64,000 nt of DNA from the IMG/VR virus record IMGVR_UViG_3300035670_000082, positions 36,570-100,569 of that record; one strand, 5' to 3'. The notes under the pieces are model-generated. The model had not been told where the DNA came from. It searched no databases and saw nothing but the letters and a program-made list of their open reading frames with translations. Source of the stretch: a virus. The position numbers were made by a program, and so were the translations under genes. Shown piece after piece: positions 1-64,000 of the stretch. The first letter of the stretch is position 1, and the number at the start of each line of letters is the position of its first letter.

Positions 1-393
1 GGTTATGGCGGTTTTGGGGGGTCGGTTGCAGTGGACGAGGATGCAGATTTCGGTGTCGGGTTTCCAGATGCCGTATTTGTTGTGGGCGGGGTCGTTGATG
101 ATGAGGTTGCGTTGGGTTGAGGTTTTGATTTCGGTTTTTTTGTTGTGGATGTGGAGGTCGTTGCCGTTGTCTGCGCCGATGTAGATGTTCCAGTCGGGTT
201 GGACGCCGTAGTAGCGGGCGGCGATGACTTCTCCGCATTTGCCCATGAGTGCGATGCCTTCTGAGCCGAGGGTTTTTGCGTAGATTTGGTCGTTTACTTT
301 GTGGTTGCGTTTGTTGGCTTGTGCTTGTTTGACCCAGGTGACGACGTGGATGAGTTCTTTGGCGGTGAGTGTCATTATTTCTGAGATGGGCAT
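1..393 (-). CDS. Partial PD-(D/E)xK nuclease-like protein (runs off the left edge)
   Basis: The minus-strand frame opens at ATG 393 and stays open to base 1, so the C-terminus is missing; about 130 residues are visible. The order AARYYG, then ADNGNDLH, then EIKTST, gives a D...ExK arrangement like the catalytic core of PD-(D/E)xK endonucleases, with GKCGE upstream resembling the helix that often carries an acidic residue. ATG at 375 (MTLTAK) is an alternative start. It lies 7 bp downstream of the winged-helix gene at 401-760 and is probably co-transcribed with it. The nuclease assignment is by motif only; a resolvase-like or restriction-like role cannot be separated. Confidence 0.55.
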   Translation of the reverse strand, partial: MPISEIMTLTAKELIHVVTWVKQAQANKRNHKVNDQIYAKTLGSEGIALMGKCGEVIAARYYGVQPDWNIYIGADNGNDLHIHNKKTEIKTSTQRNLIINDPAHNKYGIWKPDTEICILVHCNRPPKTAIT

Positions 394-400
394 GTTTGTT

Positions 401-760
401 TTATTTAATGACGGCTGGGGCTTTGGGTTTTTGTTGTTTGGGGACGGGTCGGTAGATGTCTTTGTTGATTTCTTGTGATGGGTATCTGCGTTCTACGTCG
501 TAGATTGCGCCGATTCCTTTTTCGGTTATGTGGTAGCGGGGTGTTTTGGGGTTGGTGTTGTCTTTGGTGAGGAAGTTTTGTTGGACGAGCCGTTTGAGGG
601 TTTCTCGGATTCGTTTGGTTTGTATGCGTCCTGCTTGGAAGGTGTGATAGTCCTTGTCTGTAAACCATTCCCGCCCTTTCCAGTGTGCCATCATGCGGGC
701 GTAGCAGAGGATGACGTAGGCGTTGCTTCGGCGGGTGTATTGGGTGCGTATGTTGTTCAC
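401..760 (-). CDS. Winged-helix-like hypothetical protein
   Basis: 119 residues from a GTG start. The middle (about residues 28-75: WKGREWFTDKDY, IQTKRIRETLKRLVQQNFL, then YHITEKGIGAIYDV) has the pattern of a winged helix-turn-helix domain: a recognition-type helix, then a short beta wing ending in an ITEKG motif as in many transcriptional regulators. The C-terminal tail is rich in Pro and Lys. It diverges from the gene at 784. A TAGACT hexamer lies 7 bases before the GTG, so the mRNA could be leaderless. Probably DNA-binding; the target is unknown. Confidence 0.55.
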   Translation of the reverse strand: MNNIRTQYTRRSNAYVILCYARMMAHWKGREWFTDKDYHTFQAGRIQTKRIRETLKRLVQQNFLTKDNTNPKTPRYHITEKGIGAIYDVERRYPSQEINKDIYRPVPKQQKPKAPAVIK

Positions 761-783
761 TGTTTTGAGTCTATTGTGTGGGT

Positions 784-1311
784 ATGGAAAATCACATTTT
801 TTGGGGTTCTGGTCGGGTTGGGGTTTCGTGGAATGATGCGGCTGTGGTTGCGGTTGACCGTATTTTTGGTGGTTTGAGCAGTGACAAATTGATGGTGCGG
901 TCGGTTGGGGATTTGCGCGCGTTTTTGGATGCTGCTATCGGTCTCGATTTTGAGGAGCAGTCGCGTAGCGGGGAGGCTCGGTTGGCTTCGTGGCGTGATA
1001 TCGGTCGTGCTGGTGTGATGTTGGCGTCGGTTCTTGGGTATGAGTTGGATGCTGATGTGGTGACGAAGACGCTGGTTCGTAAGCAGACGGATTACGGGCA
1101 TGAGAATATTCGTAGGTTTGGTGAGCGCGGGTTGTTTGTTCGTTTGCATGACAAGGTGGCGCGTTTGGAGAATTTGTTGGCGCGGGATGCGTCTCCGCAG
1201 AATGAGTCGTTGGCTGACAATCTTTTGGATGTGGTTGGTTATTGTGCTATCGGCTGTATGTGGGTTGGTGGAGTGTTTTTGCTACCTTTGGCGTATGCCG
1301 AAGCATCATAA
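784..1311 (+). CDS. Nucleotide-modification-associated / MazG-like domain protein
   Basis: About 175 residues from ATG 784 (an upstream GTG/ATG at 778 is possible). The core (about residues 98-150) has LVRKQTDYGHENIRRFG, VRLHDKVARLENL and LADNLLDVVGYCAIGCMW. This is the pattern of the all-alpha 'nucleotide modification associated domain 1' / MazG-related group, in which a (D/E)xxD-type helix pair binds metal and nucleotide. Phages carry these near DNA modification or nucleotide pool genes. A TATTGT hexamer at 772-777 would put transcription start at about 784. Function inferred from family resemblance only. Confidence 0.55.
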   Translation: MENHIFWGSGRVGVSWNDAAVVAVDRIFGGLSSDKLMVRSVGDLRAFLDAAIGLDFEEQSRSGEARLASWRDIGRAGVMLASVLGYELDADVVTKTLVRKQTDYGHENIRRFGERGLFVRLHDKVARLENLLARDASPQNESLADNLLDVVGYCAIGCMWVGGVFLLPLAYAEAS

Positions 1312-1564
1312 GCGTCGTTCTGTGCAACGCGGGTCTCGCGATGTCGCGTCTAGGGAAATCAGGTTGTCTGGTTCGGGGTTGGTGCCGAAGGGTTTTACGC
1401 CGTGGGTGGTGAGGGATGCTCGGACGGAGCAGGATGTGTTGGATTTTTTGGGGGAGGCTGCTGAGGCTGGTGACCCTGATGCCGAGTTTTTGTTGGGGTT
1501 GTTGGAGAGGGTTTCGGTGAATGATTTAATTGTGGAGGGTGCTATTCGTTTAGAGCGTGGTTGA
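1295..1564 (+). CDS. Hypothetical protein
   Basis: 89 residues from ATG 1295, overlapping the end of the previous gene by 17 bp, which suggests coupled translation. The N-terminus is basic (MPKHHKRRSVQRGSR) and the rest is acidic and helical (DVLDFLGEAAEAGDPDAEFLLGLLERV). The AGDPDAEFLLG stretch resembles one Sel1/TPR-like helix pair but is too short to call. The frame is open for longer upstream, but that part is low-complexity Trp/Cys/Arg and is better explained as the other frame of the previous gene. Confidence 0.45.
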   Translation: MPKHHKRRSVQRGSRDVASREIRLSGSGLVPKGFTPWVVRDARTEQDVLDFLGEAAEAGDPDAEFLLGLLERVSVNDLIVEGAIRLERG

Positions 1565-1580
1565 TGGTTCGTAGTAAAAT

Positions 1581-4052
1581 ATGGGGGTGTCTGGTCTTTA
1601 TGTAAAAGTTCTTGGAACCCCTATTGGTGGGATGTCCGAGGTCGATGGTGATGGGGACGGGTTTGTTAGCGGTCCGGGCGGTGACAAGTACCCCGCGCCG
1701 ATAAAAAAGGCTGTTGATGGGCTTAACGAAATCCTTGTTCCTGCCAGCAATTTTGCTGAAGCAAACAAAAAGAACCGACCTTGGGCGCCTTTACTGAGGG
1801 ACGGGTGGACTCCCGAATTGCGCAAACAAATGGACGATGCGATTGATTTTGAGAAACGGTTAGCACCGATAGCCGTCGCGTGGCTGAATAAATACGGAGA
1901 CAATCCCAACGCACACAGTGTCATTGTGGCACTGTTCGACGGTGCACACAGCGTAATTGGGAACAGAGACGACCCGGATGGCAAAAAGTATTTTGAAGAA
2001 TTACTGAAAAACCTTGGTGACGATGCAAACTCTAAAGAATCTCAAGATTTGTTGAAGTTCGTCAGGGATAACGGCGTTCCGGTAATGGCGCGCCACGCGA
2101 AAGTGAAAAAATGGAGCGATGATTACGTTAATCATGTAATTGAAGCGCTTAAACAAAACGGCGTGAAAGAAACACATCCGTTTTACAAAACGATGTTGGA
2201 GTACAAAAAATACGAAAATTCTCCCGCGCATTATCCAAACCCGATTGGCAGATGGTTGGGTCACAGCCTTATGGGGCTGGAGAAGAGCGGGAAAATTATT
2301 CAGTTCATGGCTGATGTGAAACGCGATGGCGCAGTCCCCGACGCAGATGAAGTTGCCAAAAAACTTGTAGAGAACAAAAATCGCCGAATTGGTATTGCCA
2401 TATCTGAGGGTGGTCTGGAAAAGGTTTTGTCTGATGGGAAATACAAAAATTTGTTTGAAAATAATGGGCGGAATGCGTTCATTGATGCGTGGAAACTAGA
2501 GCGTAGGGATTCGCAAGAACGAAACAAATTAAGGAAGCAGATGGAGTTTCGTGCAGTTGCCGAACAGATGCTTTTTGGAATCCCTGTTGCTGGAAGCAAA
2601 AAATCTGCTCGTCCGGTGTACGGATTTTTTTTCGAGGATGGTGTTGAACAGATTGGCGTTAATGGTGGAACATATGGTCGTTTGACAATGGTTATGAAAC
2701 GCGGTGTGGAAGAGCGTTCAACGATGACTGCCGGTGATTCGATTGCAGGACAATTTATGGGTGTTTCGCCACTAAATGACCCCAAGGGGATAGGTGTGCA
2801 GGGTGGCTGGGCGGGGACAGTGAATGACCAAAAGCCAGACTATTCGTCTTACAATAATCGATACTTCGAGGCTCAGATATTTGGCGGTGTAAAGATTGAA
2901 GATATCGCCTATATCGCTGTTCCTTTTAATTATAAGTTCGCGAATAAAGATGTTCAGAAACGGTTGGCTGAGTTGGGTGTTCCTATTCAGATTTTGCCAA
3001 GAGAAGGTAAATTTGTTGAACCGGGCGACCTTCAAGGCAAATCCGATAAGCGAGAGTCTGGTGTACTGATTGCCGTTTCTGGTGAAGCAAGATTGTTTGA
3101 GGTTGACAAAGATGTCGGCTATCTGCTCGTGAATGGAGAAAGAATAGATGTTCCGAGTGTTTCAGCCGTGTTGAAATTCGGGTACTGGGATTTGGTTGAT
3201 TCGGGAGAAAATGATAAAAAGAATTTGGCGGTGAAGGTTCTCGGTACGCCTATTGGCGGTATGTCTGAGATTGACGGCGACGGGGACGGGTTTGTTAGCG
3301 GTCCTGGTGGCGACAAATATCCTGCGCCACTAAAGCGGCAAATACGAGACTTAACTAAAGATTTGGCATCGCTATTTGGTAAAAGCAAAGATGAATTCGA
3401 AAAGTCTGAAGCAGGCAGAGAGTACAAACAAAGGCTCGAGAAAGTGCCAAAAGGTGTTGGTCGGGATGTTCAGTTGGAAATGATTGCCGAAAAACAGGGA
3501 TTCGATAAACCACCAAAGGTTGTCTCTGCGGATGAGATAGAGCGTCTCCGTAAAGAAGGTTGGATTATTGCATATAGAGGATTAAGTACAGCCATGGTTG
3601 AGGGTGAAGATGGGAAAGGAACTGTCATAAAAGCGAAACAAATGGCTGACGATTTCAGAAGCGGTCAATATTTTGCGGGCATGGGGGTGCACGGCAACGG
3701 CATTAACTTTGCGCTAGATAGAGAAACTGCCGATATTTATGCTCAAGGGTTTTACGAAGACGGTGGCGAAGTGCTCGTTGTGGCAATTCCGCCAGACGCA
3801 TTGATGTCTATCGAGGAAATGAAAAAAACAGTCGCCGAACATCGCGCGCGTATAGGGCGTGGGGAAACAAATTTTTATGGTGATGACGATATAAGCCGTT
3901 CTTTGGCGGCGAGAGGTGTCAAGGGCACTAGGTTGAATGTTCTTGTTTCCAATGGTTGGGTCAGTGAAGTTGCTGAAGATAGTGATGCCGAACCAAATGT
4001 GGTTGTTGTTTACGATAGGTCAATGCTGGCAGTGCAGGAGAGGTCCAAATGA
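1581..4052 (+). CDS. Large virion-cargo candidate with two DGDGDG modules and two ADP-ribosyltransferase-like domains
   Basis: 823 residues built as two similar halves. Each begins with the same 33-residue module (residues 8-40 and 551-583): V-K-V-L-G-T-P-I-G-G, then DGDGDGF, then GPGG and Y-P-A-P. The first half continues to a segment at about 340-480 with RSTMTAGDS and YFEAQIFGGVKIEDI (E430/Q432), like the catalytic strand of ADP-ribosyltransferases found in phage MuF-type proteins, with ExQ in place of ExE. The second half has AYRG at 664-667, then SGQYFAGMGVHGNG, then EVLVVAIPPDA, another ART-like order. It looks like a fusion of two tagged effectors. It is followed by the next gene with an ATGA overlap. 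Catalytic activity is not established. Confidence 0.65.
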   Translation: MGVSGLYVKVLGTPIGGMSEVDGDGDGFVSGPGGDKYPAPIKKAVDGLNEILVPASNFAEANKKNRPWAPLLRDGWTPELRKQMDDAIDFEKRLAPIAVAWLNKYGDNPNAHSVIVALFDGAHSVIGNRDDPDGKKYFEELLKNLGDDANSKESQDLLKFVRDNGVPVMARHAKVKKWSDDYVNHVIEALKQNGVKETHPFYKTMLEYKKYENSPAHYPNPIGRWLGHSLMGLEKSGKIIQFMADVKRDGAVPDADEVAKKLVENKNRRIGIAISEGGLEKVLSDGKYKNLFENNGRNAFIDAWKLERRDSQERNKLRKQMEFRAVAEQMLFGIPVAGSKKSARPVYGFFFEDGVEQIGVNGGTYGRLTMVMKRGVEERSTMTAGDSIAGQFMGVSPLNDPKGIGVQGGWAGTVNDQKPDYSSYNNRYFEAQIFGGVKIEDIAYIAVPFNYKFANKDVQKRLAELGVPIQILPREGKFVEPGDLQGKSDKRESGVLIAVSGEARLFEVDKDVGYLLVNGERIDVPSVSAVLKFGYWDLVDSGENDKKNLAVKVLGTPIGGMSEIDGDGDGFVSGPGGDKYPAPLKRQIRDLTKDLASLFGKSKDEFEKSEAGREYKQRLEKVPKGVGRDVQLEMIAEKQGFDKPPKVVSADEIERLRKEGWIIAYRGLSTAMVEGEDGKGTVIKAKQMADDFRSGQYFAGMGVHGNGINFALDRETADIYAQGFYEDGGEVLVVAIPPDALMSIEEMKKTVAEHRARIGRGETNFYGDDDISRSLAARGVKGTRLNVLVSNGWVSEVAEDSDAEPNVVVVYDRSMLAVQERSK
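1602..1700 (+). repeat. DGDGDG module, copy 1
   Basis: Codes for residues 8-40 of the 1581-4052 protein: VKVLGTPIGG, MSEVDGDGDGF, VSGPGGDKYPAP. The DxDxDG run has the spacing of an EF-hand-type calcium loop. Almost identical at the protein level to copy 2 at 3231-3329. Confidence 0.85.
3231..3329 (+). repeat. DGDGDG module, copy 2 (internal)
   Basis: Codes for residues 551-583 of the same protein. Only one residue differs from copy 1 (Ile for Val before the first Asp), although many third codon positions differ, so selection acts on the protein. Its position at the junction of two ART-like halves suggests it once was an N-terminus. Confidence 0.85.
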
Positions 4053-6424
4053 TTTCAGTTATGTCAATACAGGAATCTAGGGACTTGGCTAAAGCCGTAC
4101 AGGTTTTGACTCCGAAACAGAAGGCTGATTTTTACTACTACACATTGGTGGAAAACGAAGAACCGAAAAAAGTAATGAAAAGAATCAAAAATGGTGCTGA
4201 ACAATCAACAGAAGTCAAACATCACGGAGAGTTTATTGTAAAAGTTCTCGGTACCCCTATCGGTGGTGTCGCAGATTTCGATGGTGACGGCGACGGGTTC
4301 AGGACTGGTCCCGGCGGAGAGGACAATATCCCCTACACGCCACCTGTTGACGAATTGGTTTCCTTGTTTAAAAAAGTTTTCAACAAGGTCAGAAACCTCC
4401 GCTCTGACGAATCGGCAACAGTGAATAAACTCGAATCCCGCACACCAAGCAATGAGCAACAGCGTTCGCTAAAAGCAGCACAGAACATACTCAAGGCACA
4501 CGCCGAAATCTATGAGCGGTACACCAACAAGTTTGGCGATTTGACCAAAAACGAGAACGCCGTAAAAGCACTCAAATCTGTTTATCCAAATTTGGGTGAT
4601 TCTGAACGCGCATTGGAAGATGGGGAAATCGCGAGAGCATTCGATAATGAGCCTCCCACACCAGCGGATATGGGCTTATTTTTGACCCTGCTCCGAAGGG
4701 GCGAGGAGCGCCCAGATGTTGCCTCGTTGCTTCGCGGTATCTCTCGCCGAGGAGACAGAAATGCGGCGGTCAAATACGACGGTGTGGCGGGAATAATTTC
4801 CGACGGCATAAAAAGCATCAAGGATGACCAACAGCGCCCAATGATGTATTCGTATTTGGATTTCCCGCCAGACCTTTCAGTTGACGGAGCGGACATTTCC
4901 AACATGAATAAACGGTTGTGGGGAATTGAAAGGGAATTCCTGCTTCCATTGGAGCAGTTAGGGATGTCGGACGACCAACTTGACTATCTCTATGGTGCGT
5001 ATGTTGCCGACCACGAGTTTGTGCACGCAGAACATTACTACACTTGGCTCACATCCCAAAAATTTGTTATCGAACCCAAAACCAAGTCCGATGTCGCACG
5101 AAATCTTTTGATTTTGCAGAATCTGCAAAAGGAAGCAACCGTTGGTGCAAAAAATCCTAATTTCAACATAACCGACGCGGACATCAAAGAGATGGAGGAA
5201 TTCATTGCTCAGGGCATAGGTGTCGTCAAGGAAGCCATGAAAAAATTGCCCGATGAGGCGATGCCGGCATTTAATGTTCCGAGCATCAGGGATGTTTTGA
5301 ACGGCGATTTGCTTGACAAATATGGACGCGAAAATATACCTGATGACATTTTGTGGATTATGGCGGCGAACAGGTTGGTTACACACTTTATTTCCAACGA
5401 TGCTTATGGAAATGCTTTTGTTAACAAAAACGGTGACCGCGACAGTATCTTGGGGGTTATTAGAGACCCGAATAGTTATCAGTGGTCGTTGTGGTTTGAC
5501 AATATTAATAGAAATATGATGTCTTTGATTTTTGGTGACAGAGGTAGGCGCATGGTGCGCACGTCCCCGTATGCCGGAGTCAATTTTTCTGAATGGGTTG
5601 CCGAACAGCGAGCGGCAGATAAAATCGGTTTGACGCCACCTCATGAAGAACTTGTTGATGCTTGGAGAAAAATGTCGTCGTGGATTGAAAAGAAGGAAGC
5701 CAAACGAGACAATGTTCATGAGCACTCTGGTTTGTCTTTCAGTAAAACTGGTGCAATTGAAATTTCGTTGTGTTCTGGTTTGGCTAGTGCGACACCGAGG
5801 AAAGAAAACAAAAATCAGCAATATTCTGTGGATGAAACCAAAGAATCGAAAGTTTTGCTTGACGCGATAGCAAGTTTGGTTAGGCGTGTCTATAGAAGAG
5901 GAAAGAGAATCGCAAAGAAATTGAAGCGAAAGACGGGAGATGATATGTCTGTTTACAACCAAAGGGTTGCCGAGTTCTATCTTGTCCAATCGAATGCTGT
6001 CGATATTAAGGGTGAGTCCCCTTACACGAACAATGCTTTGCGTGAAAGAATCAAGGCACGGGTGATGGCTGGAAGCGAAGGTGGCAGACCTGGGCAGTGG
6101 TCTGCTCGTAAAGCACAGTTGGTAGCCGTCAGATACCGTAAGGCTGGCGGTGGGTACAAGAAGGGTAAGTCGCCGAACAAGAAGCAACGCTCGTTGAAGA
6201 AGTGGACGCGTGAGAAGTGGCGTACTTCTGACGGCAAACCAGCGTTGCGTGGAGGCAAAATGCGCAGGTATCTGCCCGATAAGGTGTGGGGTCGTTTGAC
6301 GCCTGCGCAGAGAGCGGCGACTAACCGCAAAAAGATTGAGGGCGACAAGAGGGGGCGACAGTTTGTGGCGAACACTACGATTGCTGAGCGGAGGGCTGCG
6401 AGTTACCGCAACAGGAAAAAGTGA
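4049..6424 (+). CDS. Large zincin-like protein with DGDGDG module and C-terminal basic DUF5872-like domain
   Basis: 791 residues, ATGA overlap with the gene before. Order: a 60-residue leader; the VKVLGTPIGG/DGDGDGF module at about 64-98; a helical region; a HExxH motif in DHEFVHAEHYY (H322, E323, H326), typical of zinc metalloproteases; then at about 670-791 a very basic domain with GGRPGQWSARKAQLVAVRYRKAGGGY, KKWTREKWRTSDGKPA, and RYLPDKVW...LTPAQRAATNRKK. I recognise this last part as the DUF5872 pattern seen in phages and giant viruses. An HAEHxY signature recurs in the 33585-36083 protein. Probably packaged in the capsid. Protease activity is inferred from the motif. Confidence 0.65.
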   Translation: MISVMSIQESRDLAKAVQVLTPKQKADFYYYTLVENEEPKKVMKRIKNGAEQSTEVKHHGEFIVKVLGTPIGGVADFDGDGDGFRTGPGGEDNIPYTPPVDELVSLFKKVFNKVRNLRSDESATVNKLESRTPSNEQQRSLKAAQNILKAHAEIYERYTNKFGDLTKNENAVKALKSVYPNLGDSERALEDGEIARAFDNEPPTPADMGLFLTLLRRGEERPDVASLLRGISRRGDRNAAVKYDGVAGIISDGIKSIKDDQQRPMMYSYLDFPPDLSVDGADISNMNKRLWGIEREFLLPLEQLGMSDDQLDYLYGAYVADHEFVHAEHYYTWLTSQKFVIEPKTKSDVARNLLILQNLQKEATVGAKNPNFNITDADIKEMEEFIAQGIGVVKEAMKKLPDEAMPAFNVPSIRDVLNGDLLDKYGRENIPDDILWIMAANRLVTHFISNDAYGNAFVNKNGDRDSILGVIRDPNSYQWSLWFDNINRNMMSLIFGDRGRRMVRTSPYAGVNFSEWVAEQRAADKIGLTPPHEELVDAWRKMSSWIEKKEAKRDNVHEHSGLSFSKTGAIEISLCSGLASATPRKENKNQQYSVDETKESKVLLDAIASLVRRVYRRGKRIAKKLKRKTGDDMSVYNQRVAEFYLVQSNAVDIKGESPYTNNALRERIKARVMAGSEGGRPGQWSARKAQLVAVRYRKAGGGYKKGKSPNKKQRSLKKWTREKWRTSDGKPALRGGKMRRYLPDKVWGRLTPAQRAATNRKKIEGDKRGRQFVANTTIAERRAASYRNRKK
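4238..4342 (+). repeat. DGDGDG module, copy 3
   Basis: Codes for about residues 64-98 of the 4049-6424 protein: VKVLGTPIGG, VADFDGDGDGF, RTGPGGEDNIPYTPP. The V-K-V-L-G-T-P-I-G-G block is identical to copies 1 and 2, and the acidic loop is conserved. Confidence 0.8.
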
Positions 6425-6864
6425 TTAATAAAAAATCCGCTCCACAAAAAACAGTTAAAAATATTGAGCGTGTCGGAAGTTGGGGTGGGGTGGAGTATCA
6501 CCATACACTCGAATGTGGACATGTGGAGATACGAAAACGCCCTGCGAGAACGGAGCAGATTGCGTGCACTTGGTGTGTCGTCGCTTCCGAAACGGGGAGG
6601 CAGTTGCGGACGCTAACCGTTGTTCCGCCCCCTGTCACTGAAGAATTATGGGATTTCTATGACCAAGATATTGTTGATGAGGTCGGTATCGCCCGTATGC
6701 AGTCGGCGCTTGCCAGTGCTTTCGGATGCCCTAATGAAAGCGTTGAAATTGTGTCATCTGTTGACGACGATGGTCGGTTGGTTGTCAACTATGCGACGGT
6801 GTTGCTGGGTTACGACCAAATAAAACAAATTGTGGCTGGTCGTCAGAATACTGTTGACATTTGA
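6421..6864 (+). CDS. Zn-ribbon-like hypothetical protein
   Basis: 147 residues from GTG 6421, overlapping the previous stop (GTGA). The N-terminal half has HHTLECGHVEIRK then IACTWCV: a C-x-H ... C-x2-C set that could bind one zinc. The C-terminal half is acidic, with a helix (VDEVGIARMQSALASAFG) and a strand pair (VEIVSSVDDDGRLVVNYATVLL). No family recognised. Last gene before the WhiB promoter. Confidence 0.55.
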   Translation: MINKKSAPQKTVKNIERVGSWGGVEYHHTLECGHVEIRKRPARTEQIACTWCVVASETGRQLRTLTVVPPPVTEELWDFYDQDIVDEVGIARMQSALASAFGCPNESVEIVSSVDDDGRLVVNYATVLLGYDQIKQIVAGRQNTVDI

Positions 6865-6883
6865 GCGCTGTAGGCAATACGAT
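6854..6883 (+). promoter_or_regulatory. Promoter of the whiB-like gene, probably giving a leaderless transcript
   Basis: TTGACA at 6854-6859, 18 bp spacer, TACGAT at 6878-6883. The expected transcription start (7-9 bases downstream) falls at 6890-6892, the A of the ATG is 6892, and there is no Shine-Dalgarno site. Confidence 0.6.
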
Positions 6884-6891
6884 ATTGCCCC

Positions 6892-7284
6892 ATGACGACA
6901 GAACTCACCAACAGTTACTATTTGCCGTTCGACACCTCACTCGCTGCCTGTCGAGGTAGTGCGGAAATCAGTCTGTTCTATCCAAAAGGTGAGTCATCTG
7001 CTCATGTCCGTTCAAGGGAACAGAAGAAAGCGATTTCTATTTGCATGGGTTGTGAAGTTCGTGAACCTTGTGCGGAGTATGCAATCAAAAACGAGTCATT
7101 CGGCATTTGGGGTGGCATGACGGAATCGGAACGCGAGTATCACCGCATCGAGCGAAACATCGCGCTGCCTCAGGGAACCGTTTCGGATGTTGCGAAACGA
7201 ACACGGAGACTTTACAACGACAAGGAGAGCAAACGACGCAAACGGCAGGCGCTCGCTCTTCAGAACAAAGAGGAAACCAAGTAG
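6892..7284 (+). CDS. WhiB-family transcriptional regulator
   Basis: 130 residues. Four cysteines, C20, C51, C54 and C60 (C-x2-C-x5-C), would bind a 4Fe-4S cluster. Residues 71-75 are GIWGG, the turn by which Wbl proteins contact region 4 of the principal sigma factor, and a basic tail (KESKRRKRQ) would touch DNA. WhiB proteins occur in actinobacteria and their phages, so this is the strongest host marker in the window. The phage probably uses it to redirect or repress host transcription. It has its own strong-looking promoter and heads the primase-helicase operon. Confidence 0.9.
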   Translation: MTTELTNSYYLPFDTSLAACRGSAEISLFYPKGESSAHVRSREQKKAISICMGCEVREPCAEYAIKNESFGIWGGMTESEREYHRIERNIALPQGTVSDVAKRTRRLYNDKESKRRKRQALALQNKEETK

Positions 7285-7287
7285 CCG

Positions 7288-9042
7288 ATGCCAAATGTTT
7301 CATCTCCAACAGTTCAGTCATTTTTGGACAAACTCAATGGTGTCCGAGCGACTGGTTCTGGTTGGCAGGCTCGATGCCCATGCAGGAACGACGATGACAA
7401 TCCATCTCTTTCCATTGGGCAAGGCAATGACGGGCGCGTATTAGTCACCTGCCATCGCGGTGGCGGGTGCGATGTGGTGGATATTTGCAAATCGCTGAAC
7501 ATGAAAGTGACTGAGTTGTATCCGCCACGACAGGAAGAGCGGAAACTTTCCCTTATCGCGACATACGATTACAGGAACGAAAAGGGTGAGTTGCTTTATC
7601 AAAAACAGCGGTTCGTTGACCAATGGAACAAGAAGACATTCATGCAACGGCGCCCCGACCCAGACAATCCCAAAAAATGGGTGTACTCACTTAACGGTGT
7701 CACGAAAGTTTTATATCGACTGCCACAGGTTTTGAAAGCAAAATCAGACGGCGAGACCATATGGTTGGTCGAAGGAGAGAAAGACGCAGACAATCTCGTA
7801 AAACTTGGTTGGTGTGCGACGACACCACCGAATGGTGCAGGGAAGTGGCAGGACAATTTCACTGAGACTTTGGCTAACGCAAATGTCTACATCGTTGCTG
7901 ACAACGATGCCCCCGGACGCGAGCATTCCGACCATGTGGCGAGCGTATTGCGTGATGCGGGGTGCTCCGTTATTCAGTGGGTTCCGCCAGCGAAATACAA
8001 AGATGTTTCCGACTTGCTAGCCGATGGTGGCTCACTTAATGACCTCTTGGAGTCAAAAGATGCAGAGCCTCTAACTGAGTCTGAGGCAAAAGAAGAAGAA
8101 TCCGAGGAGCAAGACGAAATAGCGGTGGAAGAAGCGACCAGTTCGCTTGCGTCTGTCGCTCAGCAGGTGACAAAAGTTCTTTTGCGTGATGACCTATCTG
8201 AGGATACCCGTATCGCGCGGGCGTCAATGCTTCTTAATCAAATAAACACCGAAAACGATTACGACAAGGGTCGTTTGGTCAATTGGCAAGAATTTTTGGG
8301 TGAGTCTGCTGATGAAAGTTATGATTGGGTAATTCCGCAACTTGTTGAGCGAGGCGAACGAATAATGGTCGTCGCAGCCGAAGGTGTCGGAAAAACGATG
8401 CTCGCCAGACAGGTCGCCATTTGTGCTTCCGCTGGTTTGCATCCCTTCAATTTTTCTCGAATCAAACCAATCAGGACTTTGACGATAGACCTAGAAAACC
8501 CTGAGAGAATCATCCGTAGAACATCGGCGAATATTATGGGTGCGGCTGTCAGGTTCGGTCATGTCAAATCAGTCGACGCTCATATTCTCATCAAGCCTGC
8601 TGGACTGAATCTATTGACGGCGAAAGACCGTCTTGTCGTTGAAGAAGCGGTTGAGACCATTAAGCCCGACATGCTGTTCATCGGACCTATCTACAAGTCG
8701 TTCATCGACCCAGGTGGACGAACATCTGAGGCTGTTGCGGTTGAGGTCGCTCGGTATTTTGACATGATTCGCGACTACTACAACTGCACGCTTTGGCTTG
8801 AGCACCACGCCCCCCTCGGTACTTCTATGAGTACAAGGGATTTGCGTCCGTTTGGGTCTGCGGTTTGGTCGCGGTGGCCAGAGTTCGGTTTGGCTTTACA
8901 CCCTGATGCGACTGCTGTTGGTGAATATGTTTACGATGTCCGCCATTTCCGTGGTGCCCGTGATGAGCGACCATTCCCGACTAAACTTAAGAGAGGGAAA
9001 GTTTTCCCGTTTGAACTGCTTGATTTGAGAGAACCAATATGA
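7288..9042 (+). CDS. Primase-helicase (Zn finger, Toprim, RecA-like ATPase)
   Basis: 584 residues. The N-terminus has a CHC2-type zinc finger (RCPC, then VTCHRGGGC, about 29-65). Next is a Toprim domain (about 150-225: WLVEGEKDADNL, YIVADNDAPGREH). An acidic linker (about 255-285) leads to a RecA/RepA-type ATPase with Walker A AAEGVGKTMLARQ (about 366-378), TIDLEN, and a Walker B-like DMLFIGP, then WLEHHAP. The combination would make primers and unwind DNA at the phage fork. ATGA overlap with the next gene; the operon starts at whiB. Confidence 0.85.
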   Translation: MPNVSSPTVQSFLDKLNGVRATGSGWQARCPCRNDDDNPSLSIGQGNDGRVLVTCHRGGGCDVVDICKSLNMKVTELYPPRQEERKLSLIATYDYRNEKGELLYQKQRFVDQWNKKTFMQRRPDPDNPKKWVYSLNGVTKVLYRLPQVLKAKSDGETIWLVEGEKDADNLVKLGWCATTPPNGAGKWQDNFTETLANANVYIVADNDAPGREHSDHVASVLRDAGCSVIQWVPPAKYKDVSDLLADGGSLNDLLESKDAEPLTESEAKEEESEEQDEIAVEEATSSLASVAQQVTKVLLRDDLSEDTRIARASMLLNQINTENDYDKGRLVNWQEFLGESADESYDWVIPQLVERGERIMVVAAEGVGKTMLARQVAICASAGLHPFNFSRIKPIRTLTIDLENPERIIRRTSANIMGAAVRFGHVKSVDAHILIKPAGLNLLTAKDRLVVEEAVETIKPDMLFIGPIYKSFIDPGGRTSEAVAVEVARYFDMIRDYYNCTLWLEHHAPLGTSMSTRDLRPFGSAVWSRWPEFGLALHPDATAVGEYVYDVRHFRGARDERPFPTKLKRGKVFPFELLDLREPI

Positions 9043-9671
9043 CAGAAAAAGGTTTGACTCGGGAGTTTCTCGCCGAGCGTGATGTGCGTATTTTCAAGAT
9101 GCGTCAGGCGGGTGTGCCTATTGCGGAGATTTCGCGTCGTTTTGGCATGACCAACAATGCTGTACACGGCTCTATTAGGCGTCAGTTGGGTAAGTTGAGT
9201 CAGGAAGCCCTCCTCGCCTATCCAGAGGTCTTACAGATGGAACTGGAGCGTCTGGACGCCCTTCAGAGCGCAATCTGGCCGCTCACGCAACACCGAAAAG
9301 TGAAAATGGATGACGGCACCGAGGTTGCGATGGAACCAGACATTAAGGCGGTGTCAACGGTTCTCGCAATTATTGACCGTCGTGCTCGTCTGTTGGGTAT
9401 GGAGCAGTCCAATGTCAATGTAAATATGCAAACTTTCGGCAATCCGTCAGAGCAGAATCTTCGGGCTGTTTTGGCTGGCGCTCCCGGCGTCAAGGAATCG
9501 TCGAAGTTTGACCCCGAGACTGAGGCTAAGAAGTTGTTGTCGATTATGCGTGATGCTGGTGTTATTTCTGATAGTGCGCTTACTGGCTTGTTGGGAAATA
9601 TGCCTGCGTTGACGGAGGGCGACGGAGACGAAGAGGAAAAACCTGAGGGTGAGGCAAGTCACACGACTTAG
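9039..9671 (+). CDS. HTH protein, possibly terminase small subunit
   Basis: 210 residues. The N-terminal helix-turn-helix (about 19-50: MRQAGVPIAEISRRFGMTNNAVHGSIRRQL) is followed by a helical region with LERLDALQSAIWP, PDIKAVSTVLAIIDRRARLLGM. That second pattern is common in small terminase-like proteins of actinophages. The acidic tail (EGDGDEEEKPEGE) fits a late DNA-binding protein. The large terminase is 34 kb away at 42995, and co-transcription with primase argues for a regulatory role instead. Both readings remain open. Confidence 0.55.
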   Translation: MTEKGLTREFLAERDVRIFKMRQAGVPIAEISRRFGMTNNAVHGSIRRQLGKLSQEALLAYPEVLQMELERLDALQSAIWPLTQHRKVKMDDGTEVAMEPDIKAVSTVLAIIDRRARLLGMEQSNVNVNMQTFGNPSEQNLRAVLAGAPGVKESSKFDPETEAKKLLSIMRDAGVISDSALTGLLGNMPALTEGDGDEEEKPEGEASHTT

Positions 9672-9871
9672 TGCGTCTGCGCACAAGCATATTGTTTACA
9701 ATATTCGGCATGCTCTTATCGCTTATAACAATAATTTTTGCTGGTTTGCTTTTCCACTTTGCGGTTCTGAACAGGTCTGTTGAAGATTACGAAGGATATG
9801 GCTTGCGTGAAAACAAAGCAAGCAAACCTGTTTTGGAAGAGAAATATTTTTCAGGACCTAACTGGTTCTAA
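9671..9871 (+). CDS. Small membrane protein
   Basis: 66 residues from GTG 9671, which overlaps the previous stop. One clear hydrophobic helix at about 6-34 (ILFTIFGMLLSLITIIFAGLLFHFAVL), then a short charged tail. No family recognised. It closes the whiB-primase operon and converges with the oxygenase gene. Confidence 0.55.
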   Translation: MRLRTSILFTIFGMLLSLITIIFAGLLFHFAVLNRSVEDYEGYGLRENKASKPVLEEKYFSGPNWF

Positions 9872-9872
9872 A

Positions 9873-10691
9873 TTACACCCCAAAATCTGTGTTGATTACG
9901 GGGTGTGGTTGGTTCATCATTTCCGATTTCGGCGGCAGTTTTTCAACCAGCAACAATCTGAGCATCCACCTGTCTGTTCCGTCGTATCGCGGCTGGAAAG
10001 GTTTGCGACCATGAACCAACTTTCTGTTGTTGATGATGAAAACATCACCAGATTCGAGCGCAATTTCCCTCGTTTTTGATTCCACCACATACCTCAAAGC
10101 ACGAAGAGCACGCTCCGCGACAGCGTTTTCGCCCGTCATCAAATCATCGTCGTAACACAACTCCAATCCGTTCGAACCGTCTTCCAAAATAGGCAGACGA
10201 ATCATTCTGTGTTTCTCTCCGTTGCGCCTAAAACTTTCGTCTGTGGTCGTAAAAAACTGTGGTTTGCGCAATTCCAGAATCGTCTCATTATCCAAATCAC
10301 GCAAAATGTCACTGCAAAGCGCATAAGTGGTGAACGCGTTTTCATCTCCACGCAAACACATCAGGATAATCCAGTCAGGCTTATAAGGGTGAAACGCTGT
10401 CTCTGTGTGGAGTTTGAGAATCGTCTTTGACGACGAAGACATTTGCGAATACTCGGTTTTGGGATTAGGGAGAACATGTTGTATGAGACGACCGTTTTGT
10501 TCCTGTGCATACCCGACTGGAATTCCGTAGTGTGCACCAAATTTCAAAAGCAACTTGCGTGCCTGTTCCACAACATCATCACTTGGTGGAACCGTTGGGG
10601 TGGGTGGTATGTGCCCTATCTCTGCATCTTTCACCAACACAAATGATGGCTGTGCATCATGATGGTCAAGAATCGCTATTCGGCGTTCCAT
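9873..10691 (-). CDS. Fe(II)/2-oxoglutarate-dependent oxygenase (clavaminate synthase / AsnO-like)
   Basis: 272 residues from ATG 10691 (MERRIAIL); the frame also has a start at 10715. Counting from 10715, the motif HTE (H103, E105) followed by FHPYKPDWIILMCLRG, the distal H235 in VFIINNRKLVHGR, and arginines 249/253 in DRWMLRLL make the iron and 2-oxoglutarate sites of the TauD/clavaminate-synthase group. HxE rather than HxD is typical of asparagine/arginine hydroxylases of the AsnO/VioC kind. These act on free amino acids, but a phage enzyme could also act on a nucleobase or protein. It is last of a four-gene minus operon with MazG. Confidence 0.75.
   Translation of the reverse strand: MERRIAILDHHDAQPSFVLVKDAEIGHIPPTPTVPPSDDVVEQARKLLLKFGAHYGIPVGYAQEQNGRLIQHVLPNPKTEYSQMSSSSKTILKLHTETAFHPYKPDWIILMCLRGDENAFTTYALCSDILRDLDNETILELRKPQFFTTTDESFRRNGEKHRMIRLPILEDGSNGLELCYDDDLMTGENAVAERALRALRYVVESKTREIALESGDVFIINNRKLVHGRKPFQPRYDGTDRWMLRLLLVEKLPPKSEMMNQPHPVINTDFGV
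9875..9906. terminator. Hairpin at the convergent gene boundary
   Basis: ACACCCC at 9875-9881 and GGGGTGT at 9900-9906 can form a 7-bp stem with an 18-base loop, between convergent genes and inside the last codons of the minus-strand one. There is no clear T-run, so termination is a guess. Confidence 0.3.
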
Positions 10692-10878
10692 CTCTCTTCT
10701 CTTTTTTGTTTGCACGCGTTCTCGGCATGTCGTGGGTTCTGAGGGGGTGACCGTACGGCAAGCGAGTGCGTTTCTTGCCAGCCTTGGTGCCGGGGACGGT
10801 TTCAGTCTGCCCAGTCAAATAGTTGAACCGAACTCTTTGCTGTGCGCCGCGTGTGACGCGCTTGTTTTTCTTGCCCAT
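10666..10878 (-). CDS. Small basic hypothetical protein
   Basis: 70 residues, rich in Lys and Arg (MGKKNKRVTRGAQQRVRFNY, GTKAGKKRTRLPYGHP). The start overlaps the MazG stop as TAATG and the end overlaps the oxygenase start by about 26 bp, so it sits inside a tightly packed operon, which supports it being real. The GKKxxR style suggests nucleic acid binding. No family recognised. Confidence 0.5.
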   Translation of the reverse strand: MGKKNKRVTRGAQQRVRFNYLTGQTETVPGTKAGKKRTRLPYGHPLRTHDMPRTRANKKEKRDGTPNSDS

Positions 10879-11204
10879 TATCTATTGTCCCCGCTTCCCT
10901 TAAGGGTATTCGCCTCTTTGCGCAAAGCAAGTTTGTCCACATTGCGGTTAGCCACAACCCCGAGATTTGATTTGAGGACAGTGCACATCTGTGCGATATA
11001 CCAAAGGACATCACCAAGTTCTAATTCCAGCGCATCAACCAATTCTGTGGTGAGTTCTGAACCGTGGTCGCGGATAATCTTCTTAACTTTTCCTGCCACT
11101 TCTCCAGCCTCAGACACGAGACCAAGCGATAGATACTCAAGAGCCTTATCTGTCGGATAAATCGCAGTATGCCCTGTCCGCCACTGATAGTTTGCAAAGT
11201 CCAT
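10878..11204 (-). CDS. MazG-like nucleotide pyrophosphohydrolase
   Basis: About 108 residues from ATG 11204, chosen for the AGGAC site 8 bases upstream; starts at 11222 and 11258 (TTG) are also in frame. LGLVSEAGEVAGKVKKIIRD then ELVDALELELGDVLWYIAQMC give the EExxE...ExxD metal-binding helix pair of all-alpha NTP pyrophosphatases. It would hydrolyse (d)NTPs to monophosphates, cleaning the nucleotide pool or lowering (p)ppGpp signalling during infection. Co-operonic with the oxygenase. Confidence 0.8.
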   Translation of the reverse strand: MDFANYQWRTGHTAIYPTDKALEYLSLGLVSEAGEVAGKVKKIIRDHGSELTTELVDALELELGDVLWYIAQMCTVLKSNLGVVANRNVDKLALRKEANTLKGSGDNR

Positions 11205-11229
11205 TTTGTCTTGTCCTACCATTTCGTTC

Positions 11230-11862
11230 TCACAAATCGTCTCGATAAAAAATGTCAAAACCTATGTCGTGTATTTCGTCAGCCAAAGTCTCAAAGTAAA
11301 CATCTTTTGCATCAGTGAATTTGGCACTGTGGTAAGCAAGTTTCAGTGAAGCGTTTAGCGTCGCGGCATATGTTAGGTCGCGCATGACATCCAGAGCGGA
11401 ATACCAGAGCGCGTCCCCAAATTGTACTTGTTTTCCCAAAAGTATTTTGTAAGGCACTGATATAAAGATAGGTACATCTGAGCCAAGTTGAGTAAATGAT
11501 AGACATTCTGTTACTGGGGAGTTGGGCTGGGCGAACAGTTTTGCCAAATCCTGATTTTTGGTTTCGGAGGGTTTCAGGGAGCAATACCCCTCCGCTATGA
11601 ATGTGAAGGAATCGACACCCCAACCCTGACGCTTGATACAGGCAGCCTTTGTGAGGCGCTCCAGACGCTCATCTCTGTCCAAATTGTGGGTTGATGTGAG
11701 TTGGAGAATTGACACCAATTTCGCCCCTTTCCAACAAAACAGGTTTATGTTCATGTCTTCCCCGATACCGCCCTCGCTAACTGTCGCCTGTTTAGCCAGT
11801 TTTATGGCTTCAACTGCAAGTGCGACCTTGTCTAAATCGGTCTCGTATACGCCTGTTTCCAT
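11230..11862 (-). CDS. Hypothetical protein
   Basis: About 210 residues from ATG 11862 (TTG 11871 possible). Patches resemble a globular alpha/beta protein: INLFCWKGAKLVSILQL, then WGVDSFTFIAEGYCS, then DVPIFISVPYKILLGKQVQFGD, then a helical end. No motif I can name. First gene of the minus operon that contains MazG and the oxygenase, divergent from the basic protein at 11939. Confidence 0.55.
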   Translation of the reverse strand: METGVYETDLDKVALAVEAIKLAKQATVSEGGIGEDMNINLFCWKGAKLVSILQLTSTHNLDRDERLERLTKAACIKRQGWGVDSFTFIAEGYCSLKPSETKNQDLAKLFAQPNSPVTECLSFTQLGSDVPIFISVPYKILLGKQVQFGDALWYSALDVMRDLTYAATLNASLKLAYHSAKFTDAKDVYFETLADEIHDIGFDIFYRDDL

Positions 11863-11899
11863 CACCCCCAAAATAGCCTATTTGGTGTTGTTCCAAGGG

Positions 11900-11928
11900 T
11901 TGCATTGGGGCGTCGTGTCATCTACTAG
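11900..11928 (+). promoter_or_regulatory. Candidate promoter of the histone-like gene
   Basis: TTGCAT at 11900-11905, 17-bp spacer, TACTAG at 11923-11928, eleven bases before ATG 11939. A very similar arrangement (TTGCAT ... CTAGTGT) precedes the gene at 54004. Confidence 0.4.
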
Positions 11929-11938
11929 TGTTTCGGGT

Positions 11939-12211
11939 ATGGCACAAAAGAAGAAAACCACCAACAAGAAAACCAACAAAAAGACCTCTTCGGTGAAGAA
12001 GACTTCCACAAAGTCTGCCTCTGCCAAGAAGAAGAGCGTTGCATCAACAAAGAAGGACATTGAAGACGCTGCCGTGGCGGTTGCCTCGGCGGTCGCAGAG
12101 GCTGCTCCAGCAGTGGAGAAGGCGTTTGAGTCGGTCGTCGTGTACGCGAACGACATCAAGTCCTCTTCGGTGAGACAGCGTGTCCTTGCATGGTTCAAGA
12201 GGGGTCGCTAG
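11939..12211 (+). CDS. Lys/Ala-rich histone H1-like protein
   Basis: 90 residues. The first 40 are Lys, Thr and Ser repeats (KKKTTNKKTNKKTSS and similar), like histone H1 or bacterial HU-type tails; the rest is an Ala-rich helix (DIEDAAVAVASAVAEAAPAVEK) and a short basic end (RVLAWFKRGR). Likely binds DNA without sequence preference. No Shine-Dalgarno before ATG 11939. It overlaps the extended frame of the methyltransferase. Confidence 0.65.
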   Translation: MAQKKKTTNKKTNKKTSSVKKTSTKSASAKKKSVASTKKDIEDAAVAVASAVAEAAPAVEKAFESVVVYANDIKSSSVRQRVLAWFKRGR

Positions 12212-12240
12212 ACTTCTCCCCCGTGACAGGGGAACAAAAC

Positions 12241-13575
12241 TTGAACCCGAAAATCCTGATAGGTGATGTTCGGGAAACATTGAAGTCGCTTCCTGATGGA
12301 AGCGTTCATTGTGTTATCACGTCTCCCCCCTATTGGGGTTTGCGGGATTACGGAACAGCAAAGTGGATAGGTGGAGACCCGTCTTGTTCGCATAAGCGAG
12401 ACAGCAAGTTCAGCGAAAGTTGCTCGACGGGTCAAAGAAACCTAGAGGGCGCAATCGGGGACGGTATATACAAAACGATATGTAAAAGATGTGGCGCCAC
12501 CCGCGAGGACAGTCAACTAGGGCTTGAACCGACGTTTGATGAATATGTCAAAGACATGGTCGGTGTTTTTGCTGAAATTTGGCGTGTCTTGCGAGACGAT
12601 GGGACACTGTGGCTGAACCTCGGAGATTCGTATGCTGGCAGTAACGGCAACGGCTACAAGCAGTCGATTGCTTCAACGAACGCTTCAAACGCGGGCGGCG
12701 ATAACGAAGATTTTCGCGCAAAGATAGGTCGCGACGACGGACACCTAAAACCCAAAGACCTTGTCGGCATCCCGTGGAGAGTGGCTCTAGCGCTCCAAGA
12801 AGCAGGCTGGTATCTACGGCAAGATATTATTTGGCATAAGCCGAACCCGATGCCAGAATCAGTTTTGGACAGATGCACCAAGGCTCATGAATACATCTTT
12901 CTTTTGACAAAGAAACCTAGATACTTTTTTGATTCCGAATCAATCAAAGAACCCGCAGTTTACGCTTTCGACGACAGAGGCTCCAGAGCAGATAAGCGAC
13001 GCGGGGTAATCAGCAACTCAATGAATGGCACAACTGGCGCGACAAGAAACAAACGCTCAGTTTGGTCAGTGACAACGAAACCATTCAAAGAAGCACATTT
13101 CGCGACATTCCCAACAGACTTGGTTGAGCCTTGCATCAAGGCAGGAACATCCGAACACGGATGTTGCGCCCTGTGTCTGTCGCCTTACCATCGAGTTGTG
13201 GAGCGCAAGCGCATTTCGCGAAGTGAATTACCCGAGGACGACCCACGGTACCGCCCGAATAATTACGATGGGGCATACGCGGAAATCAACGGCAAAGGAG
13301 ACGCTGGGTATACGCATACGGAAACAAAGGGATGGGAGAAGAGTTGTGACTGTGCGACAGAAGAAATTGTTCCCTGCACTGTTCTTGACCCGTTCTTTGG
13401 GTCTGGTACGACTGGTGTTGTGGCGATGCGTTTGGGTCGCGACTATCGCGGTTGTGAACTCAATCCAGAATATGCGGGAATCGCAACGCGCAGACTAGAC
13501 AAAGAACTCGAAGACATCGCTCTGCGTAAAGCGACGGAACAACTTAGTTTGTTTGATGAGGCTTCAAAGAAGTAG
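12241..13575 (+). CDS. DNA methyltransferase (N6-adenine or N4-cytosine type)
   Basis: About 444 residues from TTG 12241, chosen because AGGGGA lies 7 bases upstream; the frame is open to ATG 12190. The catalytic TSPPYWGLRDYG comes first and the SAM-binding DPFFGSGTTG comes near the C-terminus, the motif order of beta-class amino-methyltransferases. Two cysteine pairs (CSHK...CKRCG, about 65-105; CCALCLSPYH, about 310) look like inserted zinc knuckles. No restriction partner is adjacent, so it is probably an orphan enzyme protecting phage DNA. Confidence 0.85.
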   Translation: MNPKILIGDVRETLKSLPDGSVHCVITSPPYWGLRDYGTAKWIGGDPSCSHKRDSKFSESCSTGQRNLEGAIGDGIYKTICKRCGATREDSQLGLEPTFDEYVKDMVGVFAEIWRVLRDDGTLWLNLGDSYAGSNGNGYKQSIASTNASNAGGDNEDFRAKIGRDDGHLKPKDLVGIPWRVALALQEAGWYLRQDIIWHKPNPMPESVLDRCTKAHEYIFLLTKKPRYFFDSESIKEPAVYAFDDRGSRADKRRGVISNSMNGTTGATRNKRSVWSVTTKPFKEAHFATFPTDLVEPCIKAGTSEHGCCALCLSPYHRVVERKRISRSELPEDDPRYRPNNYDGAYAEINGKGDAGYTHTETKGWEKSCDCATEEIVPCTVLDPFFGSGTTGVVAMRLGRDYRGCELNPEYAGIATRRLDKELEDIALRKATEQLSLFDEASKK

Positions 13576-13942
13576 TTTCTGGCAGATTTATAGAAATTTC
13601 TATTCTGTCCGCAAGCCGAAGAAGCACTTTTTGTGCTTGTTCCGATGTATGGGTTTCCGCCCATACGGATGGGTCTTCCCCTAGCACCGCCTCGATGTAT
13701 TCGTAGGCGACTTTAACCTTCCCCAAATTTATTGGGGGGACATTCGTATCTTCTGCATCTTCAAACCCTGATGCCAAAAGTTTTTCTGATGCACCACACG
13801 CGAGAAGAAGAGCGCCATAAAAGTCAACTTGTTTTGTGTATGGGTCGTACGGAAGAACATGCGTGAATCCATGTTCGCTGATTATTTCAGCAGTTTTCCG
13901 ATAAATCTCGTGGACTTTTGCGTCCTTCAGGCAGTACAGCAT
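13544..13942 (-). CDS. Hypothetical protein downstream of RNR
   Basis: About 132 residues from ATG 13942, which begins 2 bp after the RNR stop; an ATG at 13975 would overlap RNR. Contains YRKTAEIISEHGFTHVLPYD and VDFYGALLLACGASEKLLASG, a mixed alpha/beta fold I cannot name. Its 3' end overlaps the convergent methyltransferase by 32 bp. Probably translated with RNR. Confidence 0.5.
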   Translation of the reverse strand: MLYCLKDAKVHEIYRKTAEIISEHGFTHVLPYDPYTKQVDFYGALLLACGASEKLLASGFEDAEDTNVPPINLGKVKVAYEYIEAVLGEDPSVWAETHTSEQAQKVLLRLADRIEISINLPETTSLKPHQTN

Positions 13943-13944
13943 CA

Positions 13945-15876
13945 CTACTTGATTGGACAAGCCCCCGAAGCGCATGCGTCGATATCCAAATCTTCTCCCG
14001 ATATCGGCGTAAGGGCAACACTCAGGTCAATTTTTGAGACCATTTGGTTGTAGTGCTCTTCCGTGCACGCCTCGTAAGGGGGTAGCGGGAAGTTGTGGTC
14101 GCTGTGGAGAAGGAATGATACCGATTTGATACCATCGTCGTAGTTCTTGGAAAGCCATTCCTTGATGGAGTCAAGTTCTTCTTTGCGGTAGTAAACGGTG
14201 ACTGAAACGGCATTGTCAGCCCATACCGTCTGCATTTTTTTGACCCATTCCAACTGTTCAATGGCTGTCATGTTTTCTGCGAGGACAGCGCCCTGTGGTG
14301 ATTTGCAGGGGAATTCGACCACATATTTGGTGTGGTCTTCCCGACCGTCGAGACCGATATCCCACACGACCTTATGCCCCCGTTTGCGCAGGTTGTCCAC
14401 AAGCGGGTCGGCTGCGCCGAAACGCACTCTACGGATGTAGAACGGCGCGAACGCTGGATGCACACCCGGAGTGACACCTGGCAGTAGGGAAAGTGTTCCA
14501 GATGGCTGAACCGTCGTAAGCCTCACCGAACGGGGGAAACCGTGTTTCTGTGAATACTCTTGGTCGAGTTTGTCCAACGCTTCATACGCATCGGAAAGCC
14601 AAGAAATTTGTTCGTCATTGCATTGAAGAATCCCTGTAATGCTTTGCCCAAGTCGAGCATTTTTGTTCACAATTTCTGTTGTCTTTTCATACGGATACGA
14701 AAGGCGTGTTATCTGCTTTTGGAGCATGTAAAGAAGGCGCGATATTTCCTTCAACTGTTTCAATGACTCCACATTCGGCAGGAAGATAGTCGCAAGGTTG
14801 CATGACTCGCCGTCCCCAAGCCCAATTTCTGCGCAAGGATTGAATCCCTCAATGCTGTTGTCGGGTCGGACATCGCCAAGGCGACCATGCTTCCGAGCAA
14901 GACGCCTGTTCACGAGTCCGTAAGGTTCCCCGTTACCTGTGTACCCCTTCCAGAGTTCTGGCATGATGTGGTCGTAGTAGTCGGCGTAAATGCTGTTGTT
15001 GCTGTTGGCACGCCAAGCGGGGATGTCGCCGTTAGCCCAATTTTTTGCACGAAGGAAAAGGACATCGTCGGGGTCGCCGATGGCAATCTGCGCAGACCTT
15101 CGGGATGAACCTGAGACGACAATCCGACCGATGATGTTGCAAATATCTAGAACATCTACTGACCGCAACTTTTTCCCTTCGCGGTTTCTCATCACCTTGC
15201 AGATATCTTCGATGCCGTCAACGAGCGCCCCCGGTCCGCTGGCGGTGCCACCGAAGGTTTTGAGTGGTGCACCGAATTCGCGGATGAGAATAGTGGAGTA
15301 GGTGAAAGATTTGCCCGTATCGAAGAAAGACTTCAATACGCTGTGCAGAAGACGACGCCACCCTTGCCTGCTGTCGGGGACAATGATGTCAGCATCATTG
15401 GTTCGCTCGTGCGTGATTTTTACATTGGCGCGAACTTTGGGCAAGTCGTGAATTTTTGAGCGCTCAACCGAAAAACCCACTCCGCCACCGAGCATCAAGT
15501 AATCAAACAAAAGTTCGAAATCTTCAATTCTTTCAATGTTTGTGAAATAGCAGTTGTTTAGCGAGGACGCGTTGAACTTCTTGATGAGTGGAGTCCCCAA
15601 CTGCCACAGTGCGCGACCAGAGAAAGAGCAACGAAGGTTGTAGACATGGTCGAAGATTGCTTCCAAATCTTTTTGTGTCCACGGCACGCCGATTTCTACC
15701 GCTCCGTTTACGCAGCGCGACACGGTTTCAATCCATGTTTCGTTTCGTTCAACACCCTCGATTGGGCGAGAGTATGTTCGAAGGTAGACGATTTCCCCAA
15801 GTCCACTGAAACCCCAAGGCGGAACCACATTTCGATACTGCTCCAAAAACTGTGGGGTCAAGCCGACTTTCTCCAT
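13945..15876 (-). CDS. nrdJ: Class II (B12-dependent) ribonucleotide reductase
   Basis: 643 residues, a monomeric-type class II enzyme. Catalytic FNPCAEIGLGDGESCN at 345-360 (thiyl-radical Cys in NPCAE), C83 in the N-terminal redox position (NLRCSFSGRALWQLGT), the finger-loop region SGSSRRSAQIAIGDPD at 255-270, PSGTLSLLPGVTPG later, and a C-terminal C635-x4-C640 pair for re-reduction. It converts ribonucleotides to deoxyribonucleotides using adenosylcobalamin, so it needs host B12 but neither oxygen nor a small subunit. It supplies dNTPs together with MazG. Confidence 0.92.
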   Translation of the reverse strand: MEKVGLTPQFLEQYRNVVPPWGFSGLGEIVYLRTYSRPIEGVERNETWIETVSRCVNGAVEIGVPWTQKDLEAIFDHVYNLRCSFSGRALWQLGTPLIKKFNASSLNNCYFTNIERIEDFELLFDYLMLGGGVGFSVERSKIHDLPKVRANVKITHERTNDADIIVPDSRQGWRRLLHSVLKSFFDTGKSFTYSTILIREFGAPLKTFGGTASGPGALVDGIEDICKVMRNREGKKLRSVDVLDICNIIGRIVVSGSSRRSAQIAIGDPDDVLFLRAKNWANGDIPAWRANSNNSIYADYYDHIMPELWKGYTGNGEPYGLVNRRLARKHGRLGDVRPDNSIEGFNPCAEIGLGDGESCNLATIFLPNVESLKQLKEISRLLYMLQKQITRLSYPYEKTTEIVNKNARLGQSITGILQCNDEQISWLSDAYEALDKLDQEYSQKHGFPRSVRLTTVQPSGTLSLLPGVTPGVHPAFAPFYIRRVRFGAADPLVDNLRKRGHKVVWDIGLDGREDHTKYVVEFPCKSPQGAVLAENMTAIEQLEWVKKMQTVWADNAVSVTVYYRKEELDSIKEWLSKNYDDGIKSVSFLLHSDHNFPLPPYEACTEEHYNQMVSKIDLSVALTPISGEDLDIDACASGACPIK

Positions 15877-15916
15877 GGGGACACTTTTCTTTCTTGTTTG
15901 GTTTTGGGAAGAAACT

Positions 15917-15945
15917 ATTTTACCCTAGGCGGGTGTTTCAGTAAA
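15917..15945 (-). promoter_or_regulatory. Candidate RNR promoter
   Basis: On the minus strand: TTTACT (15945-15940), 17-bp spacer, TAAAAT (15922-15917), about 40 bases before ATG 15876. The -35 matches four of six consensus bases. Confidence 0.4.
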
Positions 15946-15957
15946 CGGTCTGTCGCG

Positions 15958-16263
15958 CTATTCGATGAGTCCGTTTTCACGCGCAACAGAAATAGGTATT
16001 TGTTGACCTTTTCGGAACTTTAAAACTTTTATTGTTTGACGACCATAGAGGGTTCGTTCTTCGTACACATCTTCATTGACTATTATTTTGGTTTCGTGGT
16101 CTAGGCTCTGAAAAAGACCAACACCAACAATGTTTTTATTGTGCAAAGGTTCCGCAGAGTCGTTTGGGCAATCGCCTGTCGGGTGTCCACAAATCGGGCA
16201 GGGCTGTCTGTCGGCGCGCAATATTTGGAATTCTCCGTATAGGTATTCGGGATTCGTGCTCAC
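15958..16263 (-). CDS. Small zinc-knuckle hypothetical protein
   Basis: About 101 residues from GTG 16263 (a TTG at 16281 is also in frame). CPICGHPTGDCP near residue 25 offers C-x2-C-x-H...C ligands. The rest alternates strands (IVGVGLFQSLDHETKIIVNEDVYEERTLYGRQTIKVLKFRKG). The N-terminal NPEYLYGEFQ and the single zinc knuckle resemble small proteins common in actinophages. It starts just after the terminator at 16289-16328, so it must have its own promoter or depend on read-through. Confidence 0.5.
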   Translation of the reverse strand: MSTNPEYLYGEFQILRADRQPCPICGHPTGDCPNDSAEPLHNKNIVGVGLFQSLDHETKIIVNEDVYEERTLYGRQTIKVLKFRKGQQIPISVARENGLIE

Positions 16264-16280
16264 TTTCAGATGGTAACACA

Positions 16281-16328
16281 AAAAAATACCCCACCGCCTC
16301 TCGGAAAGGGGTGAGAGAGGCGATGGGG
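16281..16328 (-). terminator. Rho-independent terminator (minus strand)
   Basis: A 14-bp stem with one mismatch between 16289-16302 (CCCCACCGCCTCTC) and 16315-16328 (GAGAGGCGATGGGG). On the minus strand it is followed by a run of T (complement of 16281-16286). It lies 36 bp after the stop of the 16364-16615 gene. Confidence 0.8.
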
Positions 16329-16363
16329 CAGAAACCTTGGTCCGACATCTGCGGACTAGATGT

Positions 16364-16615
16364 TTACTTGTTGTTTTTGGTCTTTACGGAGTACTTGCCC
16401 CGTTGGAGTTTGCGAAGTTCCTCTTCATACACCTTGGTGAACTCATCGGTGTACTTGTTCTCAAGAACGAACCATGCACGACGCTTCGCTTCCATTCTTT
16501 GACGGTTCTCAGCCTTGCGCTGTTCCAAACGCTCTTTGCGAACATGCTCAGGTAGCGGTTTTCTACCGCGACGGTTTCCGACCTTGTTTCGCATTTTTTC
16601 ATATGTAGTTGTCAT
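16364..16615 (-). CDS. Small basic helical protein
   Basis: 83 residues from ATG 16615 (MTTTYEKMRNK), with GGAGAAA upstream; the open frame extends further but without a good start. Highly charged: GNRRGRKPLPEHVRKERLEQRKAENRQRMEAKRRAW, then EEELRKLQRGKYSVKTKNNK. A long basic helix suggests DNA or RNA binding. It is a single-gene transcript with its own promoter and terminator, divergent from the phosphatase, a position typical of an early regulator. Confidence 0.55.
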   Translation of the reverse strand: MTTTYEKMRNKVGNRRGRKPLPEHVRKERLEQRKAENRQRMEAKRRAWFVLENKYTDEFTKVYEEELRKLQRGKYSVKTKNNK

Positions 16616-16670
16616 GTGTGTTTCTCCACTTGTAACGGCAGTTTTACCCACCGATTGATTGATTGGTGCA

Positions 16671-16699
16671 ATCTTAACTAGGTACGTTTTGATTTGCAA
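16671..16699 (-). promoter_or_regulatory. Promoter for the 16615 gene
   Basis: Minus strand: TTGCAA (16699-16694), 17-bp spacer, TAAGAT (16676-16671); both hexamers match five of six consensus bases. A tandem ATTG repeat in the leader at about 16652-16665 could be an operator. Confidence 0.55.
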
Positions 16700-16735
16700 C
16701 CCCTAATTACACCCATGTAAGTAACCACAAAGGGG

Positions 16736-16764
16736 TTGACAACCACATTCCCTCGACATACACT
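16736..16764 (+). promoter_or_regulatory. Strong promoter for the phosphatase gene, leaderless
   Basis: Perfect TTGACA at 16736-16741, 17-bp spacer, TACACT at 16759-16764. The predicted start, 7 bases later, is 16771, exactly the A of the ATG. No Shine-Dalgarno is present. Confidence 0.75.
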
Positions 16765-16770
16765 ATTCCC

Positions 16771-17301
16771 ATGAGTAATACATACACACAATCGTCGCTG
16801 GCTCTCCTCCCGACGGTAAGAAACTTGGAGGAGGCACGGAAGCACGCTCACGAGTATGCGTCCGTAATAACGGCAGGACCAAGCAAGCGCGAAGTCAAGT
16901 TCGACCATCCCGACCACCTCGTTGTGGAATTCGATGATGTTGTTGACAGTCATTGGGGGATGAAACCACCCACATTTGAGAATGTACGAGAAATGGTTTC
17001 TTGGGGGCATGGGCGGGAAAACATCCTTGTTCATTGTCACGCAGGAATCAGTCGCTCAACATCCACAGCATGGGGTGTGGCAATCTCCAACGGCTGGGAC
17101 GCTGAAGAGGCTTACATCACCTTGCGCAACAACCACCCGTCAAGTTCATACTCGGGAATGAGGTACAGGCGGTCATTTTGTCCGAACGAACTGATTATTT
17201 CCTATTTGGAAAAATTGTTCGGGTTCAAAAAGGACGAACTCCTCAAAATCCATGAGAACGGTTTGCGTTTAGACCCATGGCACCCTGCGGAGGAAATGTG
17301 A
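16771..17301 (+). CDS. Dual-specificity / tyrosine protein phosphatase
   Basis: 176 residues. The P-loop signature HCHAGISRS (H88, C89 nucleophile, R95) matches HCx5R(S/T) of cysteine-dependent phosphatases. A candidate general acid lies in EFDDVVDS (D55-D59). WDAEEAYITLRNNHP after the P-loop is the usual helix of DSPs. It would remove phosphate from Tyr/Ser/Thr of a host protein, or from RNA or a lipid. Driven by the strongest-looking promoter in the window, so probably an early host-takeover function. TGATG overlap with the next gene. Confidence 0.85.
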   Translation: MSNTYTQSSLALLPTVRNLEEARKHAHEYASVITAGPSKREVKFDHPDHLVVEFDDVVDSHWGMKPPTFENVREMVSWGHGRENILVHCHAGISRSTSTAWGVAISNGWDAEEAYITLRNNHPSSSYSGMRYRRSFCPNELIISYLEKLFGFKKDELLKIHENGLRLDPWHPAEEM

Positions 17302-17576
17302 TGGGCGCTAAAGGCTCTCCAATCAACCACGGAACATACAACTCGTATACCAACAGAAAATGCAGATGTAACTCCTGCAAGGAGGCGGCGAGTGAATATA
17401 TGCGCAAGTATCGCAAAACACAGCATGGAGCCGCTTCGGCTCGGTATTACGCTGTTCTCAACGCAAAACGCGCACAACTCGCTGCTCGTTGGGTGAGAAA
17501 ACACCGTCCAGACATTTGGGAAAACATTGCATCCAAAGCAGAAAACCAAGTAGACAAAGAAAGGTATATCGGTTAA
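17301..17576 (+). CDS. Small zinc-finger-like protein
   Basis: 91 residues from ATG 17301, which overlaps the phosphatase stop. HGTYNSYTNRKCRCNSCKEAASEYMRKYRK carries C-x-C-x2-C with a nearby His, the pattern of a small phage/actinobacterial zinc-binding domain related to HNH-type fingers but without the HNH catalytic residues. The C-terminus is a basic helix. Co-transcribed with the phosphatase. Confidence 0.55.
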   Translation: MGAKGSPINHGTYNSYTNRKCRCNSCKEAASEYMRKYRKTQHGAASARYYAVLNAKRAQLAARWVRKHRPDIWENIASKAENQVDKERYIG

Positions 17577-17579
17577 GCA

Positions 17580-17846
17580 GTGGCTGAACAAGGCGACAAT
17601 CCACAGTTCGAAAAAATCAGACAGGAATTCGCGGAAACCATCGACGAACTCCAAAAAGACATCGAAGACATCCGCAAGGAGATGCTGGAACTTCGAGGTC
17701 AAATCAAGGGAGTTCAAAAAGAAGTCACTGCGAATACCAAGCAGACAATGGTCGTATGGGAGAAAACATCGGGAACTCTCGGTGACATAACCAGAAAAAT
17801 TTCCGATATGGCTAAACCCTTTTATTATGGGAAGGACAATAAATAA
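17580..17846 (+). CDS. Coiled-coil hypothetical protein
   Basis: 88 residues from GTG 17580. Residues about 8-50 (FEKIRQEFAETIDELQKDIEDIRKEMLELRGQIKGVQKEV) show a regular heptad pattern. No membrane segment and no recognised family. Third gene of the phosphatase operon. Confidence 0.55.
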   Translation: MAEQGDNPQFEKIRQEFAETIDELQKDIEDIRKEMLELRGQIKGVQKEVTANTKQTMVVWEKTSGTLGDITRKISDMAKPFYYGKDNK

Positions 17847-17848
17847 CT

Positions 17849-18115
17849 ATGACAGACATCAATATGAGCGCAGAAGAATGGCTCGAATACGGATACAAGA
17901 AGGGTTTTTGTGGTCCGCCCGTATGTGCTATGCATGACGGGCTTCCCGCATCGGAAAGCGAGGCGTGGGCGCTAGACGAAAACGATGACCCATGCATACA
18001 TGTTCTCAGACTGTATGAGGACTTGGATGTGAAAAGTTCCGTAGAAAAGGAACACTCACCTTCTGTATGGCGTGCATCAAATAGGGGTTGGACAACCCCC
18101 CAAGAGGCTGACTAA
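17849..18115 (+). CDS. Hypothetical protein
   Basis: 88 residues. WLEYGYKKGFCGPPVCAMHDGLPASESEAW and DPCIHVLRLYEDLD form a conserved-looking acidic domain with three cysteines and two histidines, which may be metal ligands. I recall similar small proteins in actinophages but cannot assign a role. It ends 4 bp into the convergent SNase gene. Confidence 0.5.
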   Translation: MTDINMSAEEWLEYGYKKGFCGPPVCAMHDGLPASESEAWALDENDDPCIHVLRLYEDLDVKSSVEKEHSPSVWRASNRGWTTPQEAD

Positions 18116-18516
18116 CCCTGTTTGAATTCCGTCCATGTTTTGTCGCCGACACCGTAGTATTCGCGCGCATACCCTGCATCAATAATGTCTTTGTTCAGAC
18201 ACGCAGTTGTTGGTGATTCAACATCGTCTGACGAGAATACGCGTGCGAGTATGCGACCGTACTTGTCGTTCTTGTCGGGGATTGTATTTATGTACACCCA
18301 TTTGTGACGAGTCAGCCAATCCTCGGTAAATGATTTCGCTTTCAAGCCCATTTGTTTTTCCGCTAAATCTTTGGTTCGGGATTCGGGCGTGTTGACACCA
18401 TAAAGGCGAACACGGACTTTGTGGTGGATGTTGAATCCGAGGTCAATCATCAAATCGACAGTGTCACCGTCAACCACTTTCAAAACGGTTGCACCATACC
18501 AAAATCGTTCACTCAT
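18112..18516 (-). CDS. Staphylococcal-nuclease-like (SNase) protein
   Basis: 134 residues. VLKVVDGDTVDLMIDLGF starts the OB-fold barrel. VRLYGVNTPESRTKD carries the first catalytic Arg and the Glu, and DKYGRILARVF the second catalytic Arg. NKDIIDAGYAREYYG is the usual C-terminal helix. All key residues of the calcium-dependent thermonuclease family are visible. Without a signal peptide it would act inside the cell, perhaps on host DNA or RNA. Confidence 0.85.
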   Translation of the reverse strand: MSERFWYGATVLKVVDGDTVDLMIDLGFNIHHKVRVRLYGVNTPESRTKDLAEKQMGLKAKSFTEDWLTRHKWVYINTIPDKNDKYGRILARVFSSDDVESPTTACLNKDIIDAGYAREYYGVGDKTWTEFKQG

Positions 18517-18642
18517 TACTGTCTCTCATTCGTTTTCTTTTCTCTGCCCGTTTCCAAGCAGATAGACGCCAATCCAAAAATTTAACCAACACAGAATAAA
18601 TACACGATTGCAGTTTGAATTTCAAAATAGACAACCTATACA

Positions 18643-18798
18643 TCATTTATCCGACTGTTTCCGTACCTCTTCATTCGGGCTAAAACGCATGAGAAAATCC
18701 CTTGCGAACTCCCGCTGCTTCTCCAATGGCATCGACCAAAAATCTTTCGGTATCGAAACATTCCTAAATTTCATGTTTCCGTTTTCGTTCTCAGCCAT
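18643..18798 (-). CDS. Small 51-residue protein coupled to the upstream gene
   Basis: Read from ATG 18798 to TGA 18643-18645: MAENENGNMKFRNVSIPKDF, then WSMPLEKQREFARDFLMRFS and a short charged tail. The start lies 8 bp inside the end of the 18791-19651 gene, which favours coupled translation. Short amphipathic helices, no cysteines, no membrane segment. Too short for a family call. The 126 bp between its end and the SNase start hold nothing I recognise. Confidence 0.45.
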   Translation of the reverse strand: MAENENGNMKFRNVSIPKDFWSMPLEKQREFARDFLMRFSPNEEVRKQSDK

Positions 18799-19651
18799 TT
18801 GATGAATCCTCCGTTATCACAAACCTGAATGACAAATCTTCTGATTTGCCAGATTGATTCGGTCTAAATATTCTAGATATCGTTCGTTTCGGTTCAGCGA
18901 AAACTCCGCGCGCGTCATTGAAAAACTCCCAATCAATGACATCTGCACCATCTCCACCGCTGTCTATGAAAGGAGCATTCCAATCTGAAGGCTCCTTCCG
19001 TGCGTCGGCTTCCTTAGCCTCCCAAACCTTGTCCAAAATTGCCACTTCTTTCTGATTTTGTGCTTTGCCAAGAGACGCTGCTTTTGCAATATTTTCGTCT
19101 GTGGTCGGATATATGTCTACGACATCGAGGAAGAATCGCGGCACGCCATCTACGGTTTGCACCCATCCGCCAATCCCGCGCTCACGCGCCCCCGGAAGCG
19201 GATTGCCGAATACTTTGTCACCGTGATACTGCATCCATGCAAGAACTGTTTGAATTGCTTCTTCTTTCGGGTTTCCATCTTTATCCCAAACATCAGAAAC
19301 ATCTCTGCTCAATCCGTGTCTGTTGAGACCTACCGATATCCCTGTTTTTACATCCCCTTCAATATTTCTGTCTCTAGTGAATCCGCCTTTTCGTGCGTCT
19401 GCAATGATTTCCTTAACGCGGTTACGTCTGCGAGCCAAATCTTTCTTGTAACTAGGGGTTTTTTTTCTGAGAAAATTAACCACCGTGTTTACCACTGCTG
19501 GATACGGCATGTTGTCTTCAGTAGAGCCGACGGGTGTGAACATTCCGTCACCATCGCCATCTCTCGGTATACCGGGCTTCCCTCTGCGGAGAAAACCACT
19601 AAATGGTATTCCAAGAAGTTTTACTTTCAGATTTTTGCTTTCGTCAGCCAT
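18791..19651 (-). CDS. DGDGDG-module protein next to the capsid gene
   Basis: About 286 residues from ATG 19651. An N-terminal module at about 10-50 (VKLLGIPFSG, PRDGDGDGMF, EDNMPYPAV) matches that of the 1581 and 4049 proteins. After it come a basic linker (KDLARRRNRVKEI) and a globular domain with NRHGLSRDVSDVWD, TVLAWMQYHGDKVFGNPLPGA, GGWVQTVDGVPRFFLDVVDIYP and LGKAQNQKEVAILD. I do not recognise its activity; the WVQ...FLDVVDIYP then NQxEVAILD order is seen in other phage virion proteins. It is the first gene after the capsid terminator. Probably a capsid-associated protein. Confidence 0.6.
   Translation of the reverse strand: MADESKNLKVKLLGIPFSGFLRRGKPGIPRDGDGDGMFTPVGSTEDNMPYPAVVNTVVNFLRKKTPSYKKDLARRRNRVKEIIADARKGGFTRDRNIEGDVKTGISVGLNRHGLSRDVSDVWDKDGNPKEEAIQTVLAWMQYHGDKVFGNPLPGARERGIGGWVQTVDGVPRFFLDVVDIYPTTDENIAKAASLGKAQNQKEVAILDKVWEAKEADARKEPSDWNAPFIDSGGDGADVIDWEFFNDARGVFAEPKRTISRIFRPNQSGKSEDLSFRFVITEDSSNG
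19502..19624 (-). repeat. DGDGDG module, copy 4 (divergent)
   Basis: Codes for about residues 10-50 of the 18791-19651 protein: VKLLGIPFSG, an 11-residue insert, DGDGDGMF, TPVG, DNMPYP. More diverged than copies 1-3 but with the same order of blocks. Confidence 0.65.
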
Positions 19652-19685
19652 CACTCAATTATCCCATAACAAACATGTCGATATA

Positions 19686-19730
19686 AAAACGAAACCCCCA
19701 CCCGCACCCCGAAGGGCTTGGGTGGGGGCT
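19686..19730 (-). terminator. Rho-independent terminator after the major capsid gene
   Basis: Stem CCCCCACCC (19695-19703) with GGGTGGGGG (19720-19728) and an inner CCC/GGG pair. On the minus strand it is followed by TTTCGTTTTT. It lies 26 bp after the capsid stop codon. Confidence 0.8.
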
Positions 19731-19754
19731 ACGCTTACTGCGCTTCAGCCGTTA

Positions 19755-21071
19755 TCAGGCAGGAGCGTTGTCAAACGAGACGGCAACGAATGCCTCAGGA
19801 CGCTTGACAGCGAGTGCGAGACGCTGCTCGGCGAGCACCACAATCGCGTTGCGCACGAAGAAGTCTGCGTGCTGCTCGCTGATTCGGATGCTTGCCTGCT
19901 CACGGTCGTAAATCTGCGCGGCAGTGCCGAACGCACCGACAAGAGCGGTGCCTTCTGCGATTGCCGGCGTGTCCACAACCGGGATGCGCCACAGACGCGG
20001 GGTTCCGCCGAGGGCGACCGAGACAGCAACCAGGTACTGTCCGTTGTCGTCCTTCGACAGTTCGATGTCTTCCCAGTCGTTCGGGTGCATCACGACGCCC
20101 GTCGGCTCGTAGTACGCGAGGAACGACAAGGTGGCTGCGCGACGAATCGCGTCCGCCTTGAGGTCACCCGTCGCACCAGAAGACCAATCGTAGGTCTGGA
20201 TGCCCGTGGTCTGGAGAACACCTTCGAGGTTCTCGCCGGTGCCGTCACCGTTCAGGATTTGCTCGTCCTCAAGAAGACGCAGACCGTACATCAACTCGTT
20301 GTCGATGATGCTACGGAGTTGCGGCTCGTCGGCGAGCACATTGCGGTGCGCTGCTTCCCAGTGGGCAAGCGTGCGAACCGGTGCCTGATGACCAGTGAAC
20401 TTCAAACCAGACTGTGGCTTCGCAGTGAACACTGCGGGCGAACCCGAGCGCTCAGAGACAGGAGCCGCATTGTTGGTCGGCGCGCCAGTGACGGCGGTGT
20501 AACCAATCTGGCGGAAGTACTCAATCACCGCAGCGTTCGTGGTGCGCTTCGGGAAGAGGTCGCGGACGCGACGGGTACGGGTCGGCGAGACCACCATCGG
20601 GTCACGCTGGAACTGACCGAACTGTTCAACCGAGGAAAGCGGCGAAGCAGGACCGGTCGGCATACCCGTGAAGACATCCTTCACGTTGTACACGAACGGA
20701 GCCGGCATGTTCGCGCCGTTTCGACCAGAGGCGAGCGCCTTGTACTCATCGGACGAAAGGAACGCTTCGCCGAGGCTCTTGATGCTCATTCTCTGCTCGA
20801 CCTGCTGAGGCTGTGCATTCGAAGCCTGCGCAACCGACTCAGAGGCAGGAGCCGAAGCCCACTTCTCTGCATCGCGCATTCCCTCAATGCCCTCAATCAG
20901 GCTCTTGATTTCACGGATGTCCGACATATTGCGGTCGAACGCTGACTTTTGTTCGGCTGAAACAACAACAGTGCCATCTTCGACTTTGAACGAGTCGGCA
21001 ATGGTCTTGTTGTCAGCCATCTTTTCGCGAAGTGCGTTCTGCAACTCGCGAAGACGAATGTCGTCTGACAT
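19755..21071 (-). CDS. Major capsid protein (HK97 fold)
   Basis: 438 residues. An N-terminal charged helical region (about 1-80: LRELQNALREKM, MSDIREIKSLIEGIEGMRDAE) resembles a cleavable delta domain. After it comes an HK97-like body: FGQFQRDPMVVSPTRTRRVRDLFP, APVRTLAHWEAAHRNVLAD, YGLRLLEDEQILNGDGTGENLEGVLQT, GVVMHPNDWEDIELSKDDNGQYL, WRIPVVDTPAIAEGTALVG, then EQHADFFVRNAIVVLAEQRLALAVKRPEAFV. This is the typical order of the family. Strong AGGAGG before the ATG. It is last in a long minus-strand head operon, with its own leader and terminator. Confidence 0.93.
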   Translation of the reverse strand: MSDDIRLRELQNALREKMADNKTIADSFKVEDGTVVVSAEQKSAFDRNMSDIREIKSLIEGIEGMRDAEKWASAPASESVAQASNAQPQQVEQRMSIKSLGEAFLSSDEYKALASGRNGANMPAPFVYNVKDVFTGMPTGPASPLSSVEQFGQFQRDPMVVSPTRTRRVRDLFPKRTTNAAVIEYFRQIGYTAVTGAPTNNAAPVSERSGSPAVFTAKPQSGLKFTGHQAPVRTLAHWEAAHRNVLADEPQLRSIIDNELMYGLRLLEDEQILNGDGTGENLEGVLQTTGIQTYDWSSGATGDLKADAIRRAATLSFLAYYEPTGVVMHPNDWEDIELSKDDNGQYLVAVSVALGGTPRLWRIPVVDTPAIAEGTALVGAFGTAAQIYDREQASIRISEQHADFFVRNAIVVLAEQRLALAVKRPEAFVAVSFDNAPA

Positions 21072-21235
21072 GATTTCCTCCTACGGAAATACTTGATTGG
21101 GTACTGATATATTTCGACTTAGGTAAGCACCCAGTCAGCAGTCAACTGTTACATTAACTACTAGTACGAGAATAACATGTTTGTAGTAGCAATAAATGCA
21201 ACTAATACCAAAAACAGAATCTAACTATAAATTGT
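21072..21235 (-). promoter_or_regulatory. AT-rich leader and candidate promoter of the capsid gene
   Basis: 164 bp with no gene. Minus strand: TTGACT (21145-21140), 18 bp, TAAGTC (21121-21116), then the AGGAGG site beside ATG 21071. An extra promoter here would let capsid protein be made in excess over the cargo genes upstream. The -10 is weak, so this is tentative. Confidence 0.4.
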
Positions 21236-22588
21236 TTACAGTCGGTGATATCGTTTCACAACCTTGGGGCAACACCCACCCGAATACTTAACCCCCATAA
21301 CACCGTCACCGTAAGCGTCGTCCCTTTTTGCTGACTTCCCGCTCTTGGAAGGATGATTGTCGGGAACCAAGTCGAAATCCCTGCGGGTTCCGCGCTTTGT
21401 GGGCTTGTCAGACTTCATGGATTCAAAGAAATCCGACAAACGTTTTTTCGCAGACGCCTCGCCACCAGAAGAAAGACCGCGTAGATACACAATCTTCGCG
21501 TCCCTCAAATTGGTTCGATGTATCTGCTTGGATACATCAGCATTGTGGCGTCGAACAAGAACAGCGAGGCGGTTCACGGTCTCGCTATCAATTTGTGGAC
21601 TCTTTCGCTTCGGCTTTCTGACAACCTTTTCCTCAATAAAGGATGAATCAACCAAACTCTTGCGACCGCGACTGGGTTTATTGCCTCTCCTGTTTTTCGG
21701 GCTTCCATCATTCCGCAGTTTCATGACTCGGTTGTAATCTGAGCCGTTGGAGCACGGCATCCAAACAGTTTTCCCGTCACGAGCAACATACCTTCGTATG
21801 CCGATACAGCCAAGATTTCTTGCACGGATACGCGCCGAATCAGGATTCGGGAATGTGTCTGGGTCGGTAGACCTGCTGACAAAAGGAACAAATCCTTTTG
21901 TGTCCATTTTCGCTGATACCAAACCGCCGTCAGGAAGTGTCTCAATTCCCGCCACCGGACGCTCACGCAACTTCTCGAATCTTTCCGTAGCAACACAAGG
22001 GGCGTAGTAGGTGACGCCACCAATCTTTATGACTCGCACACCCTTACATCCGCGTCTTTTCGACGCTTCTTCAGCCATCGCCCTGTCCTCGTAATACTCG
22101 CCTGATTTGGTCAACGCCAATTGCGTTCGATGCTCAATCTCGGTGAAACCGTGCATACGGCTCTTCGAAGAAACTTGGTAGTAGTCGTTCTTGCCTTTTT
22201 TCAACGCCTCGAATTCTTCATGAGTTGTGCATGGCATCCACGAACCATTTTCGTGCTGATGGGCGCCTCGACAACCGAGAAGTCTCGCTACGGTGAGAGC
22301 CTGCTCACGAGATGCCACCCTCGCAGCCTTTTCGTTCGGCTTCACTTCACGCTCCAGCGCATTTGGAACTGCCGACTCGGGCATTGGACCCTCGACGGTC
22401 ATACCTCTGTCTAGGGCAACTTCCAATTCTTGTTTGGTTATATCAGAATCGGAGTATTCGTCCTTGAAAGCGGAGAGAAGTTCTTTGGCGTCAGCAGAGA
22501 CAGCACGGAAAGTGGTTTTCCCTTTACCTGTCGTGGCGACGAAATACGGGGAACCGTCACGTTTGCGAACAACGAACGAAGTAGTCAC
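21236..22588 (-). CDS. Protein with three Cys-pair repeats and a shared N-terminal domain
   Basis: 450 residues. Residues 1-70 (FVVRKRDGSPYFVATT ... DITKQELEVALDRGMTVEGPM) match the N-terminus of the giant 27061-31920 protein (ITKRQLDDALDQDFAIEGPV). Then come three repeats of G-C-x-G ... PC: C106/C120 (LLGCRGAHQ...WMPC), C181/C198 (RRGCKGVRV...YAPC), C261/C279 (NLGCIGIRR...WMPC), each preceded by an Ala-rich helix. The C-terminal third is basic and ends with CCPKVVKRYHRL. Probably a virion protein. The cysteine pairs could bind metal or form disulfides. ATGA overlap with the gene upstream. Confidence 0.6.
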   Translation of the reverse strand: MTTSFVVRKRDGSPYFVATTGKGKTTFRAVSADAKELLSAFKDEYSDSDITKQELEVALDRGMTVEGPMPESAVPNALEREVKPNEKAARVASREQALTVARLLGCRGAHQHENGSWMPCTTHEEFEALKKGKNDYYQVSSKSRMHGFTEIEHRTQLALTKSGEYYEDRAMAEEASKRRGCKGVRVIKIGGVTYYAPCVATERFEKLRERPVAGIETLPDGGLVSAKMDTKGFVPFVSRSTDPDTFPNPDSARIRARNLGCIGIRRYVARDGKTVWMPCSNGSDYNRVMKLRNDGSPKNRRGNKPSRGRKSLVDSSFIEEKVVRKPKRKSPQIDSETVNRLAVLVRRHNADVSKQIHRTNLRDAKIVYLRGLSSGGEASAKKRLSDFFESMKSDKPTKRGTRRDFDLVPDNHPSKSGKSAKRDDAYGDGVMGVKYSGGCCPKVVKRYHRL

Positions 22589-22881
22589 TTTTGCTGTTTT
22601 TCCCTTAAGGCGCGAGCGATTTCTGACAACATTTTGAAACCCTCTTCATCCCAAGGAACTTCCTCCCCGAAGGACATCATGGTTGATGTCCCAACATAAA
22701 GCGGATAATTGAAATCTTTATCTTTTTGCGCCAATTCCGAAACTCGTTCAGAATTGACATTGTTCAAAACATACTCTTCGAACTCTGGCGAGGTTGATGC
22801 GCACCTCACCTTTTCTCCGTCGAAACCCACAACAACAGAGTTCCCCATCCCGACCATACCGACCCACATGGTTTTTTTCAT
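22585..22881 (-). CDS. Small hypothetical protein
   Basis: 98 residues: MKKTMWVGMVGMGNSVVVGFDGEKVRCAS at the start, a region rich in Asn/Ser/Lys, and an amphipathic C-terminal helix (FKMLSEIARALREKQQK). Glycine-rich strands at the N-terminus, no signal peptide. It sits between a giant kinase-like gene and the Cys-repeat gene and overlaps the latter as ATGA. Possible chaperone or partner of a neighbour; no family recognised. Confidence 0.5.
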   Translation of the reverse strand: MKKTMWVGMVGMGNSVVVGFDGEKVRCASTSPEFEEYVLNNVNSERVSELAQKDKDFNYPLYVGTSTMMSFGEEVPWDEEGFKMLSEIARALREKQQK

Positions 22882-22908
22882 GATTGCACTCTACCAATCT
22901 GCATAAAT

Positions 22909-25900
22909 TTAACGCTGAAACAGAACATCGCCAAGCCCTCGTGTCTCAAGGATGCGAATAATGGCGTTGACCCGTTTCCTGATTTGGTCAATTCTCTCCG
23001 CAACCTGTGCAGCGCTTAGAGCCTGTTTGTCACCATACATTGCGCCAAATCGTCGTGCCATTTCTTCAAAATCAATAGCCTTAAGTCTGGGAAGAAGTTC
23101 TCTTCCCAACTCGTTCGCTGCTCCAATATCGCGCGCGCCCATTCCCGCTTTTCTATCCATATCGAAAGTCTCCCAATAATTGCGCAACCCGTCCTCGGTC
23201 ACAGTTCGCCCAGGGCTTGCTCGACCAAAATCAATCGGATATGCGACATCGTTCCCGTTTTCATCTTTAAACACCATTCCATTAAACCCATGTCTGTCGC
23301 CAACATTGAGAACAAAATTCGACAAGACATTCAATAGTCTGTCTTTTTTATTGCCTTTGTGATTATAGACGCCGACAACCATTTTCCCTTCAATCATGTT
23401 TCCACCGAAAGGAATAACAATGGTTCTACTTCCGTTTTTGAGTCCGTCAACACGACCACCTTCGCCTGGTGCTCCTAGCATTGCGGACAATTCGGCGCCC
23501 ATAAGTTCAAACATGTTGGATTCGTCGCCGTTATAGCCATCTGGTGGCTTGATAACGAAACCCTCACCGGTGAGGCGTTTCCCGTCATCCGAAACACGGA
23601 AATGCAACCAAGGTGCTGCCGCACTTCCGCTCCTTAGTCGAACGAACTTTTTCCCTTTAAGTTTGTCTCTGAGTTCCTCGGGTATTTCCATGTCGGAAGC
23701 AGAGAGAGCCTGCGCAAACAAGAAGTGATGATACTTCTTTCGGCGGAATGCGTCGTAGTCGATTCCATCCGCGTTAATCACACCCCTAGTAACCAAGTCG
23801 TTGAACACATCTTCGGTTACGAAATCTCCCCAATCCTGTGAACCGTCATGCGACACTCCCTCAAGTGCATCAAACAGGAATTCGTCTGGAACGTTTCCTA
23901 TTTCACCACCATCTTGCAAATATTTAACGGCTTCATCTTTGGTGTTCATGCCGTTTTCGCCAACTTTCACCGTCTTGCCAACAACGACTCCATTTTTGTC
24001 GACGTCACCGAGTGGGGCAACCACATTGTCACGATTCTTGCGTCGCTTTACAAACATGAATCTGTCAGCGAGTTTTCTTCGACCTTGAGGCTGCGGAGAT
24101 TGCGGCGTTGGCGAAGGGGTCTGTCCAGCCTGCGGAGTCTGCGGCTGGTTTACTGGAGGGTTCGCGATATCTCGCCTGATAATTTCTTCTTGCAATCTTG
24201 CGATTCGTCTTTGATTGCTCGCCAGTTCTTTATCTGCGCGCATGACGACGGCAACATTGTCTACATAGCGGTCTTTGACATCATCAGGAAGAATGTCGTA
24301 TCGCAAACCCGTTGGACTATCCAACCCGTAATCCTGTTTCAACCGCTCAATGTTTGCTGTTGCGTCAGATTTGTCTTTTGTTATTCTTTGTATATTTTGT
24401 TGCTGAGCGGCAAGCAGTGCTCTAAGATTCTGATTGTTTACATCGCCAGGTGGACGACGAATCGCATTATCGACGACATCATCTTGAACTTCATTTTCCC
24501 TGTCTCTGCCTCGCATAAGCACACGGAAAAGTTGTCGCGCTTTTGTCTTGGCGTCGTCCGGAAGTTCTCTGAATGCAGTTGATGCTTCCTCGGTGACCGC
24601 CAATGACGGTGGCGATGGGATATCAGCCTGATTCGGTGGAGTGTTCTCCACGGGTTGCTTCGGTGCATCAGCCGGCTTTTTGCGTTGGCGAGGCTTGCGA
24701 CCTTTCGGTGTGAGACCACCCCCACGTTTACGTTTTTCAATTTCTTGATTAACCAAACGACCACGGTTATTGATATTCCCGTCCGCATCGTAGTATCTGC
24801 CAAAACGTCGTTCAAGTTCTGGTTTGTCATTACCGTCGTAATCTGGTTTACGCCAATATGCGCTCTTCGGGAGACCGTTCTTCGGGAAACGGTTATTCAC
24901 ATTTCGGAATGAACGCGAATCGGGCATACTCTCGCCTTCCGCAAGTTCAATCATTTCCTCATCAAGGTTGATTCGCTCTGACGGCTTAGGTTGTCCGCCT
25001 TGTGGCTTGTCTTTCGGAGTTGGTGGTCGTCGAGTCGCTGACTCAGTTGCGATTTCATCAGAAGCGGCACGTCTACGGTTCCTCTTGCGAGCAGGTCTCT
25101 TGGGCTTTGGTGCTTCCGCTTCTGGTGTTTCCCCGGGCGCTGTTCGTGGTGCGCCGGGTTCTTCTATTTCTCTTCGTACACGTCGGCGTTCAGAAAAACG
25201 CAAATCTCTGTCTCGCTCATCTTCATCGCGTGGCGCCCTGCGTCTCCCACGCTCGTTTCTTTCACGCAACCGCTCATTCCTATTGTCTCGCCTTGCTCTG
25301 TCGTTTTCTTCAGCCTCACGGCGCTTACTCGGATTGCCTCTGATGTTCCACTGTCTGCTGTTCGGGTCGTACTCCCATTGGTCGCCCTCATCGTCCGTCC
25401 AAATACGGTTCTTGCCTTCTGGGTCTGGTGCACCTTTTGGTGATTTCGGGTTGCGTAAATCGTCGCCTTTTACTCTTCGCTCTTTCTTTCTCAGGCGGTC
25501 ATTTTCTAAATCGACTTCAGATGCGGGAACCCAAAAACCCTTTTCTTGTTTTCCTGCACCAATAACGTTCGCATCGGGGTTCGGTACCCATTTATAGGGT
25601 TCTCCGTCGCTACCGATAACAATCTCCCCAGGTTCTCTGCCGTCACGCTTCGGTGCGCCGGGTCTAAGGAAATCGTCAAACAGTCCTTCGTCTTCTTCGT
25701 CGGCAGCCGGTACGCGTGGAGGTCTCCGCTCGCCTGGGCGTGGTCGTCTTTCCTCCCCATCTCGCGGTGCTCGTGGTCTCCGTGGCGGTCTCGGAGCCTC
25801 TGGTGTCGGTTCTGATGCATCAGGTGTTTCTGGAGTCGGTTCAACTATGTCTGCTTCGTCTCGCTCTGCTCGCGGTCTGCGTCGTCCGCGTTCTCCTTCT

Positions 25901-26712
25901 GGTCGCGGGCGACGAGGACGCGGTGTTTCCGCATCTGCGTCACCTCTGTCTGGTCTGCTCGGAACATCAACCGAATCAGCATCAGGGCGCGGTGCAGGTT
26001 GACCCTCACCCCACCAAGGACGATTTCCTTGTTCGTTGTATCTTCGATTGCCTTCCGAAAGAACGCCTCGCCAGCCGCGACCAAGTTGACCTGCAGGTGG
26101 GTCACCTCTCTCTTCTCTTTCCTGCGCTTCACGGAGTCGTCGCTCGCGTCGTTCTTGCCTTCTGCGCTTACGCGCCTCTCGTCTTTCGGCTCTTCCGTCT
26201 AGCGGTCTCCCACCATCATCTAAGACAACAGGGGAAGTCTCTGGAGCGTCCACATCATCAAGGACAACTTCTCTCCCTCGTGGCGGTCGTGCTACTCGGT
26301 CGGTTCCTTCTCCGCCATCCAGGACATCGGCGACACCGCGCAAACGGCGCTCTGCCCGACCTGCTTCCGCGTTCCGCTGAAGCCGTCCAGCCATACGCCT
26401 GTTTCGTCTATCTACTCGTCTGCCCCTACGCCTGTCGTCGAGGCTTTCCAATCTTTCACCAATGTTCGTGATGGAGTTTGCAATACGGCGAGCAACGCCC
26501 CACCCACAGTTTCTTCCAAAACGGTCGGTTATCTGACCTCCGTACCGCGTACCAACAGGACATCTCCAACCGCCACGTCTACCCGTCCCAGGTATTGAAA
26601 GTGTCGGGTCCCACAACGCGCGAACACGCTTCACTTCATAAGCGAACGTGGTTTTATTCAGTTCACTTTGGAAGCGTTGCGCTTTATAGTTGATGAGATT
26701 CTTATTCGTCAT
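22909..26712 (-). CDS. Giant cargo candidate with Cys-x17-Cys module and PI3/4-kinase-like domain
   Basis: 1267 residues. The module at about 25-75 holds YEVKRVRALWDPTLSIPGTG and CPVG...ITDRFGRNC (C51, C69). A long disordered stretch (about 110-560) is rich in Arg, Pro and Glu. A block shared with the next giant protein (SRSFRNVNNRFPKNGLP, about 595-625) follows. The C-terminal 350 residues carry kinase-like motifs: FVIKPP (Lys), FELMGAELSAML, DRHGFN at 1139-1144 and IDFG at 1160-1163, the catalytic loop and metal-binding motif of the PI3/4-kinase fold. It could phosphorylate lipid or protein. Lies inside the head operon, so probably packaged. Confidence 0.7.
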   Translation of the reverse strand: MTNKNLINYKAQRFQSELNKTTFAYEVKRVRALWDPTLSIPGTGRRGGWRCPVGTRYGGQITDRFGRNCGWGVARRIANSITNIGERLESLDDRRRGRRVDRRNRRMAGRLQRNAEAGRAERRLRGVADVLDGGEGTDRVARPPRGREVVLDDVDAPETSPVVLDDGGRPLDGRAERREARKRRRQERRERRLREAQEREERGDPPAGQLGRGWRGVLSEGNRRYNEQGNRPWWGEGQPAPRPDADSVDVPSRPDRGDADAETPRPRRPRPEGERGRRRPRAERDEADIVEPTPETPDASEPTPEAPRPPRRPRAPRDGEERRPRPGERRPPRVPAADEEDEGLFDDFLRPGAPKRDGREPGEIVIGSDGEPYKWVPNPDANVIGAGKQEKGFWVPASEVDLENDRLRKKERRVKGDDLRNPKSPKGAPDPEGKNRIWTDDEGDQWEYDPNSRQWNIRGNPSKRREAEENDRARRDNRNERLRERNERGRRRAPRDEDERDRDLRFSERRRVRREIEEPGAPRTAPGETPEAEAPKPKRPARKRNRRRAASDEIATESATRRPPTPKDKPQGGQPKPSERINLDEEMIELAEGESMPDSRSFRNVNNRFPKNGLPKSAYWRKPDYDGNDKPELERRFGRYYDADGNINNRGRLVNQEIEKRKRGGGLTPKGRKPRQRKKPADAPKQPVENTPPNQADIPSPPSLAVTEEASTAFRELPDDAKTKARQLFRVLMRGRDRENEVQDDVVDNAIRRPPGDVNNQNLRALLAAQQQNIQRITKDKSDATANIERLKQDYGLDSPTGLRYDILPDDVKDRYVDNVAVVMRADKELASNQRRIARLQEEIIRRDIANPPVNQPQTPQAGQTPSPTPQSPQPQGRRKLADRFMFVKRRKNRDNVVAPLGDVDKNGVVVGKTVKVGENGMNTKDEAVKYLQDGGEIGNVPDEFLFDALEGVSHDGSQDWGDFVTEDVFNDLVTRGVINADGIDYDAFRRKKYHHFLFAQALSASDMEIPEELRDKLKGKKFVRLRSGSAAAPWLHFRVSDDGKRLTGEGFVIKPPDGYNGDESNMFELMGAELSAMLGAPGEGGRVDGLKNGSRTIVIPFGGNMIEGKMVVGVYNHKGNKKDRLLNVLSNFVLNVGDRHGFNGMVFKDENGNDVAYPIDFGRASPGRTVTEDGLRNYWETFDMDRKAGMGARDIGAANELGRELLPRLKAIDFEEMARRFGAMYGDKQALSAAQVAERIDQIRKRVNAIIRILETRGLGDVLFQR
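26488..26640 (-). repeat. Cys-x17-Cys module, copy 1
   Basis: Residues about 25-75 of the 22909-26712 protein. C51 and C69 have 17 residues between them, with C-P-V-G at the start and T-D before the second Cys. Nearly identical over 45 residues to copy 2 at 31381-31533. Confidence 0.85.
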
Positions 26713-27055
26713 CGCTCATTTGTTTCTTTGTAGATATAACTTTGAAAGATTTGGTCACTTTGAGTTTTTCGGCAAGTTCCTCATAATCCTCTTCAATAAA
26801 TGAGAAATCGGAACTGTAGTCAATTGACGGACCGACCAATTTTGACAACACATATTCTAAACCATATTTCGAGTTTGAATATGTCGATTTGCCTGCAGAC
26901 TCAGACAAAACATCATAAACAAAGTCCACAATTTTTTTGTTATTGCCCCGCAACTCTATGTTCCCGTTATCATTTTTGGCGATGCATGTATCTGGTTCAT
27001 CTTTGAATGAATAGAAGTAATCATTGTCTAAAACTATTTTTGCAAAATCAGCCAT
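26702..27055 (-). CDS. Small acidic hypothetical protein between two giants
   Basis: 117 residues, acidic, with FAKIVLDNDYFYSFKDEPDTCIAK, then a helix (KKIVDFVYDVLSESAG) and an acidic C-terminus (FIEEDYEELAEKLKV). Overlaps the start of the 22909-26712 gene by 11 bp and follows the 27061-31920 gene. The size, charge and coupling resemble export chaperones or inhibitors that hold an effector inactive, which is only an analogy. Confidence 0.5.
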   Translation of the reverse strand: MADFAKIVLDNDYFYSFKDEPDTCIAKNDNGNIELRGNNKKIVDFVYDVLSESAGKSTYSNSKYGLEYVLSKLVGPSIDYSSDFSFIEEDYEELAEKLKVTKSFKVISTKKQMSDDE

Positions 27056-27060
27056 AACCG

Positions 27061-30000
27061 CTACCTTGTCACCTTGTCGATAATTGCTTGACGTCTACGC
27101 TTTAGGGTATCCAAGAGACCTTTCATCTGGTTGTATAGTCTCTCAGACTTATTTTGCGCGCTTCTTCGTTCTTTCTCGGGCACGTTTTTTATAGCCTGAG
27201 CAACAAAGACATCCAAATCGACATCGAGCATGTTTTCAGTTTTTTCAATCACATTGTCCACGGCTCTTGTCAGGTCGCGAAGTATTCGTTGTTTATTTTC
27301 TGGCGTAGCGGAAGCATATAGACGTTGCATGTCGTCAAGAATTCCGCTGTCGAGTCCAAGATACCCAAATTCGACAAATTGGATTGGGTCGTCGAGAACA
27401 GCGCGACCCGCCCAGCCCAAATCAATTGGGACTATATGAACCTTGTCTTGTCCATCATTTTTAACCCTTTTGAGGAATCCGTTCCATGGATGTCTATCCG
27501 AAACGCCAAGCATATAGTTTGCAAGCCAATGGGTGACACGTCCCGGAAGAGCCTGGTACGGGTCTGCTTCTGCATCGCCAACAGCGAAGTTTTCGACGCC
27601 TTCTCTCATGTCAATTTCATTTCCTTCTGGAATGTCTTTGAACGCGAAGTTAAACATGACATACCGCTGACCTCCTTCTGATTCGCCGTCATATACGGCG
27701 CCGCCATCAATGATGCCCAGGCGGTCTAGATAATTCCACCCAACCACCTCGCCAATATTGTCTCCGGGTTGTGCCGCTTTGAGAACGATGCCATGATTCG
27801 TTCCATAACCGCTTTTATCGCGGAGGACGTATATTCGCGTATCCCCAACTGCTCCACCGTTTCTAGCAAGTTGCCTAAATCGCTTAGATTTATCGCGTTT
27901 CGCTGTGCTTGAGTTCGCTTCAATTGCGTCGTGCCAAAACTCGTGCGGAACTTCATCGAGTGATTCCCCATTCGCGACCCATTTGATTGCATCTTCTTTT
28001 GTGCGTATCTCAGGGTTGTTGACGGGAACATACTCTCCGATTCCTTTTTCGGAGAATTTGATGCCGAATTCGCCCATTTCATTTCTGCGTCGTGGGAATG
28101 CGTTGCCGACAGGACCTCGGTCTTCTGTCCCCAACGCTTTCTGCATTTGTGGTCGTGCGTTCGCTGGTCTGTCGGGGGCATATTTTTTGTCGATTATGAT
28201 TATTCGCTCTGCTCTTTGATTTTTGGGAAGTCGTTCTCTCTCCTCCATCTGTCGCATTCGTGTTCGCTGCTTATCGGAAATGAAAACATACGAACCGTTC
28301 GGGAGTCGATAAACGGCGCCTCCTTCGAAATCGTTTCCTTCATCTAGGACTTGTTTGGCGATGCCGTCTTCGACTTGTTTCCTAAACCAATCCTGCTCGA
28401 CCGCTCCCCTGTCCGCGCCACCGCGCAACATTTCGCTTGTAACATCATTCAGTTCCATTCCACCTTCATCAACAAACAGTTTGTAATCCGACGGAATTCG
28501 CTTCTTCTGCTGTTTTATGACATTTTTGCGCTTCTCGAACCTGTCTAATTCTTCTTCAATCTGACGGACATTTCTTTGCGCCTTAACATATTCGCGGATT
28601 TCATCCATCTTCTCTGAAACTTTTCCGTTGCCAAGACCCCTATCCATGTTTTGTCTAGCGACGTTACGCTTTCTTTGCGCTTCATCCAATTTGTCGCGCC
28701 TACCTTGAATCAACTCGTCGATTTGTGGGTCTATTTGACCTTCATTAACTAGTCTGTCGAACTCTATGCGAGCATCGACATTTCTTTTAATCGGTCCTGC
28801 TTGATTTCGATATTCTTCGAAAATGTTTTTCAGTTCCGCAACTTGCGAATCACTAAGTTTGTCATCGGTTCGACTCACCATCCCGTTAACTTCTTTGACA
28901 ACATCGTCAAATGCTTTAGCGTCGTTTTCTGCCACACCTCCACGACCCTGTCGCTTTTGAAGTTCGTCTTGCACCATCTTCAAACGGGCGCGCTTTTCGA
29001 GAAGAATTGCGTTCCACACTATGAGACGGTCAGCCTCTCTCTGCAAGTCTTGTTTATCTTCTTTCTTTAGTCTCTTGAGTGAGCCTTTACGTTCTTTGAT
29101 TTTTCTTCTGATTCGTGCCAAATCTTCCAACGCTGTACGAACTTTGTCTGCAGCCTGGTCCACGGCGCGGTCAGCGTCCTCTTCGGTTCTGTCCAAAACA
29201 TCATCATCTTGGTCGGCTAGTTTTTCTGCAAATTCTTTTTTCTCGTTTGGGTTCCATCGTTCTTTCTTGTTTCGCTCAATCCGCTCACGAATTGCTTCTC
29301 CAACATCAGCCATATTGACTCGCCCGACATTAGATTCTCTTTGTCGTTGAGTGTCTCGTGTGGGAATTCCGAACTTCTCTGCAAGTGCATCGATAACTCT
29401 GTCGTCCTCGTCTCTAAATCCGATATGGGCTATTGCGTCACCGACACTGATGCCTTCGTTTTCGTCTATTTCCTCAAACTTGACTACCCGTTTAATGTCA
29501 GAATTCTTGGGTTTCTTCGCACCTCGTGGTGGAGACTGAGTCGTCCCACCATTGTCACGCATCCCTTCGAGAATGCCTCTGTTTTCTTTGTTGAATTGCT
29601 TATTCAGGTTTACGCGTCGTTCGTTGGCTGCAATGCGCTCAAACGCTCTCTTGCGTTCAGCAAACTCTTCTGGATTTTGGGGTTTTCTTAACTTTTCAAC
29701 TAGTTTCAAATCTTTTTCTAGTTGTTCAAGCGCTTGTTTAATTTGTTCATCTCGGAGGTTTATTCGCTCTTCTAGTTCGGCGGCGTCCATGTTGCCCATG
29801 TCCAACTGCGCCATCTCTTCTTCAAATTGGTTTCTTTGTTCTGCATCTTCTGCATTCCAATTATCTTTAAATGCTTGGTCGTCTTCGTTGCGGACTTCGT
29901 CGTTGCGCAAACCGATTTGTTTCATCATGCCGTCGTGTGCTTCTGTCCAATCTTTGGCGTCGGCACCAAAGTTCGCGAGATTGTTACGCTCCAACTGTCG

Positions 30001-31920
30001 TTCAATCTCTGCTTCTTCGTCAATCAGTTGTTCAATTCGTTCCCGTGTATCAGGTTGTGCTGGTCTATTGTTGGCGCGCTGATTCTCCAAAATGTCGGCT
30101 ACCTCCGCACGACGCGCCCTCTCATCATCATCGTTCCCGGCACGCTTTGCGAACCTATCCCAAGCGTCAGCAGCATCGAGCACATTCTTCGCCAAATCCT
30201 CTACACGAATATCTTCCCCGTTTTCAAGTTCAACTCGGTCGTCTTTGTCGTATTTGGCGAGACGCGCTGCGAGTCTACGCAGGCTGTCCCTCATTCCTTC
30301 GGCATTGGCAAAACGATTCGGTCCGTCCCCGAGCCAGTTATCTGGAAGGTCATCAATTTTCTTTGCGGCGCCCTCATAGGAAACCGCTTGGATGCTGTTA
30401 TCGAAAACATCTTTCTTGCTGATTTTTCGGGGTCGCTTAGGTGTCGGCTCTTTGTCTGCTACAGGTGGTTTTGCTCTTCCTGCTGGCTTTTTGCGCGGTT
30501 CGCGTCGCTTCTTGTCGGGATTTTTCTTATCCCAAGCACTACGCAAATTCCCTTGGTTAACATCAAACCACTCTTTCTTCGTCAACAAACCAGCACGACC
30601 ACCATCTCGTTGTATCTTCTCTACACGATTTTTGTACTCATCGTATTTTCGGTCGACATAGTCATTGAAAGATTCACCGTCCAGCGGACCTTCGACAACA
30701 CCTTTCGGTCGCTGGCTCGGCTTGCGCTTACCGCGAGGCTGTTTTCGTGGTTCTGGTTTCTTCTTGGGAGCCGCTTGACGCTTACGGAAATCATCTAGAC
30801 GCTGATTTACAAACTTCCCTCTTTGGTTAATCTTGTTTTTATCGTCGTAGTATCTTCCAAAACGCCTTTCGAGTTCCGCTTTGTCGTCACCCGTGTAACT
30901 GTCCCTACGCCAATACGCTTCGTCGGGCAGACCATTCTTCGGGAATCTATTGTTGACATTACGGAAAGAACGGCTGTCGGGTGTACTCTCTCCAGCGGGA
31001 AGTTCAATCGTGTCGTCCAAGTCGATTACACCTGTTCGAGGAGCGCCAGGTTCTTCGATTTCCCGACGCACTCTTCTCAATTCCGAGTCGCGTAAACCCG
31101 CATCCCGAACGTCACTATCGAACACTCTTCTCCGACCGCGTGGCTTCGCAGGCGCTTTCGGTGTTCTTGCTGCTGGTGCTTCTGGCGTTGGCGATGCCGT
31201 ATCTTCGCCGTCAAGAACATCCGCAACAGCCCTCAAACCTCGCTCGGCTGCTCCACCACGAGCATCTCTTTGGAGGCGTCGCATAACTCGCTGATTTCTT
31301 TGTTCGGCTCTGCGCCCCCTGCGCCTATCGTCAACACTTTCTAGTCGTTCACCGATGTTTGTGATTGCGTTGGCTATTCTTCGCGCGACACCCCAACCAC
31401 AATTTCTGCCAAATCTGTCGGTGATTTGTCCACCATATCTAGTGCCTACAGGACATCTCCAACCGCCACGGCGACCCGTCCCCGGAATAGACAAACTTGG
31501 GTCCCAGATTGCGCGAACCCGTTTCACTTCATAATTGAAGGTTGTTTTTGTTTGGTCATACAAGAACGAGCGAGCCTTAAAGTTCACCAAATCTTTAGTG
31601 TTCGATACACCCAAATCGCTGATTTTGATTGCAGAAAAATCCATGCTCTTCAAAGAAGGCACATCGGTGTTCGCGAACTCCTTGATTTTTTTGTTTGTGT
31701 CACGAGTTACGGCAACAGGTCCCTCAATGGCGAAATCTTGGTCTAGTGCATCGTCGAGTTGTCGTTTGGTTATCGGCTTGTTTTTGAACACACTTTCAAG
31801 AACATCAGATACATCGTCGGCATCATCGGAAATGGGTTGGAATTCCGTCCCACCCGGTTGAACGGTGACAAGCATGTACGGCTTTCCGCCGTCACGACGA
31901 ACGAAAAATACTTTCTTCAT
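27061..31920 (-). CDS. Giant cargo candidate (1619 aa) with Cys-x17-Cys module, coiled coils and PI3/4-kinase-like domain
   Basis: The largest gene here. Residues 1-75 are a domain shared with the 21236-22588 protein. The module at 130-180 has C156 and C174 in the same context as in the 22909-26712 protein. SRSFRNVNNRFPKNGLP (about 316-332) is also shared. About 480-1250 is highly charged and helical (EEMAQLDMGNMDAAELEERI, RRKIKERKGSLKRLKKEDKQ and similar), likely coiled coil. The C-terminus has GIVLKAA (Lys), GEVVGWNYLDRLGI, DRHPWN at 1475-1480 and IDLG at 1499-1502: a PI3/4-kinase-like catalytic core. ATGA overlap with the previous gene. Probably a virion protein; the substrate is unknown. 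Confidence 0.7.
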   Translation of the reverse strand: MKKVFFVRRDGGKPYMLVTVQPGGTEFQPISDDADDVSDVLESVFKNKPITKRQLDDALDQDFAIEGPVAVTRDTNKKIKEFANTDVPSLKSMDFSAIKISDLGVSNTKDLVNFKARSFLYDQTKTTFNYEVKRVRAIWDPSLSIPGTGRRGGWRCPVGTRYGGQITDRFGRNCGWGVARRIANAITNIGERLESVDDRRRGRRAEQRNQRVMRRLQRDARGGAAERGLRAVADVLDGEDTASPTPEAPAARTPKAPAKPRGRRRVFDSDVRDAGLRDSELRRVRREIEEPGAPRTGVIDLDDTIELPAGESTPDSRSFRNVNNRFPKNGLPDEAYWRRDSYTGDDKAELERRFGRYYDDKNKINQRGKFVNQRLDDFRKRQAAPKKKPEPRKQPRGKRKPSQRPKGVVEGPLDGESFNDYVDRKYDEYKNRVEKIQRDGGRAGLLTKKEWFDVNQGNLRSAWDKKNPDKKRREPRKKPAGRAKPPVADKEPTPKRPRKISKKDVFDNSIQAVSYEGAAKKIDDLPDNWLGDGPNRFANAEGMRDSLRRLAARLAKYDKDDRVELENGEDIRVEDLAKNVLDAADAWDRFAKRAGNDDDERARRAEVADILENQRANNRPAQPDTRERIEQLIDEEAEIERQLERNNLANFGADAKDWTEAHDGMMKQIGLRNDEVRNEDDQAFKDNWNAEDAEQRNQFEEEMAQLDMGNMDAAELEERINLRDEQIKQALEQLEKDLKLVEKLRKPQNPEEFAERKRAFERIAANERRVNLNKQFNKENRGILEGMRDNGGTTQSPPRGAKKPKNSDIKRVVKFEEIDENEGISVGDAIAHIGFRDEDDRVIDALAEKFGIPTRDTQRQRESNVGRVNMADVGEAIRERIERNKKERWNPNEKKEFAEKLADQDDDVLDRTEEDADRAVDQAADKVRTALEDLARIRRKIKERKGSLKRLKKEDKQDLQREADRLIVWNAILLEKRARLKMVQDELQKRQGRGGVAENDAKAFDDVVKEVNGMVSRTDDKLSDSQVAELKNIFEEYRNQAGPIKRNVDARIEFDRLVNEGQIDPQIDELIQGRRDKLDEAQRKRNVARQNMDRGLGNGKVSEKMDEIREYVKAQRNVRQIEEELDRFEKRKNVIKQQKKRIPSDYKLFVDEGGMELNDVTSEMLRGGADRGAVEQDWFRKQVEDGIAKQVLDEGNDFEGGAVYRLPNGSYVFISDKQRTRMRQMEERERLPKNQRAERIIIIDKKYAPDRPANARPQMQKALGTEDRGPVGNAFPRRRNEMGEFGIKFSEKGIGEYVPVNNPEIRTKEDAIKWVANGESLDEVPHEFWHDAIEANSSTAKRDKSKRFRQLARNGGAVGDTRIYVLRDKSGYGTNHGIVLKAAQPGDNIGEVVGWNYLDRLGIIDGGAVYDGESEGGQRYVMFNFAFKDIPEGNEIDMREGVENFAVGDAEADPYQALPGRVTHWLANYMLGVSDRHPWNGFLKRVKNDGQDKVHIVPIDLGWAGRAVLDDPIQFVEFGYLGLDSGILDDMQRLYASATPENKQRILRDLTRAVDNVIEKTENMLDVDLDVFVAQAIKNVPEKERRSAQNKSERLYNQMKGLLDTLKRRRQAIIDKVTR
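31381..31533 (-). repeat. Cys-x17-Cys module, copy 2
   Basis: Residues about 130-180 of the 27061-31920 protein, C156/C174. The stretch from YEVKRVRA to GWGVARRIAN is almost the same as in copy 1, so the module was duplicated or exchanged fairly recently. Confidence 0.85.
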
Positions 31921-33260
31921 CTTCTTGATGAACTTTCCGCTAGACGCTCAGCCGCTTCTCGTCCAGCCTCCGCCACTTGGCGTCGCTTCGCGCCCTGCTG
32001 TTTGGGTGTCCGTGCTTCTTCGCCAGCCTTTATGAAGGTTTCGTAAATCCATCGACGCACCTGTCGTTCAACGCCATCTTTGCCAATCACTGTCACTAAC
32101 TCGTTCGGGTTTTTCACATCGCCATATGTTTCTGTGTACTTGAACGCACCGTTACTTCTTTCGGCAAAATCTTTGATGTTTTTACCAACTTCATATTGGT
32201 CTGTTTCACCTATCACTTTGTTCAGTTGGCGACCGAACTTCCGTCGTTCACCTACCGTCAGTGCGCGTGGTCGCTCAATCGAAATTACCACACCGTTTGG
32301 TGCAACAAATGAAATTCTTTGCATTGATGCGCCGGCAAGCAGGGCGACATCGTCAGGTGCGATATCTTTCGGCACTTGTACCGCTCGGACAAATGCGCCG
32401 TCCATCATGTCTTTGTTTCCGCTGAATTGTCTAAGGATTGAGGAAGGAACGATTGGTCGGAAAATTGTTCCATCCCTGCGAATCATTCGGGCATCACCCT
32501 GTGGGGACGCCTTCAATGTTGTTATTGATGATGCGACTGATTGTGCAAACTTTTGTTTATTGGGTATGTTGTCGCGAGGAATCTGAGCCATTCGCTGAAT
32601 TTGCACAGCCCTATCAGGCGACGCGTTGCCTTGAACCACCTGCGAGAGGCTTTCAAGCCTTGCCGACGGAGGGTTCATCGCTCCGCGGATGGCGCGAGCA
32701 GCCAACGCGAGCGGACCTGGTATCTCAAACAACTGAGCGCCACATGTAGAAAATGCACTGTCGGTAAAACGACCACCGAATTCAAAACCAGCAGGGCACC
32801 TGTATCCACGCTCGCCGGGAAGTTTTCGCCCTCTTCCTCCGCCACCGCCCGGTGTCAAAGCCCGCCAAATAGCAGAACGGACAGGGCTTCGTATCGTGCT
32901 GATGTTGCCCGGCGTGATTGCGGAACCGACTGCTTGAAGTGTTCTGCCGAACCCTGTTCTTGAACCGACCAACCCGACCTTTTCGTCGTATGCGAGTATG
33001 TCAATGGGTGAAGCGAGTCGCGACTCCAGTTTCCTTAGGTACATCATTGTTTTGAAATTGATTAGGTTTCTGTCGCCGTTCAATGGCGCGTTATAGATGT
33101 CGGATTCGTCAAACGAATTGGTTTGTTCAATTTCCGAAAATTTGATGTTGTATTCTCGTTCTATCGGCAACACGGTTCTGCGCATGCTTTTGTGACCGCG
33201 CGAAAGACGTACCTGTTTGCGGAGAAGTTGCGCAATTGATGAATTTAAGCCGTTTTGCAT
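31917..33260 (-). CDS. Head-operon protein with Cys-x17-Cys module, function unknown
   Basis: About 447 residues from ATG 33260; GTG 33287 is also in frame and the site is not clear-cut. Counting from 33287: a helical N-terminus with DRNLINFKTMMYLRKLE (compare NLINYK in the giant 22909 protein), a Gly-rich linker (LTPGGGGGRGRKLPGERG), and the module with C164 and C182 (CPAGFEF, RFTDS). After this a globular part has DGTIFRPIVPSSILRQF, VALLAGASMQRISFVAPNGVVISIERP and VTVIGKDGVERQVRRWIYETF. The tail is helical and basic. No enzyme motif recognised. ATGA overlap with the 27061-31920 gene. Confidence 0.6.
   Translation of the reverse strand: MQNGLNSSIAQLLRKQVRLSRGHKSMRRTVLPIEREYNIKFSEIEQTNSFDESDIYNAPLNGDRNLINFKTMMYLRKLESRLASPIDILAYDEKVGLVGSRTGFGRTLQAVGSAITPGNISTIRSPVRSAIWRALTPGGGGGRGRKLPGERGYRCPAGFEFGGRFTDSAFSTCGAQLFEIPGPLALAARAIRGAMNPPSARLESLSQVVQGNASPDRAVQIQRMAQIPRDNIPNKQKFAQSVASSITTLKASPQGDARMIRRDGTIFRPIVPSSILRQFSGNKDMMDGAFVRAVQVPKDIAPDDVALLAGASMQRISFVAPNGVVISIERPRALTVGERRKFGRQLNKVIGETDQYEVGKNIKDFAERSNGAFKYTETYGDVKNPNELVTVIGKDGVERQVRRWIYETFIKAGEEARTPKQQGAKRRQVAEAGREAAERLAESSSRR
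32736..32810 (-). repeat. Cys-x17-Cys module, copy 3
   Basis: C164-P-A-G-F ... R-F-T-D ... C182, with 17 residues between the cysteines. Flanking sequence differs from copies 1 and 2, so spacing and the CPxG and TD residues are the conserved core. Confidence 0.7.
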
Positions 33261-33345
33261 CCGTACCCTCGCCGTGATAAGCCACACTGGCTGGCTATTT
33301 GATTGTACCTTATTTACAGGTCACGCTAAATGAGCATGATTATGT

Positions 33346-33588
33346 CTACTGTTTAATTGTTTTTCGCCACTCTTGTATGTTTTCGTCATTGATAATCTTT
33401 GGTGGAAGCATCACTTTGGGGCGTACCGTCTGCACAAAATCCCATTCTTGAGGGGTTAGTTTTTCGTCTTTCAGATATATCCGATACCACTCTTCTTGTC
33501 CATTTGGGGATACGACAAGCCAGCCGTAACCCACCCAATGAACCTGCTCTACGCTTACTATTTCATCGTTTTTCGTATTTTTTTTCAT
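33346..33588 (-). CDS. Small hypothetical protein
   Basis: 80 residues, ATGA overlap with the 33585-36083 gene. VHWVGYGWLVVSPNGQEEWYRIYLKDEKLTPQEWDFVQTV suggests a small beta domain rich in Trp and Tyr followed by a helix. No family recognised. Another small coupled gene beside a large one in the head operon. The 85-base gap to the next gene holds no clear element. Confidence 0.5.
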   Translation of the reverse strand: MKKNTKNDEIVSVEQVHWVGYGWLVVSPNGQEEWYRIYLKDEKLTPQEWDFVQTVRPKVMLPPKIINDENIQEWRKTIKQ

Positions 33589-36083
33589 ACGACGGAATCT
33601 ACGCTTCCTTCTTTTCTTCTGATTGTGGGCATTCGTGATGTGATTTGCTGTATTTTTTGTTGGAGAACAGCCGCAGACGGTGGTTTACCTGAGGGTCTGT
33701 CGTCGTAACTCTTGGGGAAAAGACGCCCTAACATTTCCCGAACTTTCGTTACTTGCTCTTGCTCCATGTTGAAACTCGTGAAATTGCGTCCGTATACATC
33801 AACGACTCTACCTTCTGCTGTCGCTTCCATGATGTTCGTTTTGCCGTAGTCAGAAGAGACGCCAAGCGCAGCCATAACTTCTTCGTTGGGTACTCCATTT
33901 GTCGAAATGGTGGATTCCCTGATACCGAGATAGTCGTTTCTAACTCCAACATATTCTTGGGCAAGCCCTGAAATGAATTGTCCGTTCATGGCATCTTTCA
34001 CCATCTTCGCGGCACCTTCGTCAGAAAGAACCTCACCCGTATTCGGGTCGACAAGTTCAATATTTTCGGGCAATTCAAGTTTGACGGCTGCTTTGGCTTT
34101 TTCGTACACTTCGTCGGTCTGCGCTTGAGTCAATCGTTGAATGGGGATTTGGTTTCCTTGTTCGTCCCTCGGCAAAAATGGAACAATGTTGGGGAATTGC
34201 TGTGCCCTCGTGTAATTCTCAACTGCCTCAATCACGGAGACAGTTTGCTTACCTGATTGTATTCCGTTCGCGCCTCCGAAGTGAGAGTACAAATATCCCG
34301 TCTTTGCATCATCTGCAGGGGTGCCAGTCTTCATGTTGATTCTCGTCGCATCTTGGGCGACAACAGCCATCAACGAATCAAGCGACTCATTGCTACCCGC
34401 CTTATCCAACTGTTCCACCACTTCGTCCCATGTCATTTCTGACGAGAATTCGTATCTGTGGGCGAACATAACCCCAATATACGAATCTTCAAGTCGCGGT
34501 CCTTTTGCTCTTACCTGTTGTTCTATCGTTCCTGAGTCTTGCCCGATTTTTATGCCCAACGCTGCGTATTGGTGGTAGAAGTGCTCCGCGTGCGCCGCTT
34601 CGTGTATACCCAAACCTATTTGATGGTCGTCTGCACCAGAAAATCTTACGCTGTGATTCAGCCCTTGACCTTTTGGAACAATTCCTTGGATTGCATCTTG
34701 GTCAAACATCAATGAATGCGGCAGGAAATTGACCTGAGTCATCATCCCATTCGGGGTGTAGGTTTGGTACGCATATCCAGCCGCCTCTTTCATTGCTGGG
34801 AATTTCTTGGAGTATTCATCTCCGTGCAAATCAAGCATGAGCGCACCCCTCATGGCGGGATTATCCGTGAACATCATCTCCACGCCGGTTATCGTCTCCA
34901 AGTAGCCCTGCGCGATTGCTTCCCTCACTTGTGCTCTTCCTTCAGGACCTGACTCCGCCAACTTGACTGCATCAAGGATGCTTTGCCCTTTGACCCTAAG
35001 AACGTCCACAGCCAATGGGTCTGGATTGTTTATCCCTTGAACAAAACCGTCTGCGACCGTCTTGCCTTCACCGAGCAGGTATTCCACCGAATCGTCCAAT
35101 TGTTTTGACATCGAACGAGGAAGCACAACTCCCATTTTTTTGGCTAGCCCATCCAACTGCTGACTTGGAGGTAAAGATTTGTCTATTCCATATTTGTCCA
35201 ACAGGGACGAAACTTTTTGTGCGAGTTCCCCATTGAATCTTTCCGCATCAACAGTGATTGGCATATTGTTCTCGGTGCGCATAGATTTTTCTGGTGCGCT
35301 TGGCAAAACCTGAGAAACATCTACTGAACCCATTGCGTTTGGTTCAATAAGGTGTCTCGGTTGTTTCAGTTTCGGTTGCCTTGGTTCAAGCGCATCCGCT
35401 GTTTCGGTTGTTGGTGTCCGCTGTTTTCGTGCTCGTCTCCACGCATTGACCGCTTGAACACCGCCCAAGACAAGTCTTTCGGCGGCTATCGGAGCAAGTT
35501 TGTCTACAACTTTGTCAAGTTGTTCGCGTTGTTCTTGTGAGATTTTTCCATTGCGTTGCAACCTGTCCAATGCTCTTTCTGCTACTTCTCGTCCGGCAGA
35601 ACGAACTATGTCGCCCATCGCCAGAATGGTCGCAGACATCGCCCCACTTCCATCATTTTGTTTGTAATCAAGCACATCCAAACTCGCCAAACTTGCCATC
35701 GCGGCTACCCGCATCGCACCCTTGACGCCTTTTTTATCCATCGCTTTGCCCGCTGTGCTAAGAAGTGTTCCCATCGCGTTGGCTGCACGGTCTTTAAGTT
35801 TTTTGGCTGTTCCCATCCCCGGCACCATGCAGTTCGACATCTGCATGTCTGTGAATTGGTTTGCGTTAGGCGTACCGGGAGGGCATCGCAGTTTGCCGAG
35901 GCTGTCTACAATCACACCAGCAGCACGGGCAGCCCTCGCACCAACCGTAACAAGTTCAGGTTTGTCCTTTAACGAAGGTCCAAGGAAACCCTTGAACATC
36001 AAAACATTTTCGTCAACGAACGCTACCGATTTGCGGTAGTTCTCTACCCGTCTGTTTGCGTCAAACATGAGAGACGAACTCAT
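33585..36083 (-). CDS. Zincin-like (HExxH) cargo candidate with Cys-x17-Cys module
   Basis: 832 residues from ATG 36083, with GGAGAG upstream. The module is near the N-terminus: C67-P-P-G-T ... F-T-D ... C85. A helical Ala-rich region (about 90-215) follows. The domain at about 440-640 has GIHEAAHAEHFYHQY, giving H494, E495 and H498 of a HExxH zinc site plus an AEHxY extension that also occurs in the 4049-6424 protein. The domain recalls large phage zincins. The rest is mixed. It probably cleaves host or virion protein, if active. It follows the small 36096-36347 gene and precedes an 80-residue gene. Confidence 0.65.
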   Translation of the reverse strand: MSSSLMFDANRRVENYRKSVAFVDENVLMFKGFLGPSLKDKPELVTVGARAARAAGVIVDSLGKLRCPPGTPNANQFTDMQMSNCMVPGMGTAKKLKDRAANAMGTLLSTAGKAMDKKGVKGAMRVAAMASLASLDVLDYKQNDGSGAMSATILAMGDIVRSAGREVAERALDRLQRNGKISQEQREQLDKVVDKLAPIAAERLVLGGVQAVNAWRRARKQRTPTTETADALEPRQPKLKQPRHLIEPNAMGSVDVSQVLPSAPEKSMRTENNMPITVDAERFNGELAQKVSSLLDKYGIDKSLPPSQQLDGLAKKMGVVLPRSMSKQLDDSVEYLLGEGKTVADGFVQGINNPDPLAVDVLRVKGQSILDAVKLAESGPEGRAQVREAIAQGYLETITGVEMMFTDNPAMRGALMLDLHGDEYSKKFPAMKEAAGYAYQTYTPNGMMTQVNFLPHSLMFDQDAIQGIVPKGQGLNHSVRFSGADDHQIGLGIHEAAHAEHFYHQYAALGIKIGQDSGTIEQQVRAKGPRLEDSYIGVMFAHRYEFSSEMTWDEVVEQLDKAGSNESLDSLMAVVAQDATRINMKTGTPADDAKTGYLYSHFGGANGIQSGKQTVSVIEAVENYTRAQQFPNIVPFLPRDEQGNQIPIQRLTQAQTDEVYEKAKAAVKLELPENIELVDPNTGEVLSDEGAAKMVKDAMNGQFISGLAQEYVGVRNDYLGIRESTISTNGVPNEEVMAALGVSSDYGKTNIMEATAEGRVVDVYGRNFTSFNMEQEQVTKVREMLGRLFPKSYDDRPSGKPPSAAVLQQKIQQITSRMPTIRRKEGSVDSVV
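35820..35894 (-). repeat. Cys-x17-Cys module, copy 4
   Basis: C67-P-P-G-T-P ... Q-F-T-D ... C85, again 17 residues apart, at residues about 64-88. This is the copy nearest to an N-terminus. Confidence 0.7.
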
Positions 36084-36095
36084 CGTCTCTCCGAA

Positions 36096-36347
36096 TCACA
36101 ATGATTCTGTCTGGTTCTCGGACTCTTCTGAAGTTTCTTTGACAGCGACTTCTTCGACGACAGCGGCTTCTTCCACCACAGCAACATTCTCAGGTTCTGC
36201 TGGTGCAACATTTGCCTCTGGTTCCTTCTTCTTGCGTGTCTTCTTCGGAGCCTCAACTTCACGACTCACAACAGGAGTTGGGGTTGGGGCATCACCCTTG
36301 GCGAGTCCCCGCCAAGAGCCTGCGTGTTCCGCGCCGGGTTTCCTCAT
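36096..36347 (-). CDS. Small disordered Glu/Val/Pro-rich protein
   Basis: 83 residues, ATGA overlap with the 36344-37750 gene. Starts MRKPGAEHAGSWRGLAKGDA, then a basic patch (APKKTRKKKEPE) and an acidic repetitive tail (EAAVVEEVAVKETSEESE). Likely disordered. It could be a scaffold accessory or a tether. Co-transcribed with the head genes. Confidence 0.5.
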   Translation of the reverse strand: MRKPGAEHAGSWRGLAKGDAPTPTPVVSREVEAPKKTRKKKEPEANVAPAEPENVAVVEEAAVVEEVAVKETSEESENQTESL

Positions 36348-37750
36348 CGTCCATCCACTCCATCTTGCTCGACGGAAAGCATTTCGAACTCCATCAAATC
36401 GCCGATGAACTTCTTCGCCTCGTCGTCGCTGAGTGTCTTCTCTTCATTCATCCAGTTCTCGGGAATCATGTCTTCCTTGCCGAGGGCGCGAGCACGCTTC
36501 ATGATGTGCTTCTTAGCGGCTTCCTTGTCCTTCGCGCGACCGAAAGCCTGAATTGCGTTCTGCAAGTCAGCCTCGTCAACGATTGGGTAAGAACCATCGG
36601 GGAGAGCCATGCCTTCCTTGGCAAGTTCATCGCGACGCTCATCGCTGTACATGCGCTTCAACGCAAGGTCAGCAACTTCTGCGTCAATGTCGGCAGCCTC
36701 TTCAGGCTCGTACTCGTCATAGCCGAGAACTTCTCCGTCAACACCGACGAACACATCGTATGACTTGCCGTCCACGCCTTCGATTTCGACAGCGTATGCG
36801 TCATAGCCTTCGAACATGTCGGCGTCGACAGCGACAACTTCGCCCTCAATCGACTTAACTGCGATGTTGGCGGCATCGTCAAACGAAATGATTTTCTCGC
36901 CGGGGATTCCCGCAACTTCACCAATCAGGTCTTCGTTGAGAAGGTGCCAACCCATGCACTCTCCGCTGGTTCCGTCAAAGTACGCCTCAATCGGCTTTCC
37001 GTCCTTGCGTTCAATGTCAACGACGAAAATGTCCGACAGGTCTGCGTAGCCAGAATCAAGAATCTTGCCCGAGAACATGTCTTCGGCGATTCCCTCAATC
37101 TCGACAAGTGTTGGCATGTCATCATGCGGAGCGCAACCGCCAGGGCAGTTGGCACACGGTGAACTTCCACCGCCGAACACTTTGCGCTCAATGCCACACA
37201 CGAACGCTTGGTCATCACCTTCGAAAGCGCTCTTCATGCCCATTGAAGCCATACGCTTCTTGCGAGCCTTCTTGCGCTTCTTGAGCATGTCCTCAAGTTC
37301 TGTCCACATTTTTTCTTCGTCTTCGTCGTCCATCATGTCGTCGTCCATCATGTCCGAACCTTCGGCACCGTCTTCCTTTTCGGTGTCCTCCATGTCGTCG
37401 TCGTCTTCGTCGTCGTCCATCATGTCGGCATCGTCAACCATGTTCTCCATGACTGATGCTGGCTTGACCATAGGCTTTTTGCCTTTTTCTGGCATCTGCT
37501 CTTCGTCATCCTCGTCAACGTCCGACGGCAAAGTGTTGCCCATCATCTTGCGAGTCTTCTTCTTCTTCGGGGCGGACACCCACTCGGATGACATTCCGCC
37601 GTAACCCTCACCCTTCACAGAGACAGCCTCGGCGCCGCATTTGCCGCAAACTTTCTCGCCCGGCTTGTAGCCGCACTCTTTCAAATCGAGACTCTTTGCA
37701 CACTTAATGGTGCCGTCTGCGTTCAATCCGACTGTTGGTGTATCTGCCAT
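36344..37750 (-). CDS. Acidic head protein with Cys motifs, PepSY-like repeats and a DUF6582-like end
   Basis: 468 residues from ATG 37750, where AAGGAG lies upstream; the frame is open to ATG 37900. Contains C-x2-C type pairs near the N-terminus (VCGKCGAEAV), a very acidic Asp/Met stretch (about 100-170), a Cys cluster (CANCPGGCAPH), then PepSY-like repeats (IFVVDIERKDGKPIEAYFD, YAVEIEGVDGKSYDVFVGVDGEVLGYD). Near the end is EGMALPDGSYPIVDEADLQNAIQAFG and AKKHIMKRARALGKEDMIPENW, which I recognise as a DUF6582-type region found in phage head operons. Scaffold or core protein is likely from its place after the protease. Confidence 0.65.
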   Translation of the reverse strand: MADTPTVGLNADGTIKCAKSLDLKECGYKPGEKVCGKCGAEAVSVKGEGYGGMSSEWVSAPKKKKTRKMMGNTLPSDVDEDDEEQMPEKGKKPMVKPASVMENMVDDADMMDDDEDDDDMEDTEKEDGAEGSDMMDDDMMDDEDEEKMWTELEDMLKKRKKARKKRMASMGMKSAFEGDDQAFVCGIERKVFGGGSSPCANCPGGCAPHDDMPTLVEIEGIAEDMFSGKILDSGYADLSDIFVVDIERKDGKPIEAYFDGTSGECMGWHLLNEDLIGEVAGIPGEKIISFDDAANIAVKSIEGEVVAVDADMFEGYDAYAVEIEGVDGKSYDVFVGVDGEVLGYDEYEPEEAADIDAEVADLALKRMYSDERRDELAKEGMALPDGSYPIVDEADLQNAIQAFGRAKDKEAAKKHIMKRARALGKEDMIPENWMNEEKTLSDDEAKKFIGDLMEFEMLSVEQDGVDGR

Positions 37751-37948
37751 GTTTTCTGACTCCTTGTATTGCATCGTCTTCACGAGGCAAGACTTTGGAC
37801 TGGAGCATCCGCTACAAGGAGTCGAGCGTTTTTCGCCCGATACCATGCACTGATACTTTGCTGACTTTTGTGGTAAACCTGTTCTAGAAGTATAACTCAT
37901 ATAAGTATTCGCCTGATGCTACTCATACCAAATCGATGTAATCATATT

Positions 37949-40459
37949 TCAGACTTCTAATGATTTTAGTCGAATAACCAATGCCTCCGCTGCTTCATCC
38001 GAAATCGATGCGATGTCACGGATGAGAACGCCGTCCTCGTTCGCAACTGCCTCAATTCCGTGGTAATCGAAGACGGGGTCAAGAGCCTGTTTCAGATTGT
38101 AAACACTTGTGTTTTCGGCTTGGATTAGGTGAGATTTGCTCTCCATATCCTCAGCGCCGCCAGACATCAAGACATCTTGCAGAAGTTGATACGCCTCTTT
38201 TAGGCGCTTCATATTTCGACCGTTGAGCACCCGACCAGCCTTGACATCCACATCGTCTTCCAATTCCTTGACCATGTCCGCCAGTGCAGCCGCCAAGGCA
38301 GCAATCATTTCTTTGCCACCACCGCCACAGGAGCCACCGCATCCACAGCCACCGCCACCAGAACCCTTAAGCGGAGACTCGACCGTAATCCCGTCTTCAT
38401 CCTCGCCCTCCATGACCCAATTGTCGTCACCAGTCATGTAAGAGACGAACTCTGGTTCGGAATTCATGAAGTCCCTAAGCGCACCATAAGCCTTCTCGTT
38501 GGCGTCATCATCGTCGTCTGTTTCGTAATCGTCCATCGGCTTGAAAGCGAGGCGTTCCGCGACTTCTTCCATCATCATGGCATTTTTTTCCTCTGTGCCC
38601 ATATCACCGAATTCGTCAATCACATCGTCTATCGTGAACGAGCCGTCATCTTTCTTGCCGGCAAGTCTCGCAAGTCGCTCGTTCCACTGTGAATCACTCC
38701 AGATGGAACCGTTCTTGATTCCCTTGAGTTTTTTTCGGCAATTCTTCATACCCGGATGATGGCAACCCTCGTTCGGCCAGAGTCCTGTTGTTTCGTGGTG
38801 CAGCCACGCGCAGATGTTGTTCAACGGATACAACTCTGGGTGGTTGGCAAGAATCACTCGACAACGACGGAACCCACCGGGCTTTCGCATAATCGGACGC
38901 CAATAGCGAAGAAGTCTTTCTAGGTTGCCTCTTCGCGGACCGTATCCTCTTGTCCGTGCAGTTACTACTTCCTGAGGGATGAGACCGCCGAGCGGGTCAG
39001 CCTTTTCTGGCATCTTCGGCTTAACACCTTCGGGTATCTGCGGGTCTTCGTCCATGTTGTATCGGTCTATGTATCGACGCTCTTCATCGGAGCCGGAGGG
39101 GACATTGTCGTTGTCCAAGTTCATGTAAACGACTTTTGGCTTTACCCTTGTCGGGTCGCCAAACATGAACTTTCCGTCTTCGTAGTGATAGGAGACTCGA
39201 AGGGTCTGCTTCCCTTCATCTCCTTTATGGTCAAAAATTACGCTGTTTGCATCTGATTCCCGCACTCGGACTGCTCCACCGAACTTTTCTGCAAGCGCAT
39301 AGGCAAGATTTTGCACGCGACCAGCCATCGGATTTTTCGCCGGGATGCCATCGTCGTCGTCTTCGTCGTTATCTTGTTCCCGTTCTTGCATCATCCGCAT
39401 CATGAGTTCTGCGAGTTTCCGTTTTTTGTACTGCTCCATCGCTCGAGCGCGAAGCATTTGCAAAGCCATCGGGTTTTGTGGTTTCGGACCGAACGCAAGA
39501 ATCGCCCGCTTGACATGCATTTTTTCTTCTGCTTTTATTTCGCTGTCATTTTCGTACTGTTCCAAAGCCTTGCTTTGAAGTTCTTCGAAGTCGGCGTCAT
39601 CCTTCTTTTTCTTTTTGGAGTTTTCATATCTTTCCAAAAGGCGACGACCCTTTGCTGCTAGAGCAGCGGCATCTGACCTGTCCTGCGGAACGGGTTCACC
39701 CCACGCTGCTGCTGACAAAGCCAATCTGGTTGGTTTTCCATTTTCGTCCTTCATCGGTCCTGATGGATTCGTGAAGAATCTTGTCAGGAACGAACCCTTG
39801 CGTCTCATTTTTTCGGGGGTGTCCGCGCGTCCCTTGACACCCGGTTTAAGATTTGAACCTTCTGTTCGGTTGAAATGGCGCCGTCCGGCGGCGGTCAAAC
39901 CGCCCTTGGGGTCTTTCAACGGTTGGTCAGCCTTAATGCTGATGGTTCCAGTCAACTGATTGGCGCCATGTAAAACAGGTGAAACCTCGTACAACTCAAC
40001 TTGCTTCAACACATTTGCGTTTTTTGATGGGTCAAAGTCGGCATCAAGCGTCTTGTAGCCAATCGACCACTCCTGCTCTTCCCCGAAGAAGGCGACATCG
40101 GCGAAAGCCTGACGCCCGCGCTCCGATTTCAGGTTGAACTGCACACGGGCATACAAACCACCGATTCCCGCATTCTTCATTTTCGCGGGAAGACGCGGGT
40201 CGGTTCTCGGAACTTCGTAGATTTCCAAGACTTTTCCGATTGGCTCGTTCCAGTTGTGACCCCACACAACGCGAGGCTTTCGTCGCTTTAGGCTTCCGTT
40301 GAACGCCCCCGAGACGATGATGTCGCCGACAGAGTCCTTGTTTCCGATTCCTGCGACGAATGCTTCGATGATGCCTTGTGCTTCATCAATATTGAACTGA
40401 CCTTGGGACGCCTTATATTCGGTGAGGCTTTCCTGTTGTGTGCTTATTGTGTCCGACAT
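37949..40459 (-). CDS. Prohead protease with long C-terminal extension
   Basis: About 836 residues from ATG 40459 (GTG 40471 also in frame). The first 190 residues are an HK97-type prohead protease: EAFVAGIGNKDSVGDIIVSGAF, VVWGHNWNEPIGKVLEI (catalytic His) and EEQEWSIGY (catalytic Ser). Then comes a basic domain (GGLTAAGRRHFNRTEGSNLKP, RKGSFLTRFFTNPSGPM, LALSAAAWGEPVP) like DUF6321, lysine-rich regions, a cysteine/Trp-rich part (CAWLHHETTGLWPNEGCHHPGM), a Gly/Cys run (GGGGCGCGGSCGGGG), and a C-terminal helical domain. Classical enzymes are near 200 residues, so most of this is extra. It likely cuts the capsid and perhaps the tagged cargo. Confidence 0.8.
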   Translation of the reverse strand: MSDTISTQQESLTEYKASQGQFNIDEAQGIIEAFVAGIGNKDSVGDIIVSGAFNGSLKRRKPRVVWGHNWNEPIGKVLEIYEVPRTDPRLPAKMKNAGIGGLYARVQFNLKSERGRQAFADVAFFGEEQEWSIGYKTLDADFDPSKNANVLKQVELYEVSPVLHGANQLTGTISIKADQPLKDPKGGLTAAGRRHFNRTEGSNLKPGVKGRADTPEKMRRKGSFLTRFFTNPSGPMKDENGKPTRLALSAAAWGEPVPQDRSDAAALAAKGRRLLERYENSKKKKKDDADFEELQSKALEQYENDSEIKAEEKMHVKRAILAFGPKPQNPMALQMLRARAMEQYKKRKLAELMMRMMQEREQDNDEDDDDGIPAKNPMAGRVQNLAYALAEKFGGAVRVRESDANSVIFDHKGDEGKQTLRVSYHYEDGKFMFGDPTRVKPKVVYMNLDNDNVPSGSDEERRYIDRYNMDEDPQIPEGVKPKMPEKADPLGGLIPQEVVTARTRGYGPRRGNLERLLRYWRPIMRKPGGFRRCRVILANHPELYPLNNICAWLHHETTGLWPNEGCHHPGMKNCRKKLKGIKNGSIWSDSQWNERLARLAGKKDDGSFTIDDVIDEFGDMGTEEKNAMMMEEVAERLAFKPMDDYETDDDDDANEKAYGALRDFMNSEPEFVSYMTGDDNWVMEGEDEDGITVESPLKGSGGGGCGCGGSCGGGGKEMIAALAAALADMVKELEDDVDVKAGRVLNGRNMKRLKEAYQLLQDVLMSGGAEDMESKSHLIQAENTSVYNLKQALDPVFDYHGIEAVANEDGVLIRDIASISDEAAEALVIRLKSLEV

Positions 40460-40535
40460 AGGTACTACCACAATAAACTATTTGACTGTTCAAAAATGCA
40501 ACACTTTCAGTAAAGTGCCACACAGTTTACTGAAA

Positions 40536-42740
40536 CTAATCGAACCTCAGTCTGAGGCGGCATCGACAGTTGTAGGTGAGCGACGGTGGGGCGAGCGGGT
40601 CGCCGGGGAACCTCAGAATCATGTTGTTCACAACAAAACCCTCACCAAAGTCGACGGTCTTACCTTCCAAGAACTGATGGGTGGCACGAACATTGGGGTC
40701 TTTGCGTGTCAACCATGTCTTGGAGAGACCGCCAGCGTCTTTACCTGAAAGGAAAACACCAGCATTATAGGCAGTCTGAGCCTCATGCTCAGCCATTGCA
40801 CGCTTGCGCTTACGGAGCAGATTAATGAAAATGGCGACAAGGGCAAGCCTCAGGAGAGCGGACTTATCGTCGTCGTCCCCACCAGCAAGAGCAACAAGAA
40901 CGGCAGAAACAATTTCCTCGAATGTTGACTGATTCGCCTGTTGCATTCGCGCAATCTGTTCCTGCGCCATCTTCTCGAGTTCTTCTTCGTCTAGTTCCGC
41001 AGGCATATTGGAGCGCGTAGAAACATATTCCTTCGCCTCGTTGCAAATTGCGACAATCACTGGCTTGATGTCGTCGTTCATTTGCTTATCCCAAACATCT
41101 TTGTCGAAAATCATCTCGGCAGTGAGCGTCCCATTTTGAATTGCTTTCAACGCTTTTTTGCCGTTTGCCTTCTCCATGACAACACGCTGTTGTCTTTCGA
41201 ACAAGCGTTCAAGGCTTCTGTCCAAAATTTCTGTCCATCTGTCAGTGTCGGCATCAGCCTTGCTTTCCAACTGCTCAATGAACTTGCTGTGAATATCGTT
41301 CTGTAAAGATTCAAATTCGCTGAGTTGTTCTGCTGGCGCCATCGCAGTGTTTTCTGGTGAAACTTCTCCGCCCGCTGGTTCAGGTGCCGGTATGGGTGCG
41401 GGGGGCGCTGGCTGTGGCATCGCGGGCGCGCCTTCCATGGGAGGCATTCCCCCTGCGGGTGCTCCCTGCTCTGCTCCGACCATGTCAACTGGTTGTTGCT
41501 GTTCTGGCTTGAACGGCTTTTCCGTGTTGGCAATCGGGGTGAGGTTCGGGTTGGACAACAGTGAGTCAGCGAGTTCTGACTCAACTTTTTTCTTGCCTGT
41601 CGCATCTCGGTATTCGTTGAGCGAAATCAAACCCTGTTGGAACTCGTCCATGTGGTATCGCTCGCGTTCTTGTTTGGCGAGAATCAAAATGGGGATATCT
41701 GAAGTGTCAAAGTCGACATAATATTTGTCGTCGAGTTCGTCGAGGGCGCGAGCAAGAGTGTGCAGATGGGGAACCATTGTTTCCATCCAGAAAACTCTTA
41801 ACTCTTCTGATGCGTTGCTAAATGTTCTGCCCGCGGCATTTCCTATGACTGACTCTGGAACGCCGAATGCCGAAAGGATTTCTTCTTTCTGTATTTGGCG
41901 CATTTGCGTATATGCGGCATCACGCGGTGACGCTGACGTGTCGACATAATCAACGCCATCGCTAGATGCGATAACGGTTGTCGCCCCCGTCTTTGTGATG
42001 TTTCCACGGAATCTAGAGCGCAACTCCGCCTTGTCGTCTTCCTCCATGTCCCCTCGGACGACAAGCAAACCGCCAGGTCTTCCATCGTTGAGCATGTAGT
42101 TGCGGTTGTACATCTTGGAAAGGTTTTCCAACTCAATTGCGATTCCCGCTGCTTCCATTGGTGTGATTGAGAGATACGGGTCTAATGGGTGTGGTCTGCG
42201 AATCCAGCACACATCTTCTGGCTTGAGGCGAACTTTTGTTCCGTTGTGCATGTCAACTTCGAATCCCGAAACAAACTTTCTTGCATCGGGTATTGGTGCG
42301 GTGTGTTGCGGAGGGAGAAGATGCAGGGCAATCAAGCGTCCGTCGTTGCCTCGAATCTTTTCGATGAAGACTCCGCGGCTGCTCATCAGTAGTTGAGCCG
42401 AAAGTCTGTAGCGGAAAATGAACGAGTTTTCCCCCATGTTGGATTTGCTGTTGAGCAATTCCATGATTGGTCTGTCTGCTTTTACCCGCTCGCCTCTTTG
42501 GTCATTGTTTTTTCGCAACATGATGGGCAGGCGTGATTGGTTGCCGGCAATCGCATCAATGCATCGGAACACCCAAGTAACTTTTTGGTGTCCTTCTCGG
42601 TATGCGCGTTCAATATCCCAACCGTCTCGGTATGGGCGTCCGACTTTGCCCATGTCGTAGACGACGGGCGCGCCAGGGTTCAGCACTTTTTCTTCTTGCG
42701 AGTTCGCAAGATTTTTATTATTCGTGTTGTTCCAAGCCAT
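40536..42740 (-). CDS. Portal protein fused to a MuF-like C-terminal domain
   Basis: 734 residues. The N-terminal part is a phage portal: YREGHQKVTWVFRCIDAIAG, LLPPQHTAPIPD, VCWIRRPHPLDPYLSITPMEAAG, YNRNYMLNDGRPGGLLVVRG, SAFGVPESVIGNAAGRTFSNASEELRVFW. A Pro/Met/Ala-rich linker (about 430-490) follows. The last 80 residues (WLTRKDPNVRATHQFLEGK, FVVNNMILRFPGDPLAPPS, YNCRCRLRLRF) match the MuF minor head domain, normally a separate protein. Dodecamer at the head vertex. TAATG overlap with the membrane-protein gene. Confidence 0.88.
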   Translation of the reverse strand: MAWNNTNNKNLANSQEEKVLNPGAPVVYDMGKVGRPYRDGWDIERAYREGHQKVTWVFRCIDAIAGNQSRLPIMLRKNNDQRGERVKADRPIMELLNSKSNMGENSFIFRYRLSAQLLMSSRGVFIEKIRGNDGRLIALHLLPPQHTAPIPDARKFVSGFEVDMHNGTKVRLKPEDVCWIRRPHPLDPYLSITPMEAAGIAIELENLSKMYNRNYMLNDGRPGGLLVVRGDMEEDDKAELRSRFRGNITKTGATTVIASSDGVDYVDTSASPRDAAYTQMRQIQKEEILSAFGVPESVIGNAAGRTFSNASEELRVFWMETMVPHLHTLARALDELDDKYYVDFDTSDIPILILAKQERERYHMDEFQQGLISLNEYRDATGKKKVESELADSLLSNPNLTPIANTEKPFKPEQQQPVDMVGAEQGAPAGGMPPMEGAPAMPQPAPPAPIPAPEPAGGEVSPENTAMAPAEQLSEFESLQNDIHSKFIEQLESKADADTDRWTEILDRSLERLFERQQRVVMEKANGKKALKAIQNGTLTAEMIFDKDVWDKQMNDDIKPVIVAICNEAKEYVSTRSNMPAELDEEELEKMAQEQIARMQQANQSTFEEIVSAVLVALAGGDDDDKSALLRLALVAIFINLLRKRKRAMAEHEAQTAYNAGVFLSGKDAGGLSKTWLTRKDPNVRATHQFLEGKTVDFGEGFVVNNMILRFPGDPLAPPSLTYNCRCRLRLRFD

Positions 42741-42916
42741 TATTCAGACCCCAACAGGAACCCGTAAACGCCGCAGGTGACCCCACCGACTATGAATCCC
42801 GCCGGAAGCATTATCATTCCCGCACCAATCGTTGTTCCTACTATGAATAAAACCATCAGAGTGTTTGCCGCGGATGTACGAGTGGTGAGTTTGCGAAAAT
42901 AGTTGATTTTGTCCAT
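42740..42916 (-). CDS. Small membrane protein upstream of portal
   Basis: 58 residues from ATG 42916 (GTG 42928 possible). Two hydrophobic helices (TLMVLFIVGTTIGAGMIMLPA, FIVGGVTCGVYGFLLG) with a short turn and a basic N-terminus (MDKINYFRKLTTR). The stop overlaps the portal start. Divergent from terminase. May anchor procapsid assembly to the membrane; not recognised as a known family. Confidence 0.5.
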   Translation of the reverse strand: MDKINYFRKLTTRTSAANTLMVLFIVGTTIGAGMIMLPAGFIVGGVTCGVYGFLLGSE

Positions 42917-42994
42917 TCCGCCCGTCACCTTAGCAAAAACGTATGTGCTTCCATAGTACAGTACAGGTGCTTCTTAAACAGATTATGGAAAACC

Positions 42995-44299
42995 ATGCCT
43001 GACTGGAAATCTATTTACGATTACCTGATGCCGAAGGAGCCTTTGTTTTGCCCTGAGCAGCCTTCCGTTACCCAACTTGTTTTTCTGCGAACATACGCTT
43101 TGGAGGCTCTGTTCGGTGGGGCTGCGGGTGGAGGTAAATCTTCGGCTCTTTTGATGTCCGCTTTGCAGTATGTGGATGTTCCTAACTATTCGGCGATTCT
43201 TTTCAGAAAAACCTATGCCGACCTATCTTTGCCGGGAGCGCTTATGGACCGCTTCCGTACTTGGATTTCCAACTATGACGATGTTCATTGGAACGCCAAC
43301 AGTTATGTGGCGACTTTCCCGTCTGGTGCGAGAATCTCGTTCGGCTATCTAAATAATACGAACGACTACCTTCGATACAAAGGTTCGGAGTTTCAGTTCA
43401 TTGGCATGGACGAAGTGACCGAAATCAGGGAGTCGGATTACCGCTATCTGTTTTCCCGTTTGCGTCGACCCGCTTCTGGTCCGCTTTCTGAGGTTCCTTT
43501 AAGAATGAGGGCGGCTTCCAACCCCGCACCCAATTGGGTTAGGCAGAGGTTCATTGTCGAGGGCAAGGAAGAAAACCGTATTTTTGTGCCTTCGTTCCTG
43601 ACGGATAACCCCGGAATCGACGCGGATTCCTATCGTCAAGCGCTTGCGTCCCTAGACCCTATTGAGCGCCGACGGCTGGAAAGTGGCGATTGGTGGGCTA
43701 CAACGCTAGGAACCATGTTTGATAGAACCAATTTTCCTATTATTGACTACACAGAACTCCCAAATCCATCAAGTTCTAGTCGTTTCGTCAGATATTGGGA
43801 CTTGGCTGCCACCGAACCCCACCCAGGGAACCCCGACCCCGACTGGACGGTAGGAACATTAATGATGTTCGAGGCGGGAATTGCCTATGTGATTGATGTC
43901 CGCAAAATACGGGCAAAAGGGGAAAAGGTGGAGGCTTTTGTGGCTCAGACAGCCAGAGAAGACGGGGCAAATGTAGCCATCCGCATGGAACAGGAACCGG
44001 GTTCGTCAGGCAAGGCACTCATTGACCAATACGCGCGCTATGTCGTCCCCGGCTACGACCTTATGGGCGAACGACCCACGGGGGACAAAGTCACAAGAGC
44101 GAGACCGTTCGCTGCTGCGGTAGCCAACGGCAATGTGCGCCTTGTACGCGGTGCTTGGCTCACCGATTGGCTTGATGAGTTTTCTTCTTTCCCCGAGGCT
44201 TGCAACCATGATGACCAAGTCGACTCTGCGGTTGGGGCATTCGTGTTTCTTACGGGTTTGGGGTTGCCACAGAGGAAACCTGTCACTATCATCGTCTAG
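42995..44299 (+). CDS. terL: Terminase large subunit
   Basis: 434 residues. Walker A GGAAGGGKSS at 41-50; arginine finger region RKTYADL; Walker B FQFIGMDEVTE with the catalytic Glu (about 134-143); nuclease domain with YWDLAATE, then MEQEPGSSGKALIDQY and the final DDQVDSAVGAFVF. These are all motifs of the terminase ATPase-nuclease. It packages DNA through the portal, and is transcribed divergently from the head operon. The 78 bp between the two genes contain a GTACAGTAC palindrome near 42957-42965, a possible operator. Confidence 0.93.
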   Translation: MPDWKSIYDYLMPKEPLFCPEQPSVTQLVFLRTYALEALFGGAAGGGKSSALLMSALQYVDVPNYSAILFRKTYADLSLPGALMDRFRTWISNYDDVHWNANSYVATFPSGARISFGYLNNTNDYLRYKGSEFQFIGMDEVTEIRESDYRYLFSRLRRPASGPLSEVPLRMRAASNPAPNWVRQRFIVEGKEENRIFVPSFLTDNPGIDADSYRQALASLDPIERRRLESGDWWATTLGTMFDRTNFPIIDYTELPNPSSSSRFVRYWDLAATEPHPGNPDPDWTVGTLMMFEAGIAYVIDVRKIRAKGEKVEAFVAQTAREDGANVAIRMEQEPGSSGKALIDQYARYVVPGYDLMGERPTGDKVTRARPFAAAVANGNVRLVRGAWLTDWLDEFSSFPEACNHDDQVDSAVGAFVFLTGLGLPQRKPVTIIV

Positions 44300-44315
44300 T
44301 GGAGGTTATACCACT

Positions 44316-44576
44316 ATGACAACAACAGCAACAAAGACCCTCAAGCGTCCCACAAAGACCGAACTACGGAAGGCTTCCGACAACAGTCGCGAAGTGTTTT
44401 CTTCTTGGGTGAAAAACAGCCGTGTTAAGGCGAAGTTGAGCCAAGAGGCTCTTGCCGAATATGCAGGCGTAGACCGCAAGACCATCAACCGCATCGAGAA
44501 CGGACATTTCTCTCCGTCGCTTGACACGATGACCCGTCTTTCGGTAGTGTTGCGCACCAATATCCCGCGCATCTAA
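44316..44576 (+). CDS. XRE-type helix-turn-helix regulator
   Basis: 86 residues from ATG 44316, with GGAGG 10 bases upstream; the open frame runs further back but without a site. KAKLSQEALAEYAGVDRKTINRIENGHFSPSLDTMTRLSVVL is a Cro/C1-type HTH (about 38-80). The N-terminal 30 residues are basic. It lies directly after terminase and before the recombination genes, so it could control either block. Confidence 0.8.
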   Translation: MTTTATKTLKRPTKTELRKASDNSREVFSSWVKNSRVKAKLSQEALAEYAGVDRKTINRIENGHFSPSLDTMTRLSVVLRTNIPRI

Positions 44577-44592
44577 GACACAGGAAACACTC

Positions 44593-45111
44593 ATGTCAAA
44601 CCAAAACGAAAAGTGGGCAGACTCGCCTACCCTCGGCTCTCTCATGGCGTTGCGCAAGCAACTGATTGAAGTTCAGGCGACGCTCAAAAACATTGCCGAA
44701 AGCGAGAGCACACAAGACCGCATTGATGCACTCGTTTTGATGCACACCATCAAGGCTGAAATTGGTGTGATGTATTCGGACTATTCGGGAATGGTCATCG
44801 ACTCTCTTCCCGATATCCCGTTCTCTGCTTCCAACGGTCAATCCATTGAGAAGAAAACGGGTGCGGACAGGAAAACTTGGCAACACGAAAACCTGACTCG
44901 TGAGGTTTTGCGCAGATTGAACCAAATGTCCGTCGACATGGACACGGGCGAGGTTGTTATGACATCCGAGCAAATCGCGTTGAAATTGCTCGACTATGTA
45001 CAGCCTTCGTATTGGCGCGTCAAGGAACTTTCAAAAATCGGCATAAACGCCGACCAATACTGTGAAATCGGCGAAGCCAAAACAAATCTCATCGTCCACA
45101 AGGAGGCGTAA
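44593..45111 (+). CDS. Hypothetical protein of the recombination operon
   Basis: 172 residues. Helical N-terminus (LMALRKQLIEVQATLKNIAESESTQDRIDALVLMHTIKAEIGVMYSDYSGMV), then a charged part with REVLRRLNQMSVD and a C-terminal ISIxxDQYCEIGEAK-like region. No enzyme motif. Coupled to the Rad52-like gene, 1 bp apart, which suggests a partner in single-strand annealing or a small regulator. Confidence 0.5.
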   Translation: MSNQNEKWADSPTLGSLMALRKQLIEVQATLKNIAESESTQDRIDALVLMHTIKAEIGVMYSDYSGMVIDSLPDIPFSASNGQSIEKKTGADRKTWQHENLTREVLRRLNQMSVDMDTGEVVMTSEQIALKLLDYVQPSYWRVKELSKIGINADQYCEIGEAKTNLIVHKEA

Positions 45112-45112
45112 G

Positions 45113-45817
45113 ATGTCAGTAATCAACGAAACAGGAGAACACACAGTGACCGAACAAACACCAAAGGTAGACATCTACAAAGACCTTTCCGAACCATTCG
45201 CACAGGAGATGGAACGGAAAATCAACAAAGGTGGTGTCAACCTCACCTACATTCCAGTAAGCGAAGTAATCAACCGACTCAACAAGGTGCTAGGTGTTGA
45301 CAATTGGTCGATGACTGTTGTCAAGTGCGAACGCGACCAACACGACCCCGATTTTGTCATCGCCCATGTCCGCCTTGAGTACAACATCACCGAGTTCAGT
45401 TCGGTTATCCGCGACGGTATCGGCGGTCAAAAAATTAAGCGCACGAAGCAGGGTCAAATTCTTGACCTTGGCGATGAGTTCAAGGGTGCTATTTCTGATG
45501 CGCTCAAGAAAGCGGCGCAGGCATTGGGAGTGGGCTTGTATCTTGCTCGTAGCGAAGACGCGATGGAAGTTGAAGAAATGATTGACATCAGCAAGCAGGT
45601 GGCACCGACACAACAGACCGTTGTCAACAGTCTCTACGATGAGGTCAAGTCGCTTTTTGATTCCTTGAGCGACGACGGTAAAAAGGCTGTGAAAGCGTAT
45701 TGGGCTGAACACAGCAACGGTGTGCAGAAGCCCTTGTCGAAGATGAATGACGAAGAGTTGAACCTGATTCGTGCGGAAGTTGTGCGTCTCAGTTTCGGCG
45801 GAACATTCACGAACTGA
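45113..45817 (+). CDS. Rad52/22-family single-strand annealing protein
   Basis: 234 residues from ATG 45113, with AGGAGG upstream. INKGGVNLTYIPVSEVINRLNKVLGVDNWS, then VRLEYNITEFSSVIRDGIGGQ, then DLGDEFKGAISDALKKAAQALGVGLYLAR match the Rad52-type core (groove residues and the A-L-K-K-A helix). A C-terminal helical tail may bind partner proteins. It anneals complementary ssDNA during phage recombination, with the RecB-like nuclease next to it as the usual partner. Confidence 0.85.
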   Translation: MSVINETGEHTVTEQTPKVDIYKDLSEPFAQEMERKINKGGVNLTYIPVSEVINRLNKVLGVDNWSMTVVKCERDQHDPDFVIAHVRLEYNITEFSSVIRDGIGGQKIKRTKQGQILDLGDEFKGAISDALKKAAQALGVGLYLARSEDAMEVEEMIDISKQVAPTQQTVVNSLYDEVKSLFDSLSDDGKKAVKAYWAEHSNGVQKPLSKMNDEELNLIRAEVVRLSFGGTFTN

Positions 45818-45823
45818 TTCATC

Positions 45824-46582
45824 TTGCTTGTAGCACCCGATTATCTTTCCGCGAGTTCAATCGCCACATTTCATCAGTGTCCGCTCAAATACAAGTATTC
45901 GCGGATAGACAATCTCAAGGAACCGCCGACGCAGGAAACCTTGCTCGGGAATTTCGTGCATGAGATTCTTGAGGTCTTCTACAAGTTGGAACCATCCGAG
46001 AGAACTATTCAGAATGCTCGGTTTATCGCCTCGAATGTTTGGAACCAATACAAAGACCCTGCGGAACACTTAACCAAAACGGAGCAGGGGGCAAGGGATT
46101 TTCGTTGGCGGGCATGGTTTTGTGTGGAAAATCTGTGGAAGGTAGAAAACCCTGAACTTGTTGTTCTCAACGGAGTGGAAACAGAATTTGTTGGAGATGT
46201 CGACGGGGTGCGCGTCAAGGGCATTATCGACCGTTGGGTTGTTGATGAAGAGGATTTGATTCAGGTCAGCGACTACAAGACTGGCAAAGTTCCTCGCAAA
46301 GAGTGGCGAGACGACAAATTCGACCAACTTGTCATTTACGGAATCTTGGCTGGTGACGCAAGTAACAAAAATATTGGTTCGCTCAATTTGATTTATCTGA
46401 AAGAAGGGGTTAAGTTGACATTCTCCCCTACGGAGGAACGCATAAGCAAGGTAAAAGAGCACATAGTGAAAACACGCAAAATGATTGACGAACGGTGCGA
46501 ATCGGAGGAATTCGAGTACCGCACTAGCAATCTTTGCGGTTGGTGTCACTTTAAAACTATTTGCCCTGCTTGGGCGCGATAA
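45824..46582 (+). CDS. RecB-like PD-(D/E)xK exonuclease with Fe-S cluster
   Basis: 252 residues from TTG 45824, six bases after the Rad52 stop. YLSASSIATFHQCPLKYKYSRID is the N-terminal block of the Cas4/AddB-like group. Catalytic residues: GVRVKGIIDRWVVD, then VSDYKTGK (D...D-x-K). The C-terminal cysteines CGWCHFKTICPAW and the N-terminal CP could hold a 4Fe-4S cluster. It would resect DNA ends to make substrate for Rad52. Confidence 0.85.
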   Translation: MLVAPDYLSASSIATFHQCPLKYKYSRIDNLKEPPTQETLLGNFVHEILEVFYKLEPSERTIQNARFIASNVWNQYKDPAEHLTKTEQGARDFRWRAWFCVENLWKVENPELVVLNGVETEFVGDVDGVRVKGIIDRWVVDEEDLIQVSDYKTGKVPRKEWRDDKFDQLVIYGILAGDASNKNIGSLNLIYLKEGVKLTFSPTEERISKVKEHIVKTRKMIDERCESEEFEYRTSNLCGWCHFKTICPAWAR

Positions 46583-46606
46583 ACACACAACAAAATAGGA
46601 GTTAAT

Positions 46607-47218
46607 GTGTATAGAGAAGATACGAAATACCATGACGGATACTTCAAGGAAAAGAACAATCGTGATGTTATTGTCAGGGAAAACATGAACGACGAAGATT
46701 TTGCGCAACTTGTTGCTTTGGATGTCAAGAAACGAGCAAGCCAGGATGGTGCCGCTTTTCTGCGTCGCGAAGACAATCTCGGTCGTTGGCGTGACGCGCT
46801 TTCGTCGCTGTTGCTTAATCTGACCCGACAGGTTGAGCGGTTCGACGACCAAATCAATGAATGCGTTGACAGGTACTCGAATCTTGGGCGCGAAGGTCTA
46901 CTTCACATAGAAGAAGTGACATCAAATCTTGAGGCAAAGAAACGCAAGGTTATTTCATTCCGTTTCCATGTCGAAAAGCGGTTTGATGAGGTTTCAAAGA
47001 TGGCTCTCATCGCCGATGGTGAGGCTTCCCCGAATGGGACGATAGTTGACTTTTACCGTCGCGCGATTGAACGACATCGCGAACTCATGCGCGAGTACGA
47101 GTTTGAGCCGACGCGACTAGATGAAGCATTGTGGGCTTCCCTTGACGGAAGATGGGAATTCGACGAAGCATGTCACGACATTGACAAGGACGACGAATAC
47201 ATTTCTGGCGGTAACTAG
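46607..47218 (+). CDS. Hypothetical helical protein
   Basis: 203 residues from GTG 46607. Predominantly charged helices: LVALDVKKRASQDGAAFLRREDNLGRWRDALSSLLLNLTRQVERFDDQI, then LLHIEEVTSNLEAKKRKVISFRFHVEKRFDEV. The stop overlaps the next gene (TAGTG). Possibly ssDNA-binding or a helicase accessory from its position; no motif recognised. Confidence 0.5.
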   Translation: MYREDTKYHDGYFKEKNNRDVIVRENMNDEDFAQLVALDVKKRASQDGAAFLRREDNLGRWRDALSSLLLNLTRQVERFDDQINECVDRYSNLGREGLLHIEEVTSNLEAKKRKVISFRFHVEKRFDEVSKMALIADGEASPNGTIVDFYRRAIERHRELMREYEFEPTRLDEALWASLDGRWEFDEACHDIDKDDEYISGGN

Positions 47219-47631
47219 TGGACAAAAAGCAATTAGCCGAAGTGGTAGAGGTTGTTTATGCCATGTGGAATAAGGAACTTCCTGTCGGGATAGAGTCTCG
47301 CAAGTCCACATTTCGCGCTTGGAATATCATCCTCTCGGAGTACAGCGACGACGACATTATCGCTGCTGCGAAGAGACTCGCCGAGCGGGAACAGTTCTTG
47401 CCGACACCGGGGATGCTCGTGACCGAACACAGGCAATTCACCAGCAAGGAGCCGACACCTCATCAGGCTTGGAGTCACTACACGCAGATACGCGATGCGG
47501 TCAATTCGGGTACGACCCAATATCAGCCCCCTCACCCCAAACTGCAAAAAACGATTCAGCAGGTTGGTTTGAATTTGCACACGAATGACGACAGAAAACA
47601 TTTCATAGAGATTTACACGACGACAAAGTAG
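47218..47631 (+). CDS. Replicative helicase loader-like protein
   Basis: 137 residues, GTG start overlapping the previous stop. YAMWNKELPVGIESRKSTFRAWNIILSEYSDDDIIAAAKRLAEREQFLPTPGML resembles the helical N-terminal region of phage/Gram-positive helicase loaders (FLPT/P followed by a short proline motif is typical). It would bring the helicase to ssDNA. The ATPase part is absent, so only a loader-like domain is visible. Confidence 0.45.
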   Translation: MDKKQLAEVVEVVYAMWNKELPVGIESRKSTFRAWNIILSEYSDDDIIAAAKRLAEREQFLPTPGMLVTEHRQFTSKEPTPHQAWSHYTQIRDAVNSGTTQYQPPHPKLQKTIQQVGLNLHTNDDRKHFIEIYTTTK

Positions 47632-47644
47632 TCGCCGATTGGTG

Positions 47645-47656
47645 TAGTATCACCAA
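47645..47656 (+). promoter_or_regulatory. Possible -10 element before the PAPS-reductase-like gene
   Basis: TAGTAT at 47645-47650 lies six bases before GTG 47657, so transcription would begin at the start codon. No convincing -35 is visible. Confidence 0.35.
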
Positions 47657-48790
47657 GTGCCTCGCCAACGAATGTTTCTGGATATTTCATGCGTTGATGC
47701 AGCGCGTCAACGAATCCGTCATGTGTACGACACTTTCGATACGGTATGCCTGCAGTTCAGCGGAGGTAAGGACTCAACAGCGATTCTTTATCTTGCGAAG
47801 GAAATCCATGAAGAACGCGGGCTAGGACCTGTAAAAGTCATTTTTCGTGACGAAGAGATGGTTAGTCCGTCGGTTATCGATTTTGTCACCAAGGTAAAAA
47901 ACTACACGTGGGTTGATATGGAGTGGTACTGCCTCCCATCTTCACAGGAGGTTTGGGTTTTGGGTAGGCGTGAATACTTGATGTTGTGGTCAGAGCAAAG
48001 AAAGCAAGAAGGTCGACTAGTCAGAGATATGCCCCCTTGGGCTATTCGTGCCGAACATTTCGGGTTAGACCCGAACAAGCCAACCCCCAAAATCGTTGAC
48101 TATTACACGATGCAAGGCAAAACAGGCAGGGTTGCCTTCATCACAGGCGTTAGAGCGAACGAATCAATGGTCAGATATAGGTCATGCGTTCAAAAGTTGC
48201 ATGAGAACTACATCGTTTCCCCATTTCTTTTGCCTAAATCCATTCCGCTTAAATTCGCAAAAATAATCTACGACTGGCGAACAGAAGATGTCATGAAATT
48301 CATCGTCGATGAGCATGGGGCAGAATACTGCGCCTACTACGACTATGCACATTTAACGAGGAGTAACTCGCGTGTCGGCATCCCACTCCACTCTGTCGCA
48401 TCGCGAAGAATTGGTGATGTTGTTGCCACGGAACCTGATTTCTTCGATGAACTTGTCAGGTGTTTCCCGCAGATAGATGCGCAGAGAAGATACTGGCAAT
48501 TCTTCGATATAGAAGGACTCATTTCTTATTATGCATCTCAAGGATGGGACGGCGTGAAGATGTGCATTGATGACAACATGCTTTCCGACGGTATCCACAA
48601 AGAGGCTATGAAGTTCGCTGCTTTGTTCAGAAAAAAGCGTGCCGTAGACCCGTTCGGGTTTCCGTTCGAGTATTTGATTCGTACACTTTTGTTGAACGAG
48701 TTTCATCAATCAACGCCAACACCTGTCGGTCCGAAAACTCGGGCGCACACAATGAGAATGAAAGCATTAGAGGAAGGAAACGATTACTAG
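47657..48790 (+). CDS. PAPS-reductase-like (DUF3440/IbrA-like) protein
   Basis: 377 residues from GTG 47657. The PP-loop SGGKDS at 35-40 binds and activates ATP. IFRDEEMVSPSVIDFV, AFITGVRANESMVRYRSC and YDWRTEDVMKFI follow the order of phosphoadenosine phosphosulfate reductase-like proteins of the IbrA/DUF3440 type. The downstream gene is ParB-like, as in known IbrA/IbrB pairs. Role unknown: possibly sulfur transfer to DNA or RNA, or regulation. The two genes overlap (TAGTG). Confidence 0.75.
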   Translation: MPRQRMFLDISCVDAARQRIRHVYDTFDTVCLQFSGGKDSTAILYLAKEIHEERGLGPVKVIFRDEEMVSPSVIDFVTKVKNYTWVDMEWYCLPSSQEVWVLGRREYLMLWSEQRKQEGRLVRDMPPWAIRAEHFGLDPNKPTPKIVDYYTMQGKTGRVAFITGVRANESMVRYRSCVQKLHENYIVSPFLLPKSIPLKFAKIIYDWRTEDVMKFIVDEHGAEYCAYYDYAHLTRSNSRVGIPLHSVASRRIGDVVATEPDFFDELVRCFPQIDAQRRYWQFFDIEGLISYYASQGWDGVKMCIDDNMLSDGIHKEAMKFAALFRKKRAVDPFGFPFEYLIRTLLLNEFHQSTPTPVGPKTRAHTMRMKALEEGNDY

Positions 48791-49338
48791 TGCAAATTCA
48801 TACAGTTCCATCTTCTTCCATAAAACCACCTTCATGGAAAGCGACATATATCCTGCGCCCTGACGTGGTGTTGTTGCGCACTTCTTTGATTGAGTCTGGA
48901 TGGCTACAGCCGATTGTTGTCAGACTTGAAGACCAGACGATTATTGACGGAACCACCCGATGGCACATTGCTTCCACTGAAGAGCGATTCGTGAAGAGGC
49001 ACGGCTCTTCTGTTCCTGTTTTGTATCACGATGTGGACGAAATAGACGCAATGATTTTGCATATCCGTTTGAATAGGGCTAGGGGCGCAACCCATCCTGT
49101 TCTTTTGAGCAGGGCTGTAAAAAGGATACTCAATTCCAATAAATATGGTGACGACGAACTTGCGACCATACTGTCAATGTCGGATGACGAAATAGAACTT
49201 TTGGCTACTGGGGATTTGCTGAAGCGAAAAGATTTAGAGAAATATGAGTATTCCCGTGCCTGGGTCCCAGTGGAAGTTCCCAAGGTTACGGAAGTTGAAT
49301 CTTCGATTATTGAGCGACCGCCAAATCCTGATAGGTAG
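48790..49338 (+). CDS. ParB-like (IbrB-like) protein
   Basis: 182 residues from GTG 48790. IHTVPSSSIKPP, LIESGWLQPIVVRLEDQTIIDGTTRWHIA and RGATHPV/LLSRAVKRILNSNKYGDDELATILSMS are the ParB N-terminal nuclease/CTPase-like core plus a helix-turn-helix-like segment. The GxxxPI...IIDG.TRW motif is clear. It is coupled to the PAPS-reductase-like gene and forms a two-gene unit. Confidence 0.75.
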   Translation: MQIHTVPSSSIKPPSWKATYILRPDVVLLRTSLIESGWLQPIVVRLEDQTIIDGTTRWHIASTEERFVKRHGSSVPVLYHDVDEIDAMILHIRLNRARGATHPVLLSRAVKRILNSNKYGDDELATILSMSDDEIELLATGDLLKRKDLEKYEYSRAWVPVEVPKVTEVESSIIERPPNPDR

Positions 49339-49342
49339 TGAT

Positions 49343-49370
49343 TTCACAGCCATAATTAGTGTGGTAAAGT
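49343..49370 (+). promoter_or_regulatory. Candidate late promoter for the tail-connector operon
   Basis: TTCACA at 49343-49348, 16-bp spacer, TAAAGT at 49365-49370 preceded by TGG (extended -10). It lies 23 bases before ATG 49394 and is followed by GGAGG. It would start the long plus-strand structural operon. Confidence 0.45.
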
Positions 49371-49393
49371 CTGAGTGTACTTTTTGGAGGGAT

Positions 49394-49798
49394 ATGCCAC
49401 GCCCAAGGTCACCTTTTACCGAAGATATTGAGTTCAGAACCGGTCTAGACAGACGAGGCAATGTTGTTCGCCGCGGTCGTTTTGTGCGTCGTCCTCGTCG
49501 TGTCGGTGGGCGAACAGTTCCCGGTAATGCTCGCTACTATCGTCGCCGTCAGCAGGAACTTCTTGCTGGTCGTCGAGCAGCGCAAAGAGCGGCATCCGGA
49601 AGAGACAGAACTAGAGCAGTTGGTCGTAGGGCAGGCAGGGCTGCTGGCAACGCAAGGGCAGCCGGCGGTGGTAGACCTGCGCGTCAAGTAGCAAGCCGTT
49701 CATCGGGTAGACGAGTTGGGAGAATCCGAAGGGGTTTGGCGCGAGCAGCGAGAGCAGCCGCAAACCTTTTGGAGCGTCGCCGTTCCCGTAGACGATAA
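49394..49798 (+). CDS. Protamine-like Arg-rich protein
   Basis: 134 residues from ATG 49394, with GGAGG just upstream. About one third of residues are Arg (RRGRFVRRPRRVGGR, RRRQQELLAGRRAAQRAASGRDRTR, LLERRRSRRR) with Ala and Gly. It has almost no acidic residues apart from the N-terminus (FTEDIEFRTGLD). This fits a DNA-condensing or virion DNA-binding protein. First gene of the connector and tail operon, so it is likely made late. Confidence 0.55.
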   Translation: MPRPRSPFTEDIEFRTGLDRRGNVVRRGRFVRRPRRVGGRTVPGNARYYRRRQQELLAGRRAAQRAASGRDRTRAVGRRAGRAAGNARAAGGGRPARQVASRSSGRRVGRIRRGLARAARAAANLLERRRSRRR

Positions 49799-49814
49799 CA
49801 CGGGAGGTTGAACC

Positions 49815-50453
49815 GTGCTCGTAACGGTAACTGAACTTCAAAACTACATGGATATTCGTTTCTCCAATAGGCAGGAGCAGGCTGCCGAATACGTTCTTGA
49901 GGGCTTGCAAAGCGAACTTGAGTCGTACTTGGGCAGACCCGTAGAAGTTCAAACTTTCACTGAAGAGCATGTGATGGAACATAACCACTCTGGTCTTCCG
50001 CTCACATCGTTTCTCTACGATTGGGACGATGCAGGCGATGACGGCGCAACAAGAGAAATCGGCTTAATCGCGGCTCCGCCTCCAACCATTTATCTTGAAA
50101 ACTCGCCAGTTGTTTCAGTTGCTTCTGTGAACATTTATAGACCGCAAGAACCCACTGTTGCGCATCTGCAAGTCGAGGGGCGCGACTACATCGTACGCAA
50201 ATACGGATTGGACTTGTACACATCTTTTGCTAACGACAGAATCGTTATTGAATACGACGCTGGTCTTGCTGGCGAAAACATCAAAATGTTCAAACTCACC
50301 ATTCTTCGCGCCGCAACACGGGAAATGCAGAACATGCACGATGACGTTGTTGGTATCAAGGACTTGGAGACTAGAAATGTTGCTCCGCTAGAAACTGGAT
50401 TCATGGAAAAGGAACTTGCTTCGCTGAAGCGTTGGCGAAGAGTGAGAATTTAA
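49815..50453 (+). CDS. Head-tail connector protein
   Basis: 212 residues. TVTELQNYMDIRFSNRQEQAAEYVLEGLQSELESYLGRPVE is the helical start of the gp6/HK97-type adaptor family; a beta region (TIYLENSPVVSVASVNIYR) follows and a helical end (MFKLTILRAATREMQNM). It sits on the portal ring and is the first of three connector genes in order. TAATG overlap with the next gene. Confidence 0.75.
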   Translation: MLVTVTELQNYMDIRFSNRQEQAAEYVLEGLQSELESYLGRPVEVQTFTEEHVMEHNHSGLPLTSFLYDWDDAGDDGATREIGLIAAPPPTIYLENSPVVSVASVNIYRPQEPTVAHLQVEGRDYIVRKYGLDLYTSFANDRIVIEYDAGLAGENIKMFKLTILRAATREMQNMHDDVVGIKDLETRNVAPLETGFMEKELASLKRWRRVRI

Positions 50454-50980
50454 TGCCTGTCCAAATGAGAATTCGCGTCGATGACGACGATGCTCAGCGT
50501 CTGCTCGAAGGCATGAGTGACAGAATGCGAAACTTCAAACCTGTTTTCAAGTGGGCTAAACGAGAACTAGGTTTAATGAACGGAAATAATTTTGCCACAA
50601 ATGGCTTGCCCGTCGGTGGTTGGGCGCCTCTGAACTCGCGATATGCGGCATGGAAGGCAGAAGGTGGTGGTGTCGGGGTTAGTGGCAGAGGTGCAAGGGG
50701 AACTGCTGGTGCTGGCGCAATGCTTGTCCTCACGAAACGATTGTTTAATTCTTTGCGCAACTTGGATGGTCCTGCAAACAAAATTAATGACATGAGCGCA
50801 GAATTCGGCACCCATATTGAGTACGCAAAGTTCCATCAATATGGAACAAGCAAAATGCCGAAACGACAAATCGTCTATGAGCCTGCCGGCTTTTCGGCGA
50901 TGCTCGCGGTTCTTTGTGCACGCCATGTTGTCGAAGGTCGTATCGGCGTGGCTGCTGGACAACTGCTACCGGAGTCATAA
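50453..50980 (+). CDS. Virion morphogenesis / tail completion protein (Mu gpG-like)
   Basis: 175 residues from ATG 50453. MRIRVDDDDAQRLLEGMSDRM, then GWAPLNSRYAAWKAEGGG, LVLTKRLFNSL and IEYAKFHQYGTSKMPKRQIVYEP are the hallmarks of the phage virion morphogenesis family (LxxSLxx...YAxxHQxGT..MPxR). It acts at tail completion or the connector. Coupled on both sides. Confidence 0.8.
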   Translation: MPVQMRIRVDDDDAQRLLEGMSDRMRNFKPVFKWAKRELGLMNGNNFATNGLPVGGWAPLNSRYAAWKAEGGGVGVSGRGARGTAGAGAMLVLTKRLFNSLRNLDGPANKINDMSAEFGTHIEYAKFHQYGTSKMPKRQIVYEPAGFSAMLAVLCARHVVEGRIGVAAGQLLPES

Positions 50981-51573
50981 TGAGTTACGGTGAGTTGATG
51001 CAGGGCGCCCAATTCGCGAAGTACTACGTCAACAATTATCTGTCTTCTGATTTTCCGAATAGGTTAATCAAGTACAGAAGTGGATGGAACCTCGACGATA
51101 GGGAACTTCCGACACCCGAGTTGTACCTAACCTATGAGCCGATAGCCCTTGACCACTGGCCGACTCTGATTACGGTTGTTATTTCCACAAACCGATTTGA
51201 CAGATTGATGATGGGTGCGGAGGGTGACCCCATGTATCGGGTGAATTACACGATGCGAACTTATGTTTGGACGAAAACCGAAGGTTCTGAGCAGGTTACT
51301 TTGATGCGTGACCGTCTCACAACTGTTCTTCGCTCGGCATTGCTTGACAGACCTTCCCTGAATAGGCATGATGAAACATATGGTTGTGATGTCAATTTGG
51401 ATGAATCAACATTGACTGAAGAGTTTTCTGATTTGACCTTGATAAAAGGTGACAGAGTTCTTGCGGGTGCTTATTTGGGGTATAATCTAACTATTAACGA
51501 AATTATATACAGAGACCAAGTCGGTTCTCATTTGAGCACCGACCTAGATACCTTCAATTTACGTGAGGCTTAA
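50980..51573 (+). CDS. Tail terminator-like protein
   Basis: 197 residues from ATG 50980, which overlaps the previous stop (ATAATG). MRTYVWTKTEGSEQVTLMRDRLTTVLRSALLDRPSL and EEFSDLTLIKGDRVLAGAYLGYNLTINE fit the tail completion/terminator role by position and by the mixed beta-alpha-beta outline. No sharp motif, so the name rests mainly on gene order between connector and sheath. Confidence 0.6.
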   Translation: MSYGELMQGAQFAKYYVNNYLSSDFPNRLIKYRSGWNLDDRELPTPELYLTYEPIALDHWPTLITVVISTNRFDRLMMGAEGDPMYRVNYTMRTYVWTKTEGSEQVTLMRDRLTTVLRSALLDRPSLNRHDETYGCDVNLDESTLTEEFSDLTLIKGDRVLAGAYLGYNLTINEIIYRDQVGSHLSTDLDTFNLREA

Positions 51574-51575
51574 GC

Positions 51576-51902
51576 ATGAAGATTAACCTAGACCCAACAT
51601 TTGCTGGCGCATCGGGGATGCTCAAAGTTTGGAATGCCACAGGTGGAGCGCTTCAGGTAACGGATGAAGGTCACCTATTGGACAGCCACCAAACTGCATG
51701 GGTAAAGGAAAGCCCTGTTTTGGTGTCTTTGCTTGACGAAGGTTTCTTGACTGTGGTTGGTGAACCCGCAAAAAAAGTTTCAAAATCGAAGGCGAAGCAA
51801 GAAGAACCAGCACCCATCGAACCATCGGTGGAAGAAAGCGTTCCTGTTGCCCCGGCTGAAGAGTCAGAGCCTTCGTCCAATGAAGAACCCACAGATATTT
51901 AA
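51576..51902 (+). CDS. Small protein with acidic disordered tail
   Basis: 108 residues. The first 65 residues (MLKVWNATGGALQVTDEGHLLDSHQTAWV) look like a beta domain; the rest is Lys then Glu/Pro-rich (KVSKSKAKQEEPAPIEPS ...). Similar small acidic proteins precede sheath genes in several myophages, but I cannot assign a role. Confidence 0.5.
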   Translation: MKINLDPTFAGASGMLKVWNATGGALQVTDEGHLLDSHQTAWVKESPVLVSLLDEGFLTVVGEPAKKVSKSKAKQEEPAPIEPSVEESVPVAPAEESEPSSNEEPTDI

Positions 51903-51919
51903 GCGAGTTTCATTTTTGC

Positions 51920-51967
51920 GCAACTCACCTAATGTATACTCGCTAATAGCAATATTTCCTGAGTTGC
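51920..51967 (+). promoter_or_regulatory. Sheath-gene promoter region with inverted repeat
   Basis: TATACT at 51935-51940, about 50 bases before ATG 51990, is a good -10; the -35 is poor. GCAACTCA (51920-51927) and TGAGTTGC (51960-51967) form an 8-bp inverted repeat that brackets it. GGAGGAC precedes the ATG. Confidence 0.4.
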
Positions 51968-51989
51968 ACTAAACGACGGAGGACACCGG

Positions 51990-53453
51990 ATGCCCGGAGT
52001 AACGATTTCAACAGCAGTTCGCACAGGCGCCGTCAATGCCGGTGCAGCACCAGCACAAACCTTCTTCGTCGTCGGTCAGACAGCACGAGGAATCGACGGA
52101 GAGGCAGTGCTTGTCACTTCGCTTGAGGACTTTGAGACGAAGTTCGGTGGACATGTTTCTGGGCACTACACTTGGTACACGCTGAAGACCTTCTTCGAGG
52201 AAGGCGGAGTTCAGGCGTATGTTGCGCGGGCAACCGCCTCGGCAGCAGTTGCCGCAAGTGTCGATTTGGATGCTCCTTCGAGTGCTCCCGGAATCACTCT
52301 TACTGCTGTCGGTGCAGGCACTTGGGGAAACAGTCTTGAAGCGACTGTCGTCAACAACACAATCAACTTTGATTTGACTGTTACATATGCGGACGCCGAG
52401 GTTTTCAGCGGTTTCGGATTTACGAGCCTTGACGAGGCGATTACTGCAATCAACTTCTCCTCAACTGCCGCCAACTATTTCTCTGCTTCACTCACATCTG
52501 GTGCAAGTGGTTCGAGCCTTTTGGTCGCCGTTTCGGAGTCGGCTTTCACTAGTGGCACAGACGGTGCTATCGCAAAAACCGATTACACTGCAGCGCTCTC
52601 GCTGTTCACGACTGAACTCGGTTCTGGTGCGGTGTCCATCCCCGGTGTCGCAACCGGCTCGAGCGATGCCGCTGTTTATGATGCGATGCGCACGCACGCC
52701 TATCAAAACAACCGAATTGCAATCTGTTCGTTTGCTTCGACTGCGACGCTTTCACAGGCTCGCGCCGCGTCAACGGGGTACACGGGTACGGAGTACCACG
52801 AGTACATGGCTTTCTATCATCCTTGGGTGCAGATTCCCAACGGTTCTGTCACTGTGAACATTCCGCCCGACGGTTTCGTTGCGGCTGTTCGCTCCAAGAC
52901 GCACAACGCGGCAGGTCCGTGGAAGGCTTACGCAGGAGTTGCGTCCGAGGCTTCCTTCGTCAGCGGTCTAGCCCTTACGGTGAGCCGTTCTGATGCAGAC
53001 GGAATGGAAGGCGACAGGGTCAACCCGCTTCGCCTTGTTAACGGTCGTGTGAGAATCTACGGTGCGCGTTCGCACTCGACGCTCACTCAGCAGTGGCGTT
53101 TCATCAATGCCCGCGATGTCATCAACTACATCGTCGTGCAGGCTGAGAACGCACTCGATGACCTCGTCTTCTCCACGATTGACGGTCGCTCAGTGGTGTT
53201 CGCTAACATCATCAACGCCCTCCAAGGCATCCTTGAGCCGATTCGTATCGCTGGTGGTTTCTATGAGGGCTTCGATGCCCTCGGCAAGAGACTTGACTAC
53301 GGCTACACAATCAAGTGCGACGCGGCTTTGAACCCCGCAAGCCAACTTGAGACGGGAACCGTGAAGGCTCGCGTCGGTGTCCGAGTCTCCAGCATCGGAG
53401 ACAAGATTGAAGTTGACCTTATCAAGTCCAACCTGACCACAGCACTCGAATAA
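51990..53453 (+). CDS. Tail sheath protein
   Basis: 487 residues. MPGVTISTAVRTGA, VVGQTARGIDGEAVLVTSLEDFETKFGGH, WYTLKTFFEEGGVQAYVARA and the C-terminal QWRFINARDVINYIVVQAENALDDLVFS, IKCDAALNPASQLETGTVKARVGVRVSSIGDKIEVDL are classic contractile sheath signatures. It makes the outer sleeve that contracts on infection, and shows that the phage is a myovirus. Confidence 0.92.
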   Translation: MPGVTISTAVRTGAVNAGAAPAQTFFVVGQTARGIDGEAVLVTSLEDFETKFGGHVSGHYTWYTLKTFFEEGGVQAYVARATASAAVAASVDLDAPSSAPGITLTAVGAGTWGNSLEATVVNNTINFDLTVTYADAEVFSGFGFTSLDEAITAINFSSTAANYFSASLTSGASGSSLLVAVSESAFTSGTDGAIAKTDYTAALSLFTTELGSGAVSIPGVATGSSDAAVYDAMRTHAYQNNRIAICSFASTATLSQARAASTGYTGTEYHEYMAFYHPWVQIPNGSVTVNIPPDGFVAAVRSKTHNAAGPWKAYAGVASEASFVSGLALTVSRSDADGMEGDRVNPLRLVNGRVRIYGARSHSTLTQQWRFINARDVINYIVVQAENALDDLVFSTIDGRSVVFANIINALQGILEPIRIAGGFYEGFDALGKRLDYGYTIKCDAALNPASQLETGTVKARVGVRVSSIGDKIEVDLIKSNLTTALE

Positions 53454-53464
53454 CGGAGGAATAA

Positions 53465-53947
53465 ATGGCGCGTCCGACTCTCTTCAAGAATCTTGCGACT
53501 CAGCGACAGATTGTCGCGAAGATTTCGCCGGTTCAGGGTGCAAATCTTCCCACCTTTCCTGACTACTTTACGCAGGTCAGCGGTGGCGAAATCACTGCGG
53601 CTGTGGAAAAGGTTTATCACGGTGGTGACCTGTTCCCCGAGACGCTGTGTGCACCTGCCGAAATTGGCGATGTGACGGTCACGGGCTATGTTTCGCAAGA
53701 CGCGGCGTTCCTCAACAAGTTGCAGGATTTGCGTCAGTTGGTTGGTCGCGCCCGCTACAACATCGACATCCATGTCTTTGACTGTGATATTGCGGTGCCG
53801 GGTGCCGACAGGCAGTACACGCAGGCTCTCTTGGTCGGTTTGACCGAGCCTGATGGTGACGCCACCTCGGGAACCCCTGCCACCTTCGCGATGACTTTCA
53901 GCATTTCGACGGTTTCGGTTGGAACCAACCCGTCTGGTACAGCCTGA
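53465..53947 (+). CDS. Tail tube protein
   Basis: 160 residues, 11 bp after the sheath stop. Beta-rich: KNLATQRQIVAKISPVQGANLPTFPDYFTQVSGGEITAAVEKVYHGG, RYNIDIHVFDCDIAVPGADRQYTQALLVGLTEPDGD, and TFAMTFSISTVSVG. Position and size fit the inner tube of contractile tails. Confidence 0.8.
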   Translation: MARPTLFKNLATQRQIVAKISPVQGANLPTFPDYFTQVSGGEITAAVEKVYHGGDLFPETLCAPAEIGDVTVTGYVSQDAAFLNKLQDLRQLVGRARYNIDIHVFDCDIAVPGADRQYTQALLVGLTEPDGDATSGTPATFAMTFSISTVSVGTNPSGTA

Positions 53948-54003
53948 TTCTTGCTTGAGGTAGTTGCATTTCGCGGCTATGCCGTGGTGCTAGTGTCTGC
54001 CGT

Positions 54004-54510
54004 ATGAGCAACTTCACTTTTTCGTCTTCTGACGACACACCAAATACCGCTAGCGAACCGACTGTTCTTGGTCAGTTGCGCAGCATCATCACACAGAAGG
54101 TTACCCGTCCTGATATTTATGTTCAGGTTCCTGAGCGACCGGGGGTAATGGTCAGAGTTTCGCCGAACATCACGCAGAATCAGATGCGTGCATGGCGCAA
54201 GAACGCAGGCGAAGAGACCAAGAAGGGCATGGACACCCTCAAGTTTTCGTGTCAGTTGATTGCCGCTACTTGCACGGGCATCGTTGTGAACGACGAAGTC
54301 GTTACTGATGACAAGGGTGTTGAGTTGACTTTTGCGTCTCCTGAAATTATGGAGATGACGGGGACTACTCGTCCGCATCCTGACTGTGTTCACGCCTTTT
54401 TCGGTTTGGAGCCTCACATTGAGGCTGCTGCTGTCGCGATTATTGAGGCTGCAGGTTATGGTGACAATGTTGAGGCACTGGACCCTACGAAGACGCGTTC
54501 GTCGAACTAG
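54004..54510 (+). CDS. Tail assembly chaperone (upstream, G-type)
   Basis: 168 residues. VLGQLRSIITQKVTRPDIYVQVPERPGVMVRVSPNITQNQMRAWRKNAG, then LKFSCQLIAATCTGIVVNDEVV and VHAFFGLEPHIEAAAVAIIEAAGYG resemble tail assembly chaperones of actinophages. Followed by a -1 frame that extends it. It lies between tube and tape measure, the usual place. TTGCAT at 53964-53969 and CTAGTGT at 53990-53996 lie upstream. Confidence 0.75.
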   Translation: MSNFTFSSSDDTPNTASEPTVLGQLRSIITQKVTRPDIYVQVPERPGVMVRVSPNITQNQMRAWRKNAGEETKKGMDTLKFSCQLIAATCTGIVVNDEVVTDDKGVELTFASPEIMEMTGTTRPHPDCVHAFFGLEPHIEAAAVAIIEAAGYGDNVEALDPTKTRSSN

Positions 54511-54683
54511 TCAATGACGGACGCGTCGCCACAGCGGCGCGGCTAGGCGAACTTTGGGGCACTGACCCTATTGCATTGCTTGACTGCACGGAAGAGGAAT
54601 GGCTGATTCGTCTCGCCTGTGCTAAAGTTGTAGAGCAGGATAGAGAAAAACAGGAAGCGGAAGAAAAGCGCCGTAGTCGCTGA
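54474..54683 (+). CDS. Frameshift extension of the tail assembly chaperone (T-type)
   Basis: The -1 frame relative to the gene before is open from 54474 (after a TGA at 54471) to 54681-54683 and has no ATG or GTG near its start. It reads YEDAFVELVNDGRVATAARL, then GELWGTDPIALLDCTEEEWL and a basic helical end. A programmed -1 shift between 54474 and 54508 would fuse it to the first chaperone, as in most long-tailed phages. I see no perfect X-XXY-YYZ site; CTGGACCCTACG is the candidate region. Confidence 0.65.
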   Translation, partial: GTGPYEDAFVELVNDGRVATAARLGELWGTDPIALLDCTEEEWLIRLACAKVVEQDREKQEAEEKRRSR

Positions 54684-54727
54684 TTTCGCTGGAGCGCTCA
54701 TATCCGACCTAGCCAAGAGGTTCGGAA

Positions 54728-57700
54728 ATGCCAGCAGCAGAGCGCGTAGTAATAACAATTGATGTTGATGCGGATACGGCGCAGATTGAGGCTATGCGCC
54801 GAGCCTTGCGACGTTTGGCTGGTGATGTTGAAGAACTGAATGATGAGACTGAGCGTCTTCATGAAAGCACGAGACGCGTTCGGGAAGAAAACACCCGTAC
54901 CACCCGAGACCAAGACCGTCTCGGTAACGCAATGCGCAGGGCTGGAAACTCATCAAGGCTTTTGAGGGGTCGTTATGCGGGTTTGTTGAAACAGACTTTT
55001 GCTTTCCGTCAAGATATGGGGAAACTGATTGGCGCGTTTGGTGGGATGATAAGCCTTGTCAACAAACTTGCCTTGATTGAGTTGCCTCTTCTTGCTGGCG
55101 GTATGGCTCTCATTACCGCTTTGTTTAAGTCTGGCACAGGCTTCGTAAAACTGTATCGCGCGGCGATGAGCAGTCTTGCCTATGGTTTTGCTGCTGCTTC
55201 TGTCGCGCTAACCACATTTATTGCTGCTCAGCGTGAATTCCAAGCCGCACAGGTCGCTCCGATGTATGCGGAAGGGAGCATGAACACCTCTGACCGTTTG
55301 ACGGCAGCATCGCAAGCAATGGATATGTTTGTTAACAGGTCTTCGCTCGCAGTTGCTGGCGCAAAGTCTTTGCAGTCTGCGTTCACAACTTTGAGCAAGC
55401 AGGCTCCCGTTACGGGGCAAACTGTCGCTGCGTTTGAGGGGTTGATGAACATCGTCACAGGAAGTGGTGGCGACATTGGCAAGAACACTGAGAAACTTGC
55501 AGAGTTTTTTGCCAAGGTTCAAAAGAGCGGTCTTGGTGGTGCGGGCGAGGAGGCTAAGGCACTCGGTCCTGACTTTGAGAAAATTATCAAAGAGGCTAAA
55601 GCGCTCGGCATTAAGACTCAGGAGGAGTTCTTTAAAGCAGCCGCGGAAGGAAATCTTGGTGAGACTTTCCAAAAGAAATATGCGGGTCAGTTGGATTTGT
55701 TGAATAACACGCTTATTGGTCGGTTCAAGACGACGATGGCTGATATTAAGGCGTTGTTGCAAGATTTGGGTCAAGAATTTCTTGGTCCTGCTGGTGATGC
55801 GGTTGAGAGAATTGGCACGACTCTGAAAGTTACGATTCTCAGGCTTTCACCTGTTTTGAGACAATTTGGTGCCAACAAGTTTTTTAGAGATGCAGAATCT
55901 TTCGTTCAAAAGGCGAGTGATTTGCTGGTCAATTTGGTGAACAAGTACATCAATACGACGCCAACTTTCTTCCAGCAAATAAAGTCGATTTTTGACAAAA
56001 TCAGTGGTGGTTTTGAAAAAATGCAGGACTGGGCGCGACAATTTGTTCCCGCTGGTCAAATGCTGATTGATAAATTTTTCGGACCTTTATTTGAAGGTTT
56101 GATGGACAAGTTCGGTGGCGGAATGAACTTTTTGTCCGACTTGGTTTTGAAAAATGGTGACAGAATCGAGCAGTTCGCCGACACCATGGTCAAGTTCATA
56201 GGCGCTATTGGTGACTATGCGAACATGTTAAAACGCGCTTTTGTTGACGCCTTGCCCGCATTGGATGCAATGGTCAAGGGCGCAACAAAGGTCTTTGAGA
56301 TTTTCACCAAGATTATGAACCGCATCATGGATTTGGGTGGTAAAGGGGGAACTCTGGTTAAAGCCGTTACCGCTATTTTGGCTATCTATGCGTCTCTAAC
56401 AATATTTTCAAGATTTTTTAAAGTTTTCGGAAGCATGTTCGGAAAAGATATGGCTATCCGCGCCAACAATGTTTATGTCAACGGCGCACCCGTTGGGGGA
56501 GGTGTAATTCCTGGCTCTGGTGGCACTCCCACTAACTTCCCTGGTGGGGCGGGATATAGAGGAACGCGATACCAGAGAATGCAGAGTTCTTTCCGTTCTG
56601 GATACGGAAAATTGAAGGCAAGTCCTATTTTGCCTGCTCTACTAGCAGCGGGCGGAGCATACACAATGGCAAATGCCGGCGACACATCTACTGCTGGTGG
56701 TGCATTGAAGCAGGGCGCAGGTATTGCGATGACTGGTTTTGGTTTGGCGTCCATGATGGGTTTGGGTGGAGCAAAAATTAGCGCTACTGGCGGTGGAGGG
56801 CTTTTGGGTAAGGGTGGCAAATTGGGCAAATTGGGAAGCGCTGGAGGGAAAGTTGGTGTAGGTGGATTAGGTGGACTTGCCTTGATTGCCGGCGGGTCTT
56901 ATGCCGCTGGAGATTTTATTGGCTCCAAATTCAAAAATACTTCTGGCAAATCTCGTGCTATGGGTGCCGGGTCAAGTGCTTTAGCGGGCGCAGCAATTGG
57001 AGCAGCCGTGGGTAGTTTCATTCCAGTTATTGGAACCGCTGTTGGCGCAGGTCTTGGCGCCCTTGTCGGTGGCGTAAAAGGATGGATGGCTTCTGGTGCA
57101 GCGCAACGCGAAGCAAAGTTGATGGGTGAGCAACTTGTTGACGGATTCACTTCGTCGATGAACGATGCGTTCAACGCTGGCGACATAGAGGGTCTTGCCC
57201 AAGCAAGAGCCGATGCAATAGCCCAACATGAAGCAAACATGAAGACTGTTACGCACATGGAGGAATACAATAAGCATGTTGCGAAATTTGAAGCGCAGTT
57301 AACACGATTTGATAAACAGGTGAACATCTATACGGCTAACGCAGGTCTCGCAGAACGAATGATGGGCATGGGCACTGATGCCATGAACAAGTTGGCTAAC
57401 GAAGCAGGCATAAACCTCAGGAGCAAAGTTCTTTCATTCCGTGATGTGCTCATGATGAGCGGTCGCAACATGACGCAGTTGGCTGGAATCGTGAAGGCTA
57501 AATGGGGTGAACTTACTGGTCTTATCACAACAGGAGCAATGAGCCGTATCGAGAAAGCCAGACAAGAGCGCGAGGCTGTCGCTGGCATGAACGCTGCGCA
57601 AGAAGCCATCGCTGGCGGTGATACTTCGGCTGAACAAATCGACAACCTTATCGAACAGTCGCTGTTGCGTGGAACCGCTAAATATGGTGAGGCTGGTGGT

Positions 57701-58294
57701 GCTGCTTCCGCGTTTGCCGCAATCAGTCAAGACCTTGAGATGGGCTTGATGTCTGGTGTTGACCAAGCCTCAAAAGACAGGATTAAAGCGCGCCTACTTG
57801 AAGTAATCGGACCAGAGCAATTAATTGCTGACCTAAGAAGAGGTGTTGCGGAAAATCCAGAACTTTTGACTGATTTGCTTGGTGGTGTTGAAGGTTTGGG
57901 CGGTATGTCTAGCGCTCAAATAATGAGTCGCATAGAGACAGGAATGAAGGATAATCCTTTCTTTTTGGCTAATTTGGCGGACGCAGGACAAAAATTTAAT
58001 CTTGGCGGAGGAATGGGTGACCTTCAAAAATTGTTAGGTATCAACACAGGACCGTCCGCAATCGGGAACATTAGTACGGCTGTTGGCGCAGGTCCTGCGG
58101 ATAGGCGTGAACGATATGTGGAAAAGACGCTTTCACCAGCCATGAAGCAATACATGGTGACGAACAACATCAACGCACCTATGTTGACACCTGACATAAT
58201 CAGACAGATTGAGGCGGCTACGCAACGGGCGATTAGAGACCAGCAGGAGCGCGGAGGAAATCCACCAACGCCATCATCTTTAGGACCTAGATAA
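54728..58294 (+). CDS. Tape measure protein
   Basis: 1188 residues. Coiled-coil N-terminus (QIEAMRRALRRLAGDVEELNDETERLHESTRRVREEN). A hydrophobic stretch (GGMISLVNKLALIELPLLAGGMALITALF) and another (FAAASVALTTFIAAQ) follow. The middle has helical repeats (FEGLMNIVTGSGG, FKTTMADIKALLQDLGQEF), a hydrophobic helix LVKAVTAILAIYASLTIFSRFF and Gly-rich runs (GGGGLLGKGGKLGKLGSAGGKVGVGG) with a glycine zipper (ALAGAAIGAAVGSFIPVIGTAVGAGLGALVGG). Its length sets tail length and it may form a channel for DNA ejection. Confidence 0.92.
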   Translation: MPAAERVVITIDVDADTAQIEAMRRALRRLAGDVEELNDETERLHESTRRVREENTRTTRDQDRLGNAMRRAGNSSRLLRGRYAGLLKQTFAFRQDMGKLIGAFGGMISLVNKLALIELPLLAGGMALITALFKSGTGFVKLYRAAMSSLAYGFAAASVALTTFIAAQREFQAAQVAPMYAEGSMNTSDRLTAASQAMDMFVNRSSLAVAGAKSLQSAFTTLSKQAPVTGQTVAAFEGLMNIVTGSGGDIGKNTEKLAEFFAKVQKSGLGGAGEEAKALGPDFEKIIKEAKALGIKTQEEFFKAAAEGNLGETFQKKYAGQLDLLNNTLIGRFKTTMADIKALLQDLGQEFLGPAGDAVERIGTTLKVTILRLSPVLRQFGANKFFRDAESFVQKASDLLVNLVNKYINTTPTFFQQIKSIFDKISGGFEKMQDWARQFVPAGQMLIDKFFGPLFEGLMDKFGGGMNFLSDLVLKNGDRIEQFADTMVKFIGAIGDYANMLKRAFVDALPALDAMVKGATKVFEIFTKIMNRIMDLGGKGGTLVKAVTAILAIYASLTIFSRFFKVFGSMFGKDMAIRANNVYVNGAPVGGGVIPGSGGTPTNFPGGAGYRGTRYQRMQSSFRSGYGKLKASPILPALLAAGGAYTMANAGDTSTAGGALKQGAGIAMTGFGLASMMGLGGAKISATGGGGLLGKGGKLGKLGSAGGKVGVGGLGGLALIAGGSYAAGDFIGSKFKNTSGKSRAMGAGSSALAGAAIGAAVGSFIPVIGTAVGAGLGALVGGVKGWMASGAAQREAKLMGEQLVDGFTSSMNDAFNAGDIEGLAQARADAIAQHEANMKTVTHMEEYNKHVAKFEAQLTRFDKQVNIYTANAGLAERMMGMGTDAMNKLANEAGINLRSKVLSFRDVLMMSGRNMTQLAGIVKAKWGELTGLITTGAMSRIEKARQEREAVAGMNAAQEAIAGGDTSAEQIDNLIEQSLLRGTAKYGEAGGAASAFAAISQDLEMGLMSGVDQASKDRIKARLLEVIGPEQLIADLRRGVAENPELLTDLLGGVEGLGGMSSAQIMSRIETGMKDNPFFLANLADAGQKFNLGGGMGDLQKLLGINTGPSAIGNISTAVGAGPADRRERYVEKTLSPAMKQYMVTNNINAPMLTPDIIRQIEAATQRAIRDQQERGGNPPTPSSLGPR

Positions 58295-58309
58295 TGACTG
58301 AGGTGTTTT

Positions 58310-59101
58310 ATGGCTAAAACAGTTACGGTGTGGTTGCGTCTCAACGAAAATACTTCACTTGGCGCTTCTTTGTTGGCTGGTGAATCTGCCTCTGCGCGCT
58401 CGCTGATTATCCGTCTTCACCCGTCCCCAACCGGCGGTGAGGACACGGAAGATTTTTACTTGCCATACAATCCGATAAGTGTTCAGTATGGAGATTTGTC
58501 TGATGAGATAGCGCAAATACCTAGACCCGGCACTACACCAATAGTTACTTTCAAATCCCACAGGTTGATGACCGTAAATATGACATTTACTCTTGCTAAA
58601 CCTGGCGATGGTCTTGTTACTTCAATTGAGAACGATTTGCAGGCTTTGCGAAGGTTCGCGGCTAGTTCAAACAGGCTCGTATCGTTGCTTAATTTTGATG
58701 AGTTGCTGACACAACCTCAGGCTTACAGAAACATGTCTGCCGAGGCGAATGCCGAAGGATTGTTTTTCAGTATTGTCGAGTTTTCATTTGAGTCAACACG
58801 CAGAAATACCCTGAATCAAATTACTCAGGCTAATTGTCAGTTGAGTTTGATTGAGAACAGAAATCCTTATCAAAATATTTCTTATATCCCCATTTTGAAG
58901 AAGGTGCGCCCACCCAAAAACTGCAAAAACAAAAAGTGGGCTAGGCGACATCCAGAAATTTGTTTTCCTGAAAAAATCAACAAAAAGGGTCTTCCCCTTT
59001 CGGTTATTCAAGACCACTTGGCGGCTTTGGGAATCGATTGGGTTAAGAACCAGAAGGCTGCGCAGGCGGCAATTGATGCTTTGGCTAGGCGCAACGACTA
59101 G
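58310..59101 (+). CDS. Baseplate protein, tube-end or LysM-like region
   Basis: 263 residues from ATG 58310. VTVWLRLNENTSLGASLLAGESASARSLIIRLHPSP, SFKFKSHRLMTVNMTFTLAKPG-like strands, and a C-terminal cysteine-containing region (CKNKKWARRHPEICFPEKINKKGLPLSVIQDHLAALGIDW) with a tail resembling a short binding domain. By position between tape measure and the hub gene, a baseplate adaptor at the end of the tube. The fold is not certain. Confidence 0.6.
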   Translation: MAKTVTVWLRLNENTSLGASLLAGESASARSLIIRLHPSPTGGEDTEDFYLPYNPISVQYGDLSDEIAQIPRPGTTPIVTFKSHRLMTVNMTFTLAKPGDGLVTSIENDLQALRRFAASSNRLVSLLNFDELLTQPQAYRNMSAEANAEGLFFSIVEFSFESTRRNTLNQITQANCQLSLIENRNPYQNISYIPILKKVRPPKNCKNKKWARRHPEICFPEKINKKGLPLSVIQDHLAALGIDWVKNQKAAQAAIDALARRND

Positions 59102-59107
59102 GCGACC

Positions 59108-60223
59108 ATGATAGGCAACGATGTACTGCTCATAGATTGGACGAAGGCTCCAAAACAACAGTTTGAAACGCCTTGGGAGAATGAGCGTCGAACTTTTGAA
59201 ATAGCACAGAATGTTACAAGCCTTCTCGTCGATTACACGGTGAACGGTTGCGCTCAGTTAACTGTCGAGTTGGTTGATGTTGGGTTGAAGATGTACCAAA
59301 ACAACTATTTTCAAATCGGAACACCAGTGCTGTTCAAGGGGGGCTACAACCCCGCAGAACCAGAAGGCTATGGGATGACATTCCGTATTTCAACGATTGA
59401 AATCAACCAATCCGATGGAGAGCATTGGACTGTCAAGTTGGAATTGCGCGACAAGGCTGTACAGGAAATGAAGGAAGATAAAACGCCGCAATCGTTTAGG
59501 TCTTCCACCGGTTTTGAATACGCCAGAAAAGTTGCGACAAAGTTCGGCTTGGAACCCTACATAGAGGAAATACCTGGCATCAAGCAGTCAACAATCAAGA
59601 TTAAAGAAAAGAATAACCGTGATTCTGTTTGGGATGTTCTCTTGAGGGCAGCACAGGACATATCGTTCATGTGTTTCGTCGCGAACAACAAACTGTTCTT
59701 CGGTTCACCTCAGTGGATGCTCGGCAGATGGGGCTTCGAGTCAGTTGAGGGTGTTTCCGTGGAAACATATCAAGGCAAAACCGAGAAACGCCAACTTTAC
59801 TATGTTCCACTTCTTTACCCTCATAATGCATTCAGCGATATTGACCCCGAAACAAAACGTCTTCTCTTGCTGAAGGCACCTTCATTTAGGCGTTCGGAGG
59901 ACTCACCGAAAGAGTCAGAGGGTTCTGCGGAGATTTGGGGCGGTCCGCTGTATGACAAAGGTGAAGGTTCTGCCTACAGGTTGCGTGCGGGGATGACAGT
60001 GATGCCGAGAGTTATTATTGATGGGAAAAATGTCATCCAAGGTGACAAAGTTATTGAAGGTTTTGATAACGCGTACATAATTACGAATGTCAAATATCAA
60101 TTTGCTCAACCGGAACCGATTGCGATTTCTTTTGCTACGGTGGATAAACTTGCTCCGGCAGATAAGCGAAAGTTAAACGAAAAAATTAACGAAATAACCG
60201 TTATCTCAGGAAGTGGGAGTTAG
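59108..60223 (+). CDS. Baseplate hub protein (gpD / late control D-like)
   Basis: 371 residues. ERRTFEIAQNVTSLLVDYTVNG, LVDVGLKMYQNNYFQIGTPVLFKGGYN, EHWTVKLELRDKAVQEMKEDK, GFEYARKVATKFGLEPYIEEIPG and DSVWDVLLRAAQDISFMCFVANNKLFFG match the gpD hub family fold, with a C-terminal WGGPLYDKGEGSAYRLRAGMTVMPRV. It joins the tube and the spike. Confidence 0.8.
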   Translation: MIGNDVLLIDWTKAPKQQFETPWENERRTFEIAQNVTSLLVDYTVNGCAQLTVELVDVGLKMYQNNYFQIGTPVLFKGGYNPAEPEGYGMTFRISTIEINQSDGEHWTVKLELRDKAVQEMKEDKTPQSFRSSTGFEYARKVATKFGLEPYIEEIPGIKQSTIKIKEKNNRDSVWDVLLRAAQDISFMCFVANNKLFFGSPQWMLGRWGFESVEGVSVETYQGKTEKRQLYYVPLLYPHNAFSDIDPETKRLLLLKAPSFRRSEDSPKESEGSAEIWGGPLYDKGEGSAYRLRAGMTVMPRVIIDGKNVIQGDKVIEGFDNAYIITNVKYQFAQPEPIAISFATVDKLAPADKRKLNEKINEITVISGSGS

Positions 60224-60225
60224 TT

Positions 60226-60639
60226 GTGTCGGTAGTGAACATGAATGACGGGATGGGCATTTTTCAACGCGCAGACTCTTTGCAGAGGAATGACAGCCGT
60301 GGTTCCTCTATTCACATCGGGATAGTTACTGCTGTTTCCTCTTCCACGAATACTGCTTTTGTTCGGATTCCTGCTATTAACGATGGCGCGGAACTCGGAC
60401 CATACAAATGTTTGGAATTGTTTACTAGGTCTGTCGAGACGCCAGTAAAACAAACTTTGAGTGTCACGACGGGGACAGCAGATGGGGTTACTGTTGTGAC
60501 ATCTGTAGCGCTTTCGAGCACCACAACGGACATACAGGGCGTTTACGGAAATCTGAATTTGCCCTCTGTCGGTCAGCGTGTTTTGGTAGTCTTGATAAAC
60601 GACTCCTTAGACCAAGGTGTCCTAGTTGGGAAACTATAA
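60226..60639 (+). CDS. Baseplate spike OB-domain protein
   Basis: 137 residues from GTG 60226. IHIGIVTAVSSSTNTAFVRIPAIND, then DIQGVYGNLNLPSVGQRVLVVLINDSLDQGVLVGKL is the OB-fold of gpV/gp5-type spike bases (GxxxxPxVGQRVLV...GxVLG-like). Short, so probably lacks the long beta-helix tip. Placed between hub and gp25-like gene. Confidence 0.7.
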   Translation: MSVVNMNDGMGIFQRADSLQRNDSRGSSIHIGIVTAVSSSTNTAFVRIPAINDGAELGPYKCLELFTRSVETPVKQTLSVTTGTADGVTVVTSVALSSTTTDIQGVYGNLNLPSVGQRVLVVLINDSLDQGVLVGKL

Positions 60640-60939
60640 ATGTTGAAACTGCCTATTTCTTTTAAAGCCGACGGAACAATGTCCACCATTCCCGAAGGAA
60701 CCGACGAATATTACGCAACCCTGCTCTCGAACACACTTCAGATAGAAGTCGGGGAATTGCCTATGAGCCAGTTGTACGGAGTGAAAGACCCTTCCTTCAA
60801 CACAAAATCCGTGGCGGATTCTTATGTTCGTCAGGCTGCTCAATTCGTACAAGAAATAACCGTGACAGAGGTATCTTCTGTTAGGGCGAACGATGAAGGA
60901 AATATTTCTTTAGGAATCAAATTCACGGTAAGGAACTGA
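60640..60939 (+). CDS. Baseplate wedge protein (gp25/gpW-like)
   Basis: 99 residues. LPISFKADGTMSTIPEGTDEYYATLLSNTLQIEVGELPMSQLYGVKDPSF and a closing strand with ISLGIKFTVRN are the gp25 wedge signature (Glu-rich loop, GELPM, YG). It starts right after the previous stop and seeds the sheath at the baseplate. Confidence 0.82.
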   Translation: MLKLPISFKADGTMSTIPEGTDEYYATLLSNTLQIEVGELPMSQLYGVKDPSFNTKSVADSYVRQAAQFVQEITVTEVSSVRANDEGNISLGIKFTVRN

Positions 60940-60940
60940 C

Positions 60941-62122
60941 ATGGCGACACCCGACTTCACACCATATGTAGACCTGACGCTATTTGACAAAACTGCGCAG
61001 ACGATTTATGACGAATCGGTGGAATACGCTAAAACTGCATTTCCGGAATTCAATCCTCGACCCGGAACCACAGAAAATGCGATACTTGAGGCTTCTTCCG
61101 TACAAACGGAATCTCTCATTACGGCAATAAACAGGTTGCCAAACTCTTTGATGCAAGGTCTTCTTTCCTTGATGGGTTTTGACCGCATCTCGGCAACACC
61201 ATCGCAAGCAAACATTACTTTCGAGGTCACGATTAACACTGGGGTGACCATTGCGGCAGGAACAGTTGTTTCGTTCGATGTCTTCGATAGTGACGGTGTA
61301 TTGACACAATACCTTTACGAAACTTCTGAAGATTTGGAAATTGCTTCAGGGAATACATCTGGAACTGTTTCCGCGACAGCGGTAACTCCATCACAATATC
61401 CAGACATACCCGCAGCATCGACCCTGACCCTCATATCGACAAGCCCTTTCATTTTGACGGTAACCATGGGGTCAGTTTCGACCGTCGGAACTGATGCTGA
61501 AACGGACACCGACTACTTCAACAGGGCTGTTCGTTTTCTTGCATCGTTGAATGCCTCGTTGGTTACCGCTTCTCAAATGACTAACTATATTTCGACAGCA
61601 TATCCGACTGTTGCGCGGTTCAAGGTTTATGATTTGACGGATTCATCCGATATGGAATTCAGCGCTGCTGACGCACCAGGTTCCGTAACCGTGTCGCTTT
61701 GTGACAGCGACGGCAACGCAATTTCGTCTGCCCAAAAAACCATTATAGAAAATGATTTGGAATCAAGAATAGTTGCGGGTGTTTCAGTTGATATGCACGA
61801 TACACAAGTCATTTTGGTTGATGTCACGATAAATGTTGTTTCGGAACCAAATTATTCAACCGCAACAGTCGCCCTTGCTGTCACCGATGCTATTGAAGCG
61901 TATCTGTCTGTTGCGGGTTGGGACTGGAAAGAAACAGTCGACTCCAAATATCTCTCCTCTATCGCATCACGCGTACCTGGGGTTAGGTATGTCGATACAT
62001 GTGTCAGCGAACTTGCGGCATCGTCTTCGCTTGCCACCGAATCTGGCAACAATGTAACAATATTGGAAAAAGGCGTGATACCTATTGGTAATTGCACGAC
62101 CACTGCTGTATCTGGCACTTAA
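60941..62122 (+). CDS. Baseplate J-like protein
   Basis: 393 residues. TAFPEFNPRPGTTENAILEASSVQTESLITAINRLPNSLMQGLLSLMGFDR is the family's helical N-terminus; then a strand region (NTGVTIAAGTVVSFDVFD), TDTDYFNRAVRFLASLNASLVTASQMTNYI, and C-terminal VLVDVTINVVSEPNYSTATVALAVTDAIEAYLS. Clear baseplate J/gp6-like protein; with the gp25-like wedge it builds the baseplate ring. Confidence 0.88.
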   Translation: MATPDFTPYVDLTLFDKTAQTIYDESVEYAKTAFPEFNPRPGTTENAILEASSVQTESLITAINRLPNSLMQGLLSLMGFDRISATPSQANITFEVTINTGVTIAAGTVVSFDVFDSDGVLTQYLYETSEDLEIASGNTSGTVSATAVTPSQYPDIPAASTLTLISTSPFILTVTMGSVSTVGTDAETDTDYFNRAVRFLASLNASLVTASQMTNYISTAYPTVARFKVYDLTDSSDMEFSAADAPGSVTVSLCDSDGNAISSAQKTIIENDLESRIVAGVSVDMHDTQVILVDVTINVVSEPNYSTATVALAVTDAIEAYLSVAGWDWKETVDSKYLSSIASRVPGVRYVDTCVSELAASSSLATESGNNVTILEKGVIPIGNCTTTAVSGT

Positions 62123-62124
62123 AC

Positions 62125-63417
62125 ATGACTGTATATATACGGAACTATATTGATGAGTCCGAACGTCGCTTCAACGAAGCGGTTTATGTTACGTCGCTTG
62201 GAGGTCTTTGGTCTAGCGACCAAACCCTGAACAGCGACCCGACGGTATACCTTGATGCGGAATTCGGCTCCCTGCGTGCAGAAGGGGCGTCCGAAGTAAA
62301 TGTCTACTTCAATATTTGGGGAGACCCGTCTTACGATATACCATCTCAGTTTGCCGTAACAGACTTCGATGATGCAGACGACGGGATTGAGTCGTTTGTG
62401 TGGATTCGCCCCACGAAAGACTGCACTATTTATGTGCAATCAATAATTACCAAAGTTTCATATGATGCGGTTTCCAATAAATACCTGCTGTCCACAAACC
62501 CCGCAGATGTCATCGAGGGGGAATTCGGCTCGCGCCAAATACGCTATGGTGCTGATGACGCCGTAAAATGGGTTTTGGTTCGCGCAAATCGATTAGCGGT
62601 ACCTAGTTCACCCGCATCACAAAGATATTCAATCGGTGTGCGGGTTCGCATTGTTTATGATTCAGAAGTTGGTATTGCAAATGTGGCACGCCCAACCATA
62701 ACAATGCTTAACGACCTATTCCTCAACAATTTTTCCCGAGAAGTAGTTGGTTTAATACCTGAAGTTTTTTTGGCGCAAGATTTTATTGAGTTGGACAATA
62801 CTGTCTCATTCCCCCTTGCCCGCCTTATTGATGTTTCATTTGCAACTGCCGGAACTGTTGAAGACAAGTATGAAGCATCACAATATTTGGACAGTGAATC
62901 CGATTTTGACCCAAATGACTCAAGCACATACAGCACCCTGATAAGCGCCGAAACAGCCGAAACATTGGAAACACTTCAATGGCTATCGCACTTCAGGGGG
63001 AGAGAACTACTTGTCACATACGAGCCATCGACGAACGGTGAGGAATGGACGGAGTTTGTTCTTGATGAATCAGAACTTGACAGCACACATGTTTTGGCTT
63101 CGTCTGCCATTTCTTCGTCGGGATTCTCTGGAGGAACAGACGGATACTTTAGGTGGCAAGTAGAAACAGGTTTTTACGGTCATAACGCAGGAACAATCAC
63201 GGCTATGATTTCGGCGATACAATTGTTGCTTTCGGAAACAAAAACTGTTTCATATACCGTTGGGACAAATGAAATAACTTTTGAAACAAAAATTGGGGAA
63301 ACGTTTGCTTCTGATGTTTTGGGTTTGATTGTCGGTGACGAGAATCCCTATATTTTGCAAGTTATCGAACCTGCAAGACCTCTCGGTATGGTGATACATC
63401 ACGAATTGGTGGCATAG
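62125..63417 (+). CDS. Baseplate or tail-tip protein, gpI-like by position
   Basis: 430 residues from ATG 62125. Beta-rich: FNEAVYVTSLGGLWSSD, PSYDIPSQFAVTDFDDADDGIESFVWIRPTKDCTIYVQS, WVLVRANRLAVPSSPASQRYSIGVRVRIVYDSEVG and ending IEPARPLGMVIHHELVA. No clear catalytic motif. It follows gpJ, the slot of gpI or a fibre-attachment protein, and the beta structure suits a carbohydrate-binding or fibre-like role. Confidence 0.55.
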   Translation: MTVYIRNYIDESERRFNEAVYVTSLGGLWSSDQTLNSDPTVYLDAEFGSLRAEGASEVNVYFNIWGDPSYDIPSQFAVTDFDDADDGIESFVWIRPTKDCTIYVQSIITKVSYDAVSNKYLLSTNPADVIEGEFGSRQIRYGADDAVKWVLVRANRLAVPSSPASQRYSIGVRVRIVYDSEVGIANVARPTITMLNDLFLNNFSREVVGLIPEVFLAQDFIELDNTVSFPLARLIDVSFATAGTVEDKYEASQYLDSESDFDPNDSSTYSTLISAETAETLETLQWLSHFRGRELLVTYEPSTNGEEWTEFVLDESELDSTHVLASSAISSSGFSGGTDGYFRWQVETGFYGHNAGTITAMISAIQLLLSETKTVSYTVGTNEITFETKIGETFASDVLGLIVGDENPYILQVIEPARPLGMVIHHELVA

Positions 63418-63482
63418 GTTTACTTCGCTTTTCGGGTGGGCTTAATTGGTGTAAACTTAAAGTATCCCTAGAGGGGAGCCAT

Positions 63483-63746
63483 ATGAGTGATGACGAGCAA
63501 ATCGGCGAGCCGATTATGGAGCAAATGCAGAAATTTATGCGCGAAAATTTGCCTTCAAAACTTGTCACCAACTACATAATTATTGCGGAGGTTGCCGACG
63601 AAGAGACACAGATGCTTCATCTTTCTGTCTCGGACACGATGACTCCGTGGTTGGCATACGGGATGCTTCACTCGGCGAGCACGATGCTCAGCGAAGGTGA
63701 AGTGCATTTCCCTACAGCAAATGAAGAAACAGACGAAACCGAATAG
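63483..63746 (+). CDS. Small acidic hypothetical protein
   Basis: 87 residues from ATG 63483 with GGGGAG upstream. Acidic, with IAEVADEETQMLHLSVSDTMTPWLAYGMLHSASTMLSEG: a beta strand then a helix, no membrane segment. First gene after the baseplate block, before the holin-like gene. Possibly a lysis regulator by context only. The 65 bp before it hold no clear promoter. Confidence 0.5.
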   Translation: MSDDEQIGEPIMEQMQKFMRENLPSKLVTNYIIIAEVADEETQMLHLSVSDTMTPWLAYGMLHSASTMLSEGEVHFPTANEETDETE

Positions 63747-63758
63747 GTGGAGGAAACA

Positions 63759-63998
63759 ATGGACAATAACATTAAGGCAAACGTCAGCGACCAAGCAGTC
63801 AAGGGTGCCGTCATTGGCGCTTTGGCTTATCTGGCAGGCAAGGCGGGCTTTGGCTCCGAGGTGGTGGCGTTGTTTACCCCTGTTGCTTTGGCGGGAATGG
63901 CGTGGCTTTCCACGAAAATCGGCGACAAGACCACCACAGCCATTTTTTCTGTTGTGACCGCTGTTGCTGAGGAGCATTCCAAAAAGAAGAAGAAGTAA
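63759..63998 (+). CDS. Holin-like small membrane protein
   Basis: 79 residues from ATG 63759 (GTG 63747 also in frame), with GGTGGAGG upstream. Two hydrophobic stretches (AVIGALAYLAGKAG and VVALFTPVALAGMAWLS) and a basic tail of lysines (HSKKKKK) match class II holin-like proteins. Phages often keep the lysis cassette just after the tail genes, but no endolysin is in the window, so other membrane roles are open. Confidence 0.55.
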   Translation: MDNNIKANVSDQAVKGAVIGALAYLAGKAGFGSEVVALFTPVALAGMAWLSTKIGDKTTTAIFSVVTAVAEEHSKKKKK

Positions 63999-64000
63999 TC

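What the first reader, a model, noticed from the sequence alone, without database searches (positions are those of the whole stretch)
18791..42740. A large block of tagged, multidomain cargo-like genes sits between prohead protease and capsid genes
The normal head order portal, protease, scaffold, capsid is interrupted by about 14.5 kb (21236-36083) coding for a run of proteins of 400 to 1600 residues with enzyme-like ends, interspersed with small genes. All are on the same strand, many with ATGA overlaps, and they share modules with each other. I infer that they are loaded into the procapsid and delivered with the DNA, as known for T4 Alt and the N4 virion RNA polymerase, but with many different enzymes and common tags.
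Basis: partly seen in the sequence, partly recalled or inferred. Interest (0 to 1): 0.9.

Follow-up and report, generated by a model that had tools for sequence, protein, structure and literature searches.

The report
Likely tagged cargo of phage heads
A virus of bacteria carries, among its head-building genes, a block of large enzyme-bearing proteins that share a short tag, and its relatives have similar blocks with other enzymes, which suggests (but does not prove) that the virus particle is loaded with an exchangeable set of enzymes and injects them with its DNA.

Summary
Between protease/P3 and capsid genes of this contractile-tailed, probably actinobacterial phage lie five large and four small genes on one strand. 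Four large proteins share a short motif, RCPxGTxxGGxxTDxxxxxC (tag 1). Two end in a HipA/PI3K-like kinase with catalytic motifs intact; one has a zincin-like HExxH. In 25 of 25 IMG/VR relatives where portal and capsid genes were both placed, 14-36 kb separate them, and tag 1 is in all 31 uncultured blocks read. Payloads differ between tagged carriers; relatives add ArdC-N, MPTase-PolyVal, UvrD, NUDIX, Zeta and DnaJ domains, some fused to the prohead protease. Motif-intact kinases are in 14 of 31 blocks; 14 others have only a catalytically dead homologue. A second tag marks some proteins without tag 1; cultured actinophages share a third between ADP-ribosyltransferases and head proteases. Lys-Ala/Ser motifs like those of protease and capsid protein precede many tags. 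Best reading: head-packaged, protease-trimmed, injected effectors, i.e. polyvalent-type proteins spread over tagged carriers, working like P1 Dar or T4 Alt. Loading, cleavage and injection are inferred, not shown. A new variant of a known kind. Unread virion mass-spectrometry data for Gordonia phage GMA6 (PMC4524720, S5 Table) are the nearest direct test.

The parts
40536..42740 (-). Portal protein with C-terminal MuF domain (734 aa)
   Evidence: Pfam Phage_portal 7.9e-51 and Phage_Mu_F 1.2e-7; phrog_2662 3.7e-89
37949..40471 (-). S78 prohead protease with DUF6321 and long C-terminal extension (840 aa); N-terminal EYK|AS motif, K20
   Evidence: Peptidase_S78 1.9e-11, DUF6321 9.7e-30; [FY]K[AGS] near the N-terminus in 31 of 31 proteases listed
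36344..37900 (-). P3, acidic 518-aa protein; its C-terminal module is the C-terminus of the protease in GMA6 and ChisanaKitsune; candidate scaffold
   Evidence: P3C profile
36096..36347 (-). P4, 83-aa small gene before P5
33585..36083 (-). P5, tagged, 832 aa, zincin-like HExxH
   Evidence: HExxH in 19 of 25 P5-class proteins; Pfam names no enzyme here
35796..35900 (-). Tag 1 of P5 (residues 62-96)
   Evidence: profile hit E 2e-18
34590..34604 (-). HExxH motif of P5 (residues 494-498)
33346..33588 (-). P6, 80-aa small gene between P5 and P7
31917..33287 (-). P7, tagged, 456 aa; most widely kept tagged class; the C-terminal kinase-like domain found in 24 of 29 P7-class proteins is not found here
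   Evidence: A2
32703..32813 (-). Tag 1 of P7 (residues 159-195)
   Evidence: E 5e-19
27061..31920 (-). P8, tagged, kinase at the C-terminus, 1619 aa; N-terminal domain (3-69) shared with P12
31360..31470 (-). Tag 1 of P8 (residues 151-187); preceded by NFK|ARS at K115
   Evidence: E 6e-21
27079..28038 (-). HipA/PI3K-like kinase domain of P8 (residues 1295-1614)
   Evidence: AlphaFold2 model mb46c35475f97, mean pLDDT 87; VIA-align Z 13.7 CotH, 12.5 PI4KIIalpha, 11.3 CtkA, 11.2 HipA
26702..27055 (-). P9, 117-aa small gene between the two kinase genes
22909..26712 (-). P10, tagged, kinase at the C-terminus, 1267 aa
   Evidence: kinase profile E 3e-52
26467..26577 (-). Tag 1 of P10 (residues 46-82); preceded by NYK|AQR at K10
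   Evidence: E 8e-21
22969..23979 (-). Kinase domain of P10 (residues 912-1248)
22585..22881 (-). P11, 98-aa small gene before P12
21236..22588 (-). P12, 450 aa, DUF3721 repeats; no tag 1; in relatives this class grows to 3927 aa with NUDIX, DnaJ, Zeta
   Evidence: PF12518 3.7e-18
19755..21071 (-). Major capsid protein, HK97 type, predicted cleavage K98|S99
   Evidence: Phage_capsid 1e-44; K at the site in 59 of 69 sequences, [ST][LIV]G in 69 of 69
18791..19654 (-). P14, 287 aa, DGDGDG motif weakly like tag 2
   Evidence: tag-2 profile E 0.001

Best explanation
The block encodes effector proteins that are made late with the head proteins, sorted into the procapsid by short tags, trimmed by the S78 prohead protease at Lys|Ala/Ser sites shortly before the tag, and injected with the DNA through the contractile tail. 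In this phage two kinases and probably a metallopeptidase, in relatives also nuclease, helicase, nucleotide-hydrolase, ArdC-like and Zeta-like domains, would then disable host functions or protect the incoming DNA. The small genes between the cargo genes may be partners (chaperone- or immunity-like). Shown: gene order and its recurrence, tags and where they occur, kinase fold and catalytic motifs, different payloads on one carrier class. Inferred: loading, cleavage, injection and targets.
For: Portal and capsid genes are 13.8-36.5 kb apart in 25 of 25 relatives where both were placed, of 34 records searched, with a common class order; no two of the 30 relatives' capsid proteins compared exceed 95% identity. 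Tag 1 is in 31 of 31 uncultured blocks read; among called ORFs of two near-whole records it is in block proteins only (4 in G001, 2 in 135 kb of G008); of the 80 capsid loci, 44 hold a tag in the stretch fetched, and the 62 tagged ORFs tested (of 63) lie upstream of the capsid gene on its strand. One carrier, different loads: the P5 class holds HExxH in 19 of 25 and a kinase in 4 of 25; a motif-intact kinase sits on P5, P8 or P10 carriers in 14 of 31 blocks, and D[RK]HxxN is kept in 24 of 27 kinase-like domains outside class P7. Matrices learned from protease N-termini or the capsid site, not from cargo, put their best site in the pre-tag window more often than length predicts: protease matrix 20 of 29 P7 (3.9 expected) and 15 of 33 P8/P10 (1.7); capsid matrix 11 of 25 P5 (1.4) and 10 of 29 P7 (3.9). 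In cultured actinophages one tag is shared by ART toxins, large block proteins and head proteases. Precedent: 30 N-terminal residues of P1 DarB send a reporter into the capsid, and the N-terminus of DarA is cut by the prohead protease (PMC9024508, PMC12810830; passages).
Against: No virion proteomics was read; loading and injection are untested. The matrices fail for other classes: protease matrix 3 of 25 P5 (1.4 expected) and 1 of 11 P12 (2.2); capsid matrix 2 of 33 P8/P10 (1.7). K[ST][LIV]G is not enriched in block proteins as a whole (25 seen, 24.3 expected); the looser K[STAGN][LIVFM]G is only mildly so (110 against 87). The kinase is not universal: 14 of 31 blocks have only the P7-class homologue, which lacks the catalytic motif in 24 of 24, and 3 more lack D[RK]HxxN in P8; the P7 domain could be structural. 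The tag region of P7 is unfolded in a poor model, so no binding mode is suggested. Tag 2 also occurs in a protein outside the block in G008. G018 has 44 kb of sequence beyond its capsid gene on the block side and yet no portal match. Sequences are related, so counts are not independent events.
Confidence: 0.72

Rival explanations
1. The tagged proteins are mainly internal head-structure or scaffold proteins; the enzyme-like domains are secondary and nothing is injected.
For: P7 is in 29 of 31 blocks (the other two are truncated) and its kinase-like domain is catalytically dead in 24 of 24; P1 DarA/Hdf are both structural and part of an injected system (PMC12810830, passages).
Against: Outside P7, 24 of 27 kinase-like domains keep the catalytic motif and 19 of 25 P5-class proteins have HExxH; relatives carry clear conflict-type enzymes; block proteins reach 4736 aa.
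Confidence: 0.16
2. The genes are polymorphic toxins or morons inserted in the late operon and act from inside the producing cell, e.g. at lysis or against rival phages, without being packaged.
For: Conflict-type domains; a small gene between most cargo genes recalls toxin-immunity pairs.
Against: Tag 1 was found only in the head block in the two near-whole records searched; in cultured phages a tag is shared with head proteases, which must enter the procapsid; protease-like sites before tags.
Confidence: 0.09
3. The block is an assembly artefact or a chance run of open frames.
For: None found, except that the genome is metagenomic.
Against: A second record of the same virus, 133,214 b, matches the 100.6-kb record at 99.2-100%, and the layout recurs in contigs with capsid proteins no more than 95% alike.
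Confidence: 0.01

Closest known systems
Polyvalent proteins of phages (Iyer et al. 2017, PMC5512222; passages read)
   Same: Multi-domain conflict proteins encoded near portal/capsid genes and predicted to be packaged and injected; a relative of this phage carries ArdC-N and MPTase-PolyVal on a 4736-aa protease fusion, and one of 25 further long block proteins each matched these families.
   Different: Here the activities are spread over several separate carriers with shared short tags in a recurring order; the kinases are HipA/PI3K-like (the passage read describes another kinase type, and 'HipA' does not occur in that text).
Phage P1 Dar system / DarB capsid-targeting sequence (PMC9024508, PMC12810830; passages)
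   Same: Large internal head proteins, N-terminal packaging signal, prohead-protease trimming of DarA, co-ejection with DNA, contractile tail.
   Different: No sequence relation was tested; here one signal serves several cargo classes and a second marks others; S78 protease with a Lys|Ser-type capsid site (P1's capsid site is E120|S121).
T4 Alt and internal proteins (passages in PMC5512222, PMC9503650)
   Same: Enzyme packaged in the head and injected to modify host proteins.
   Different: Kinases and a peptidase motif, no ADP-ribosyltransferase found in the window's block; a large gene block.
Portal-to-capsid genes of cultured actinophages (ChisanaKitsune, ScarletRaider, GMA6, DalanDe, Cantare, Gilgamesh)
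   Same: Nearest relatives by portal and capsid among phage records; large genes, incl. RNA ligase, VIP2-like ART and HNH annotations, between portal and capsid; their own shared N-terminal tag.
   Different: That tag (VR[TD]...GxPxGTxI) shows no detectable homology to tag 1; tag 1 and the kinase profile found nothing significant in the ORFs over 150 aa of five such phages.
MuF polymorphic toxins (PMC5576092; passages)
   Same: Head-associated delivery module joined to variable C-terminal effectors.
   Different: The MuF domain here sits in the portal, not on the cargo.

Membership tests
Polyvalent proteins | several disparate catalytic domains in one polypeptide | tested here: inconclusive
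   Window proteins show at most one recognisable enzyme domain or motif each; some relatives show many in one chain
Polyvalent proteins | encoded with portal/capsid genes of terminase-portal phages | tested here: met
   terminase at 42995-44299
Polyvalent proteins | packaged and injected | not testable with these tools
   needs virion proteomics; GMA6 S5 Table not readable here
HipA/PI3K-like kinases | kinase fold | tested here: met
   P8 domain, pLDDT 87; the 50 rows shown are kinases of this broad group, Z 13.7 to 9.4
HipA/PI3K-like kinases | catalytic Lys, DRHxxN and metal-binding Asp | tested here: met
   P8 and P10 keep them in alignment A1 (roles of the residues recalled); D[RK]HxxN in 24 of 27 non-P7 and 0 of 24 P7 members
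Zincin metallopeptidase (P5) | HExxH motif | tested here: met
   19 of 25 P5-class proteins incl. the window
Zincin metallopeptidase (P5) | zincin fold and third ligand | not tested
   no model made; Pfam found no peptidase family in P5
MuF polymorphic toxins | N-terminal MuF domain on the effector | tested here: not met
   among the ten window proteins scanned, MuF is in the portal protein only
HK97-type head with S78 protease | S78 protease and Phage_capsid-family capsid protein | tested here: met
HK97-type head with S78 protease | capsid N-terminus cut by the protease | not testable with these tools
   conserved K|[ST][LIV]G in 59 of 69; cleavage itself needs experiment; likeness to the HK97 site is recalled

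The most novel reading that the evidence does not exclude
Actinobacterial phages use a small code of interchangeable sorting tags (at least three without detectable kinship: RCPxGTxxGGxxTDxxxxxC, FDPxAxDGDxDGxVQEGTxFERP and VR[TD]...GxPxGTxI), often placed just after a prohead-protease site, to load a modular arsenal of effectors into the head, among them HipA/PI3K-like kinases and metallopeptidases. In the longest blocks about 35 kb, a fifth to a quarter of records of 138-160 kb, lie in this interval, and the prohead protease itself can be a carrier.
Probability: 0.45. Interest if true: 0.87.

Novelty: new variant of a known kind. Interest (0 to 1): 0.75.

Why it matters
If true, the tags are addresses for putting proteins into phage heads and into actinobacterial cells, and the cargo lists show which host functions these phages attack first. 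HipA/PI3K-group kinases injected by a phage would be an unexpected use of that fold. The tags also give a simple way to recognise likely virion cargo among giant unknown proteins of environmental phages.

Tried and rejected
tblastn of the whole P8 against 50,697 phage records found nothing at E 0.01, a tag-2 segment nothing at E 10, and a tag-1 segment only seven records at E 7-10, taken as chance. Rfam gave nothing at its gathering thresholds; ARAGORN no tRNA. Exact K[ST][LIV]G sites are not enriched in block proteins (25 against 24.3). That the tags are one family was not supported where tested: tag 3 against tag 1 and tag 2 against tag 1 gave probabilities of about 2% or less; tag 3 against tag 2 was not tested. 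The fold of P7 stays open: the model is poor (pLDDT 62) and Foldseek's best PDB match is E 0.1. A tblastn with the 1092-aa P5 homologue of G025 gave 420 phage records, the ten listed at E 6e-7 to 4e-4 over 14-30% of the query; I did not follow them up. Literature searches aimed at such a block or tag in actinophages listed no paper that I recognised as describing it; the library holds open-licence PMC papers only, and I judged by listings.

Choices that affect counts. Eight of these have about 5-27 kb upstream of the capsid gene and probably end inside the block; G018 does not and is unexplained. I read blocks of the 25 with a portal and of 5 of the 9 without (G003, G011, G018, G020, G025), plus the window, i.e. 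31; G002, G030, G033 and G034 were not read this way. Genes were called by a greedy longest-first rule, which lost some true genes (the window's capsid gene was displaced by an antisense frame and added by hand). Class labels are best BLAST matches to window proteins. The patterns were chosen after looking; the matrices were not trained on cargo.
Full report
WHAT THE WINDOW IS. The window is positions 36570-100569 of a 100,569-base IMG/VR virus record. A second record of 133,214 b (IMGVR_UViG_3300036770_005816) is the same virus at 99.2-100% identity. It has a contractile tail (sheath 51990-53453, baseplate wedge 60941-62122), terminase, primase/helicase, ribonucleotide reductase and a PAPS reductase. 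WhiB was found in 14 of 20 virus records searched, twice in this virus; of 14 control genomes only Corynebacterium glutamicum rang, which points to actinobacterial hosts. Among phage records its portal and capsid proteins are nearest to actinophages: Streptomyces Gilgamesh, Brevibacterium Cantare, Gordonia Chidieberevirus and GMA6.

THE BLOCK. Down the minus strand: portal+MuF, S78 protease with a C-terminal extension of some 660 aa, acidic P3, then P4 (83 aa), P5 (832), P6 (80), P7 (456), P8 (1619), P9 (117), P10 (1267), P11 (98), P12 (450), capsid protein, P14. Junctions from portal to P12 are tight (-11 to 64 bases), with 164 bases before the capsid gene. P8 and P10 are unusually charged (38% and 37% K/R/D/E against a mean of 22% for called ORFs over 200 aa).

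TAG 1. P5, P7, P8 and P10 share RCPxGTxxGGxxTDxxxxxC. Among called ORFs of the 133-kb record its profile finds these four and no other; in 135 kb of a 137-kb relative it finds two, both in the block. Of the 80 capsid loci kept (306 found), 44 hold a tag in the stretch of at most 10 kb fetched upstream; 36 do not, some because the P12-class gene alone fills that stretch, some because the contig ends. The 62 tagged ORFs tested, of 63, lie upstream of the capsid gene on its strand. A pattern-based scan with the P7 class found 323 related stretches in IMG/VR (80 kept) and one in 84,980 species genomes of bacteria and archaea, a contig filed under a Phycisphaerae MAG; the scan can miss distant relatives.

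THE LAYOUT RECURS. Of 34 records searched, the capsid gene was found in 34 and the portal gene in 25; in all 25 they are 13.8 to 36.5 kb apart. Reading 30 blocks of relatives plus the window shows a common order: portal, S78 protease (547-4736 aa), P3, P5 class, P7 class, P8/P10 class, P12 class (up to 3927 aa), capsid. By label, P7 is in 29 of 31 blocks (the other two are truncated), P5 in 25, P8 in 22, P12 of 300 aa or more in 26; G016 is rearranged, and unlabelled long proteins fill some slots. No two of the 30 relatives' capsid proteins compared exceed 95% identity. Small genes sit between most cargo genes and fall into many unrelated clusters tied to position (107 small ORFs).

PAYLOADS. 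The C-terminal 335 residues modelled from P8 form a kinase (mean pLDDT 87). VIA-align gives CotH kinase Z 13.7 (rmsd 4.1, 246 aligned), PI4KIIalpha 12.5 (4.2, 233), CtkA 11.3 (4.6, 216) and HipA 11.2 (4.3, 222); a profile search of PDB sequences is led by CtkA at E 0.003; Foldseek's best is CtkA at 1.1e-4. A kinase-like domain was found in 51 proteins of 31 of 31 blocks (48 of the 51 with tag 1), on P5, P7, P8 and P10 carriers and one unlabelled protein. But outside P7 24 of 27 keep D[RK]HxxN, in P7 0 of 24; motif-intact kinases are thus in 14 of 31 blocks, 14 blocks have only the P7 form, and G008, G011 and G018 have a P8-class domain without that motif. The P7 members were drawn in by iterated profiles at 11-16% identity in A1 and are a distant, probably inactive branch. 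P5 carriers hold HExxH in 19 of 25 and a kinase in 4 (G006 has both). Pfam adds, in relatives: on a 4736-aa protease fusion Sigma70 region 4, KTSC, UvrD, RNase_T, ArdC-N and MPTase-PolyVal; on a 3927-aa P12-class protein NUDIX, DnaJ, Zeta and a sub-threshold GNAT; among 25 further long block proteins Zeta in 5, DnaJ 3, NUDIX 3, RNase_T 3, UvrD 2, ArdC-N 1, MPTase-PolyVal 1. Of the 21 relatives' proteins scanned matched no Pfam family at E 0.01.

TAG 2. Aligning 25 long block proteins, chosen for length, exposed a second conserved segment, FDPxAxDGDxDGxVQEGTxFERP. At E 0.001 its profile marks 12 of 27 protease-class, 9 of 26 P12-class and 11 of 20 unlabelled proteins of 300 aa or more, some of them only by the DGDGDG core; one weak P5 hit is the only overlap with tag 1. 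It is not confined to the block: one 1344-aa protein elsewhere in G008 has it, an 823-aa protein of this virus (window 1581-4052) is a marginal hit, and P14 a weak match.

PROTEASE-LIKE SITES. The capsid proteins have a conserved K|[ST][LIV]G (K in 59 of 69, the rest in 69 of 69), like the HK97 site as I recall it. The S78 proteases have [FY]K[AGS] near the N-terminus in 31 of 31 listed. Matrices from these, applied to cargo, place the best site of the protein in the pre-tag window of up to 88 residues as follows (expected by length in brackets). Protease matrix: P7 20 of 29 (3.9), P8/P10 15 of 33 (1.7), P5 3 of 25 (1.4), P12 (first 300 residues) 1 of 11 (2.2). Capsid matrix: P5 11 of 25 (1.4), P7 10 of 29 (3.9), P8/P10 2 of 33 (1.7), P12 4 of 11 (2.2). 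Both pooled: P5 7, P7 14, P8/P10 10, P12 6. So different classes resemble different model sites; cleavage is a prediction.

CULTURED ACTINOPHAGES. Gordonia, Brevibacterium and Streptomyces relatives also keep large genes between portal and capsid: RNA ligase, VIP2-like ART, HNH by annotation, and a protein of more than 4600 aa in Gilgamesh. Five of them lack tag 1, but in three the ART and the next protein share a segment of 28-32 residues. Its family, VR[TD]...GxPxGTxI (tag 3), was read in 14 proteins of 9 phages: five ARTs, large block proteins, a 1633-aa S78 protease of DalanDe and a head protease of Taptic. A database search with 50 residues of it at E up to 10 found 26 records: 13 Gordonia records of the ChisanaKitsune/GMA6 kind, 9 Mycobacterium records (5 annotated as head protease, 4 hypothetical), 2 of the Stormageddon ART, and 2 (VanLee, E 1) elsewhere. 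Before this tag, E-x-K-[AGV] stands in 9 of 9 proteins of phages with an S78 protease and in 0 of 5 of the others (protease types; Stormageddon's was not tested and only part of Taptic's was). That rule was seen after the fact and the phages are related.

COMPARISON. Iyer et al. 2017 (passages) describe polyvalent proteins, predicted packaged, encoded with portal-terminase phage genes; this is that idea distributed over tagged carriers. In P1, passages read state that 30 N-terminal residues of DarB suffice for capsid targeting and that DarA's N-terminus is removed by the prohead protease. In SPN3US, eight head proteins lose N-terminal propeptides to the prohead protease (passages). Hence the mode has precedents; what I did not find described (searches; listings only) is the shared-tag scheme, the recurring multi-carrier block, and HipA/PI3K-like kinases as one of its loads.

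VERDICT. The sequence finding is solid and general in this phage group; the mechanism is the best-supported inference (0.72) and awaits virion proteomics, for which data on GMA6 exist in a table that I could not read.

Noticed in passing
window 36096-36347, 33346-33588, 26702-27055, 22585-22881: A small gene sits between or before most cargo genes here and in relatives; 107 small ORFs fall into many unrelated clusters tied to position, as partner, chaperone or immunity genes might.
   Followed up: partly
L110:2234-2551, and blocks G013, G015: Three relatives carry a thioredoxin-like gene (WCGPCK motif, read by eye) between portal and protease; the two cysteines of tag 1 might be redox- or metal-linked.
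   Followed up: no
G018 (L155) around the protease gene: A long relative with a normal block but no portal match and unrelated ORFs just before the protease; divergent portal or a mis-join.
   Followed up: no
L152:403-3681, residues about 298-482: The P5 homologue of G025 has an extra N-terminal part that weakly matches hypothetical proteins of many proteobacterial phages (420 records at E 0.01 or better).
   Followed up: no
window 47657-48790 +: PAPS reductase auxiliary metabolic gene (phrog_2302, 4.7e-74).
   Followed up: no
window about 6943-7137 +: One of the two WhiB genes of the virus lies in the window (G001 60010-60204).
   Followed up: partly
G008 8824-12858 + (1344 aa; in L158): A protein outside the head block carries tag 2 at two places; possibly another virion protein.
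   Followed up: no
L250:13925-18826 and L108:2973-16853: Cultured phages with giant genes here: DalanDe 'capsid maturation protease' of 1633 aa with tag 3 at its start and S78 at 1219-1296; Gilgamesh protein of over 4600 aa.
   Followed up: partly
L247:2982-5633: Gordonia phage GMA2 Orf10, annotated head maturation protease, has sub-threshold 2H/Acb1-like stretches at about 741-865.
   Followed up: no
L164: The only bacterial-genome hit of the P7 class is a 12-kb contig filed under a Phycisphaerae MAG, perhaps a mis-binned phage.
   Followed up: no
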